Below are positions 1 to 34,379 of a DNA stretch of 34,379 bases, piece after piece (positions within the stretch are counted from its first letter, which is position 1; the number at the start of each line of letters is the position of its first letter). The position numbers were made by a program, and so were the translations under genes. Location of the stretch: the IMG/VR virus record IMGVR_UViG_3300050034_000124, positions 1 to 34,379 of that record, one strand, 5' to 3'. The stretch comes from a virus. The notes beneath the pieces were generated by a model. It did no database searches. It was not told the DNA's origin and saw only the letters and a program-made list of their open reading frames with translations.

Positions 1-2
1 AT

Positions 3-131
3 GATAAACATGTTTGTTCCGTAGAAATAGAACCCGGCAAGGCTCCTACGATAGCATATGTTTCCCGTCCATTAACGGTGCCGGAGTGGGAGCAATTAAT
101 GAAAATTGTAACTGATGAAAATTATGAATGA
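3..131 (+). CDS. C-terminal end of an unknown protein (5' truncated by window edge)
   Basis: An open frame enters from the left edge and runs 42 codons to a TGA, ending in the residues DENYE. The composition is ordinary coding sequence (APTIAYVSRPLTVPEWEQLM). Nothing in this tail is diagnostic of a family. The next gene starts inside it (ATG at 115 or 124), the overlapping arrangement seen throughout the window, which supports it being a real gene end. Confidence 0.6.
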   Translation, partial: DKHVCSVEIEPGKAPTIAYVSRPLTVPEWEQLMKIVTDENYE

Positions 132-318
132 TGATTATACAATGAAAGTTCCGATGGATATACGGGAAATGGCTATGAAAATTGAAGACTGGTTTGTTGA
201 TAATCACATTTCATCATGGACATTAATGAATATATGTTCGAGAAATCATGTCAATACAATACAAAATTATCGCCGGGAAATTGATGCAATAAGTAACCAG
301 TTAAAACGTCTTATATGA
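115..318 (+). CDS. small hypothetical protein, 67 aa
   Basis: I do not recognise this protein. It is mostly helical in appearance with a charged C-terminal third (NYRREIDAISNQLKRLI) that could form a short coiled coil. It overlaps the preceding gene end, and its stop codon overlaps the ATG of the next gene (ATGA at 315-318), so it is probably translationally coupled in an operon that leads to the thymidylate synthase. The start could also be the in-frame ATG at 124. There is no Shine-Dalgarno sequence. Confidence 0.6.
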   Translation: MKIMNDDYTMKVPMDIREMAMKIEDWFVDNHISSWTLMNICSRNHVNTIQNYRREIDAISNQLKRLI

Positions 319-659
319 GTGACCAAAAATGGAAATGTCGCCGCTGTGGGAAGGTTGTTGATATGGTCAATTTCAAGTGTGGATGTACTGCCAGTCCATC
401 ACCATGGGAACCTATTGACAATCCCGAGACCTCAAATCAAGACAAAGCACAATGTGCCGAACCATGTGTATTTTGTGAATCACATGGTCATTGTTCCGAT
501 GCTCATCCGTTTCAAAATATTGATGAATTGATAGATGCCATACCAATCGGCGACCATATTCCATGCGGAATTTCAGATAAAAATTATTCTAATATAAAAA
601 TGAATATCAAACAGGCATTTCGAACTTATACTCGAAAACTACATGATGAAATGTTATGA
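315..659 (+). CDS. small Cys-rich zinc-ribbon-like protein, 114 aa
   Basis: The N-terminus carries CRRC at residues 8-11 followed by CGC at 22-24, which can form a four-Cys zinc ribbon. A second cluster (CAEPCVFC and HGHC, about residues 47-60) could bind another metal ion. The C-terminal 50 residues look helical and have no cysteines. Both ends overlap neighbours by ATGA, so it belongs to the thymidylate synthase operon. The thymidylate synthase itself begins with a Cys-rich extension, so both proteins may share a metal-binding style, but no function can be assigned. Confidence 0.65.
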   Translation: MSDQKWKCRRCGKVVDMVNFKCGCTASPSPWEPIDNPETSNQDKAQCAEPCVFCESHGHCSDAHPFQNIDELIDAIPIGDHIPCGISDKNYSNIKMNIKQAFRTYTRKLHDEML

Positions 660-1705
660 ATATTAATAAAGAAGAGGCGAATAGATTGTTAAACGCTGTA
701 ATGTCATTGGACCCCAACACGTCTCCCGAAGAACGTGGGAAACGAGTGAAACTACAAATGGAAATGGAAGATAAAGGACTCTGTTCTAATTGTGGTGAAC
801 CAATCCATCCTAATGTTCCCTGTAGCGAGGTGAGTGGAAACCGGGTGGATGATACATATTTTGATTTACTTAAAAAAATATTAAAGGAAGGGAAATGGAA
901 AGGCAATCGAACTGGGGTGGATTGTTTGACCATTGCGGGATTCATGTTTGAGCATGATATGTCGGACGGATTCCCCCTCTTAACAAGTCGGAAACTTCCG
1001 TTTAAGTCAACTAAAGTTGAGCTTGAGTTTTTTATTAAGGGATTACGTAGTAAAAAATGGCTCCAAGACCGTGGATGTCATTATTGGGATGGATGGTGTA
1101 ATCCTCAACGGGTTCCATATGCCAACGATGAAGAAACCAAAAAGAAAATGGCAGCCGAAGATGACCTTGGATTAATATATGGAACTCAGTGGCGAGATTT
1201 TCACGACCCCCGTGCTGATTTCAGCACAACTGTAGGCATTGACCAACTTAAAAATGTCGTGGATACATTGAAGAAAAATCCAATGGACCGACGAATGATT
1301 GTATCTGCATGGAACCCTACGGCATTGTATTCGATGGCACTTCCCCCGTGTCATTATGGCTTTCAAGTAACAGTTATTGATGGATATTTGAACTTGGCGT
1401 GGAACCAACGATCAGTGGACGTGACATGCGGATTTCCGCAAAATTTGGCATCGTATGCTCTTCTACTGCATTTGCTTGCAAAAGAATCTGGTCTTAAAGA
1501 AGGTAAGTTAATTGGATTTTTAATGGATACTCATATTTATAAAACGCATTTGGAAGGCGTAAAACAACAGTTGACTCAAGATATTCATATGCTTCCGACC
1601 ATTAAAACAGATAAATTCACATCTATATTTGATTGGACATACCAAGATACTGAGTTAATTGGTTATACGCATAGTGATCCGATTAAGTATGAAGTTGCGA
1701 TTTAA
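656..1705 (+). CDS. thyA: thymidylate synthase family protein with N-terminal zinc-knuckle extension
   Basis: This 349-residue protein belongs to the folate-dependent thymidylate synthase family, which methylates dUMP to dTMP with methylene-tetrahydrofolate. The catalytic Cys is C232 in LPPCHYGFQV, the phosphate-binding Arg pair lies in MDRRMIVSAWNP (209-221), and QRSVDV and PQNLASYALL (261-270) follow. Asn263 sits at the position that reads the uracil base, arguing against a dCMP hydroxymethylase; a dUMP hydroxymethylase cannot be excluded. The first 65 residues are extra relative to the usual 264-residue enzyme and contain CSNC and a later Cys (43-56), a possible zinc knuckle. It is the last gene of its operon and would supply dTMP for phage DNA synthesis. 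Confidence 0.93.
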   Translation: MNINKEEANRLLNAVMSLDPNTSPEERGKRVKLQMEMEDKGLCSNCGEPIHPNVPCSEVSGNRVDDTYFDLLKKILKEGKWKGNRTGVDCLTIAGFMFEHDMSDGFPLLTSRKLPFKSTKVELEFFIKGLRSKKWLQDRGCHYWDGWCNPQRVPYANDEETKKKMAAEDDLGLIYGTQWRDFHDPRADFSTTVGIDQLKNVVDTLKKNPMDRRMIVSAWNPTALYSMALPPCHYGFQVTVIDGYLNLAWNQRSVDVTCGFPQNLASYALLLHLLAKESGLKEGKLIGFLMDTHIYKTHLEGVKQQLTQDIHMLPTIKTDKFTSIFDWTYQDTELIGYTHSDPIKYEVAI

Positions 1706-1762
1706 GTTGTGTATCGGTTAATCGTTGTATCATGAGTTTATTTGTATGTCCAATACCATATA

Positions 1763-1939
1763 ATGGATGGTTTTCTCCACTCATTTTTTGTCCATGCTCT
1801 TTGGCATATCGTTCTGGCCGTTAAATTTATTTTGGAAAACGGTGTGATTTTGTTGGTGGATAAAAACGGTGACCAATATCAGGCATTTGATGCGTCCGAG
1901 TTGAAGGTTCAAAATCCATTGCCAAATAATGTCACTTGA
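1763..1939 (+). CDS. small hypothetical protein, 58 aa
   Basis: The frame contains a hydrophobic stretch (SFFVHALWHIVLAVKFIL) and then a hydrophilic tail with VLLVDKNG-like residues (ILLVDKNGDQYQAFDASEL). Its TGA stop lies inside the -35 box of the ligase promoter, a junction seen many times here, so the C-terminal half is probably real. The start is uncertain: the in-frame ATG at 1763 is used, but a TTG at 1742 or an internal start is possible. A different frame from ATG 1731 encodes a 30-residue peptide over the first part, so this could also be a gene broken by a frameshift. Confidence 0.4.
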   Translation: MDGFLHSFFVHALWHIVLAVKFILENGVILLVDKNGDQYQAFDASELKVQNPLPNNVT

Positions 1940-1963
1940 CAACGCATTGGGGTATGCTATATT
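1936..1963 (+). promoter_or_regulatory. sigma70-type promoter for the ligase operon
   Basis: TTGACA (1936-1941), a 16-bp spacer and TATATT (1958-1963). Six bases separate the -10 from the ligase ATG at 1970, so the first transcribed base would be the A of the start codon. The preceding gene stops inside the -35 box. Confidence 0.75.
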
Positions 1964-1969
1964 GAGTAC

Positions 1970-3928
1970 ATGTTGAAACTGATTGACATTCAAACGCTGC
2001 TGGACAACGCCGATCATGCGTACTATACGCTCGGCAAGGAAATCATGGACGATTCCCGCTATGACAAGCTGAAATCGGAATTAAAGGTCTTGAATCCTGC
2101 CGATACTCGTCTCTCTAAAGTCGGTTCTTCTGTTCGGGACACTATTCTTCAAAAAAAGAAACATGCTATTCCGATGGGGTCGCAAGACAAAGCTACGACC
2201 AAAGCTGAATTTTATCAATGGGTTACTGCCAATAATTTACAGAATGTAACGATTCACGCCAGCCATAAGATGGATGGTTGTTCAATGTCATTGGAATATT
2301 CCGAAGGTCGGCTGGTATCAGGTGTTTCGCGGGGCGATGGTCTCGAAGGTGAAGATGTTACTGCCAATGCTGTCAAATTTTCGAATTTGCCACCGACTGC
2401 CATTCGTCCCAACGGAAAAGTCTTCTCGGGGTTTGTGCGTGGAGAAGTCATTTTAACTGTGGATGATTGGAAAGAGCTGGATGCCGACTCCAATCCTCGT
2501 AATTTGGCGGGTGGTATTATTCGTCGCAAGGATGGTTCGGAATCCGAATACCTGAAATTTTATGCGTTCCGAATGTTTGACGCCGATGGTGAAATAATCA
2601 GTGACTTGGAATGCGACATGTCGGACTACCTTTTGAAAATGGGGTTTGATATTGCTCCCTATATGACGGGTAAGCCAGATGATGTTTGGGCATGGTATGA
2701 GCAAGTTCATGCACAGCGTCCGACACTGAAATATTGGATCGATGGTATTGTGATGAAGGTCAATGACCTTGACAAACAATTTCAAATGGGGGATGTCAGT
2801 GATAATTGTCCCAAGGGACAGATCGCAGTGAAATTCCCAGCCATAGGTGCCACGACTGCATTGAATCAAGTGACATGGCAAGTTGGCTCGACCGGAATGA
2901 TTGCTCCGGTGGCTAATTTTAATACTGTTCGTATTGGGGGTACGAATGTGTCCAACGCAACACTTTGTAATATGGATTACATTAAGACGAATGATATTCA
3001 TATTAATGACCAAATATATGTGGTCAAAGCGGGTGATGTGATTCCCCGGGTCCAAGAAGTTAGGACGCCAGCAGCCAATCGTATTAAAATTAACGCACCC
3101 ACGGTTTGCCCGTGTTGTGGTGGTGCCGTTGGTCATAAGAATAATGTAGGTGGTGATGACAGTACAGCGATCTATTGTTTGAATGAGACTTGCTTCGCGG
3201 TGGTCTGTGGTCGTATTGAAAAATATACCAAATCCCTCGATATTCAGGGAGTTGGTAGCAATGTGATTGAATCTATGGTGAAAGATTTACAGGTGAATTC
3301 ACCTGCGGATTTGTATTTGCTTAAAGATATTCCCGGGAAATTGGCGAATTTGATCTTGAACGGTGGAAGTGGGGTTCGGCTTGGCGAAAAACGGGCCGAC
3401 AAAATCATTGCGGAGGTCGAATCCAAACGAGCTTTAACCCTGAGCGACTTTCTTGGGTCGCTCGGTATATTCGGCCTCGGCAAACGTCGGGTAGTAATTA
3501 TTCAGAATGCAATCCCGGGGTTGATGGACAATCTTGATGATTGGATGGGGGATAAGTTAGTAAAACATGCAATTGCTCTCGGCGTACCGAACATTGCCGA
3601 ACGTATCCACAATGAAATCCTTCACCAGAAGGATATGATTGATGAATTCATTATCAATGGTGTAACGATTATACCCCCAGTGAAAAAGAAAGAAATTAAA
3701 CCCGGTGATAAAGTAATTTGTATTACTGGAACTCTTAGTCGAAAAAAATCATTTTATTATGAACTCATGGAGAAAAAAGGATTTATTGGAACTGATGTGT
3801 GGAGTGGTGACGTGACCCATTTGGTTGCCGCTGACCCGACGAATTTAACTGGAAAGCTGAAAAAAGCTCAGAAAAAAGGTATTCCAATCTTATCTGAAAA
3901 TGATCTGATGCAACTTTTACAATCATAA
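1970..3928 (+). CDS. ligA: NAD-dependent DNA ligase, full length with BRCT domain
   Basis: This 652-residue protein has the whole bacterial LigA layout. An N-terminal Ia region (about 1-65) binds NMN. The adenylation domain has the active-site Lys100 in HKMDG, and LAGGIIRRKDG and the KFPA motif follow. An OB fold comes next, then a Cys4 zinc finger (CPCC ... CLNETC, about 380-410), helix-hairpin-helix repeats, and a C-terminal BRCT domain (about 580-650, ITGTLSRKKS to ILSENDL). It seals nicks using NAD, releasing AMP and NMN. Bacterial LigA is about 670 residues and many viral versions are shortened, so a complete one is notable. It makes the phage directly dependent on NAD, which it also appears able to synthesise. 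Confidence 0.96.
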   Translation: MLKLIDIQTLLDNADHAYYTLGKEIMDDSRYDKLKSELKVLNPADTRLSKVGSSVRDTILQKKKHAIPMGSQDKATTKAEFYQWVTANNLQNVTIHASHKMDGCSMSLEYSEGRLVSGVSRGDGLEGEDVTANAVKFSNLPPTAIRPNGKVFSGFVRGEVILTVDDWKELDADSNPRNLAGGIIRRKDGSESEYLKFYAFRMFDADGEIISDLECDMSDYLLKMGFDIAPYMTGKPDDVWAWYEQVHAQRPTLKYWIDGIVMKVNDLDKQFQMGDVSDNCPKGQIAVKFPAIGATTALNQVTWQVGSTGMIAPVANFNTVRIGGTNVSNATLCNMDYIKTNDIHINDQIYVVKAGDVIPRVQEVRTPAANRIKINAPTVCPCCGGAVGHKNNVGGDDSTAIYCLNETCFAVVCGRIEKYTKSLDIQGVGSNVIESMVKDLQVNSPADLYLLKDIPGKLANLILNGGSGVRLGEKRADKIIAEVESKRALTLSDFLGSLGIFGLGKRRVVIIQNAIPGLMDNLDDWMGDKLVKHAIALGVPNIAERIHNEILHQKDMIDEFIINGVTIIPPVKKKEIKPGDKVICITGTLSRKKSFYYELMEKKGFIGTDVWSGDVTHLVAADPTNLTGKLKKAQKKGIPILSENDLMQLLQS

Positions 3929-3931
3929 TTT

Positions 3932-4168
3932 ATGACATTCATTCAAGCATTAGCGGCAGTGTTATATGCGATTAGTATGCTCGGATGTATGATAATTGTG
4001 TTTTTGGCGTCAGTTATTTCTCTTTGTGAGGGCTTTGATGGAAATTCTCACTGGTGGAAGAGAATCTTATGGCTTGCTCTATGCGTCATATGTTTATCAT
4101 TATTGGCATGGGGGAATAGTCATGGATTTTGGAATAATAAGGTAATTCAATTCATTCAAAATTTGTAA
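3932..4168 (+). CDS. small membrane protein, two TM helices, 78 aa
   Basis: Two strong hydrophobic segments are visible: about residues 4-29 (ALAAVLYAISMLGCMIIVFL) and 44-62 (ILWLALCVICLSLLAW). They are joined by a polar loop containing HWWKR. The family is not recognisable. It lies 3 nt after the ligase stop and 3 nt before the next gene, so it should be co-transcribed from the ligase promoter. There is no Shine-Dalgarno sequence. Confidence 0.65.
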   Translation: MTFIQALAAVLYAISMLGCMIIVFLASVISLCEGFDGNSHWWKRILWLALCVICLSLLAWGNSHGFWNNKVIQFIQNL

Positions 4169-4171
4169 TTT

Positions 4172-4366
4172 ATGGAAATCGACGAATTAGTAAAAGCCGG
4201 ATTAACAGGTTGGCCGTTGGCCTTCACCGTGGTTGGAACTGCGGTGACATTTATGTCATTGTTTTGTGGCTGGCCATGGAAAGGGATCATTCACAAGACC
4301 TACATATGCAAATGCAACTCAAAGAACTGTCCTTGTAAAAATCACGAGGATGAAGATGAAGACTAA
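4172..4366 (+). CDS. small membrane peptide with Cys-rich acidic tail, 64 aa
   Basis: One hydrophobic segment (about residues 10-33, LTGWPLAFTVVGTAVTFMSL) is followed by a basic stretch and a short tail with CKCNSKNCPCKN, then a run of Glu and Asp residues. The Cys cluster could bind a metal ion on one face of the membrane. The gene ends 10 nt inside the next gene, which supports coupled expression in the ligase operon. No function can be inferred. Confidence 0.6.
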   Translation: MEIDELVKAGLTGWPLAFTVVGTAVTFMSLFCGWPWKGIIHKTYICKCNSKNCPCKNHEDEDED

Positions 4367-4832
4367 AGTATCACCTCCTGAGTACAAGCTATATATTTTA
4401 GTCAGAAATGACCTAATATCCTTAAACGCCGGTAAGGCAATGGCTCAGGTAGCTCATGCTGCTAATCATTTCACTGCGACTTGGAGTCATTTATTGGAAG
4501 TGAGAGACTACTCCTCCGATAAAAAACATCCGTTTGGTACAGTGATTGTTCTCACTGTAAATAAAGATATTCTTCTTTACCGAATTCAGAGAGCACAACT
4601 TCGAGATGGTACGGTTCCGTATGGGTGTGTCTGGGACCTTACATATCCATTTCATACTACAACCGAAATCGCAGCTCTTCTTCCAAAGAGTAAATTAACT
4701 GCTCCGACAGTTGTCAAGGATGATGGTAGTGCAATATGCTTTCGTAAGGAATTAACCTGTGGTTATATTTTTGTTGCTGCTGGCACCCCGGACCAAGTTG
4801 AATTGGTCGGGGATTTGCCGCTTTACCCCTAA
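4356..4832 (+). CDS. peptidyl-tRNA hydrolase Pth2-like protein
   Basis: The N-terminal sequence KLYILVRNDLISLNAGKAMA followed by QVAHAA matches the start of the Pth2 fold (VVLRxDLxMSxGKxAAQxAHA in the family), where the Lys and His lie in the active site. Pth2 proteins release peptides from peptidyl-tRNA, and related proteins of unknown function share the fold. The 158-residue length is slightly above the family norm of about 120. The start at 4356 is chosen over 4350 because GAGG at 4346-4349 is then correctly spaced. The tail has CGYIFVAAGTPDQ, unlike classical Pth2, so a divergent role is possible. Confidence 0.6.
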   Translation: MKTKVSPPEYKLYILVRNDLISLNAGKAMAQVAHAANHFTATWSHLLEVRDYSSDKKHPFGTVIVLTVNKDILLYRIQRAQLRDGTVPYGCVWDLTYPFHTTTEIAALLPKSKLTAPTVVKDDGSAICFRKELTCGYIFVAAGTPDQVELVGDLPLYP

Positions 4833-4836
4833 GCCT

Positions 4837-5331
4837 ATGGCATCCAAAAAAAAGTATCTCTATACCGCTCCCCGGTATTGGTATCATATTTCAAGCACTC
4901 TTCATCGAAAAACAGAATATCTCATTCCCCGGGATGACAGTCACAGTTTAAACCGGACCTCACGCGAACCCCCCGGCAAACGAACCTGTGTCGCACCCTC
5001 CGTAGAACATTGTTTAACCGCACTCCCATATGTTCCGGGAGATACATTTATTATTTACCGTACCCATCAAAAATGCCGGGCATTGAAACCTAATGGGGTT
5101 TTCGATTCAAACGTTACATGTGAAGGATGGCTTCAAGAACCTACCATATTCGTTAAAATTGGCACGTTAACATTGTATGACATCGCCAACGATCATAAAA
5201 CATCGTATCCGAGGGGTGGATTCTACATCATTGATGAATCGGCGTCGGGTAGTTCATCTGCTTACAGTAGTGAAGTGTTGAGATGGTGGAAAAAGCAGCA
5301 TCTCCGGGAACGATTTATAAAACAATGTTGA
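4837..5331 (+). CDS. hypothetical protein with possible ADP-ribosyltransferase-like N-terminus
   Basis: This is a 164-residue protein starting MASKKKYLYT. Its pattern is YWYHISS, then EYLIPRDDS, then RTCVAPSVEHCL and FIIYRTH. A YHIS/YHVS start followed by a PR turn and a CVAPS segment is seen in small phage and bacterial proteins that I associate only loosely with the ADP-ribosyltransferase/2'-phosphotransferase fold; I cannot confirm a catalytic triad. The start at ATG 4837 avoids a long N-terminal extension that would lie inside the preceding gene. The TGA stop is inside the -35 box of the next promoter. Confidence 0.55.
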   Translation: MASKKKYLYTAPRYWYHISSTLHRKTEYLIPRDDSHSLNRTSREPPGKRTCVAPSVEHCLTALPYVPGDTFIIYRTHQKCRALKPNGVFDSNVTCEGWLQEPTIFVKIGTLTLYDIANDHKTSYPRGGFYIIDESASGSSSAYSSEVLRWWKKQHLRERFIKQC

Positions 5332-5356
5332 CTTTTCGCCCGACATGTGTTATCTT
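5328..5356 (+). promoter_or_regulatory. promoter for the exonuclease operon
   Basis: TTGACT (5328-5333), a 17-bp spacer ending in ATGTGT, and TATCTT (5351-5356). Six bases then lead to the ATG at 5363, predicting a leaderless mRNA. The TGA of the upstream gene (5329-5331) is part of the -35 box. Confidence 0.65.
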
Positions 5357-5362
5357 GATTTT

Positions 5363-5965
5363 ATGATTACATACCTGTTTATGGATTGTGAAATGGGGGG
5401 GCGGGATTTGAAATATTCTCTTCTCACTGCTTATTTTTATGTGACAGACGCCAAATTCAATAAACTTGGTGATTTGTATCTCGAAGTAAAGCCGGATGAT
5501 GGAGATTACATCGTGAGTGGACAGGGGATGACTGTGAATAAAATTGATCTAATTGAACATGATTCAGTTGCATTTCCATACAAAATGGCAAAACCATTGC
5601 TGTATAATTTTTTGTCGAAGATGAATAAACAAGTCGGTGGGCATCTGACACCAGTCGGGCATGGAATTAAGGGAGACATTGACCATGTCATTGATAAACT
5701 CATCTCTCGTGGTTCATGGGAGCAATTTTGCACTTATCATTTCATTGATACCTCGGTTGTGCTTCAATATCTACGGGCATGTGGTATGATGGATGAGAAT
5801 TGTGATGGCAGTGTTGTCGCATTAGCCAAGCATTTTAATATCCAAGTGGAAGGTGCCGATCACGATTGCCGAGTGGATACACTGAAAACTCTTGGTATAT
5901 TTCGGGAATTCATCCGCATCGGAACCGGAGACAACAAAGCGGTCAAAGGACCAATACTTTTATGA
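5363..5965 (+). CDS. DEDDh-type 3'-5' exonuclease (DnaQ/oligoribonuclease-like)
   Basis: This is a 200-residue protein. The first acidic pair is D8 and E10 in MDCEMGG (the DxE motif). A middle Asp follows in GHGIKGDIDHV, and the closing His/Asp pair is in DHDCRVDT, fitting the DEDDh exonuclease family that removes nucleotides from 3' ends using two metal ions. It may proofread for a polymerase outside the window, or degrade host DNA or RNA. The start at 5363 is chosen because an earlier in-frame ATG (5345) lies inside the -10 region. The stop overlaps the next ATG. Confidence 0.82.
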   Translation: MITYLFMDCEMGGRDLKYSLLTAYFYVTDAKFNKLGDLYLEVKPDDGDYIVSGQGMTVNKIDLIEHDSVAFPYKMAKPLLYNFLSKMNKQVGGHLTPVGHGIKGDIDHVIDKLISRGSWEQFCTYHFIDTSVVLQYLRACGMMDENCDGSVVALAKHFNIQVEGADHDCRVDTLKTLGIFREFIRIGTGDNKAVKGPILL

Positions 5966-6198
5966 AAAATATATACATTAATATTGAAGTTGCTGGTGAG
6001 TGTGGAACAGGAAAGACGGCTGTTGCATATGCCATCGGTCATATTCTCAAAGCACATGGTATGCAAGTGGCTATTTATGATGATTATTTGGATGATGACC
6101 CAGTAACCTCGGAAATTGTTGATCGTAATCTTACTGCGATTGGAACCAGTGGTAATGTTATGATTCACACTCGTCAAGTAAAGCGAACAACGTTATAA
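5962..6198 (+). CDS. short P-loop NTP-binding protein, 78 aa
   Basis: A Walker A motif GECGTGKTAVAYAI occurs at about residues 12-25, followed by HILKAHGMQVAIYDD, which is the start of a P-loop nucleotide kinase or ATPase fold. The protein then stops after 78 residues, far short of the 150 or more needed for a complete domain, and no Walker B is clear apart from the acidic DDYLDDD run. It may be a natural small nucleotide-binding protein or a truncated kinase. It overlaps the exonuclease stop (ATGA) and precedes the phosphoesterase by 3 nt. Confidence 0.65.
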   Translation: MKNIYINIEVAGECGTGKTAVAYAIGHILKAHGMQVAIYDDYLDDDPVTSEIVDRNLTAIGTSGNVMIHTRQVKRTTL

Positions 6199-6201
6199 GA
6201 T

Positions 6202-6876
6202 ATGATAAATATTAGAGAAACAGAGACTCAGAAGATATACTTGAGTTCAGATTTTCATTTGAATCACGATCCGAAATGGACCACTCCCATTTGGAAAATG
6301 CGGGGATTTAATTCGGTGGTTGAAATGACCGATGGAATTATAGCGTCAATCAATGATACGGTCAGGTCATCCGATTACTTATTTTATACTGGCGACTTTT
6401 GTCTCAATACGAAACTCGATCAGTTTGAAGTATTACTTTCTCGTATTCATTGTCAGAATGTTTATATGTTGTGGGGTAATCATTTTAATCCGCACTATAA
6501 AAATGTGTATTTACCAATGGTTAAACAAATTCTCGGGGTGAATTATACGCCAGATAGTGAAGTTTATCCTCTGCGATATAAAAATGTTATTTATCTTGGA
6601 CATTATGCCGAAGTCATTTTGGGCGGACAATTTGTAGTTTTATCTCATTATGCATTGCGGTCGTGGAATAAGATGAATCATGGAAGCTGGTGTTTACATG
6701 GACATGAACATGGACATGGGACGGTAATTGAAAGTCGCCCAGATAATACAACCTCTAAGATTTTAGATGTGGCATGGGATACATTTAAACGTCCAATTTC
6801 GCTTTCGGAGATTCAGATGATAATGAACAAAAAACAAGTTAAATCCGTTGGGCATCATTCTTCTGATGTAACATAA
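6202..6876 (+). CDS. calcineurin-like metallophosphoesterase
   Basis: This 224-residue protein shows all the metal-binding blocks of the family in order: SDFHLNHD near residue 15, YTGDF near 60, LWGNHF near 91, VLSHYALRSW near 150 and HGHEHGH near 170. These coordinate two metal ions and hydrolyse phosphoesters; phage members are often annotated as phosphohydrolases acting on nucleotides or RNA ends. It is the last gene of the unit that begins with the DEDDh exonuclease, which suggests nucleic acid end processing. The substrate cannot be read from the sequence. Confidence 0.85.
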   Translation: MINIRETETQKIYLSSDFHLNHDPKWTTPIWKMRGFNSVVEMTDGIIASINDTVRSSDYLFYTGDFCLNTKLDQFEVLLSRIHCQNVYMLWGNHFNPHYKNVYLPMVKQILGVNYTPDSEVYPLRYKNVIYLGHYAEVILGGQFVVLSHYALRSWNKMNHGSWCLHGHEHGHGTVIESRPDNTTSKILDVAWDTFKRPISLSEIQMIMNKKQVKSVGHHSSDVT

Positions 6877-6941
6877 ATATCATTCTTCTGTTTATATGAA
6901 CTATGTATTGATTCCATCATAGATTCATATCAATAAATATT

Positions 6942-7088
6942 ATGACATGGACAAAAGAACAGGATGAGCTTCTTATTAACCGGGGCAAGTTGACTACTTG
7001 GGAAATCGCCGCCACGGTTGGGCGTTCGTATAAAGCGGTTCAGCAACGAATGTCGGTATTACGCCGCAAAGGAAAAGGCGGAAGGTGA
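6942..7088 (+). CDS. small helix-turn-helix DNA-binding peptide, 48 aa
   Basis: The peptide begins MTWTKEQDELLINRGKLTTW and continues EIAATVGRSYKAVQQRMSVL, ending in a basic tail (RRKGKGGR). This is the pattern of a Myb/SANT-type or homeodomain-like helix-turn-helix: a Trp-rich first helix, then WEIAATVGRSYKAVQQR as the recognition unit. The reading frame ends at a TGA that lies inside the overlapping frame of the SPFH remnant. It may be the truncated front of a longer DNA-binding protein that recombined with the downstream sequence. Confidence 0.55.
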   Translation: MTWTKEQDELLINRGKLTTWEIAATVGRSYKAVQQRMSVLRRKGKGGR

Positions 7089-7293
7089 AAAGAATGCGAC
7101 AATTGCCCGTGCTCAAGGTGAAGCACAGGCAATCACGACCAAGGCGAAGGCACAGGCGGATGCCAATGAATTAATTGGCAAGTCGCTTGCTAATAACCCA
7201 CTTGTTCTTCAGTCTATTACACTGGATAAATGGAATGGTGTCCTCCCGACTGTTACGGGCGGAGCGATCCCATTCATCAATGTAAACAAATAA
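7018..7293 (+). pseudogene. C-terminal remnant of an SPFH/prohibitin-like protein
   Basis: From about residue 16 the frame reads AAKEKAEGEKNATIARAQGE and then AQAITTKAKAQADANELIGK, ending in LQSITLDKWNGVLPTVTGG. That is the coiled coil and tail of a stomatin/prohibitin (SPFH) protein, which assembles into membrane ring complexes. The membrane anchor and SPFH domain (about 200 residues) are missing. The first 15 residues are only the HTH peptide gene read in another frame, so this looks like a recombination junction that replaced the front of the gene. It might still be translated from an alternative start. Confidence 0.6.
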
Positions 7294-7314
7294 TCTATTT
7301 GTGTACCTATCATG

Positions 7315-7346
7315 AATGCCGGGGAGAATTATCTCCTCGGCATTTT
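7315..7346 (+). terminator. rho-independent-like terminator
   Basis: AATGCCG and GGAGA on the left pair with TCTCC and CGGCATT on the right, with a short ATTA-containing loop and TTTT at the end. It closes the unit that contains the SPFH remnant, directly before the next promoter. Confidence 0.75.
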
Positions 7347-7358
7347 CAATATAATAAG

Positions 7359-7387
7359 TTGACGATAAGTCGAACTATCTCTATAAT
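7359..7387 (+). promoter_or_regulatory. promoter for the 7398 gene
   Basis: TTGACG (7359-7364), a 17-bp spacer and a perfect TATAAT (7382-7387). The ATG at 7398 is 10 nt after the -10, so the leader would be about 4 nt. Confidence 0.75.
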
Positions 7388-7397
7388 ACACAACATT

Positions 7398-7685
7398 ATG
7401 GAACTTGAATATACACCTCAATCACCAAAGAAAACAGAAGCCCCAGCACCTCAGTTTGTCCTTGTTAATGATGTTACTGGAAAGCCACCTTTAAAACGTG
7501 GTCCCCAAATTCTACGAGCTTATAGCCAAGATAAGAATGGTAAGCAGGTGGTCATTCAATTTAAAGTCCCATATCCGCCCAAATCGAATTGTAAGAAATG
7601 TCTTGGGCGAGGATATCTTGGTGTTATTGTCCGCGAGGATGCCCGGGATATTGTCATCTGTAAGAAGTGTTTTCCAATGATGTAA
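7398..7685 (+). CDS. small protein with Cys4 zinc motif, 95 aa
   Basis: The C-terminal third contains CKKCLGRGYLG and later ICKKCF. A CxxCxGxG pair like this resembles half of the DnaJ-type zinc ribbon and would bind one zinc ion. The N-terminal half is Pro/Lys-rich (YTPQSPKKTEAPAPQ) and probably flexible. The start at 7398 follows the promoter directly, while the longer in-frame extension runs through the terminator. It is transcribed alone, and its function is unknown. Confidence 0.7.
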   Translation: MELEYTPQSPKKTEAPAPQFVLVNDVTGKPPLKRGPQILRAYSQDKNGKQVVIQFKVPYPPKSNCKKCLGRGYLGVIVREDARDIVICKKCFPMM

Positions 7686-7725
7686 ACTATAACTTAGTTC
7701 ATCAATCCATCTCCATACTCATATT

Positions 7726-8421
7726 ATGATCAAACTAAATCATTTGATACGTAAAGAATTGGTGTATGAAGGATTAATTTATACTGTTAATTTAGGAACG
7801 ACCTCGGATATGTTGGAGAACTGGTCCGGGTCGGGTGAAAAATTTAAGATACGAACGACTCCTAGTAAAATATTTTTAAATTTTACAAAAAATCTTGATG
7901 AAACGGAGTTCAATCATTTATTGAGGCTCATTAACAATTTGGGGTGGTTTATTTCGGCGGTTCTTATATCTCACTCATCCATGAATTGGGAAAAGTTTAA
8001 TTACACGAAATTCATTCAGACCGAAATGAATACGCCGTGGGTGTCATTTCAATTAGAAGCAAAATTTGATGTGGAGTTAAATATACATGATTATGACATT
8101 CTTTATCACGTCTCACCATCCATCAACAAGAATAAAATATTAAGGATAGGATTGGTGCCTAAAACCAAATCCAAGAAAATGTCGCATCCCGAGCGAATTT
8201 ATTTGACCGATAATGAGAATGATTCAAATGTGATAGCATTTCAATTTCATAAGAATAATCCTGACATTGCGTTATCGGTATCCAAAATAAATTTTAAGGG
8301 AGTTTGTCGAGATAATCCATCTATACGTTTATTTGACGATCCCAATTTCAAGGGAGGGTTTTTTACATTGTCAAATATTCCACCAAAATTTATTTCTTGG
8401 GATGGAGAAATGGAAATATAA
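7726..8421 (+). CDS. ADP-ribosyltransferase-like candidate protein, 231 aa
   Basis: The first half (1-120) is unrecognised. The second half begins YDILYHVSPSINKNKILRIG, LVPK and later PERIYLTDNE, ending FTLSNIPPKFISW. A YHxS strand, a helix ending in GL, and a later Y-L strand match the H-Y elements at the start of ADP-ribosyltransferase folds (DarT or KptA/Tpt1-like). I cannot locate the third catalytic residue with confidence, so the assignment is tentative. If correct, it would use NAD or ADP-ribose-type ligands, relevant to the macro domain gene about 280 bp downstream. A CATACT six bases before the ATG could be a weak -10. Confidence 0.5.
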   Translation: MIKLNHLIRKELVYEGLIYTVNLGTTSDMLENWSGSGEKFKIRTTPSKIFLNFTKNLDETEFNHLLRLINNLGWFISAVLISHSSMNWEKFNYTKFIQTEMNTPWVSFQLEAKFDVELNIHDYDILYHVSPSINKNKILRIGLVPKTKSKKMSHPERIYLTDNENDSNVIAFQFHKNNPDIALSVSKINFKGVCRDNPSIRLFDDPNFKGGFFTLSNIPPKFISWDGEMEI

Positions 8422-8435
8422 TGCATACTAAATTT

Positions 8436-8480
8436 ATGAAACGAATTGTATGGATGCCGCAGAATAACCGGGCATTATAA
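8436..8480 (+). other. possible 14-residue peptide or gene-start remnant
   Basis: A tiny frame MKRIVWMPQNNRAL lies in the gap between the 7726 gene and the minus-strand AP2 gene. It ends on top of the minus gene's stop. The lead-in looks like a normal phage gene start, so it may be the front of a deleted gene rather than a functional peptide. Confidence 0.2.
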
Positions 8481-8672
8481 TGTATTTGCTATTTTGACTG
8501 CGTCTTCTTCGTTAAGAAAACTGCCATGAAACTTACATTTTCCATCGGTCTTTTTACTGACTTGCCATCGGTTTCTACGTTTATCAAATGTGACATATTT
8601 TGTAGTAGAATATGGTTTCCGTTCTATTTTTGCCCAATCTAAATGATCCACGCTAATATATTTGCTTGACAT
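8475..8672 (-). CDS. AP2-like DNA-binding domain protein, 65 aa (minus strand)
   Basis: The predicted protein starts MSSKYISVDHLDWAKIERK. It contains YVTFDKRRNRWQVSKKTDGK followed by a Gly-Ser-Phe turn and NEEDAVKIANTL. That is the AP2 layout: a three-stranded sheet with a WxV strand, then a helix with EEDAV. AP2 domains bind DNA and occur in phages alone or attached to homing endonucleases. The start is chosen where a GGA-containing ribosome site precedes the ATG; upstream extension would run through the macro gene. Its ATG overlaps the -35 box of the oppositely oriented macro promoter, so the two could regulate each other. Confidence 0.65.
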   Translation of the reverse strand: MSSKYISVDHLDWAKIERKPYSTTKYVTFDKRRNRWQVSKKTDGKCKFHGSFLNEEDAVKIANTL

Positions 8673-8693
8673 TTTCCAATGATATATTATCAT
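8666..8693 (+). promoter_or_regulatory. promoter for the macro domain gene
   Basis: TTGACA (8666-8671), a 16-bp spacer and TATCAT (8688-8693), with six bases to the ATG at 8700: the same leaderless layout as elsewhere. The -35 box overlaps the start codon of the minus-strand AP2 gene. Confidence 0.65.
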
Positions 8694-8699
8694 TCCATC

Positions 8700-9155
8700 A
8701 TGATATATGAAATAGATGCGAATTTGCTTGAATATCCACTCGATGGGATAATCCACAGTGCCAATTGTTTTTGTACTCAATCTGCGGGAATAGCCTTGCG
8801 AATCAAAAATAAGTTTCCCGATGCATATGCAGCCGACTGCAAAACCAAGCGGGGTGATCAATCAAAACTTGGCACGTTTTCATTAGCAGTGCTTCCATCG
8901 AATTTCCATATTTACAATATGTATGGACAATTTTCGTTCGGAGGCATTCGTCCAACAAGTTATGATGCGGTCGTTGATGGACTAACCGCAGTTGAAAAAC
9001 ATGCTCGGGAAAACGGATTGAAGAACCTTGGGTTACCAAAAAATATGTGTTCCACCTTGGGTGGGGCTGATTGGAGAATTATTCGTGTAATAATTGAAAC
9101 CGTGTTTGAAAAGTCTCCATTAGATTTGTATATCTGTAATTACGAACAATCATAA
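8700..9155 (+). CDS. macro domain protein (ADP-ribose binding)
   Basis: This 151-residue protein matches a stand-alone macro domain: GIIHSANCFCTQSAGIA (residues 16-32) corresponds to the ADP-ribose loop with its key Asn, KFPDAYAAD follows, then GTFSLA and IYNMYGQFSFGG, and finally LPKNMCSTLGGADW for the phosphate loop. Macro domains bind ADP-ribose or remove it from proteins or nucleic acids, and some hydrolyse ADP-ribose-1''-phosphate. The start at 8700 follows the promoter; 8679 would lie inside it. With NAD synthesis genes nearby, a role in recycling or neutralising ADP-ribose products is plausible but inferred. Confidence 0.82.
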   Translation: MIYEIDANLLEYPLDGIIHSANCFCTQSAGIALRIKNKFPDAYAADCKTKRGDQSKLGTFSLAVLPSNFHIYNMYGQFSFGGIRPTSYDAVVDGLTAVEKHARENGLKNLGLPKNMCSTLGGADWRIIRVIIETVFEKSPLDLYICNYEQS

Positions 9156-9157
9156 CT

Positions 9158-9364
9158 ATGGGAAAACGTCATGGGAAGTCTCATCATACAATTACGGACC
9201 AAGAAGCACAGGAAGCCATTAATTTGGAATACCGAATTGCTCAACTTGAAGCTCGCCTTTCAGATTTAGAAGAGAACCCCGATATTGAATTTTTAAGACG
9301 TATGAAAGATCGGCTGGATGACCTCGAACGACATTTGAAACCATCAAGAAATTCATCAAGATAA
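9158..9364 (+). CDS. small coiled-coil protein, 68 aa
   Basis: After a basic N-terminus (MGKRHGKSHH), residues 15-60 form an almost continuous charged helix with heptad-like Leu and Ile spacing (YRIAQLEARLSDLEE and FLRRMKDRLDDLERHL), typical of a coiled coil. No catalytic motif is present. It follows the macro gene by 2 nt and precedes the next gene by 1 nt, so the three are presumably co-transcribed. Confidence 0.65.
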   Translation: MGKRHGKSHHTITDQEAQEAINLEYRIAQLEARLSDLEENPDIEFLRRMKDRLDDLERHLKPSRNSSR

Positions 9365-9365
9365 T

Positions 9366-9638
9366 ATGGCCAAGGTTTATTTATGTGACGCATGTGCAAG
9401 GGGGGACCATGGGCATTGTGAATTGGGCCATGCTGCCCCTGATGGGGAATATGGTGGTTCCATATGTCGGTGTCCTTGTCGTGGCAATCCGAAGTGGAAT
9501 ATTCCCAAATTTAATGAGGAGGAATTGCAAAACATCCTCCGTGGGATGAGAGATCATCAAAAAGCTACCGATGAGTGGGCAGAAAATAATCCACCGTTGA
9601 ACTCGGGAGGTGGCCAAATCAAATTAAAGAAGCCTTGA
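9366..9638 (+). CDS. small zinc-binding protein, 90 aa
   Basis: The N-terminal half contains CDACARGDHGHCELGH and then CRCPCRGN, six Cys plus His residues suited to binding one or two zinc ions. The C-terminal half is polar and probably helical. The family is not recognised. It is the last gene of the macro domain unit; its TGA lies inside the -35 box of the next promoter. Confidence 0.65.
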   Translation: MAKVYLCDACARGDHGHCELGHAAPDGEYGGSICRCPCRGNPKWNIPKFNEEELQNILRGMRDHQKATDEWAENNPPLNSGGGQIKLKKP

Positions 9639-9663
9639 CGGCATAGACCAGATGTGGTATAGT
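9635..9663 (+). promoter_or_regulatory. promoter for the DUF3307-like operon
   Basis: TTGACG (9635-9640), a 17-bp spacer ending ATGTGG, and TATAGT (9658-9663). Six bases lead to the ATG at 9670. Confidence 0.7.
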
Positions 9664-9669
9664 GTCGGC

Positions 9670-10116
9670 ATGGAACAGCTTTTAACACATATATTCGGCG
9701 ATTTCGTATTACAGTCGGACTACCTTGCGATGAATAAAGCGAAGCATTCTTGGCCATGCTTTATTCATGTTTGTATTTACACCTCCTGTTTTCTGATGCT
9801 GACATTAAGCTGGAAGGCATTATTGGTTATTGGGGTGACTCACTTTTTGATTGATCGTTTTCATACCCCGCTGTGTCGATTCATTTGGTTTAAGAATCAC
9901 ATGGGGCCGGGATTGAAATACGTTCAATTTGAAAAATGCAAATGGACGGGCTATTATGATAATCTTAACGCCGAAGCATCGGGAGTTGCGTATACTAATG
10001 AGAACATCAATGGGTTTACACCTCGACTCAATTATGTGACCCTGTGGCTCTATATTGTCACTGATAATTTTTTACACTTGACCATCAACTTTTTAGCATT
10101 GAAATACTTATCATGA
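9670..10116 (+). CDS. DUF3307-like integral membrane protein
   Basis: This 148-residue protein begins MEQLLTHIFGDFVLQSDYLA, the hallmark HxxxDFxxQ start of the DUF3307 family found in phages and bacteria. It has several hydrophobic segments: about 26-50 (FIHVCIYTSCFLMLTL), 52-65 and a C-terminal segment (LWLYIVTDNFLHLTINFLAL). HFLIDRF in the middle is another conserved polar site. The family's function is unknown. Starting at 9670 avoids six residues encoded within the -10 region. Its stop overlaps the start of the HD gene. Confidence 0.75.
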   Translation: MEQLLTHIFGDFVLQSDYLAMNKAKHSWPCFIHVCIYTSCFLMLTLSWKALLVIGVTHFLIDRFHTPLCRFIWFKNHMGPGLKYVQFEKCKWTGYYDNLNAEASGVAYTNENINGFTPRLNYVTLWLYIVTDNFLHLTINFLALKYLS

Positions 10117-10685
10117 CCGCCCCGGATTATCCCAAACTTCTCAGTGACCTTGCATCCAGCGTTGGAGTTCTGGATGTTTATAGTGCATTGATGCGACAAT
10201 ACCCACAATTCAATATATGGGCGGGCAGTCATGCGTCTAAACTGCATCATTGTGAAAAAGGTGGATTGGTGCGTCATACATGGGAGACTGCTAATTTAGG
10301 ATTAAGCATTATTCCTATGCTTAATCTTGGGGAAAAGGTTGATGCGACTGAATTTTATTTGGCTGCGTTATTTCATGACACTGGCAAATTGTATGATTAT
10401 TCGATGCTTCCTGATGGGATTGGGGTTCCGGCCCCGCATAAGCGTCTGATCTATCATATCCCTCGCTCGACTCTCATTTGGCATGATGTTGTAATGAAAT
10501 TTCCGGCGTTGAATGAAAAGTATCATGATGCCGTGTTACATGACATTCTCGCCCACCATGGAACGCGAGAATATGGAAGTCCAATTGCTCCCAAGACACA
10601 CGCGGCGTGGTTATTGCATCTGTGTGATAGTATCAGTGCCAGGATGGATGATGCAGATCGTATTGATGTTATGCATATTAGATGA
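10113..10685 (+). CDS. HD-domain phosphohydrolase
   Basis: This 190-residue protein carries HD-superfamily metal ligands: GGLVRHTWE with His55, LFHDTGK with His88-Asp89, DILAHHG near 145-151, and LCDSISARMDDADR closing the site. The arrangement resembles the HD half of YhaM-type 3'-5' exoribonucleases and other nucleotide phosphohydrolases. It lacks the OB domain of YhaM, so the substrate could equally be a nucleotide. It is the second gene of the DUF3307 unit and overlaps its neighbours by ATGA at both ends. Confidence 0.8.
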   Translation: MTAPDYPKLLSDLASSVGVLDVYSALMRQYPQFNIWAGSHASKLHHCEKGGLVRHTWETANLGLSIIPMLNLGEKVDATEFYLAALFHDTGKLYDYSMLPDGIGVPAPHKRLIYHIPRSTLIWHDVVMKFPALNEKYHDAVLHDILAHHGTREYGSPIAPKTHAAWLLHLCDSISARMDDADRIDVMHIR

Positions 10686-10963
10686 TATGTATAGATATGA
10701 GTTGCCAATTTTCTATACCAATAACCAGTTCGATCACTGACGTCAACATTACCGCTTCTGCCGCTATTCTTGCTAATGGAGGGACATTCGCCTCATCAAG
10801 TTCTGGCGGCTTTTTTCTTATACCCACTTTCATTGGCTCCATCGGTGGAACATTTACATTGGTATCGGGGAGTTTGGATGTGACGATTACTGATAAGCCA
10901 TGGCTGGTGTCATGTAGTACAATTCAAGGTGAATTGGTATCGTATTTGACGGGCAGAAATTAA
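10682..10963 (+). CDS. small conserved-looking hypothetical protein, 93 aa
   Basis: The sequence is rich in Ser, Thr, Gly and Ile (ASAAILANGGTFASSSSGGF, then GSIGGTFTLVSGSLDVTITD) and looks like a small beta-rich domain of alternating strands, ending in a helix. I have an impression of similar small proteins in other large phages but cannot name a family. The start may be 10682 (overlapping the HD gene stop) or 10697 (MSCQFSIPITSS), which gives a more natural N-terminus. Confidence 0.55.
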   Translation: MICIDMSCQFSIPITSSITDVNITASAAILANGGTFASSSSGGFFLIPTFIGSIGGTFTLVSGSLDVTITDKPWLVSCSTIQGELVSYLTGRN

Positions 10964-10968
10964 TTGCC

Positions 10969-10996
10969 TTGACACATTCGTGGCATGTGCTATACT
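10969..10996 (+). promoter_or_regulatory. promoter for the acyl-carrier-domain gene
   Basis: TTGACA (10969-10974), a 16-bp spacer ending ATGTGC, and TATACT (10991-10996). Eight bases lead to the ATG at 11005. Confidence 0.75.
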
Positions 10997-11004
10997 GCTA
11001 ATCT

Positions 11005-11697
11005 ATGATAATTGCACAAACATTAAATACAATTTTAGTCTCGGAGGACTCGGGAACTATAACCACTATTAAACCCGGTCATCCGAAGTGGAATCGGTTG
11101 TTTGATATTCTATCCTCATTCAACGAGTATTTTCTAATTGATAAAATCAATGATCCGGAGCCTCCAACATCATCGTGTTCGAATGGTAAATTGATCCCAA
11201 CCCAAAAACCAACCCCGGACTCGCCACCGGCAGTTTCTTCTATTTCAACGAGTATTTATTCGAGAGTTATTAACCTAATGTCGGAGCAGTTGGCTATCCC
11301 AGTGAATGAAATTCAGCCAGACAGTACGCTGATGAGCCTTGGGGCGGATTCGTTGGACGGCGTGGACGGCGTGGAATTGTTAATGGCTATGGAAGAAGAA
11401 TTCGGCATTGAAATTTCCGGCGATAGTATTGAAAAGTATTCAACTGCCACGGTTGGTCAAATCGCTTGCGACTTGGAATTTCATTTGACGTTGAATTCTG
11501 ACCCTGCCGTGGCAGGTATTCTTCCCGACGATCAAGCGGCATATCACATGGGAGTTGTTGATGGCAGTCGAGAATATGTTATTGATGCGGGAATGAATAT
11601 TTTTAACCCCAAATATTTGATCGCGGATGTGAATGGGGCAGATAGTTCTGCTCATGATGCTTACATCCGGGGATATGTATTTGGATATACATCGTAA
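11005..11697 (+). CDS. protein with a central acyl-carrier-protein domain
   Basis: Residues about 82-155 form an acyl/peptidyl carrier domain: helix 1 (YSRVINLMSEQLAI), the phosphopantetheine site LGADSL with Ser116, helix 2 (ELLMAMEEEFGIEI), and helix 3 (TVGQIACDLEFHL). Carrier proteins hold acyl groups on a phosphopantetheine arm for lipid or polyketide chemistry. The N-terminal 80 residues and C-terminal 70 residues are unrecognised, so this is not a stand-alone ACP of about 78 residues. A 9-bp tandem duplication inserts Asp-Gly-Val right after the attachment site. It is a single-gene unit with its own promoter and a terminator. Confidence 0.75.
   Translation: MIIAQTLNTILVSEDSGTITTIKPGHPKWNRLFDILSSFNEYFLIDKINDPEPPTSSCSNGKLIPTQKPTPDSPPAVSSISTSIYSRVINLMSEQLAIPVNEIQPDSTLMSLGADSLDGVDGVELLMAMEEEFGIEISGDSIEKYSTATVGQIACDLEFHLTLNSDPAVAGILPDDQAAYHMGVVDGSREYVIDAGMNIFNPKYLIADVNGADSSAHDAYIRGYVFGYTS
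11356..11373 (+). repeat. 9-bp tandem duplication inside the carrier domain
   Basis: GACGGCGTG occurs twice in a row (11356-11364 and 11365-11373), in frame, giving DGVDGV three residues after the phosphopantetheine serine, where carrier proteins normally have one such unit at the start of helix 2. Confidence 0.85.
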
Positions 11698-11743
11698 TCT
11701 TCGCAAGAAGGAGGGTTCTGCTTTCTAGCGTTCGCGGGACCTT

Positions 11744-11780
11744 TAGGGACGGGACTTCGGGGTCTCGTCCCTTATTTTTT
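11744..11780 (+). terminator. strong rho-independent-like terminator
   Basis: AGGGACGGGA pairs with TCTCGTCCCT around a CTTCGGGG loop, followed by TTATTTTTT. The T-tract ends exactly at the ATG of the next gene (11781), leaving no space for a promoter between them. Confidence 0.85.
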
Positions 11781-12143
11781 ATGAGTACGTTTGCTGCACG
11801 TCTGCTTATCAATGTAGAGCATGGGGCACCGTTGAAGTTCTTCTCTTTGGCCGGACTTCATTTGGCGACTGGTTATTTACGGGTCGTCATTGGTAAACGC
11901 GGCCCTTACGTTGAATTCTCCCATGAACAAATCATATGGGATAGTTTCCGCATCCCGGAGGCTGAGACATACCGGGTTACCAATGCCATCGTTTATTATA
12001 ACGAATACCGGAGTGTGGATTCCTCATATGTAAAATTGTACTTCCAACGCCGAATCGTCACTTATGCTGATTACAAGGTTGGGTTGTGCTACATCTCCCC
12101 ATTTGACCTCATGCGGGAACTAAATCAACCTGTCATAATTTAA
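11781..12143 (+). CDS. hypothetical protein, 120 aa
   Basis: I do not recognise this protein. It looks like a mixed alpha/beta domain (LRVVIGKRGPYVEFSHEQII) with a Tyr-rich middle (AIVYYNEYRSVDSSYVKLYF). No metal or nucleotide motif is visible. Its ATG abuts the T-tract of the terminator hairpin, so expression must depend on read-through, on a promoter inside the hairpin region, or on a processed transcript. AAGGAGG occurs about 70 nt upstream but is too far away to serve this start. Confidence 0.65.
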   Translation: MSTFAARLLINVEHGAPLKFFSLAGLHLATGYLRVVIGKRGPYVEFSHEQIIWDSFRIPEAETYRVTNAIVYYNEYRSVDSSYVKLYFQRRIVTYADYKVGLCYISPFDLMRELNQPVII

Positions 12144-12147
12144 ATGC

Positions 12148-12174
12148 TTGACTTTTTTAATGCGGTGCTATATT
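12148..12174 (+). promoter_or_regulatory. promoter for the small membrane protein pair
   Basis: TTGACT (12148-12153), a 15-bp spacer ending GGTGC and TATATT (12169-12174). The first good ATG (12196) is 21 nt downstream, giving a short leader of about 15 nt, unlike the leaderless pattern elsewhere. Confidence 0.6.
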
Positions 12175-12195
12175 ATCCAAAAATATACGCCCGTT

Positions 12196-12366
12196 ATGAC
12201 TTTTAAAATATTTGTAATCATTTTCAATCTTCTTGTTTTTACCGAATTGATAAAATCCGTGGTATGGAAAAAATCTTTTGTGTGGTGGATGAAAGCCATT
12301 ATCCTTGATGCTATTATAGTTGGACTCTTGTATATTCCTACCCATTTCATTGTTAAATATTGGTAA
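12196..12366 (+). CDS. small membrane protein, 56 aa
   Basis: There are two hydrophobic segments, at about residues 4-18 (KIFVIIFNLLVFTEL) and 33-52 (AIILDAIIVGLLYIPTHFIV), separated by a basic-aromatic loop (VVWKKSFVWW). The start is ATG 12196; the frame could be extended through a TTG in the -35 box, but that would make the promoter coding. A damaged paralogue follows immediately (12371-12543), so this looks like one member of a tandem pair. Function unknown. Confidence 0.6.
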   Translation: MTFKIFVIIFNLLVFTELIKSVVWKKSFVWWMKAIILDAIIVGLLYIPTHFIVKYW

Positions 12367-12370
12367 ATTT

Positions 12371-12543
12371 ATGTTTGATCTTTTTTACTGATTTGGGTGG
12401 TATGTACGATTATCAATGCGGCGGAATGTCTTAATCCCGAACTTGCACATCCGCTCATTCAATTCGTGTCTAGGATTATTATTGACGGTGTGATCATTGG
12501 GTGTTTTTGTGTCGTGATTCACTTGATCACTTGGGGGTGGTAA
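12371..12543 (+). pseudogene. frameshifted small membrane protein, tandem paralogue of the 12196 gene
   Basis: ATG 12371 opens MFDLF and then stops. After a -1 shift in the run of six T at 12381-12386, the frame continues LLIWVVCTIINAAECLNPEL and ends in RIIIDGVIIGCFCVVIHLI plus TWGW at the TAA. The result matches the upstream 56-residue protein in length, two-helix layout and the IILDAIIVG-like motif (IIIDGVIIG). It may be a true pseudogene, a slippage-expressed gene, or a homopolymer sequencing error. Confidence 0.5.
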
Positions 12544-12553
12544 CAAGAAAGGC

Positions 12554-12582
12554 TTGACATGAATTTGAATTTCTGGTATCTT
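12554..12582 (+). promoter_or_regulatory. promoter for the NadM-Nudix / nicotinamidase operon
   Basis: TTGACA (12554-12559), a 17-bp spacer ending in CTGG, and TATCTT (12577-12582). This leaves a leader of about 90 nt before the ATG at 12679, unlike the other promoters. A second TTGACA at 12608 lacks a convincing -10. Confidence 0.65.
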
Positions 12583-12619
12583 TTACGCAAATCAATAATA
12601 TGTATTGTTGACAGCATAG

Positions 12620-12676
12620 ACCGAGATAAAAGATTAGGTTAGTGCTGATTCCATAACCGAGATAAAAGATTAGGTT
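12620..12676 (+). repeat. two 21-bp direct repeats in the NadM-Nudix leader
   Basis: The same 21 bases (beginning ACCGAGATAAAAG and ending ATTAGGTT) occur at 12620-12640 and 12656-12676, 36 bp apart; the second copy ends 2 nt before the ATG. In each copy a left (G/A)ACC can pair with the right GGTT around a 14-nt loop, and the one differing base at the stem end still pairs (G-T versus A-T). They could be tandem operator sites or two small RNA hairpins controlling translation. Confidence 0.7.
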
Positions 12677-12678
12677 TT

Positions 12679-13656
12679 ATGAAAACAACTGAAAATAATG
12701 CAGAAGTCGGCATCATCGTCGCAAGATTTCAAACTCCGTTTCTCCATGACGGACACAAGGAAATCCTTGAAACTGTTCGTACCAATCATCCCCGTGTCGT
12801 CATCTTCCTTGGGAATTCGTTCCTCAAATACACGGTAAATAATCCATTTGATTTTTCGATTCGGAAAGCCATGATCGAGGAACAGTATAAAGATGTTGAA
12901 GTCCTTTATATTGACGATGTTGGAGATAATGTGATTTGGAGCAATAACCTCGACCGTCAGATTCAAAAGCTTCTGGGTGCCAATCTGCGGGCAGTCCTTT
13001 ATGGCAGTCGAGATAGTTTCATCAATGGTTATGTTGGTAAATACCCGACGATTGAACTGATTCCGAGTAAATTCATCAGTGCCAGTGAAATTCGTCGGGA
13101 AGCTGGAATTCGTGCTAAACACACCCTCGACTTCCGCCTTGGTATGTGTCACGCTCTTCAAGCCCAATTCCCGTCATTCAAACTGACGGTGGATATGGCG
13201 ATTATGAATTTTGATACCCAAGAGCTTCTACTTGCCCGCAAACCGGGGCGTACAACGCTTTGTTTCGTCGGCGGCTTTTCTGACCCGACCAAGGATAAGA
13301 AAATAGAAGATGCTGCCATTCGGGAAACCATCGAGGAAACCGGATTGACGACAGATGCTTATATTTACATCGGAAGTGCCCTCATTGATGATCTCCGCTA
13401 TCGCAAAGAAGTGGATAAAATCATGACCGCGTTTTACCTGATGAAATATAACGGTGGCACACCCAAAGCCGATGATGACATCGAATTTGTCTGCTGGCGA
13501 AAACTGGTTGATATTAAGGATTCGGAAATCAGCCCGGCCCATCTGCCGCTGCTCAAAAAATTGCGGGAATTTCTAGCCAATCTGGATATTCAAATTTCCA
13601 AATTGCAATTGCTCAAAGAAAAATTTAGTCCCTTGTCGGGGACTGATAAACAGTAA
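12679..13656 (+). CDS. bifunctional nicotinamide/nicotinate-nucleotide adenylyltransferase (NadM-type) - Nudix hydrolase
   Basis: This is a 325-residue fusion. Residues 1-150 are a NadM-type nucleotidyltransferase: VARFQTPFLHDGH with the HxGH site at 23-26, and the second signature ISASEIRR (133-140). It joins ATP and (nicotinate or nicotinamide) mononucleotide to form the dinucleotide. Residues about 165-300 are a Nudix domain with RETIEETGL at 215-223; the front of the Nudix box (SDPTKDKK) is degenerate, so hydrolase activity on ADP-ribose-like substrates is less certain. The same fusion is known from cyanobacteria and from phage KVP40 (NatV). It is followed 23 nt later by nicotinamidase, with no promoter between them. 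Confidence 0.93.
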   Translation: MKTTENNAEVGIIVARFQTPFLHDGHKEILETVRTNHPRVVIFLGNSFLKYTVNNPFDFSIRKAMIEEQYKDVEVLYIDDVGDNVIWSNNLDRQIQKLLGANLRAVLYGSRDSFINGYVGKYPTIELIPSKFISASEIRREAGIRAKHTLDFRLGMCHALQAQFPSFKLTVDMAIMNFDTQELLLARKPGRTTLCFVGGFSDPTKDKKIEDAAIRETIEETGLTTDAYIYIGSALIDDLRYRKEVDKIMTAFYLMKYNGGTPKADDDIEFVCWRKLVDIKDSEISPAHLPLLKKLREFLANLDIQISKLQLLKEKFSPLSGTDKQ

Positions 13657-13679
13657 ACAAACAACATAAAGTTACATAT

Positions 13680-14489
13680 ATGACACGGAAAGTTACACTT
13701 ATTTGCATTGACCCTCAGAATGATTTCTGCATCCCCCTCGGCCCGGGTGGGGAAAAGGGTACATTGGTAGTTCCCGGGGCGGAACAAGACATGATTCGTT
13801 TGGGAAAGTTCATCACCAAGAACTCCAAGCGGATTGATCAAATTCACTGCACGTTGGATTCTCACCAATATGTGCATATTGCTCATCCTGCTTTTTGGGT
13901 CAATTCCAAGGGTGAACATCCATCGGCGTTCACACTGATCAGTGAGGATGACGTGAAGAATGGCACGTGGCGTTCGTTCAATCCCCAATGGCAGGGCGTG
14001 GCCGAAAAATATGTCGCTACACTCAAGGCACATGCCCGCTATATGTTGGTCATTTGGCCTCCGCATTGCCTGATCGGTACGTGGGGCCATTCCATTGTCC
14101 CACAAGTCGCTACTGCACTCTATGCGTGGGAAGCTGAATTCAATCGAATTAATTTCGTTGCCAAAGGCAGTAACCTCTTTACAGAACATTATTCGGCAGT
14201 TCAAGCTGACGTGGAGGATAATAATGATGTCAGCACTAAACTGAATACTGAACTCATTGAAGTGTTGACCAAGGCCGATGAAATCCTTATCACTGGCGAG
14301 GCTCTTTCACACTGCGTTGCGAATTCTATTCGGGATGTCGCTGCGAAATTTGGAACCGATCAAATTCAGAAGTTCACCCTTCTCGAAGACACGTCCAGTA
14401 ATGTGACGGGATTTGAGAAGCTCGGACAAGACTTCGTGAAGGACATGGTCAAACAGGGTATGAAAGTGACCCGCTCGACCGACTGGTAA
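13680..14489 (+). CDS. pncA: nicotinamidase (isochorismatase superfamily)
   Basis: This 269-residue protein fits nicotinamidase, which deaminates nicotinamide to nicotinate. Visible are the catalytic Asp11 in IDPQNDF, the metal ligands Asp60 and His62 in TLDSHQ plus a downstream His (66 or 69), WPPHCLIGTWG (126-135, the nicotinamidase WPxHC signature), Lys162 in VAKGSN, and the nucleophile Cys212 in GEALSHCVANS. It is longer than typical bacterial PncA (about 190-215 residues). It lies directly after the adenylyltransferase in one operon, which fits the Preiss-Handler route from nicotinamide. An inverted repeat follows its stop. Confidence 0.9.
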   Translation: MTRKVTLICIDPQNDFCIPLGPGGEKGTLVVPGAEQDMIRLGKFITKNSKRIDQIHCTLDSHQYVHIAHPAFWVNSKGEHPSAFTLISEDDVKNGTWRSFNPQWQGVAEKYVATLKAHARYMLVIWPPHCLIGTWGHSIVPQVATALYAWEAEFNRINFVAKGSNLFTEHYSAVQADVEDNNDVSTKLNTELIEVLTKADEILITGEALSHCVANSIRDVAAKFGTDQIQKFTLLEDTSSNVTGFEKLGQDFVKDMVKQGMKVTRSTDW

Positions 14490-14501
14490 ATTAACCACTG
14501 T

Positions 14502-14546
14502 GATTAACTAACTCTAAATAATTTGAAAATTTGGAGTTAGTTAATC
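14502..14546 (+). terminator. perfect 13-bp inverted repeat after nicotinamidase
   Basis: GATTAACTAACTC (14502-14514) is exactly repeated in inverted form as GAGTTAGTTAATC (14534-14546) around a 19-nt AT-rich loop. It sits between the NAD operon and the vWA gene. There is no U-tract, so it is either a weak bidirectional terminator or a dimeric-repressor operator for the kinase/phosphatase unit. Confidence 0.6.
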
Positions 14547-14574
14547 CAACCAATTAAAGAAAATAAATAAAGTT

Positions 14575-15330
14575 ATGAGTCTATTAGATACAAATCTCTC
14601 GGAGCTGAAAGCAGGCTCTGGATACAAATTCACAGCAACCAATATCAATGATCTGGGAGCGGCGGAATACACTCTCGCGACCATTGTGATGGACGCCAGT
14701 AGTTCGGTGGACCCGTTTGCGGCCCAACTTGTACAAGCAATTAAAACCATATTCAAGGCGTGTGATAAATCCCCTCGACGGGATAACCTCATGCTTCGGT
14801 TGACCCAATTTGCGGGTCAACTTACGGAACTGCATGGGTTCAAATTGCTCTCCGCCATTAACGAAAAGGACTATGACAATGTTCTTCAGATTGGTGGGAG
14901 TACTGCCCTGTTTGAAAGTGTGGATGAAGCTATTCAAGCTACCGGTACTTATGGTAAACAATTGACGAGCCAAGAGTTCTTGGTTAATGGGCTGGTGGTC
15001 GTTATTACAGATGGAGAAAATAATAGCGGAAACATCACAGATGCTTCTCAAATTAAAAAAACTCTTCAAGCTGTTCGTCGTTCGGAAAATTTGGAAAGTA
15101 TTCTATTGATACTCGTTGGGGTCACTCAAGACGACATTAACCTCAATACGTATCTCCAGACAGTCAAGAATGATGGTGGATTCGATAGTTATGTATCCAT
15201 TGGTACTGCTACGCCGGGAAAAATTGCGAAATTAGCGAGTTTTATTTCTCAATCTATTTCCAGTACTTCTTCGGCATTGGGAAGTGGCAAGGCGAGTGTT
15301 CCCCTCAATCCGAGTCAATTCAAATTCTGA
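14575..15330 (+). CDS. von Willebrand factor A (vWA) domain protein, TerY-like
   Basis: This 251-residue protein has an intact MIDAS metal site: DASSS at residues 40-44 (DxSxS), the Thr in GGSTALFE (about 107-114) and the Asp in VVITDGENN. vWA domains bind protein partners through this metal. The next host-type genes encode a PP2C phosphatase and a kinase-like protein, the same three components as the TerY-P signalling triad described in bacterial chromosomes. A Ser-rich C-terminal tail (SISSTSSALGSGK) could be the phosphorylated region, which is inference. No clear promoter is seen; the inverted repeat lies just upstream. Confidence 0.8.
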   Translation: MSLLDTNLSELKAGSGYKFTATNINDLGAAEYTLATIVMDASSSVDPFAAQLVQAIKTIFKACDKSPRRDNLMLRLTQFAGQLTELHGFKLLSAINEKDYDNVLQIGGSTALFESVDEAIQATGTYGKQLTSQEFLVNGLVVVITDGENNSGNITDASQIKKTLQAVRRSENLESILLILVGVTQDDINLNTYLQTVKNDGGFDSYVSIGTATPGKIAKLASFISQSISSTSSALGSGKASVPLNPSQFKF

Positions 15331-15341
15331 CCATACCCCGT

Positions 15342-15368
15342 GAGGGAGTCGTTCAATTCGGCTCCTTC
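15342..15368 (+). terminator. hairpin after the vWA gene (possible terminator or promoter vestige)
   Basis: GAGGGAGTCG pairs with CGGCTCCTTC around a TTCAATT loop (10 bp with two wobble pairs) 11 nt after the vWA stop. There is no T-tract. The loop TTCAAT and a TATCAT at 15373-15378 also resemble a damaged copy of the window's promoter, pointing only at a dead three-codon frame (ATG 15383). Confidence 0.4.
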
Positions 15369-15404
15369 ATGCTATCATTATTATGCATCAATAGGTGTGT
15401 TTGT

Positions 15405-15416
15405 ATGTGGTATACA
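15405..15416 (+). promoter_or_regulatory. extended -10 promoter for endonuclease 1
   Basis: TATGTGG is followed by TATACA (15411-15416), and six bases lead to the ATG at 15423. This matches the TGTGn-TATATT-N6-ATG pattern of other units, but the -35 position (CAATAG) is poor. Confidence 0.45.
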
Positions 15417-15422
15417 TAGTAT

Positions 15423-16343
15423 ATGAGTAGAAAATTGACAGTTGAAGAATTCATTTCTAAATCCAAACTTATTCATGGAGATAAATTTCAATATTCCAAA
15501 TTTGTCTATATTAATAATCGGACTAGAGGCATAATCATTTGTCCGATTCATGGTGAGTTTCAGCAGACACCGATGAATCATTTAAGTGGTAATGGATGTG
15601 ACGAGTGCGGTGGAACTTTGACCAGTAATACCCGGAAATTTATTTCAACCGCAAATTTAATACATTGCAATGCATATGATTATTCCGAGACGAACTATAT
15701 AAATAATCATACTAAACTTACTATCATATGTCCTATTCATGGAAAATTTAAACAGAAGCCCAATGACCATCTACAAGGAAAGGGATGTGCGACCTGTTAT
15801 GGGAACTCACGGTTAACAATACATGAGTTTATTGTTAAATCGACTGAAATCCACAATGGTTATTATGACTATTCTCGTGCGGTATATGTTAATAATCGGT
15901 CAAAGTTAATCATAATTTGTCCAAAACACGGATCATTTTTACAAAAGGCGAGTGACCATATGCGTGGAATTGGGTGTGGAAAATGCTCTTTGTCCAAGGG
16001 GGAGATAAAGATAGAATCATATTTGAAAATGGCTAAAATAAATTACATCTCGCAGCAAGTATTTGACGATTGTCTGAGTCCGAAAACACACAAACATCTT
16101 AAATTTGATTTTTTTGTTCCACATAAAAATTTATTGATCGAATATGATGGTGAGCAACATTTTCATTGTTGTAAATTTAATCGTGGGCATCACATAACCG
16201 GAAACGAGTTGGCCGAGACAAAATATAGAGACCGGATTAAAACTAAATATGCCAAACAACACGGAATTGTGTTAATACGGATACCATATACAAAAATGTC
16301 TAAAATCAATGATATTTTACGACAGGCATTGACAATTCGTTAA
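15423..16343 (+). CDS. putative homing-type endonuclease 1 (DUF723-like repeats + Vsr/PD-(D/E)XK-like nuclease)
   Basis: This 306-residue protein has three tandem repeats (about 8-62, 66-123 and 128-184) of the form EFI-IHG-YDYS-Y-N-II-CPIHG-F-Q-HL-G-GC-C, which resemble DUF723 zinc-ribbon repeats and should bind DNA. The C-terminal 100 residues contain KFDFFVPHKNLLIEYDGEQH and then YRDRIKTKYAKQHGIVLIRI, a small nuclease core like Vsr and phage free-standing homing endonucleases. It lies between the vWA and PP2C genes and is a paralogue of the gene at 17196. Its last codons contain the -35 box of the PP2C promoter. A 31-bp stretch in its nuclease core recurs at 29058. Confidence 0.7.
   Translation: MSRKLTVEEFISKSKLIHGDKFQYSKFVYINNRTRGIIICPIHGEFQQTPMNHLSGNGCDECGGTLTSNTRKFISTANLIHCNAYDYSETNYINNHTKLTIICPIHGKFKQKPNDHLQGKGCATCYGNSRLTIHEFIVKSTEIHNGYYDYSRAVYVNNRSKLIIICPKHGSFLQKASDHMRGIGCGKCSLSKGEIKIESYLKMAKINYISQQVFDDCLSPKTHKHLKFDFFVPHKNLLIEYDGEQHFHCCKFNRGHHITGNELAETKYRDRIKTKYAKQHGIVLIRIPYTKMSKINDILRQALTIR
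16167..16197 (+). repeat. 31-bp identical repeat, copy 1 (in endonuclease 1)
   Basis: This stretch inside the nuclease core of endonuclease 1 is identical over 31 bases to 29058-29088. Here it is read in the frame that encodes CCKFNRGHHI. The paralogous endonuclease 2 does not have it. Confidence 0.9.
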
Positions 16344-16356
16344 CTTGTGCTATTAT
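16329..16356 (+). promoter_or_regulatory. promoter for the PP2C gene
   Basis: TTGACA (16329-16334) lies inside the last codons of endonuclease 1, with a 16-bp spacer ending CTTGTGC and TATTAT (16351-16356). Six bases then lead to the ATG at 16363. Confidence 0.75.
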
Positions 16357-16362
16357 TCTCAC

Positions 16363-17145
16363 ATGAATGCCGATGGAATATTTTATATTGGAAAAGAGCA
16401 CCGAGTCTGTGAGGATTATACTATTTTCGCTCATGATGAGGAGGGAGCTTATATCGCCGTATGTGATGGATGTTCTGCATCTGATGATACGTGTTTGGGT
16501 TCAAGGATATTAGCTTTTTCTGCACAAGAAACATATTACAAAGGCAATTGTAAAACTGCCGATGAATTTGGAACGGATGCTATTGTTCGAGCGTCCTCGA
16601 TTTTCAGAATGTTGCCATCGCTTTCCCGGCACGCATTGGACACAACTCTCTTAGTGGCAATGGTCAGTAAGGATAAGAAACTAAATGCTTATCTTTATGG
16701 TGACGGCGTAATGGTCCATCGTAAGAAAGACAGTATTGTTGCTATCCATATCGAATTGTCGAGTGGGGCACCTGACTATCTATCATATCATTTGGACCCG
16801 CGACGTAAACAAGCATATGCGGCATTAAAGGAAAATACAAAAGAAATCATTATCCGAGAGAATACCACGGAGTCCACCCGGGTATATGCCCCTTTCGATC
16901 CCTTCGTTTATGACGCGACAGTCTCTGAGGGTGATGTAATTTCAGTTATTTCGGATGGGATCAATAGTTTCCGAAAAGCAGATAATGATTCAATTCCGTG
17001 GAGTGATCTGGTGGATGAATTCACCGGATATAAGAATTTTGAAGGCGTGTTTGTACAACGTCGTATGGCGGCGTTTAATCGAAAATGCTTAAAAGAGGGC
17101 ATAACACACTCGGATGATATAAGTGTAGCAAGTATCATTGTATGA
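16363..17145 (+). CDS. PP2C-family Ser/Thr protein phosphatase
   Basis: This 260-residue protein shows the PP2C metal-binding motifs in order: VCEDYTIF near residue 16, AVCDGCSAS near 33, AYLYGDG near 115, VISDGINSF near 205 and the closing HSDDISVASIIV. The VxDG motif keeps the metal Asp but reads CDGCS instead of the usual DGMGG. It should dephosphorylate Ser/Thr residues, probably those modified by the kinase at 18128. Starting at 16363 leaves the promoter non-coding. Its stop overlaps the frame of the inserted endonuclease 2 (ATGA at 17142). Confidence 0.85.
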   Translation: MNADGIFYIGKEHRVCEDYTIFAHDEEGAYIAVCDGCSASDDTCLGSRILAFSAQETYYKGNCKTADEFGTDAIVRASSIFRMLPSLSRHALDTTLLVAMVSKDKKLNAYLYGDGVMVHRKKDSIVAIHIELSSGAPDYLSYHLDPRRKQAYAALKENTKEIIIRENTTESTRVYAPFDPFVYDATVSEGDVISVISDGINSFRKADNDSIPWSDLVDEFTGYKNFEGVFVQRRMAAFNRKCLKEGITHSDDISVASIIV

Positions 17146-17195
17146 CACAGATAAAGATTATCACGCTTTTGGGACTTTTCTCGCTATTTATATGT

Positions 17196-18131
17196 ATGAG
17201 CGAGAAATTAACTGCGGAATCATTTATTGAACGGGCGACTTTAATCCATAAAAACAAATATGATTATAGTAAAACCATATATGGCAAAGACAACAAGGAC
17301 AAAGTGACAATAACATGTCCTATTCATGGCGAGTTCCGACAGAAGCCGAACTCACATTTACGTGGATGTGGATGTCATTTATGCAGTGGAAAACACGTTT
17401 CTAACACTAAGGATTTCATTAGTAAAGCAAGACGCATACACAATGACAAGTATGATTATTCGGAAGTTGAATATGTGGCGGCACTAAAGCCTGTCAAAAT
17501 CATTTGTCCTGAACACGGAGGGTTTGAACAACGCCCAAATACTCATTTGAATGGCGTAGGGTGTATAAAATGCGGGTTTATAAAAACTGCCAATGCACGG
17601 CGGAAAAGTCAATCGGACTTTATTATTGATGCTACCAATATTCACGGGAATCTTTATGATTATTCTAATGTCATTTATAAGGGGGAACACCAAAAACTAC
17701 AAATAGTGTGCAAACGTCATGGAACATTTTGGCAAACCCCACATCTCCATTTACATCGGGATAGCTGTGGATGTCCTAAATGCCGTCTGTCTAAAGGTGA
17801 ACAACGAATAATGACATTCTTAGATAAGAATGGCATTCAATATGTAACCCAAAAGACATTTGATGATTGTCGAAATCCAACAACCAATAGGCTATTGAAG
17901 TTTGATTTCTATTTGCCGCACAAGAATATTCTCGTAGAATATGATGGTAATCAGCATTTCACATGTGGGAGAAAGTTGGGAAATTATGTTTCAACCGCCA
18001 ATGACTTGGCAAACGTTCAATGGAGAGATTCAGTTAAGACAAAGTATGCTGCTGCAAAGGGCATTGAATTGGTCCGAATAAAATATACGGAAATAAATCA
18101 CATTCCTAAAATATTGTCACAAATAATATGA
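17196..18131 (+). CDS. putative homing-type endonuclease 2, paralogue of endonuclease 1
   Basis: From Met at 17196 the protein (311 residues) aligns along its length with endonuclease 1: MSEKLTAESFIERATLIH versus MSRKLTVEEFISKSKLIH, three CPIHG/CPEHG/CKRHG repeats with HL-G-GC-C endings, then KFDFYLPHKNILVEYDGNQH and WRDSVKTKYAAAKGIELVRI. The open frame continues upstream to an ATG at 17142 that overlaps the PP2C stop, adding 18 hydrophobic residues absent from the paralogue; I prefer 17196. Its TGA overlaps the kinase ATG. The gene sits exactly at the PP2C-kinase junction, as expected for an invading free-standing homing gene. Confidence 0.7.
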   Translation: MSEKLTAESFIERATLIHKNKYDYSKTIYGKDNKDKVTITCPIHGEFRQKPNSHLRGCGCHLCSGKHVSNTKDFISKARRIHNDKYDYSEVEYVAALKPVKIICPEHGGFEQRPNTHLNGVGCIKCGFIKTANARRKSQSDFIIDATNIHGNLYDYSNVIYKGEHQKLQIVCKRHGTFWQTPHLHLHRDSCGCPKCRLSKGEQRIMTFLDKNGIQYVTQKTFDDCRNPTTNRLLKFDFYLPHKNILVEYDGNQHFTCGRKLGNYVSTANDLANVQWRDSVKTKYAAAKGIELVRIKYTEINHIPKILSQII

Positions 18132-19855
18132 ACACAAAAGTTATAGTTGGAAATACGAAACAAGTAGTTACATTGCAAGCGTCCAACTACCGTGCCGCCG
18201 GGGGAGAAGCAGCCATATACGTAAACAATGGGATGGCGTATAAGCTGTATCACGACCCCGTTCACAAACAACTGCCGCCAAAGAAAATGCAGGAGTTGGC
18301 TTTGATTGGTAACTCGCAGGTGGTGATACCGAAAGAAATCATCTTCGACGCCAAGGATGGCAAACCCCTCGGCTACACCACGAACTTTGTGGATGGCGTT
18401 GAACCCTTGCTCAAATTATTTACCCGGACATTTAAGGATAGTAACAATATCAATTTCCAAGCGGTAAATTATCTGGTTAAGGAAATGCAGACAGTAGTAG
18501 CCGATGTTCATGCGTCTCATTGTCTTATCGTAGATTTGAATGAACTTAATGTTCTTGTTGAAATTCATCCTCCCACAATTATCCCGTGGTTCATAGACAC
18601 GGATAGTTATAGTACGCCCAGCTTTAAAGCTACGGCTATTATGGACTCTGTACGTGATCGCCGGGTAACTCGGTTTGATCGTAGTGGTACCATGCATTAC
18701 AATCCAGATATTGAGTCTGATTGGTTTTCATGGGCGATTTTGGCGTTTCAACTTTATACGAATATCCATCCCTATAGGGGAGGACATCCGAACTATAAAC
18801 CCCGGGACAAAGCCAAGCAAATGGATGATGGTATTAGTATATTCCATCCCGGTGTGCGGGTTCCTCCTTCGGTTAATGATTTTAAAGTCATTCCGCCCCG
18901 GCATTTAGATTACTTCAAGCGGGTGTTCTTCAATAATGAGCGAGGTATCCCACCGTTGCCAGATAGCAGTGTGCCATTGCTCGTGCCCACTCAGATCATC
19001 ACCATTAAGGGTACCGACAAACTCGGGGTGGAAGAAATCGCCGCGTATGGCGACCCGATCATGGACATCATTTCCAATATGGGTGTTTATTATGTGGCAA
19101 CAAAAACACATCTATATGCTGACAAAAAAGAAATTGGACAGCATAACGCCCATAAAATTCTTTTGGTTTCGGCATCTGATGGCACATTAGTTACTGCCCA
19201 GCAAGACAATAGTAATAACATTCAGTTCAAAGAACTGAGAAAATCCGACCCCATTGGCACCGCAACCAGTAATGCAATGTTTGCCCGAAATAATGCGATC
19301 TATACCATTAGTAAAGGAAAATTGATCGAGAACAGTTTTACGGCATTTGGAAATACCATGATTCATCGCATCAAAGAGGTGGAGAATTTAAGTGTTAATT
19401 CTACTCAAATGTTTAGCGGATGCGTAATACAAAATTTACTTGGTCGCTATTATATTACAATCCCGTATAAACTCGGGAGTTGTTTCAGTAAACATATTCC
19501 TCAATTCGATGGTTATCGCATCATTGACGCCAAGTCGGTAAAGAATGTTGCCGTCGTCATTGGCGAAAAACAAGGGCAATTTGACCGCTTCATCGTTATC
19601 TATAACAAAGATTATTCATCCTGTGATGTCCGCAAGGTTGAAGACATTGCATATAATACTATCAATCTGACCGTCATGGATAATGGATTATGTATTCTAC
19701 TAGCGAGTGATGATGAGTTGGAATTGTTTGCTACTGCGACTCAGTGTGAAACATTGTCCAATCCACCGATTGATTCGACCATGCAATTATTCTCGACGAG
19801 TGATGGTATTTTCTTCATTAATGGAAACAGTTTTCATCAATTAAGACGAAAATAA
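18128..19855 (+). CDS. Ser/Thr protein-kinase-like protein with C-terminal beta-propeller-like region
   Basis: This 575-residue protein has a kinase-like N-terminal domain (about 1-270): a Gly loop RAAGGEAAIY (22-31), the ATP-binding Lys39 in AYKLYHDP, a catalytic loop IVDLNELNVLV (134-144, with D136 and N141), DTD at 157-159 in place of DFG, and a DWFSWAILAFQLYT helix as in bacterial TerY-P kinases. Residues about 300-575 form repeated short beta units (GVYYVATKTHLYADKK, NAIYTISKGKLIE, GLCILLASDDELELF) suggesting a beta-propeller. Its ATG overlaps the stop of endonuclease 2. With vWA and PP2C it forms a signalling triad. The substrates are unknown. Confidence 0.75.
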   Translation: MNTKVIVGNTKQVVTLQASNYRAAGGEAAIYVNNGMAYKLYHDPVHKQLPPKKMQELALIGNSQVVIPKEIIFDAKDGKPLGYTTNFVDGVEPLLKLFTRTFKDSNNINFQAVNYLVKEMQTVVADVHASHCLIVDLNELNVLVEIHPPTIIPWFIDTDSYSTPSFKATAIMDSVRDRRVTRFDRSGTMHYNPDIESDWFSWAILAFQLYTNIHPYRGGHPNYKPRDKAKQMDDGISIFHPGVRVPPSVNDFKVIPPRHLDYFKRVFFNNERGIPPLPDSSVPLLVPTQIITIKGTDKLGVEEIAAYGDPIMDIISNMGVYYVATKTHLYADKKEIGQHNAHKILLVSASDGTLVTAQQDNSNNIQFKELRKSDPIGTATSNAMFARNNAIYTISKGKLIENSFTAFGNTMIHRIKEVENLSVNSTQMFSGCVIQNLLGRYYITIPYKLGSCFSKHIPQFDGYRIIDAKSVKNVAVVIGEKQGQFDRFIVIYNKDYSSCDVRKVEDIAYNTINLTVMDNGLCILLASDDELELFATATQCETLSNPPIDSTMQLFSTSDGIFFINGNSFHQLRRK

Positions 19856-19864
19856 ATCAGGAAC

Positions 19865-19892
19865 TTGACTTTTTATAATCTTGTGCTAGATT
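19865..19892 (+). promoter_or_regulatory. promoter for the 19898 gene
   Basis: TTGACT (19865-19870), a 16-bp spacer ending CTTGTGC, and TAGATT (19887-19892). The ATGs at 19898 and 19901 are 5 and 8 nt from the -10. The -35 and spacer (TTGACTTTTTATAATCT) recur at 20568 and, with small changes, at 21379. Confidence 0.7.
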
Positions 19893-19897
19893 ATGGC

Positions 19898-20224
19898 ATG
19901 ATGATTAACGCCGCCAATCTTGAATTTGACCGGACAAACAACAAGTCTATTGCCAAGACAATGTTCAATTATTTCTTGTCCCAATATGCGGAGGCGACTC
20001 GGCGTCAAGTTATAGGCGAGTCTGAATTGAAGGCTATGCATATAGCTAATGCGGAATTCAATAAGAATTCTGAGTTTGGCGGGGGATTTTCTCGCGACCC
20101 TTATTCCAGTGATCACATTCGAAATAAAGAAGAAATGAATAAACTCATTACGGAAGAGGTACAAGATGCTCATGCAATCATGATCTTTCTGCGGGACCGG
20201 TTGCTAGAAGGGATGGTTGATTAA
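19898..20224 (+). CDS. hypothetical helical protein, 108 aa
   Basis: I do not recognise this protein. It is charged and mainly helical (SIAKTMFNYFLSQYAEATRR and EEVQDAHAIMIFLRDRLLEG) with a Gly/Ser-rich loop in the middle (FGGGFSRDPYSS). No catalytic motif is seen. Two adjacent ATGs (19898, 19901) are possible starts; a frame extending to the -35 TTG is rejected because it is promoter sequence. It precedes the GNAT-like gene by 2 nt. Confidence 0.6.
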   Translation: MMINAANLEFDRTNNKSIAKTMFNYFLSQYAEATRRQVIGESELKAMHIANAEFNKNSEFGGGFSRDPYSSDHIRNKEEMNKLITEEVQDAHAIMIFLRDRLLEGMVD

Positions 20225-20226
20225 TT

Positions 20227-20571
20227 ATGAATCTAACTGGATTTTTGAAGAGTAATGATCGTAATGCGTGGATTACTGAGCTGCACATTCAGATTTATGT
20301 TCGGAAATCCATGAGATCAACTGGGGGGCCGCTCGTGCCATGTTTGGATTTGGCTAATGTGAATGTCACGGCGAGATTTAGAAGCAAAGGCGTTTTCACC
20401 GCCTTTCTTACCCGATTTGAACACGAAGCCAAAAAAATAAATCGAATTGTTTTGGTCGAATGCATTCAGGAGCATCGGCTTATTCCTTTTCTGATCAATC
20501 GTGGATATTCCTTTATGCCAGACGCCTACACGGTGATTTCTGACCCGAGCATGTATAAAACTTTCATTTGA
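20227..20571 (+). CDS. GNAT-like acetyltransferase-type protein, 114 aa
   Basis: Residues about 48-100 read VTARFRSKGVFTAFLTRFEH, then EAKKINRIVLVECIQEHRLI, then PFLINRGYSFM. That is the order of a GNAT core: the strand and R-x-K-G-x-F turn that bind the acetyl-CoA pyrophosphate, the following helix, the VECI strand and the FLxxRGY end. The classical Q/RxxGxG/A loop is reduced (RSKGVF), so activity is uncertain. Similar small phage proteins tend to be annotated only as hypothetical. The TGA lies inside the next -35 box. Confidence 0.5.
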   Translation: MNLTGFLKSNDRNAWITELHIQIYVRKSMRSTGGPLVPCLDLANVNVTARFRSKGVFTAFLTRFEHEAKKINRIVLVECIQEHRLIPFLINRGYSFMPDAYTVISDPSMYKTFI

Positions 20572-20595
20572 CTTTTTATAATCTCGTGGTAGAAT
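20568..20595 (+). promoter_or_regulatory. promoter for the 20603 gene
   Basis: TTGACT (20568-20573), a 16-bp spacer ending CTCGTGG, and TAGAAT (20590-20595), with seven bases to the ATG at 20603. The upstream stop codon is part of the -35 box. Confidence 0.7.
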
Positions 20596-20602
20596 ATTCA
20601 GC

Positions 20603-21277
20603 ATGGCAATTCAACTTGTTTGCGAAAAATGTGAAGCTGAGATCAATGACGGCGACGATATGTCTCATCCTGAGACTGGCTGTGGCAATTATTGTTTTGA
20701 GTGTTATATTGAGTTGGAACATGATTGGAATGTAAAACGAGGAATTGCTTTTTTGGAATGTGAATTACCTTCTCTGGATGATTTTATGAGAGGTTATAAA
20801 AAATTCGCATTCGGGTCGCTTAATCCTCGTTCCATGGAAAACAATTGCCACGCGGCGTCTTCTGCATTGGTTAAAATTCTCGGGAAGAAATTCGATATTA
20901 AATTGCAACGAGGGCATTGGATTGGTATGGATATTCGCAACAAAACTCGCTCAATGCAGCAGCATTCGTGGACAAAGGTTCGTATTCCGGGTAATGATGT
21001 AGAATTCATCGTGGACCCAACCCAATGGGTATTCACCGGAGATAATCCTTCGCTGTGTATTGTAGATGCGGATGACTGCCGTTATGACATTGGTGGATAT
21101 GGAATAAAGACCTCTTTATATAAACATGACTTCCCTGAGCGAACCGGAACTCTTCGTAAGACTAACCTCAGCGATTCTCCAAAAAATGGTTATCCTCTCA
21201 GTTTAACCGCGATTGGTCGGTGTGGAGTATTGATGAAATATTTGCTCTTGCTAATATGGACCCACGGTCTATGGTAG
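20603..21277 (+). CDS. papain/transglutaminase-like protein with N-terminal zinc ribbon (probably frameshifted)
   Basis: Residues 8-40 contain CEKCEAEIN and CGNYCFEC, a four-Cys ribbon. A likely Cys-His-Asp site follows: Cys in MENNCHAASSALVKIL (about 77-92), His in QQHSWTKVRI (near 120) and Asp in EFIVDPTQWVF (near 137). This order is that of transglutaminase/papain-fold peptidases or amidases, and the substrate is unknown. After residue 193 the frame becomes odd (KNGYPLSLTAIGRCGVLMKY), whereas a -1 shift at the A6 run (21181-21186) gives a sensible continuation to 21372. I regard residues 195-224 as out-of-frame sequence. Confidence 0.65.
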   Translation: MAIQLVCEKCEAEINDGDDMSHPETGCGNYCFECYIELEHDWNVKRGIAFLECELPSLDDFMRGYKKFAFGSLNPRSMENNCHAASSALVKILGKKFDIKLQRGHWIGMDIRNKTRSMQQHSWTKVRIPGNDVEFIVDPTQWVFTGDNPSLCIVDADDCRYDIGGYGIKTSLYKHDFPERTGTLRKTNLSDSPKNGYPLSLTAIGRCGVLMKYLLLLIWTHGLW

Positions 21278-21372
21278 GAAATGAAAAAGAAATCTTTGAT
21301 GCCATCGTCAAAAGCGGAAATGAAGCCTTCATTCCGGTTGAAGGCTTAGCCCTTGCCATGGGTAAAATGTAA
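21181..21372 (+). pseudogene. -1 frame continuation of the 20603 protein (A6 slippage or frameshift)
   Basis: In the -1 frame the heptamer A-AAA-AAT (21181-21187) is followed by WLSSQFNRDWSVWSIDEIFA, LANMDPRSMVGNEKEIFDAI and VKSGNEAFIPVEGLALAMGK before a TAA at 21370-21372. This fills a gap that would otherwise be an unusually long 135 nt before the next promoter, whose -35 starts 7 nt after this stop. Possible explanations are programmed -1 frameshifting, a real indel, or a homopolymer base-calling error. GGTTA and TAACC downstream could form a 5-bp stem. Confidence 0.55.
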
Positions 21373-21378
21373 TCTCAC

Positions 21379-21406
21379 TTGACTTTTTATAAACTTGTGT
21401 TATAGT
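21379..21406 (+). promoter_or_regulatory. promoter for the radical SAM operon
   Basis: TTGACT (21379-21384), a 16-bp spacer ending CTTGTGT, and TATAGT (21401-21406), with six bases to the ATG at 21413. Confidence 0.75.
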
Positions 21407-21412
21407 CTTCGT

Positions 21413-21712
21413 ATGAACATTTACGACATATTTAGAACCCACGGTCTTGATAATGGAAGAATGATTTCCGGGAGCAAGATGGCACCGCCGGGTGAAGTTT
21501 GCATTTTCAATGCTAATGTGATTATCAAGTCTGAGGGGAAGGTATGGTTTGGGGACTTGAATTTGACTCGGGATGGAAATGCATTGAAAGCAATTGCTGC
21601 TGAAATCAATGAACCACTTTATGTGTTGCGGGAAATGGATTGTCGGTTTGAAACTGCCAATGATCCGATGGATGTTTTGATTTCCAAAGCCAAATGGAGT
21701 ACTCTCATATGA
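21413..21712 (+). CDS. hypothetical protein, 99 aa
   Basis: I do not recognise this protein. It reads as a small alpha/beta domain with several beta strands (GEVCIFNANVIIKSEGKVWF, GDLNLT) and a helix (ALKAIAAEINEPLYVLRE). No motif is diagnostic. It is the first gene of the unit that includes the radical SAM enzyme and overlaps the next gene by ATGA (21709). The start is set by the promoter, six bases after its -10. Confidence 0.6.
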   Translation: MNIYDIFRTHGLDNGRMISGSKMAPPGEVCIFNANVIIKSEGKVWFGDLNLTRDGNALKAIAAEINEPLYVLREMDCRFETANDPMDVLISKAKWSTLI

Positions 21713-21936
21713 ATATTTCCTCATCTAACTGTATCACTGTGAGTGGCTTAACCAATGTTGAAGTTAACAGCTACTTTGAAAAATTTGGTGAAGCATATTG
21801 GGCCGCAGACGAAAATATCGTGTGTATTCCGGTGGCTGAGATGAAGGAATTTCGAATATCCGAACTCGAACTGTTTTTTGGTGTGACCTTGTCAAAACTC
21901 ACCCGATATTTGATTGTCCGGCTTGAACCATTTTAA
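21709..21936 (+). CDS. hypothetical protein, 75 aa
   Basis: This is a small protein with a mixed pattern (NCITVSGLTNVEVNSYFEKF and ISELELFFGVTLSKLTRYLI) and no recognisable motif. It overlaps the preceding stop (ATGA) and is followed after 11 nt by the radical SAM gene. It could be a partner or substrate of that enzyme only by position; it has none of the Cys-rich or repeat features expected of a RiPP precursor. Confidence 0.55.
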   Translation: MNISSSNCITVSGLTNVEVNSYFEKFGEAYWAADENIVCIPVAEMKEFRISELELFFGVTLSKLTRYLIVRLEPF

Positions 21937-21947
21937 AAATAAATATT

Positions 21948-22814
21948 ATGCATATTCAAACATTCTCCATTGTTATTGGCACAAAGGTTTGTAACGCCCA
22001 TTGCCCATTTTGTATTTCGAAGCAAACGGGGTTCTTCGGAACCCCTGTCAATATTAATTGGCGAAATTTTGCCATCGCTTGTAAACTCGCTCAAAAAGCC
22101 GATACCACGACTGTCTTGCTTACGGGTAAGGGGGAACCAACGCTCTATCCCAGTCATGTGACCGAGACCCTCAAGGAATTACAGCCTTATAATTTTCCGC
22201 TCATTGAAATTCAGACCAATGGGTTGACCATTGCTTCGGGCGAACGTGTGACGGATGATGTTCTTCGGCGGTGGTATGACTTGGGATTGACGACGATTGC
22301 CATTTCGGTTGTTCATTGGGATGCTGCTCGGAATAAAGAGATTTATTGTCCGGGTGATACCCACTTTAATCTGGCCGCAGTCATCGCCAAACTCCGGGGC
22401 ATTGGATTCTCAGTTCGGATTGGAGTAATGCTCCTAAACGGATTTATTGATAGCCCGGCAACTGTACAACAGATGATTAACTTTTGTAAGAAAAATGACG
22501 TCACGCAACTCACTTTTCGAAATATTACTACCAGCGTCGTGACGAGCAATGCTAGTGTGACGGAATGGACAAAAGATCATGCCATAGGAAATCTACTCGG
22601 TGGGGCAATCGCACAATATATTCAAACTCATGGTACGCTGTTGCAGCATTTGATGCATGGTATGGACGTTTATGACATGGATGGGCAGAATGTGTGTCTG
22701 GGCAATGCTCTCACGCATGATGCTAATCAGGCGAATGACTTTCGGCAGCTCATTTTCTTCCCGGATGGCAGTCTTTATTGGGATTGGCAATTCAAAGGAG
22801 CACGTATTCTTTAA
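21948..22814 (+). CDS. radical SAM enzyme
   Basis: This 288-residue protein carries the CxxxCxxC iron-sulphur motif at C15, C19 and C22 (VCNAHCPFC), then LLTGKGEPTLYP (the GGEP-like SAM-binding site, about 58-69) and IEIQTNGL (about 86-93). These features define radical SAM enzymes, which make a 5'-deoxyadenosyl radical from SAM. The N-terminal style is that of phage and MoaA/NirJ-like members with unknown substrates. A single Cys (CLGNAL) in the C-terminal part is not enough for a SPASM cluster. The following gene has one of the few clear Shine-Dalgarno sequences in the window. Confidence 0.85.
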   Translation: MHIQTFSIVIGTKVCNAHCPFCISKQTGFFGTPVNINWRNFAIACKLAQKADTTTVLLTGKGEPTLYPSHVTETLKELQPYNFPLIEIQTNGLTIASGERVTDDVLRRWYDLGLTTIAISVVHWDAARNKEIYCPGDTHFNLAAVIAKLRGIGFSVRIGVMLLNGFIDSPATVQQMINFCKKNDVTQLTFRNITTSVVTSNASVTEWTKDHAIGNLLGGAIAQYIQTHGTLLQHLMHGMDVYDMDGQNVCLGNALTHDANQANDFRQLIFFPDGSLYWDWQFKGARIL

Positions 22815-22825
22815 AAAGGAATCAT

Positions 22826-23152
22826 ATGGAAAATTATCTTGGAGAATTCCCCGTGGATGTATCCACGCATCCAGTTTACAGTAAATATACACCGGGTGAC
22901 TGGGCTATGATGTTTATTGAACACTACGGACACATTGATGGCGACCATCATAAACTATGGGTATTAGACCAAGTTGCTCGTATTTTGAAGGGTACACCTG
23001 TCATTGTTGTCCAAGCACGATGGGAGAATCATCTTCCCGAGGATCGGTTTAATGTCGCTAATCCACCCAGCGAGGCATATAAAAAATGGGTTCACGGAAT
23101 GGTTAGTGGTGAAAATGAGGGGTATGACTACGACGAAGGCATCGCCCCTTGA
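22826..23152 (+). CDS. conserved-looking hypothetical phage protein, 108 aa
   Basis: The central segment TPGDWAMMFIEHYGHIDGDH followed by KLWVLDQVARILKGTPVIV looks like a compact helical domain that I associate with small phage proteins of unknown function. The C-terminus is acidic (GENEGYDYDEGIAP). AAAAGGA lies 7 nt before the ATG, a good ribosome-binding site, as expected for an internal gene of the radical SAM operon. The IAP ending and the -35 box behind it are duplicated at 33406. Confidence 0.6.
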   Translation: MENYLGEFPVDVSTHPVYSKYTPGDWAMMFIEHYGHIDGDHHKLWVLDQVARILKGTPVIVVQARWENHLPEDRFNVANPPSEAYKKWVHGMVSGENEGYDYDEGIAP

Positions 23153-23159
23153 CAAATCC
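23139..23159 (+). repeat. 21-bp repeat, copy 1 (gene end plus -35 box)
   Basis: GCATCGCCCC followed by TTGACAAATCC is identical to 33406-33426. Both copies encode a C-terminal Ile-Ala-Pro-stop and a TTGACA. At this copy no -10 lies 16-17 bp away; a TATACT at 23183 is 28 bp downstream, so the promoter may be nonfunctional or altered here. Confidence 0.8.
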
Positions 23160-23191
23160 GGCGTCATTGGTCCGAGAATGGATATACTAAT

Positions 23192-23458
23192 ATGGCTACA
23201 CCTGTAATGATTAAAAATATGGCTACACCTGAAAAATTAAATTGGTGGGATAGGATTTTCAATCGTACTACGAGAACCGTCTCCGCAAGGGGAACTTCAC
23301 AGTGGACGAGGCGATATCCCAATACGAGTTGGTTTGAATTTCAGGGATTAGTGGGACAAGAGATTCCAAACTCTCAATATACCCGGAATTGGGTTGACTA
23401 TCTTGTAGTGGATCGGTTAACTGGGGCTGAAACCATTAAGCGGGAATATTTGAATTAG
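23192..23458 (+). CDS. hypothetical protein with duplicated start, 88 aa
   Basis: I do not recognise this protein. It is Trp/Arg-rich (WWDRIFNRTTRTVSARGTSQ, WTRRYPNTSWFEFQ) and might bind nucleic acid. The first nine codons and the next nine are near copies (ATGGCTACACCTG at 23192 and again at 23219), so the start codon has been duplicated; either ATG could be used. A TATACT three bases before the first ATG is too close to act as a -10 for it but fits the second ATG less badly. It is transcribed just before the tRNA-like structure. Confidence 0.5.
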   Translation: MATPVMIKNMATPEKLNWWDRIFNRTTRTVSARGTSQWTRRYPNTSWFEFQGLVGQEIPNSQYTRNWVDYLVVDRLTGAETIKREYLN

Positions 23459-23464
23459 TCGTAA

Positions 23465-23583
23465 GACCAATCAGCATGAGAGTGGTGTGACACTGGCCAG
23501 TAAACACTCGGACATGCGTTCGGAGTCAAGTGGAGTAATTACCATCGTACCGAAAGATAAAGGTTCGATTCCTTTGTTGGTCA
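23465..23583 (+). ncRNA. tRNA-like cloverleaf, enlarged arms
   Basis: The ends pair as a 7-bp acceptor-like stem (GACCAAT 23465-23471 with GTTGGTC 23576-23582). Just before the 3' strand is a canonical T arm: AAAGG, loop TTCGATT, CCTTT (23559-23575). The D-arm position has GCATG/CATGC plus GAGTG/CACTC (23474-23517), and the anticodon-arm position has TTCGG/CCGAA with an inner GTGG/CCAT (23519-23554). At 119 nt it is far longer than a tRNA, no standard 7-nt anticodon loop is seen, and CCA is not encoded. It could be a decoy tRNA, a tRNA with insertions, or a leader structure upstream of pncB. Confidence 0.5.
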
Positions 23584-23619
23584 TCTTTAACCGGGTTGAA
23601 ATGCTCAGTCGTTTGATTC

Positions 23620-23647
23620 TTGACTTTTTTGAACAGTGTGCTACATT
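23620..23647 (+). promoter_or_regulatory. promoter for nicotinate phosphoribosyltransferase
   Basis: TTGACT (23620-23625), a 16-bp spacer ending AGTGTGC, and TACATT (23642-23647), with seven bases to the ATG at 23655. Confidence 0.7.
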
Positions 23648-23654
23648 ACTACCA

Positions 23655-24824
23655 ATGAATATTATTGATGAGCCGATTATTAAATCAATGCTAGATGATG
23701 ATTTGTATAAACAAAACATGGGGTCTGTCGTATTTCATGATTTTCCCCGGGTCGTTGTGACCTACAAGTTTTTTCTCCGCAGCAAAGTTGAATTCCCTCC
23801 AAATTTTGCAACGGAATTAAATCGTCAAATTCAATTTCTGGCTCAACTCGAAATGACTAACGCCGAAGCCCATTGGTTGTTGTCCGCTGTCCCGTATCTT
23901 CGTCCTACATACATCGAATGGTTGCGTCATTATCGAATGGACCCCCGGGAAGTGATGGTTACTCAACATGGGGGAACGATTGGTATTGAGATTAAGGGGT
24001 ATTGGTATCGGGCTATTTTCTGGGAAGTGAAATTAATGGCCATCATTTCCGAATTGTTTTTCCGGCTTACCGGACAATCGAAAAATCCAGATTGGGAGCA
24101 GCGTATTATTGATAAAGCGAGAAAACTGGAAGCCGCTGGTTGTCACTGGATTGACTTTGGAACCCGTCGGCGGTATTCATACGAGGTACAAGATGCCCTC
24201 GTTTGTTATATGCGTCCGCGTGTTGGATTCTTGGGCACCAGCAATCCATTTTTAGCGATGAAGTATCATACTACACCTCAGGGGACGTATGCTCACGAAT
24301 GTATCATGGCAATGGCTGCTTTGTATGGCCCGAAGATGGCGGATGTCATCTGGCGGGAACATTGGGCTGAACACTTTGATGGTAACATGGGTGTGGCTCT
24401 AACAGATACTTTCACCAGTGAAGTGTTCTGGCGTGATTTTTCATCTTATGATGCTCGTCTGTTTGACGGTTGCCGTCAGGATAGCGGGGACGAATATGTA
24501 TGGGGAAATCAAATGTTGGCCCTTTACAAGCGACTCGGGATTCCTTGCTCCAACAAGCGAATGGTGTTTAGCAATGCATTGGATACGGATAAGTATATCG
24601 CTATTGATAGACACTTCCGGCAATTTGCCCTGCCGTGTGGGGGTATCGGAACTCATTTCACAAATGATGTCGGAGTGACTCCCCTGAATATGGTTATCAA
24701 ATTGACTTCGGCAGATTTTGGTCATGGTCCAGTTGGGGTGGTGAAGATGTCAGATGACCTCGGAAAACATATGGGCAGCCCCATGGAAATTGAACATATT
24801 CAACATGAATTGGGATTGAAATAA
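23655..24824 (+). CDS. pncB: nicotinate phosphoribosyltransferase
   Basis: This 389-residue protein matches the E. coli-type nicotinate phosphoribosyltransferase throughout: IIKSMLDDDLYKQNM (8-22), WIDFGTRRRYSYEVQ (165-179), FLGTSNPFLAMKY (192-204), GTYAHEC with His214 (the phosphorylated His position), CRQDSGDEYVWG, MVFSNALDTDK, GIGTHFTNDVGVTPLN and VVKMSDDLGKH. It makes nicotinate mononucleotide from nicotinate and PRPP, stimulated by ATP. This specificity, rather than a nicotinamide enzyme, fits the nicotinamidase and NAD synthetase in the window. The start at 23655 follows the promoter; the open frame extends 56 codons upstream through the tRNA-like structure and is rejected. Confidence 0.95.
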   Translation: MNIIDEPIIKSMLDDDLYKQNMGSVVFHDFPRVVVTYKFFLRSKVEFPPNFATELNRQIQFLAQLEMTNAEAHWLLSAVPYLRPTYIEWLRHYRMDPREVMVTQHGGTIGIEIKGYWYRAIFWEVKLMAIISELFFRLTGQSKNPDWEQRIIDKARKLEAAGCHWIDFGTRRRYSYEVQDALVCYMRPRVGFLGTSNPFLAMKYHTTPQGTYAHECIMAMAALYGPKMADVIWREHWAEHFDGNMGVALTDTFTSEVFWRDFSSYDARLFDGCRQDSGDEYVWGNQMLALYKRLGIPCSNKRMVFSNALDTDKYIAIDRHFRQFALPCGGIGTHFTNDVGVTPLNMVIKLTSADFGHGPVGVVKMSDDLGKHMGSPMEIEHIQHELGLK

Positions 24825-24826
24825 TT

Positions 24827-25156
24827 ATGAATACACCAGCTACATTTGAATTTAATACAAAAGCGTTTCTTGAAGCCGAACTTATCACTGGTATTCGGGT
24901 CGGAAATGTTGTATTTCCGCTTGCTCATGGTGAAGTGCAGCGGTTGACCGATGCTCTGGACGCCCATTATCGTGAATATAAGGTATCCAACTGTTTTGAA
25001 TATTCTAATCGGGAAAAGTTGCGAGCGGAAATACGGGCAGAATTAATGAATGAATTGTCCGAGGAAATTCGGAATAAAGCACAAGCGATTGAGCAAATCG
25101 TGACGTTGCTCAAAGAGAAACATCTCATTTCGTATCCTATTGCCACTGCTTCATGA
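24827..25156 (+). CDS. hypothetical protein, 109 aa
   Basis: I do not recognise this protein. The N-terminal part has a beta-like stretch (ELITGIRVGNVVFPLAHGEV) and the C-terminal half is a long charged helix (REKLRAEIRAELMNELSEEI) that could form a coiled coil. It follows pncB by 2 nt and has no promoter, so it is co-transcribed with the NAD enzyme. It might modulate that enzyme, but only its position suggests this. Confidence 0.6.
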   Translation: MNTPATFEFNTKAFLEAELITGIRVGNVVFPLAHGEVQRLTDALDAHYREYKVSNCFEYSNREKLRAEIRAELMNELSEEIRNKAQAIEQIVTLLKEKHLISYPIATAS

Positions 25157-25160
25157 CGGC

Positions 25161-25188
25161 TTGACATTTTCATCTTGTGTGTTATATT
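25161..25188 (+). promoter_or_regulatory. promoter for the 25195 / Nudix unit
   Basis: TTGACA (25161-25166), a 16-bp spacer ending TGTGTGT, and TATATT (25183-25188), with six bases to the ATG at 25195. Confidence 0.75.
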
Positions 25189-25194
25189 GGACCT

Positions 25195-25605
25195 ATGAAA
25201 CAAATAATTCATCGCCGACTGTATGATAATAATGATTCAATCTTCCCGGTTGAACATCATTGTTATTCTGTAACGGATAAGGATACGCCATTTCGCACAT
25301 TCATGCATTATGATGATATAGATGCTGATAAGCCTGAACCCATTACCGTCTTTGGTCAAGCGAAAGAAGGACTTTTTTATAATTATTCTGATCGGCTTTT
25401 TGGAGAAGATTGGAATCGGGGATGGAAAGCTGCCGAGGCCGCAGGATTGGAACTAAGCACCGCTCATTTCTTTGAGGCAGTGTTGAATGTTTTTCATGAT
25501 TCCACCGACGTTGATCTGCAACACGTTATGCTTGGAGTGAACCGGAGTAATGGATTTCATTATCTCGTCTTCGGCTATACTTACACCTCCAAATCCAAAC
25601 GCTGA
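25195..25605 (+). CDS. hypothetical protein, 136 aa
   Basis: I do not recognise this protein. It is acidic and aromatic (FMHYDDIDADKPEPITVFGQ, AKEGLFYNYSDRLFGEDW) with a helical middle (NRGWKAAEAAGLELSTAHFF) and a closing strand (GFHYLVFGYTY). It has no metal or nucleotide signature. The start is fixed by the promoter, six bases after the -10; the in-frame upstream start lies inside the promoter. It is followed 2 nt later by the Nudix gene. Confidence 0.6.
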   Translation: MKQIIHRRLYDNNDSIFPVEHHCYSVTDKDTPFRTFMHYDDIDADKPEPITVFGQAKEGLFYNYSDRLFGEDWNRGWKAAEAAGLELSTAHFFEAVLNVFHDSTDVDLQHVMLGVNRSNGFHYLVFGYTYTSKSKR

Positions 25606-25607
25606 AT

Positions 25608-26075
25608 ATGACATCAGCGGGATTAATACTGTATAGAATAAAAGATGGGGGACTGGAAGTTTTTCTGGTTCATCCCGGAGGGCCTCTATGGGCAACCCGC
25701 GATATTGGTGCGTGGAGCATTCCGAAAGGTCTAGTCGAAGAAAGCGACTCGGATATTCGCGGTGCCGCCATTCGGGAATTTCACGAGGAAACGGGATTTG
25801 AACTTCCAACTTCCAATCTTATATCATTAGGGGAAATTACTCAAAAATCTGGGAAAATTGTTCATGCATGGGCAATACAAGACACTATTGGGGTTGACCC
25901 GAAATTGATGACTTCAAATCTAATTGAAATTGAATACCCTCGACACAGTAATACATTGATTACTATTCCTGAAGTTGACCGAGGAACGTTTTTCTCAATG
26001 GCAATGGCAGAGGTCAAGATAAATCCTGCTCAAGCCCCATTGTTACATCGTCTTTCTGCTGAATTGAACACTTGA
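25608..26075 (+). CDS. Nudix hydrolase
   Basis: This 155-residue protein has the Nudix box at about residues 41-64: GLVEESDSDIRGAAI followed by REFHEETGF, with the RE-EE-G metal-binding core intact. The preceding GGPLWATRDIGAWSIPKG is typical of a bacterial subgroup of small NTP pyrophosphohydrolase-like Nudix proteins. The substrate may be a nucleotide, ADP-ribose or a related compound; the box alone cannot decide. It lies between pncB and the NAD synthetase. The stop codon forms part of the next -35 box. Confidence 0.85.
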   Translation: MTSAGLILYRIKDGGLEVFLVHPGGPLWATRDIGAWSIPKGLVEESDSDIRGAAIREFHEETGFELPTSNLISLGEITQKSGKIVHAWAIQDTIGVDPKLMTSNLIEIEYPRHSNTLITIPEVDRGTFFSMAMAEVKINPAQAPLLHRLSAELNT

Positions 26076-26099
26076 CATTCTCATCCCCTGTGTTATATT
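26072..26099 (+). promoter_or_regulatory. promoter for the NAD synthetase operon
   Basis: TTGACA (26072-26077), a 16-bp spacer ending CCTGTGT, and TATATT (26094-26099), with six bases to the ATG at 26106. Confidence 0.75.
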
Positions 26100-26105
26100 A
26101 CAGGC

Positions 26106-26357
26106 ATGAAGAATGATTATTCCGCCAAAGAATATGCCATGATTTCGGAACTCTCTCCGCATTTAAAATCGGTGATTGACAAAGATGTGGACAATAGTAT
26201 TATGCCTCCCCAGATGCTTGAAATGGTTGCCATGCACTGTTTTATAAACAATCAGACTGGCCCGGCGGTGGACTCTCTTCGTCGGTGTATTAAAGCTCTT
26301 CATACATGCAGTGCTTATCGTCGGACGCCGGAATACGAGAAACTCATTGATTTATGA
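26106..26357 (+). CDS. small helical hypothetical protein, 83 aa
   Basis: This is a short, mostly helical protein (KEYAMISELSPHLKSVIDKD and MLEMVAMHCFINNQTGPAVD) with no family signature. Its stop overlaps the NAD synthetase ATG (ATGA at 26354), so it is the leader gene of that operon and probably couples its translation. It could help NAD synthetase assembly, but nothing in its sequence shows it. Confidence 0.6.
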   Translation: MKNDYSAKEYAMISELSPHLKSVIDKDVDNSIMPPQMLEMVAMHCFINNQTGPAVDSLRRCIKALHTCSAYRRTPEYEKLIDL

Positions 26358-28363
26358 AACTCATTAAAGTTGGTGCAGCGGTGTTAAACCAAACACCGCG
26401 TGATTGGGAGGAGAATAAAGCAAATATTCTCCGAGCAATTGAACTCGCCAAAGAGCAACACGTCTCAGTCCTTTGTTTGCCAGAAATGTGCATTACGGGC
26501 TATGGACTCGAAGACGATTTATTTTGTGCGGACGTCCCCGCTCGAGCCTTGAAGAAATTGGAGGACATCCTTCCTTTTACCACTGGCATCATTGTTTGTG
26601 TGGGTCTCCCGGTGCGTTTTGATAACAGTCTTTACAATGCCGTTGCCACTTTGTCGGATCGACTCCTCGTTGGATTTACGTGTAAACAACATTTGGCTGG
26701 GGATGGTATTCACTATGAGCCTCGTCATTACAAACCTTGGCCTGCGGGAGTGGTACAGCAATTGACTATCCCAAGTATGGCTCCCAAATCTTTTCCTATT
26801 GGTGATACTCATTTCATGTTTGATGGGGTGAAGATTGGATATGAAATCTGCGAAGACGCTTGGGTTGCATCACGTCCCGGGACTCGACTTGCAAGTAAAG
26901 GTGTAGATATTTATCTCAACCCGTCGGCATCTCACTTTTCATTCGGTAAGCTCCAGACCCGGCGTAATTTCGTTGTTGATGGTTCTCGTGCTTTCGGAGC
27001 CACTTATATTTATACGAATCTCGTCGGCAATGAAGCGGGGCGTGCTGTTTATGACGGGGGTGCCTTGATTGCTTCGGGTGGCGTGTTGTTAGCCGAAGGT
27101 AAACGATTTACATATCAAAATGTATTGCTTACCACGGCTATCGTGGATGTTCATACCACAAAGACGTCTCAGGTTCGTACTGCGAGTTTTCAGCCGAATG
27201 TGGAAGGCTACAATTCGGGATGTGTTAATGGAAATTTTACTTTTCCCGAAGTCACAGAACCATCATATCATACACTTCAAGACCCATGGGAAGATAAATC
27301 TGATACCAAACACGAGGAATGCACCCGTGCTCTTGGTCTGGCCCTGATGGATTATATGCGTAAGTCGCACACCAAGGGATTTGTTGTCTCACTGAGTGGC
27401 GGTGCCGACTCGGCAATGGTTACATATGCGGTTGTTCAAGGTATCCGCCTCGGAGTCCAAGAACTGGGACTTGAAAATTTTATATGGAAGTATTGTCCAC
27501 ACTTGAAAAAACAAGTCAATGTAATAACCATGGAGGAGCGTACATTAAAATGTTTAATTGAGCATCTTATTGTAACTGCTTATCAACCCACCGAAAATAG
27601 TGGAGAGGTAACTCGTACAGCGGCAGCAGAACTTGCTAAGGCTCTTGGTGTGCCTCATATGGTATTGAATGTTGATCCAGTGTTCAAAGCATATTTGGAG
27701 ATTGGTAAGCAAATTAAGGGTAGCGATTTGAATTTTAAGGATGATGATTCAACGTTGCAAAATCTTCAAGCTCGGGTTCGTTCTCCTAGTATTTGGATGA
27801 TTGCTAATATGCAGGAGAAGTTGCTCCTGACGACCAGCAATAGGTCTGAGGCTGCCGTCGGTTATTGCACAATGGATGGCGATTCTTCCGGCTGTATTTC
27901 GCCAATTGCAGGTTTGCCCAAAATTTATATTCGAGAATATCTCAAATGGGTTGCATTAGATGGACCCGAAGGTATTGGAGCATTACCGGAGATGCAATAT
28001 GTTAATACTCAACAGCCAACCGCCGAATTGCGTCCGGCTAAATACAAGCAGACCGATGAGGATGACCTAATGCCTTACTGGTTGCTTAATGTGATTGAAG
28101 GTTATGTAGTCAAGGATCGCTATGTGCCAGTTGAAATTTACAAGGCTATTAAACGAGATGTGGATTATGATAATAATCGTCTGATTGCTGATATAACTAA
28201 GTTCTTTCGGCTATTCAGTCGGAACCAATGGAAACGGGAGCGATATGCTTTATCCTTCCACTTGGATGACCATAATCTTGATCCTCGTACTTGGTGCCGG
28301 ACTCCCATTCTCACGGGAGCCTATGAGGAGGAATTGCGGGAACTGCAACAGTACAAAGTATAA
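26354..28363 (+). CDS. nadE: glutamine-dependent NAD synthetase
   Basis: This 669-residue enzyme has two domains. Residues 1-270 are a nitrilase-type glutaminase with the Glu-Lys-Cys triad visible: E44 (LPEMCITGY), K111 (CKQHLAGDGIHYEP) and C166 (YEICEDAW). Residues about 325-640 are the NAD synthetase with the ATP-binding SGGADS (348-353), then RVRSPSIWMIANMQEKLLLT and TSNRSEAAVGYCTMDGDSSG. It amidates nicotinate adenine dinucleotide to NAD using ammonia from glutamine; some relatives act on nicotinate mononucleotide instead. The length matches the long bacterial form. It is the final step of the Preiss-Handler pathway, so the phage need not rely on host NadE. Confidence 0.96.
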   Translation: MKLIKVGAAVLNQTPRDWEENKANILRAIELAKEQHVSVLCLPEMCITGYGLEDDLFCADVPARALKKLEDILPFTTGIIVCVGLPVRFDNSLYNAVATLSDRLLVGFTCKQHLAGDGIHYEPRHYKPWPAGVVQQLTIPSMAPKSFPIGDTHFMFDGVKIGYEICEDAWVASRPGTRLASKGVDIYLNPSASHFSFGKLQTRRNFVVDGSRAFGATYIYTNLVGNEAGRAVYDGGALIASGGVLLAEGKRFTYQNVLLTTAIVDVHTTKTSQVRTASFQPNVEGYNSGCVNGNFTFPEVTEPSYHTLQDPWEDKSDTKHEECTRALGLALMDYMRKSHTKGFVVSLSGGADSAMVTYAVVQGIRLGVQELGLENFIWKYCPHLKKQVNVITMEERTLKCLIEHLIVTAYQPTENSGEVTRTAAAELAKALGVPHMVLNVDPVFKAYLEIGKQIKGSDLNFKDDDSTLQNLQARVRSPSIWMIANMQEKLLLTTSNRSEAAVGYCTMDGDSSGCISPIAGLPKIYIREYLKWVALDGPEGIGALPEMQYVNTQQPTAELRPAKYKQTDEDDLMPYWLLNVIEGYVVKDRYVPVEIYKAIKRDVDYDNNRLIADITKFFRLFSRNQWKRERYALSFHLDDHNLDPRTWCRTPILTGAYEEELRELQQYKV

Positions 28364-28365
28364 TT

Positions 28366-29088
28366 ATGCCCGATATAACTTTAGCGATCATTGGCACAGC
28401 CGGGCGGCAAGACGATGCGAAGCATCTAACCAGAAGACATTTTGAGGCCATGCTATTTGTCGCGGGCGGGTTATTGGAGCAGATTAATGAGAGTAATTAT
28501 TCCATTACCCATCTCGTTTCCGGTGGAGCTGCTTACGCTGATCATGTTGCGGTACGTCTCTTCTTGGACAAGAAAGCACCCGGGCTACGACTCTTTATCC
28601 CTGCCGAATGGAAGGATGGAGCGTATTATGATTCCGGGGTAGATGATTTTAAAACTAATCCCGGACGCACGGCAAACTATTATCACCGGAAATTCCAAAG
28701 TGTCACCGGTATCAATGGGTTATCTGATATACAAATAGCAAAGTCCTATGGAGCCGAATTATATTGTTGCCGGGGAGGATTCCATGGTCGCAATGCAATG
28801 GTTGCCAAGTCAGACTTTCTTCTCGCAATGACATTCGGAAATGGACCAATTGTAAAAGCTGGTGGGACGGAGGATACAGTACGAATGTATTTAGATCGGG
28901 TCAGAAAAGAAGACCTCTTCGATAAGAGTTTTCACTACAATCTATCCGATGGGAAAATATATGAAGGATGTCAGGTCCCACCAAAAGAAACCCTAGTCAA
29001 TGACGTTCCGAAGTTTCTTGGGAAACGTCCTTTGCCGTCATATCTGCGGTGGTTGACTGTTGTAAATTTAATCGTGGGCATCACATAA
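28366..29088 (+). CDS. SLOG/Rossmann-like nucleotide-binding protein
   Basis: The N-terminus LAIIGTAGRQDDAKHL is followed by HLVSGGAAYADHVAVRLFLD and later FHGRNAMVAKSDFLLAMTFG with KAGGTEDTV. GTAGR, SGGA-x-x-AD and GGTxxT are the pattern of the SLOG superfamily (DprA, LOG and YspA-like nucleotide-binding proteins). SLOG domains sense or process nucleotides, and some in bacterial immunity bind cyclic ADP-ribose signals. It directly follows the NAD synthetase by 2 nt. Its last 10 codons fall in a 31-bp sequence repeated from endonuclease 1, so its original C-terminus may have been replaced. Confidence 0.65.
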   Translation: MPDITLAIIGTAGRQDDAKHLTRRHFEAMLFVAGGLLEQINESNYSITHLVSGGAAYADHVAVRLFLDKKAPGLRLFIPAEWKDGAYYDSGVDDFKTNPGRTANYYHRKFQSVTGINGLSDIQIAKSYGAELYCCRGGFHGRNAMVAKSDFLLAMTFGNGPIVKAGGTEDTVRMYLDRVRKEDLFDKSFHYNLSDGKIYEGCQVPPKETLVNDVPKFLGKRPLPSYLRWLTVVNLIVGIT

Positions 29089-29300
29089 TGTCCGAGGCTT
29101 TTGACACGATGCTCAATTTTATCCAGCAATTCATGCACTGATTCGATGTCGGCATCTAAATCTTCTTCTCCCCATCCCTCATGTTCATACACTGCCATTG
29201 CCGACGCTCGATCAAGGGCAAGGAACTCGACCAGCGGCTTTTTAAACTCGTCGAGTGTTTTAATACTGCGAACTCGATTCAATTCAACACTTGTTATCAT
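28971..29300 (-). CDS. minus-strand hypothetical protein, 109 aa, convergent with the SLOG gene
   Basis: The protein begins MITSVELNRVRSIKTLDEFK and has a strongly acidic helical middle (YEHEGWGEEDLDADIESVHE, LLDKIEHRVKSLGHYV). It is preceded on the minus strand by a textbook copy of the window's promoter, so I consider it real. The last 40 codons overlap the 3' end of the SLOG gene, including the 31-bp repeat, and the tail (FGTSLTRVSFGGT) is simply antisense of that gene; the original stop may have been lost. Function unknown. Confidence 0.55.
   Translation of the reverse strand: MITSVELNRVRSIKTLDEFKKPLVEFLALDRASAMAVYEHEGWGEEDLDADIESVHELLDKIEHRVKSLGHYVMPTIKFTTVNHRRYDGKGRFPRNFGTSLTRVSFGGT
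29058..29088 (+). repeat. 31-bp identical repeat, copy 2 (end of the SLOG gene)
   Basis: Identical to 16167-16197 and in the same orientation, but read in a different frame (ending VVNLIVGIT-stop). It ends exactly with the TAA stop of the SLOG gene and also lies inside the minus-strand gene. Confidence 0.9.
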
Positions 29301-29306
29301 GCCCAC

Positions 29307-29334
29307 AATATACTGCATTTGAAGATTTTGTCAA
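29307..29334 (-). promoter_or_regulatory. minus-strand promoter for the 28971-29300 gene
   Basis: On the minus strand: TTGACA (29334-29329), a 16-bp spacer and TATATT (29312-29307), then six bases to the ATG at 29300. It lies back to back with the + strand promoter at 29342. Confidence 0.75.
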
Positions 29335-29341
29335 ATGATAT

Positions 29342-29369
29342 TTGACATTCATGCTGATTGTGGTATATT
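29342..29369 (+). promoter_or_regulatory. promoter for the 29377 gene cluster
   Basis: TTGACA (29342-29347), a 16-bp spacer ending ATTGTGG, and TATATT (29364-29369), with seven bases to the ATG at 29377. It drives a long run of closely spaced small genes up to about 31039. Confidence 0.75.
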
Positions 29370-29376
29370 TAGTCAA

Positions 29377-29661
29377 ATGGCACAATTATTTACATTACTA
29401 TTTGGTCGGTCAAAGAAAAGGATGCGTCCGATTATGACTGATATTTTAACCAAATGCGAAAATTACAAGACACAGCGGGAAAAGACCAAGGGCAGTAATT
29501 GTGCTCATGGTTGGCATACAATTGTCCCCGCTGAAATTGATGCTAAACCATGGCGACAACGCTCATGCACCATTGGAGGCAACCGTGTGACGACTGTAAT
29601 GCGGCACGGCGAGGGATTGGCCGGATACGTGGACAAACATGGTTTTCATCCTCATACATGA
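29377..29661 (+). CDS. hypothetical protein, 94 aa
   Basis: This is a basic protein (LLFGRSKKRMRPIMTDILTK) with one hydrophobic start and a C-terminal part containing CAHGWHTIVPAEID and GGNRVTTVMRHGEGLAGYVD. The scattered Cys and His residues are not arranged as a clear metal site. The start is set by the promoter. Its stop overlaps the next ATG (29658). Confidence 0.6.
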   Translation: MAQLFTLLFGRSKKRMRPIMTDILTKCENYKTQREKTKGSNCAHGWHTIVPAEIDAKPWRQRSCTIGGNRVTTVMRHGEGLAGYVDKHGFHPHT

Positions 29662-29990
29662 ATACTTATCCCAATAAAATTTGGACCCTGACCTGCGTCT
29701 ATGCTGATGAAAAGCATATGATTCGTCACCCAAAAACGGGTGAAATCAAAATTACGACGACTACTCATACATGTGGGTATTATTTCGCGTATGATGAAGC
29801 ACGCCGTGCTATTGCGGAGGACCAATTCAGTATGCAGGAATGCATGTATAATTATCTTGTACTGGAACGTATGAGTGAAGGTATCCCGGCAATGTCTTCT
29901 ATTGAACTATGGTTTAAGTGGAGCAGACGAAAATGGAAGCCGACTAACAAGCCCAAGTGGGCTAAGGCAATCAACTGGGCAATGGGATAA
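29658..29990 (+). CDS. hypothetical protein, 110 aa
   Basis: A hydrophilic protein with THTCGYYFAYDEARRAIAED and MQECMYNYLVLERMSEGIPA and a Trp/Lys-rich tail (WFKWSRRKWKPTNKPKWAKA). It resembles small phage proteins of unknown function in general style, but I cannot name a family. It overlaps the preceding gene by ATGA and is followed 4 nt later by the YgiT-like zinc protein. Confidence 0.6.
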   Translation: MNTYPNKIWTLTCVYADEKHMIRHPKTGEIKITTTTHTCGYYFAYDEARRAIAEDQFSMQECMYNYLVLERMSEGIPAMSSIELWFKWSRRKWKPTNKPKWAKAINWAMG

Positions 29991-29994
29991 ATAT

Positions 29995-30195
29995 ATGCTT
30001 TGTTTTAAATGTGATTGTGAGGAGTTCGTCACCAAGACGATGGACGTTGAACAGATTTATCACGGCAAAACATATGTTGTACATACACCCGTATCTGTGT
30101 GTGCTAAATGTGGATGGCAAACGATGGGACTGGGACAAATCGACGAATTATTGAAAAATATGCGGGAAATATTGAATCGCAAAGATCATGAATAA
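29995..30195 (+). CDS. YgiT/MqsA-type zinc finger protein, 66 aa
   Basis: The pattern MLCFKCDCEEFVTKT, then IYHGKTYVVHTPVSVCAKCG, then a helix (QIDELLKNMREIL) matches the YgiT-type zinc finger found at the N-terminus of MqsA-like antitoxins, with two CxxC-type pairs binding zinc. The C-terminal helix-turn-helix of a full antitoxin is absent. It could be an antitoxin fragment, a stand-alone zinc protein, or a phage regulator. No toxin-like gene is evident beside it; the following gene is a 35-residue peptide. Confidence 0.65.
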   Translation: MLCFKCDCEEFVTKTMDVEQIYHGKTYVVHTPVSVCAKCGWQTMGLGQIDELLKNMREILNRKDHE

Positions 30196-30295
30196 GATTG
30201 ACTTCACGATGTATAAAGCCATTTTAACCGGCGACATCAAACGACTTCAAGATAAACTCGCGGATATAAGTTCGCTCGAATCCGAATTAAAATAG
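30188..30295 (+). CDS. very small helical peptide, 35 aa
   Basis: ATG at 30188 overlaps the end of the YgiT-like gene and encodes a 35-residue peptide (MNKIDFTMYKAILTGDIKRL, then QDKLADISSLESELK). It looks like one or two amphipathic helices, and the reading frame fills an otherwise empty 107 nt, fitting the compact gene layout. Function unknown. Confidence 0.45.
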   Translation: MNKIDFTMYKAILTGDIKRLQDKLADISSLESELK

Positions 30296-30302
30296 TTGAT
30301 TT

Positions 30303-30620
30303 ATGAAGACCCGGGCTAATCGCATATTCAATGCAAACATTGATCTTTGGCTTATACTCATTGTTTTATTGACCTTGGTGTGGGGTATTATTTCTTGCCG
30401 GATCAACTCGGATAAGGATGATATTCAATCGTGGGCACGATCTCGGGGAGAGTCTATAGTTAGCATTGAATTTCGGGTATGGGATACGGGTCCATATTTC
30501 TATATTAAAAACGCCCGGTTTTATCGAGTGCAGACCGATACTAATGTTTATTGGGTTAAGTATTTTTGGGGATGTACCATTAATAAAGAGGTAGGTAAAC
30601 AATATGAAATCATTAAATGA
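30303..30620 (+). CDS. membrane-anchored hypothetical protein, 105 aa
   Basis: One hydrophobic segment (about residues 14-32, LWLILIVLLTLVWGIISC) is followed by a soluble beta-rich part (SIVSIEFRVWDTGPYFYIKN, ARFYRVQTDTNVYWVKYFW). The anchor and Cys33 after it do not form a typical lipobox. It overlaps the start of the next gene, whose ATG is at 30604. Function unknown. Confidence 0.6.
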   Translation: MKTRANRIFNANIDLWLILIVLLTLVWGIISCRINSDKDDIQSWARSRGESIVSIEFRVWDTGPYFYIKNARFYRVQTDTNVYWVKYFWGCTINKEVGKQYEIIK

Positions 30621-30897
30621 AATAAGATATGAAACTCCAACCGAGGATATTGATACTCAGTTGCAAACGGTCTTTCTTGCCGGTCCCACGGTTCGCGGGA
30701 ATCAGCCGCAACTGACGTCGGTGCGGCTCTTCGCGGTGCGATTGTTCAAACGGTTTAATTTCCATGGCAATTTAATTATTCCCGAATTCACGAATCCTAC
30801 GGAATCCGATCAATTCCGTTATGACATACATCATTGCAGATACACAGGCGGCTGGGAAATTATGGGCGAAAACGGACTTGTTGGAGGAACCATATAA
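30604..30897 (+). CDS. truncated nucleoside 2-deoxyribosyltransferase-like protein, 97 aa
   Basis: Residues 22-72 read TVFLAGPTVRGNQPQLTSVR and later LFKRFNFHGNLIIPEFTNPT, the front of the nucleoside 2-deoxyribosyltransferase family (FLAGP, then a helix and the PEF strand). Complete members have about 150 residues with a catalytic Glu further on. Here the frame ends at 97 residues, and its last 25 (HHCRYTGGWEIMGENG) overlap the front of the next gene in another frame. I think the back half was lost by deletion. GAGG-AGG lies upstream of the ATG inside the preceding gene. Confidence 0.55.
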   Translation: MKSLNEIRYETPTEDIDTQLQTVFLAGPTVRGNQPQLTSVRLFAVRLFKRFNFHGNLIIPEFTNPTESDQFRYDIHHCRYTGGWEIMGENGLVGGTI

Positions 30898-31039
30898 GGT
30901 TTTTTCAACCGACGCTCAACTCCGAGGACATGCATTTTATTTTCCCGATGACGTTTACATTCTCACTCGAAATCCCCAATTATTGGATTGTCTTCTTCCG
31001 GCATTGCTCGGATGCCGCGTTTTCAATGGTATAAAGTAA
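30821..31039 (+). CDS. hypothetical protein, 72 aa
   Basis: This frame starts inside the deoxyribosyltransferase fragment and gives a coherent small alpha/beta protein (MTYIIADTQAAGKLWAKTDL, then AFYFPDDVYILTRNPQLLDC). The opening IIADTQ resembles the first strand of a nucleotide-binding fold, but the protein is too short for one. It overlaps its upstream neighbour by 77 nt and is the last gene before the PEP-CTERM promoter. Confidence 0.5.
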   Translation: MTYIIADTQAAGKLWAKTDLLEEPYKVFSTDAQLRGHAFYFPDDVYILTRNPQLLDCLLPALLGCRVFNGIK

Positions 31040-31055
31040 AAGTTTGACAAATCAT

Positions 31056-31084
31056 TTGACAACATTCGACGAGTGTGTTATATT
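31056..31084 (+). promoter_or_regulatory. promoter for the PEP-CTERM protein
   Basis: TTGACA (31056-31061), a 17-bp spacer ending GTGTGT, and TATATT (31079-31084). The first ATG is nine bases away (31094). Another TTGACA lies at 31044 in the same AT-rich stretch. Confidence 0.7.
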
Positions 31085-31093
31085 TGTAGCGAA

Positions 31094-31777
31094 ATGAAAT
31101 TAAAAATCAACAACAACATGAAAAAATATCTATTGCTTCTCATTGCTGCTGCGACCCTCACGGTGTCATCGGCTTATGCAAACCCTACCAACACACCCTC
31201 GGCGACCATTACCCTCTCCCAAGGTGCATATTCGTATGCTGACGGGGGTGAATTTACAGCTACAACCAGTTTGAACGGTACATTTGAAACTTTTTGTACA
31301 GAAATAACTGTTGAATTTACACCGGGTCAAACCTATTCTTATTCATTGGGAACCACATCTCACAGTGGAATGGCTCTTACCGAAGGAACCGCATTTCTTT
31401 TTTATGAATTCACTATGGGAAATTTGTCGGGGTATAATTATACTGATGCTAAAATCCGGCAATCCGATGCTGGATTGTTACAAGCTGCTATTTGGGCATT
31501 CCAAGGGCAATCTATAGCCAACGGTGAAGAGTATCCAAGTGCAACGGCCACCCAAGGACAATATGGATATAATCCTTATTTCGCTCTAGCAGTTAATGAT
31601 TTGGGTGGTAATGCATATAATCCCAACGATGGTAAATATTCAGTTGACATTCTTCAATTGTCATCGGGAAATACGCCTGCTCAAGACCAATTGATTTGTA
31701 CGACTCCCGAGCCTACCACGATGGCATTGATTGGCATGGGTGGACTCTCACTGTTCATGATTCGTCGCCGAAAATAA
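31094..31777 (+). CDS. PEP-CTERM sorting-signal protein (exosortase substrate)
   Basis: This 227-residue protein has a signal peptide (MKKYLLLLIAAATLTVSSAY ending AYA) and a C-terminal PEP-CTERM tripartite signal: PEPTTMALI, then GMGGLSLFMI, then RRRK. Exosortase-bearing Gram-negative bacteria export such proteins and process them at the PEP motif. The mature part is Ser/Thr/Gly-rich and beta-like (GGEFTATTSLNGTFETFCTE). The signal peptide may start at ATG 31118, with 31094 adding MKLKINNN. The gene has its own promoter and a strong terminator. For a phage genome this is unusual and suggests capture from the host. Confidence 0.85.
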   Translation: MKLKINNNMKKYLLLLIAAATLTVSSAYANPTNTPSATITLSQGAYSYADGGEFTATTSLNGTFETFCTEITVEFTPGQTYSYSLGTTSHSGMALTEGTAFLFYEFTMGNLSGYNYTDAKIRQSDAGLLQAAIWAFQGQSIANGEEYPSATATQGQYGYNPYFALAVNDLGGNAYNPNDGKYSVDILQLSSGNTPAQDQLICTTPEPTTMALIGMGGLSLFMIRRRK

Positions 31778-31804
31778 CTTAACCCACGCCAACCCTAAAC
31801 TAGG

Positions 31805-31831
31805 ACGCCACCCTTCGGGGGTGGCGTTTTT
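31805..31831 (+). terminator. strong rho-independent terminator after the PEP-CTERM gene
   Basis: ACGCCACCC pairs with GGGTGGCGT around a TTCG tetraloop, followed by TTTTT. The promoter of PRPP synthetase begins only 4 nt later. Confidence 0.93.
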
Positions 31832-31834
31832 AAT

Positions 31835-31862
31835 TTGACAACCAATCCACATGTGTTATATT
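31835..31862 (+). promoter_or_regulatory. promoter for PRPP synthetase
   Basis: TTGACA (31835-31840), a 16-bp spacer ending CATGTGT, and TATATT (31857-31862). Eight bases lead to the ATG at 31871. Confidence 0.75.
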
Positions 31863-31870
31863 GTCACCAC

Positions 31871-32824
31871 ATGAAGCCACAACGCTGCGTACTATTTGCG
31901 GGTGATTCCAGCCGGAAGCTCGGGCAGGCGATCACGGATATTTATCATAATGAAATTATCATGGGAAACATCTATTCCCATACTTTTCCAAGTGGTGAAA
32001 AATATTGTCAACTCCGAGAAAATATACGGGGGGATGATGTCTTCCTGCTCCAAGCCATTTGCTCGCCAGCCAATGACAATCTCATGCAATTGCTCGTTAT
32101 GGCGGATGCCTGTCGGCGGGCATCTGCGGCACGCATTACTGCCGTTCTCCCCATGTTCGGCTATCAACGCCAAGATCGAAAAGACAAGCCCCGGGTGCCC
32201 ATTTCTGCTAAATTGGTCGCGAACCTGCTGGTGGCTTCCGGTGTGAACCGTATTCTCACAATGGATTTACACGCTCAACAGATTCAGGGGTTTTTCGACA
32301 TCCCCGTTGACCATCTATATTTTCGTCCATCCTTGATGACGGCACTTGAAGGATTGGATATTCAAACCGTGGTTGCTCCTGATATGGGTGGGATTAAGAA
32401 AGCCATGGATTTCGCAACCAAATGTCACCTTGAATTTGCATTCGTGGTTAAGCAACGTAATAGTGATACCGAAGTCGAAGCCGTCCGGTTTGTCGGTGAT
32501 GTTAAGAATAAGAATATTCTTTTATTGGATGATCTTACGGAGTCCATGGGAACGCTTTGTGCCGCAGCGACGGAATGCAAAAAGAATGGAGCTGCCAATA
32601 TATATGCGGCAGTAACTCATGGATGTCTTACCCAGATGGGTACTACAATTTTGGTTAATGCATTATTCAGTGGACTCATCAAACAATTCTTTTGTTCTAA
32701 CACCGTGACCGAAACGACCCTTCCCCCGTGGACGGGAGCAACAATTGTTGATGTGGCAGACGTTTTCGCCACGGCAATCACCAAAATCCACGACAATGAA
32801 AGTGTCACTGAACTTTTCCAATAA
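31871..32824 (+). CDS. prs: ribose-phosphate pyrophosphokinase (PRPP synthetase)
   Basis: This 317-residue protein, the usual Prs length, converts ribose 5-phosphate and ATP to PRPP and AMP. Motifs in order are FPSGEKYCQLRENIRGDDVF, PMFGYQRQDRKDKPR (the ATP-binding flexible loop), LTMDLHAQQIQGFFDIP, APDMGGIKKA and the PRPP-binding NILLLDDLTESMGTL. The last reads DDLTESMGT where most bacteria have DDxxDTGGT, so this is a divergent member. PRPP is the co-substrate of the nicotinate phosphoribosyltransferase at 23655. The start at 31871 follows the promoter and matches the family N-terminus. Confidence 0.94.
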   Translation: MKPQRCVLFAGDSSRKLGQAITDIYHNEIIMGNIYSHTFPSGEKYCQLRENIRGDDVFLLQAICSPANDNLMQLLVMADACRRASAARITAVLPMFGYQRQDRKDKPRVPISAKLVANLLVASGVNRILTMDLHAQQIQGFFDIPVDHLYFRPSLMTALEGLDIQTVVAPDMGGIKKAMDFATKCHLEFAFVVKQRNSDTEVEAVRFVGDVKNKNILLLDDLTESMGTLCAAATECKKNGAANIYAAVTHGCLTQMGTTILVNALFSGLIKQFFCSNTVTETTLPPWTGATIVDVADVFATAITKIHDNESVTELFQ

Positions 32825-32840
32825 CTCCCCAATTAATTAT

Positions 32841-33188
32841 ATGAATGTTATCAATGAACTTGAACCCAAGACAAACCCATTTCAATCGAACCCACCCAAT
32901 ATTAACTACAATCCGAAATGGAAGCGGATGTCTTCTGCTGTCGTACTTCGGTTAGCAGCTTTTTACCGGGGTGTTGGATTTATCCTGTGGGGAGCTATTG
33001 GAATTGGTATTATTATCGGGCATGATATAACATATAGTATTGGCGTTATTTTGGTGTGTTGGGGACTTGTTTATGGTGGGTGGGAATTTTACCAAGGGTG
33101 GAAGTGGGTATTCCAATGGGCATATCGGATTAAATTCAATAAATCCAAGACGTGGGAAGATTACGATAATGATCAATGTAGGTTATGA
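32841..33188 (+). CDS. membrane protein, two TM helices, 115 aa
   Basis: A polar N-terminus (MNVINELEPKTNPFQSNPPN) is followed by two hydrophobic segments at about 44-60 (GVGFILWGAIGIGIIIG) and 64-82 (ITYSIGVILVCWGLVYGG). The tail is basic and aromatic (WVFQWAYRIKFNKSK). It lies 16 nt after Prs, with no promoter, so it should be co-transcribed. Function unknown. Confidence 0.6.
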   Translation: MNVINELEPKTNPFQSNPPNINYNPKWKRMSSAVVLRLAAFYRGVGFILWGAIGIGIIIGHDITYSIGVILVCWGLVYGGWEFYQGWKWVFQWAYRIKFNKSKTWEDYDNDQCRL

Positions 33189-33203
33189 CTCCGACCCCCA
33201 TGA

Positions 33204-33419
33204 ATGATCATGCGTTCTAAAAAACATCTCACTGACGAGGATACCCTGAACATACAGGAAATTGCCGAGACAGTGCGGGAAGAACCAGACCTTAAACCTA
33301 AATCGCATATCAATTCGACGAAAGCTCACTCTCAATGGCTTCGTCGGCAACAAGAACAAGAATTGTTCCGCCAAAGTCTTAAGAAAATCTGGAATAAAAA
33401 ATCTCGCATCGCCCCTTGA
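33204..33419 (+). CDS. small charged protein, 71 aa
   Basis: A strongly charged protein (LTDEDTLNIQEIAETVREEP and SQWLRRQQEQELFRQSLKKI), probably helical and perhaps coiled. Start candidates are ATG 33204 and 33210. It ends in IAP-stop, and this end plus the following TTGACA form the second copy of a 21-bp repeat also found after the 22826 gene. Function unknown. Confidence 0.55.
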   Translation: MIMRSKKHLTDEDTLNIQEIAETVREEPDLKPKSHINSTKAHSQWLRRQQEQELFRQSLKKIWNKKSRIAP

Positions 33420-33426
33420 CAAATCC
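33406..33426 (+). repeat. 21-bp repeat, copy 2 (gene end plus -35 box)
   Basis: Identical to 23139-23159. Here the TTGACA is followed at the right distance by GATAAT, so this copy is the functional promoter version. Confidence 0.8.
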
Positions 33427-33443
33427 CGGAGATGTGCGATAAT
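33416..33443 (+). promoter_or_regulatory. promoter for the 33450 gene
   Basis: TTGACA (33416-33421), a 16-bp spacer ending ATGTGC, and GATAAT (33438-33443), with six bases to the ATG at 33450. Confidence 0.75.
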
Positions 33444-33449
33444 AATCAC

Positions 33450-33635
33450 ATGAAAATCAAAGAATTATTGCCTCTCATTGCCGCCGCTGTTCTCTATATG
33501 ATCGGGTGCATCTCGGGAACTCAGTATGAAAGACACGAATTTCAGAAGGATGCCGTAAAGCATAATGCGGCTCATTGGAACGTGACCGATGATGGTAAAA
33601 CTTCTTTCGGGTGGAATATCTCCACCAACCGGTGA
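33450..33635 (+). CDS. small signal-bearing or membrane-anchored protein, 61 aa
   Basis: A short basic start (MKIKE) and a hydrophobic segment (LLPLIAAAVLYMIGCISG) precede a polar tail. The Cys in MIGC could be a weak lipobox, making it a small lipoprotein, or it may simply be a membrane anchor. An outer-membrane spanin-like or inhibitory peptide role is possible but not shown. The start is set by the promoter. Confidence 0.55.
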   Translation: MKIKELLPLIAAAVLYMIGCISGTQYERHEFQKDAVKHNAAHWNVTDDGKTSFGWNISTNR

Positions 33636-33645
33636 CAATTGTGGG

Positions 33646-33673
33646 TTGACATCCGTTTGGAATGTGCTATGTT
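33646..33673 (+). promoter_or_regulatory. promoter for the 33679 gene
   Basis: TTGACA (33646-33651), a 16-bp spacer ending AATGTGC, and TATGTT (33668-33673), with five bases to the ATG at 33679. Confidence 0.7.
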
Positions 33674-33678
33674 GATGT

Positions 33679-33957
33679 ATGTCAAAAAAGAAAACTGGCG
33701 ACGATCTTGTACGTGATGTTCAGCGTGGGTCATATGGTACTATTACTGTTAATGGCGAAACCACTCAAATTAAAGCTGAACGAGGATGGGAAATTGTCCC
33801 CGAAGGTATCGTCGTAAAACGTGGATGGAAAGTTTTTGATTATTATGCTGGATGGATGCTAACTGATGAGTATGATTCTTCCCGTGGACATTATACCCGC
33901 CGCAGTGGCCGCTGGTTGGTGTGGGCGAAAAAGAAATCCAAATCACATTTAATATGA
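33679..33957 (+). CDS. hypothetical basic protein, 92 aa
   Basis: A beta-rich protein with GTITVNGETTQIKAERGWEI and VKRGWKVFDYYAGWMLTDEY, and a basic end (RWLVWAKKKSKS). The repeated RGW pattern suggests two similar beta hairpins. I do not recognise the family. Its stop overlaps the next ATG. Confidence 0.55.
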   Translation: MSKKKTGDDLVRDVQRGSYGTITVNGETTQIKAERGWEIVPEGIVVKRGWKVFDYYAGWMLTDEYDSSRGHYTRRSGRWLVWAKKKSKSHLI

Positions 33958-34292
33958 ATAATTATGGTATGAGGCCGGATAAAGCCGGGGTGTGGGAATG
34001 GTTTGACGAAGATGGGACAAAACGTCTTGTGTCAGTGTGTGACGTTGGAGTCCCGAAGCATCCGCATCTTCGAGTATATTGGTGGGGTGGATATTATAAC
34101 ACACACGATGAACTCGACCCTGAGCATCCTGAATACGACGAACACAACAAGGCCGAATGGGCTGATCGATGGGGCAAGTATATTGGTCCCGAAGACAGCG
34201 TGGCCGACGACCAAAAGTATTGGCTGCCGACCCCAGAAAAGAGGACGAAGATTTTTGAGATCGATGCACACAGAACCGCAACCCCGGAGTAA
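33954..34292 (+). CDS. hypothetical phage protein, 112 aa
   Basis: The protein has GVWEWFDEDGTKRLVSVCDV and later LRVYWWGGYYNTHDELD, an aromatic-rich beta pattern that I associate with small phage proteins lacking an assigned function. The C-terminus (WADRWGKYIGPEDSVADDQK, YWLPTP) is also aromatic. It begins by overlapping the stop of the preceding gene (ATGA at 33954) and is followed 3 nt later by a gene leaving the window. Confidence 0.6.
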   Translation: MNNYGMRPDKAGVWEWFDEDGTKRLVSVCDVGVPKHPHLRVYWWGGYYNTHDELDPEHPEYDEHNKAEWADRWGKYIGPEDSVADDQKYWLPTPEKRTKIFEIDAHRTATPE

Positions 34293-34295
34293 ATT

Positions 34296-34379
34296 ATGTT
34301 TGGATGGAATCGTATTACTAAAAAACAACCGACAATCAAGCCGGGATTTCTTGTTCCGACCCATGGTGGACCTTTATTG
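34296..34379 (+). CDS. start of an unknown protein (truncated by window edge)
   Basis: ATG 34296 opens a frame reading MFGWNRITKKQPTIKPGFLV and PTHGGPLL up to the edge of the window. It follows the preceding gene by 3 nt, consistent with one operon. Too little is present to identify the family. Confidence 0.5.
   Translation, partial: MFGWNRITKKQPTIKPGFLVPTHGGPLL

Follow-up and report, generated by a model that had tools for sequence, protein, structure and literature searches.

NAD biosynthesis genes and their expression signals

The window analyzed here comprises the whole of the IMG/VR virus record IMGVR_UViG_3300050034_000124 (G000), a genome fragment of 34,379 bases. Five uninterrupted ORFs, all on the + strand, constitute a nicotinamide-to-NAD gene set accompanied by a PRPP synthetase, in agreement with a previous sequence-only reading of this DNA that had placed them at the same positions. 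The nadM gene (12679..13656) encodes a NadM-type nucleotide adenylyltransferase fused to a Nudix domain, as that reading had also proposed: both Pfam domains scored above their cut-offs (CTP_transf_like, 24.4 bits; NUDIX, 43.4 bits), the best PDB relatives were the NadM-Nudix structures 2qjt and 2qjo, and the full-length equivalog cut-off was not reached. The product of pncA (13680..14489) received the weakest family assignment by sequence among the five (Pfam Isochorismatase, 24.5 for a cut-off of 27; PRK11609, 27.3 for a cut-off of 174), and its identification as a nicotinamidase-like protein is based on an AlphaFold model (pLDDT 95.9), on structural matches, and on the catalytic and metal residues D11, K162, C212, D60, H62, and H129, which are invariant among 46 homologues. 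In the fold search, the first 15 matches were nicotinamidases (Z 21.1-24.1), with other isochorismatase-fold enzymes at Z values of 20.0 or lower.

The remaining three genes were assigned from their domain scores. The nicotinate phosphoribosyltransferase PncB (23655..24824) exceeded the curated cut-offs of PRK05321 (393.9 > 379) and TIGR01514 (347.8 > 269.55) and retains an invariant phospho-histidine, H214. The glutamine-dependent NAD synthetase NadE (26354..28363) combines a CN-hydrolase glutaminase domain (70.6 > 23.2) with an NAD synthase domain (TIGR00552, 96.8 > 63.65); it fell below the full-length equivalog cut-offs, and its best PDB relative, 3ilv, matched over the full length with 534 bits. 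The PRPP synthetase Prs (31871..32824) passed PRK01259 (328.7 > 297), and in relatives its gene is located approximately 1.2 kb after pncB. The catalytic residues are conserved, and the genes are under purifying selection, as indicated by the pN/pS values of NadM (0.08/0.72), PncA (0.14/0.66), and NadE (0.22/0.73).

A scan of the window with the promoter pattern TTGAC-N15-17-TGnTAnnnT returned 17 sites on the + strand and 0 on the - strand (control mean, 0.62). Sites on the + strand precede all NAD units, including the sigma70-type promoter of the nadM-pncA unit (TTGACATG...TGGTATCTT, 12554..12582), which lies 97 nt before the start codon, and the promoters of pncB (23620..23647, 7 nt upstream of the ATG), of the unit running from 26106 to nadE (26072..26099), and of prs (31835..31862, 8 nt upstream of the ATG at 31871). 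A TTG-started ORF at 31835 begins within the -35 box of the latter. The notion of four NAD units with similar promoters thus stands as far as the sites are concerned, but these represent a general phage promoter that serves many other genes of the window, and do not define a NAD regulon.

The nadM-pncA unit is exceptional among the NAD units in that its leader, 90 nt long, contains two hairpins in tandem. Hairpin 1 (12612..12647, +; loop GAGATAAAAGATTA; fold z -2.28) keeps its helix with a different sequence in the related loci L126 and L128, the leaders of which are misaligned by MAFFT. Hairpin 2 (12652..12681, +) has a 14-nt loop identical to that of hairpin 1, and its 3' arm pairs with the nadM ATG at 12679, so that the leader would hide the start codon and probably adds translational control. 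In a scan of 12.4 Mb on both strands, the strict tandem-hairpin form was found only before the nadM gene of this clade (the window, L126, and L128); other tandem-hairpin matches in the same 12.4 Mb look like AT-rich chance occurrences. A search of positions 12350-12760 against Rfam, including its NAD+ riboswitches, gave nothing beyond a snoRNA match at the level of chance (E = 7).

Proposed route to NAD and its purpose

According to the gene content, PncA would convert nicotinamide into nicotinate, and PncB would use nicotinate and PRPP, provided by Prs, to form NaMN. NadM would carry out the adenylylation and NadE the glutamine-dependent amidation, most likely in the order NaMN to NaAD to NAD, and the Nudix domain could serve in the recycling of ADP-ribose or of related dinucleotides. 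KVP40-type NadV-NadM/NadR salvage likewise rebuilds phage NAD from nicotinamide with PRPP and shares the NadM-Nudix enzyme; however, NadV gives NMN directly, whereas here deamidation through PncA and PncB would come first, followed by re-amidation by NadE. NadV was not found in the window, whose sole PF04095 protein is PncB, nor in the related 365-kb contig G003, where PncB is also the only one. Iyer et al. (2022; PMC9503650) stated that every phage with NadM also has NadV; in contrast, LR756500, which carries NAD enzymes of the set, encodes NadM together with a single PF04095 protein, PncB. The NARP1 pathway (Adps and Namat) also restores NAD in phages, and Adps functionally parallels a PRPP synthetase, but NARP1 takes ADP-ribose and nicotinamide in two steps, while Prs in the window scores as canonical and PncB as a nicotinate enzyme.

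Depleting NAD is one of the main strategies of bacterial immunity, and the phage countermeasures described to date are short amidated routes from nicotinamide or ADP-ribose. The gene set may serve to keep NAD high during infection, also in the presence of host NADases, and it is plausible that it bypasses host control and allows recovery from NADase immunity. The main purpose could instead be metabolic supply for replication, in which the NAD-dependent DNA ligase of the phage would be one of several consumers, an explanation that we consider a serious contender with somewhat less than an even chance. Indeed, the ligase LigA encoded at 1970-3928 of the window uses NAD, and every NAD unit is under the general promoter of the phage; on the other hand, a macro domain with a DarG-like match suggests an ADP-ribose conflict, and the known phage NAD systems counter NADases. 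Both purposes are not mutually exclusive.

Amidation may either precede or follow adenylylation, as NadM may prefer NMN: family members with this preference have been described (PMC3376133). In a Francisella-like order, NadE would act as an NMN synthetase on NaMN and NadM would then make NAD from NMN. Francisella pairs a NadM-type enzyme able to use NMN with an NMN-making NadE (PMC3376133), and the same phage NadM-Nudix family is paired with the NMN-making NadV in other huge phages (W05-W08). Nevertheless, several points make the NMN order unlikely. The Francisella NadE is a single-domain enzyme, whereas that of the window has the two domains of the glutamine type and is close to 3ilv; in relatives with the same pncA cassette (see below), a NadD-like enzyme occurs together with a canonical NAD synthase; and in Acinetobacter, a bifunctional NadM coexists with a type F NAD synthetase of the conventional kind (PMC3376133).

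A pncA cassette with VWA, phosphatase, and kinase genes

Downstream of pncA, the + strand of the window encodes a TerY-like VWA protein with the MIDAS motif DASSS (14575..15330; Pfam VWA, 33.7 > 23.8), a PP2C-type phosphatase (16363..17145; Pfam PP2C_2, 36.8 > 24) preceded by a promoter of its own at 16329..16356 (+), and a protein kinase (18128..19855) with a kinase domain at residues 1-288 and a C-terminal domain at residues 299-575. A PDB sequence search with the kinase gave no match, and the later fold search with its AlphaFold model (pLDDT 90.6) returned kinases (Z 18.5); the catalytic residues are conserved, and the C-terminus is all-strand by DSSP and beta-propeller-like. VWA, PP2C phosphatase, and kinase are also encoded together in the TerY-P triad (PMC11090510), but the kinase C-terminus in that system is a zinc ribbon or OB-fold, for which reason the present trio is called TerY-P-like and not TerY-P; in addition, a nicotinamidase is the constant partner here. 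PADLOC gave no match for the trio or PncA.

PncA is nearly always the first gene of this cassette, and the trio, which the previous reading had not noted, is the most strongly conserved context of the nicotinamidase. VWA is its same-strand neighbor in all 74 viral loci possessing VWA, and PncA lies within 10 kb of the kinase in 76 of 80 kinase loci, counts that describe this PncA/kinase family and not phage nicotinamidases or kinases at large, since the search patterns and the kinase alignment were seeded from it. NAD genes are located within 10 kb of a minority of PncA cassettes only. In L166/L167, L176, and L205, the operon order is PncA-VWA-PncB-NadE-PP2C-NadD-like-Kin; there, NadE scores above the cut-off of 473 for the NAD synthase equivalog (748 in L166, 807 in L205), and PncB exceeds its own cut-offs. 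Bacterial copies of the cassette adjoin NadE or NrtR (PF21906, 95.9 > 27), an ADP-ribose-responsive NAD regulator.

The retention of pncA beside the trio in related viruses and some bacteria suggests that NAD supply may be controlled by phosphorylation, with the trio sensing or controlling NAD status. A broader proposal, which we advance tentatively and hold to be somewhat less probable than its negation, is that PncA-VWA-PP2C-kinase, together with PncB, NadE, either NadD or NadM, and in some cases NrtR, would form a hitherto undescribed system for NAD homeostasis that is controlled by phosphorylation and passes between bacteria and huge phages, and that the nadM tandem hairpins would represent a novel RNA sensor for a metabolite in this clade of phages. 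Alternatively, PncA and the trio could be a separate conflict or signaling module acting to eliminate nicotinamide or an amide resembling it, with PncB, NadE, and NadM merely co-resident. The trio occurs without a NAD gene within 10 kb in 45 of the 80 viral PncA loci, and TerY-P trios are found in defence systems (PMC11090510); but the inclusion of PncB and NadE in the cassette of several phages, the bacterial copies next to NrtR or NadE, and the presence of NadE elsewhere on most long PncA contigs render this separation improbable. In the literature, no description was found of a nicotinamidase or NrtR together with VWA and PP2C. The linkage in phages, and in bacteria beside NrtR, points to a role that can be tested directly for a TerY-P-like module; what modules of this class do is still largely a matter of guesswork.

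Phage origin and recurrence of the gene set

Taken as a whole, the window is best explained, with good confidence, as part of the genome of a huge tailed phage with a deamidating NAD salvage supplied by Prs and linked to the trio. An origin from a bacterial chromosome or contaminant, in line with the absence of structural phage genes from the 34-kb window and its content of a PEP-CTERM protein and metabolic genes, is extremely improbable given that the record is viral, that LigA belongs to a phage family (phrog_3869, 445 bits), and that G003 carries the five NAD-route genes, spanning about 19 kb, along with terminase large subunit, portal, and major head protein genes. A nucleotide search of phage records with the NAD region gave no match.

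At the protein level, the five genes do co-occur in phage genomes: the full set is also present in G002, G003, and G007, near-complete sets were found in Atu_ph07, LR756511, and LR756501, and the set was encountered again in dozens of contigs from huge phages. Among the 22 viral contigs that were selected by PncA and measure 150 kb or more, 18 encode NadE and 16 a PF04095 protein (four of these 16 weakly); absences are weak because many relatives are metagenomic fragments. The PncB relatives in viral contigs were retrieved by an alignment-based search, a single-protein scan having given none. The genes are rare among the 50,697 INPHARED records, with PncB relatives in 13 and NadE relatives in 14. 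Xanthomonas phage X1, of which phage BUDD is a published close relative, has been listed with pncB, nadM, nadD, and nadE; this annotation was discounted, as the matches to PncB and NadE obtained from the phage collection included no Xanthomonas phage.

The recurrence in huge-phage contigs and in the cultured Sinorhizobium phage Phosso (PV764938) argues for a real deamidating, Preiss-Handler-type route and against a chance assembly of genes. As anticipated, this route departs from the known phage ones in being deamidating and in bringing along both a glutaminase and a PRPP supply, but it is not unique, as illustrated by G002, G003, G007, LR756500, the Phosso cluster, and the wastewater huge phage 5-SewaE, for which four enzymes leading from nicotinamide to NAD were mentioned in one sentence in 2023 (PMC10747093); the accessible text of that paper does not include gene names, route, or context. 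What is new is phage NAD replenishment by a deamidating route, a variant of known phage NAD replenishment, and a PncA-trio module without a description found. Common in huge phages and absent from the published surveys consulted, the deamidating route alters the tally of phage NAD strategies.

Phosso and Agrobacterium phage Atu_ph07 resemble the window in having an annotated NAD synthetase and PncB, and an isochorismatase-family hydrolase was found in them. The Phosso cluster, annotated but undiscussed, also has a nicotinamide-nucleotide adenylyltransferase, and the Atu_ph07 paper does not discuss the NAD pathway. The VWA-PP2C-kinase trio was not found in the stretches of both phages examined. 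Their proteins are distant from those of the window (28-29 % identity for PncB), and, unlike the window NadE, that of Phosso is of the single-domain ammonia type.

NAD enzymes and the proposed route

The five-enzyme set leading from nicotinamide to NAD, which the sequence-only reading had claimed, was confirmed at the gene level. NadM-Nudix, PncA, PncB, NadE and Prs are all present in the window as intact open reading frames. PncB and Prs passed curated family cut-offs, NadE scored above the NAD-synthase domain cut-off and also carries a glutaminase domain, and both domains of NadM-Nudix were detected. PncA is divergent, with sequence scores under the family cut-offs. The structures nearest to its AlphaFold model (mean pLDDT 95.9) were nicotinamidases (2wt9, Z 24.1; yeast Pnc1, Z 23.9), as were all top fifteen rows, and its catalytic Asp, Lys and Cys and metal-binding Asp, His and His were invariant in 46/46 homologues from viruses and bacteria. 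The phosphorylated His of PncB (H214) was kept in ten phage sequences, and codon comparison with relatives showed strong purifying selection.

The window, a complete IMG/VR record of 34,379 bases, is a fragment of a virus genome whose source is a phage, because its closest long relative, the 365-kb viral contig G003, has structural genes as well as all five NAD genes, and the window DNA ligase best matches a phage family. The terminase large subunit, portal and major head genes of G003 lie ~160 kb from its NAD genes. Nearly all window genes are on the + strand.

Most likely, the flow would run from nicotinamide through nicotinate, NaMN and NaAD to NAD, with PRPP supplied by Prs. The final steps could instead proceed via NMN, NadE giving NMN and NadM then making NAD, because NadM enzymes may favour NMN; Francisella works that way, whereas in Acinetobacter a bifunctional NadM acts alongside a conventional NAD synthetase of type F (PMC3376133). 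The pathway may be used against NADase immunity.

Distribution among phages and precedents

Alignment queries retrieved 117 viral stretches encoding window-type PncA and 250 encoding PncB relatives. NadE was found in 18 of the 22 contigs that had been selected by PncA and span 150 kb or more, and a protein matching PF04095, which picks up NadV as well as PncB, in 16, four of these being weak matches of ~450-530 aa. PncB and NadV did not co-occur in the huge-phage records compared. PncB is carried by LR756511, LR756500, LR756501, Atu_ph07, Phosso and IMG/VR relatives, and NadV-type enzymes by LR745206, Tunturi_5, LR756502 and LR756504, a label based on the Tunturi_5 annotation and an absent PncB match.

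The gene set singled out from the sequence is thus real and recurrent in phages, but it had been sighted before. In Phosso, a cultured phage of Sinorhizobium, NAD synthetase and PncB are annotated in one compact cluster together with a MutT protein, an NMN adenylyltransferase and a hydrolase, the last of which belongs by score to the isochorismatase family and has a weak nicotinamidase match, and four nicotinamide-to-NAD genes of the huge phage 5-SewaE are reported in one sentence (PMC10747093). The published phage surveys consulted list only NadV, NadM and NadR (PMC7824862; PMC9503650). The pathway is a novel form of phage NAD replenishment, with scattered precedents that are unpublished or limited to one line.

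In a human faecal phage contig (L022, MT835470.1:22917-25724), isochorismatase-family, PncB and NadE genes adjoin. Near nadE, three related viral contigs encode a further small nucleotidyltransferase (G003:158580-158960, G005:95805-96194, G001:2699-3085; PF01467, 43-49 bits), possibly CoaD- or NadD-like. Immediately 3' of the window nadE, ORF 28366-29088 appears SLOG/LOG-type by eye, has no Pfam match, and is kept in loci L010/L011 at 67%.

The PncA-VWA-PP2C-kinase cassette

The cassette joining nicotinamidase to kinase, phosphatase and VWA genes is more novel than the pathway itself, and no published description of such a nicotinamidase-linked cassette was found. In the window, PncA is followed directly by a MIDAS-motif VWA protein, after which come a PP2C phosphatase and a kinase. 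Two related treble-clef ORFs, at 15423-16343 between VWA and PP2C (with DUF4379/DUF723-like matches) and at 17142-18131 between PP2C and kinase, look like homing-type insertions. The kinase has a canonical fold (Z 18.5), conserved catalytic residues and a C-terminus predicted to be all-strand and propeller-like. The trio is similar to TerY-P (PMC11090510), but without its zinc ribbon or OB-fold. Kinase and phosphatase may regulate the NAD route.

Across 80 viral PncA loci with flanks of up to 10 kb per side, VWA was found in 74, PP2C in 71 and kinase in 71, and the reverse scan of 80 kinase loci recovered PncA in 76, VWA in 77, PP2C in 79 and PncB in 27; the two sets share contigs and hold near-identical copies, so that these counts are not independent. 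They apply to window-type PncA and this kinase family only, and absences in fragments carry little weight. VWA lay on the PncA strand in 74/74 viral loci that have it, at a median gap of 44 bp. In loci L166/L167, L176 and L205, NAD genes are found within the trio (PncA, VWA, PncB, NadE, PP2C, NadD-like, kinase). The cassette NadE of L166 and L205 passed the NAD(+) synthase equivalog, and the best family of the NadD-like enzyme (L166, L176, L205) was nicotinate-nucleotide adenylyltransferase, with a score under the cut-off. A GIY-YIG gene lies within the L205 cassette.

The cassette was also found in bacteria. Searching 84,980 species genomes yielded 239 stretches with window-type PncA; within 6 kb of the best 80 of these, VWA was detected in 26, PP2C in 30 and kinase in 23. 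An Armatimonadota locus on a 1.36-Mb contig (L366) carries Prs and then PncA-VWA-PP2C-kinase-NadE, and an acidobacterial locus (L298) has the order NrtR-PncA-VWA-PP2C-kinase (NrtR winged-helix domain, 95.9 against a cut-off of 27). NrtR is a regulator of NAD genes that responds to ADP-ribose, and its relatives occur near PncA in some huge phages as well as in about one third of the bacterial loci. Because such a regulator adjoins the cassette, there is independent evidence that the latter is part of NAD metabolism. NrtR-like Nudix and winged-helix regulators lie near the huge-phage cassettes of L182, L185, L195, L204 and L449. In a quickly built PncA tree with many weak branches, virus and bacteria labels required 15 changes, at least three via well-supported branches, compared with 31 after shuffling, a sign that PncA has passed repeatedly between viruses and bacteria.

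Promoters, the nadM leader and neighbouring genes

The promoter TTGAC-N15-17-TGnTAnnnT occurs at 17 sites on the + strand of the window and none on the - strand (0.62 expected); strong sigma70-type examples are 31835-31862 and 26072-26099 (both +). Since an ATG follows the -10 box by 6-8 nt at most sites, and a Shine-Dalgarno sequence was absent from 22/22 starts inspected in the window, transcripts of this phage are apparently leaderless. Similar promoters do precede the four NAD units, as proposed; PncB, the NadE unit and Prs share this leaderless form, but nadM-pncA does not, its promoter lying 97 nt upstream and leaving a leader of ~90 nt. This leader contains two 21-nt direct repeats that fold into hairpins in tandem, each bearing an identical 14-nt loop, and hairpin 2 is predicted to pair with the nadM start codon. 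The element is recognisable upstream of nadM, with other stem sequences, in loci L126 and L128, and more weakly in L133; it matched no Rfam family. Because fold z-scores were -2.3, -2.4, -2.5 and -0.7 (window, L126, L128 and L133), these data are suggestive, short of proof, of a conserved structured leader, which may have a role in control. A phage protein with an acyl-carrier-protein-like domain (11005-11697; PP-binding, 41 bits) has its own leaderless promoter.

The macro-domain protein at 8679-9155 (Pfam 19.5, under the cut-off of 22; DarG model, 39.9 bits; phrog_335, 131 bits) likely binds or processes ADP-ribose, judging from these matches. The protein at 7726-8421 had no match in Pfam, PHROG or PADLOC; its C-terminal half (YHVSPS...RIGLVP) resembles, by eye, an ADP-ribosyltransferase or Tpt1-like domain. 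The protein at 31097-31777 has a signal-like N-terminus and a PEP-CTERM sorting motif (26.5 against 20.7 bits), unusual for a phage, which may hint at an exosortase-bearing host, e.g., Verrucomicrobiota.
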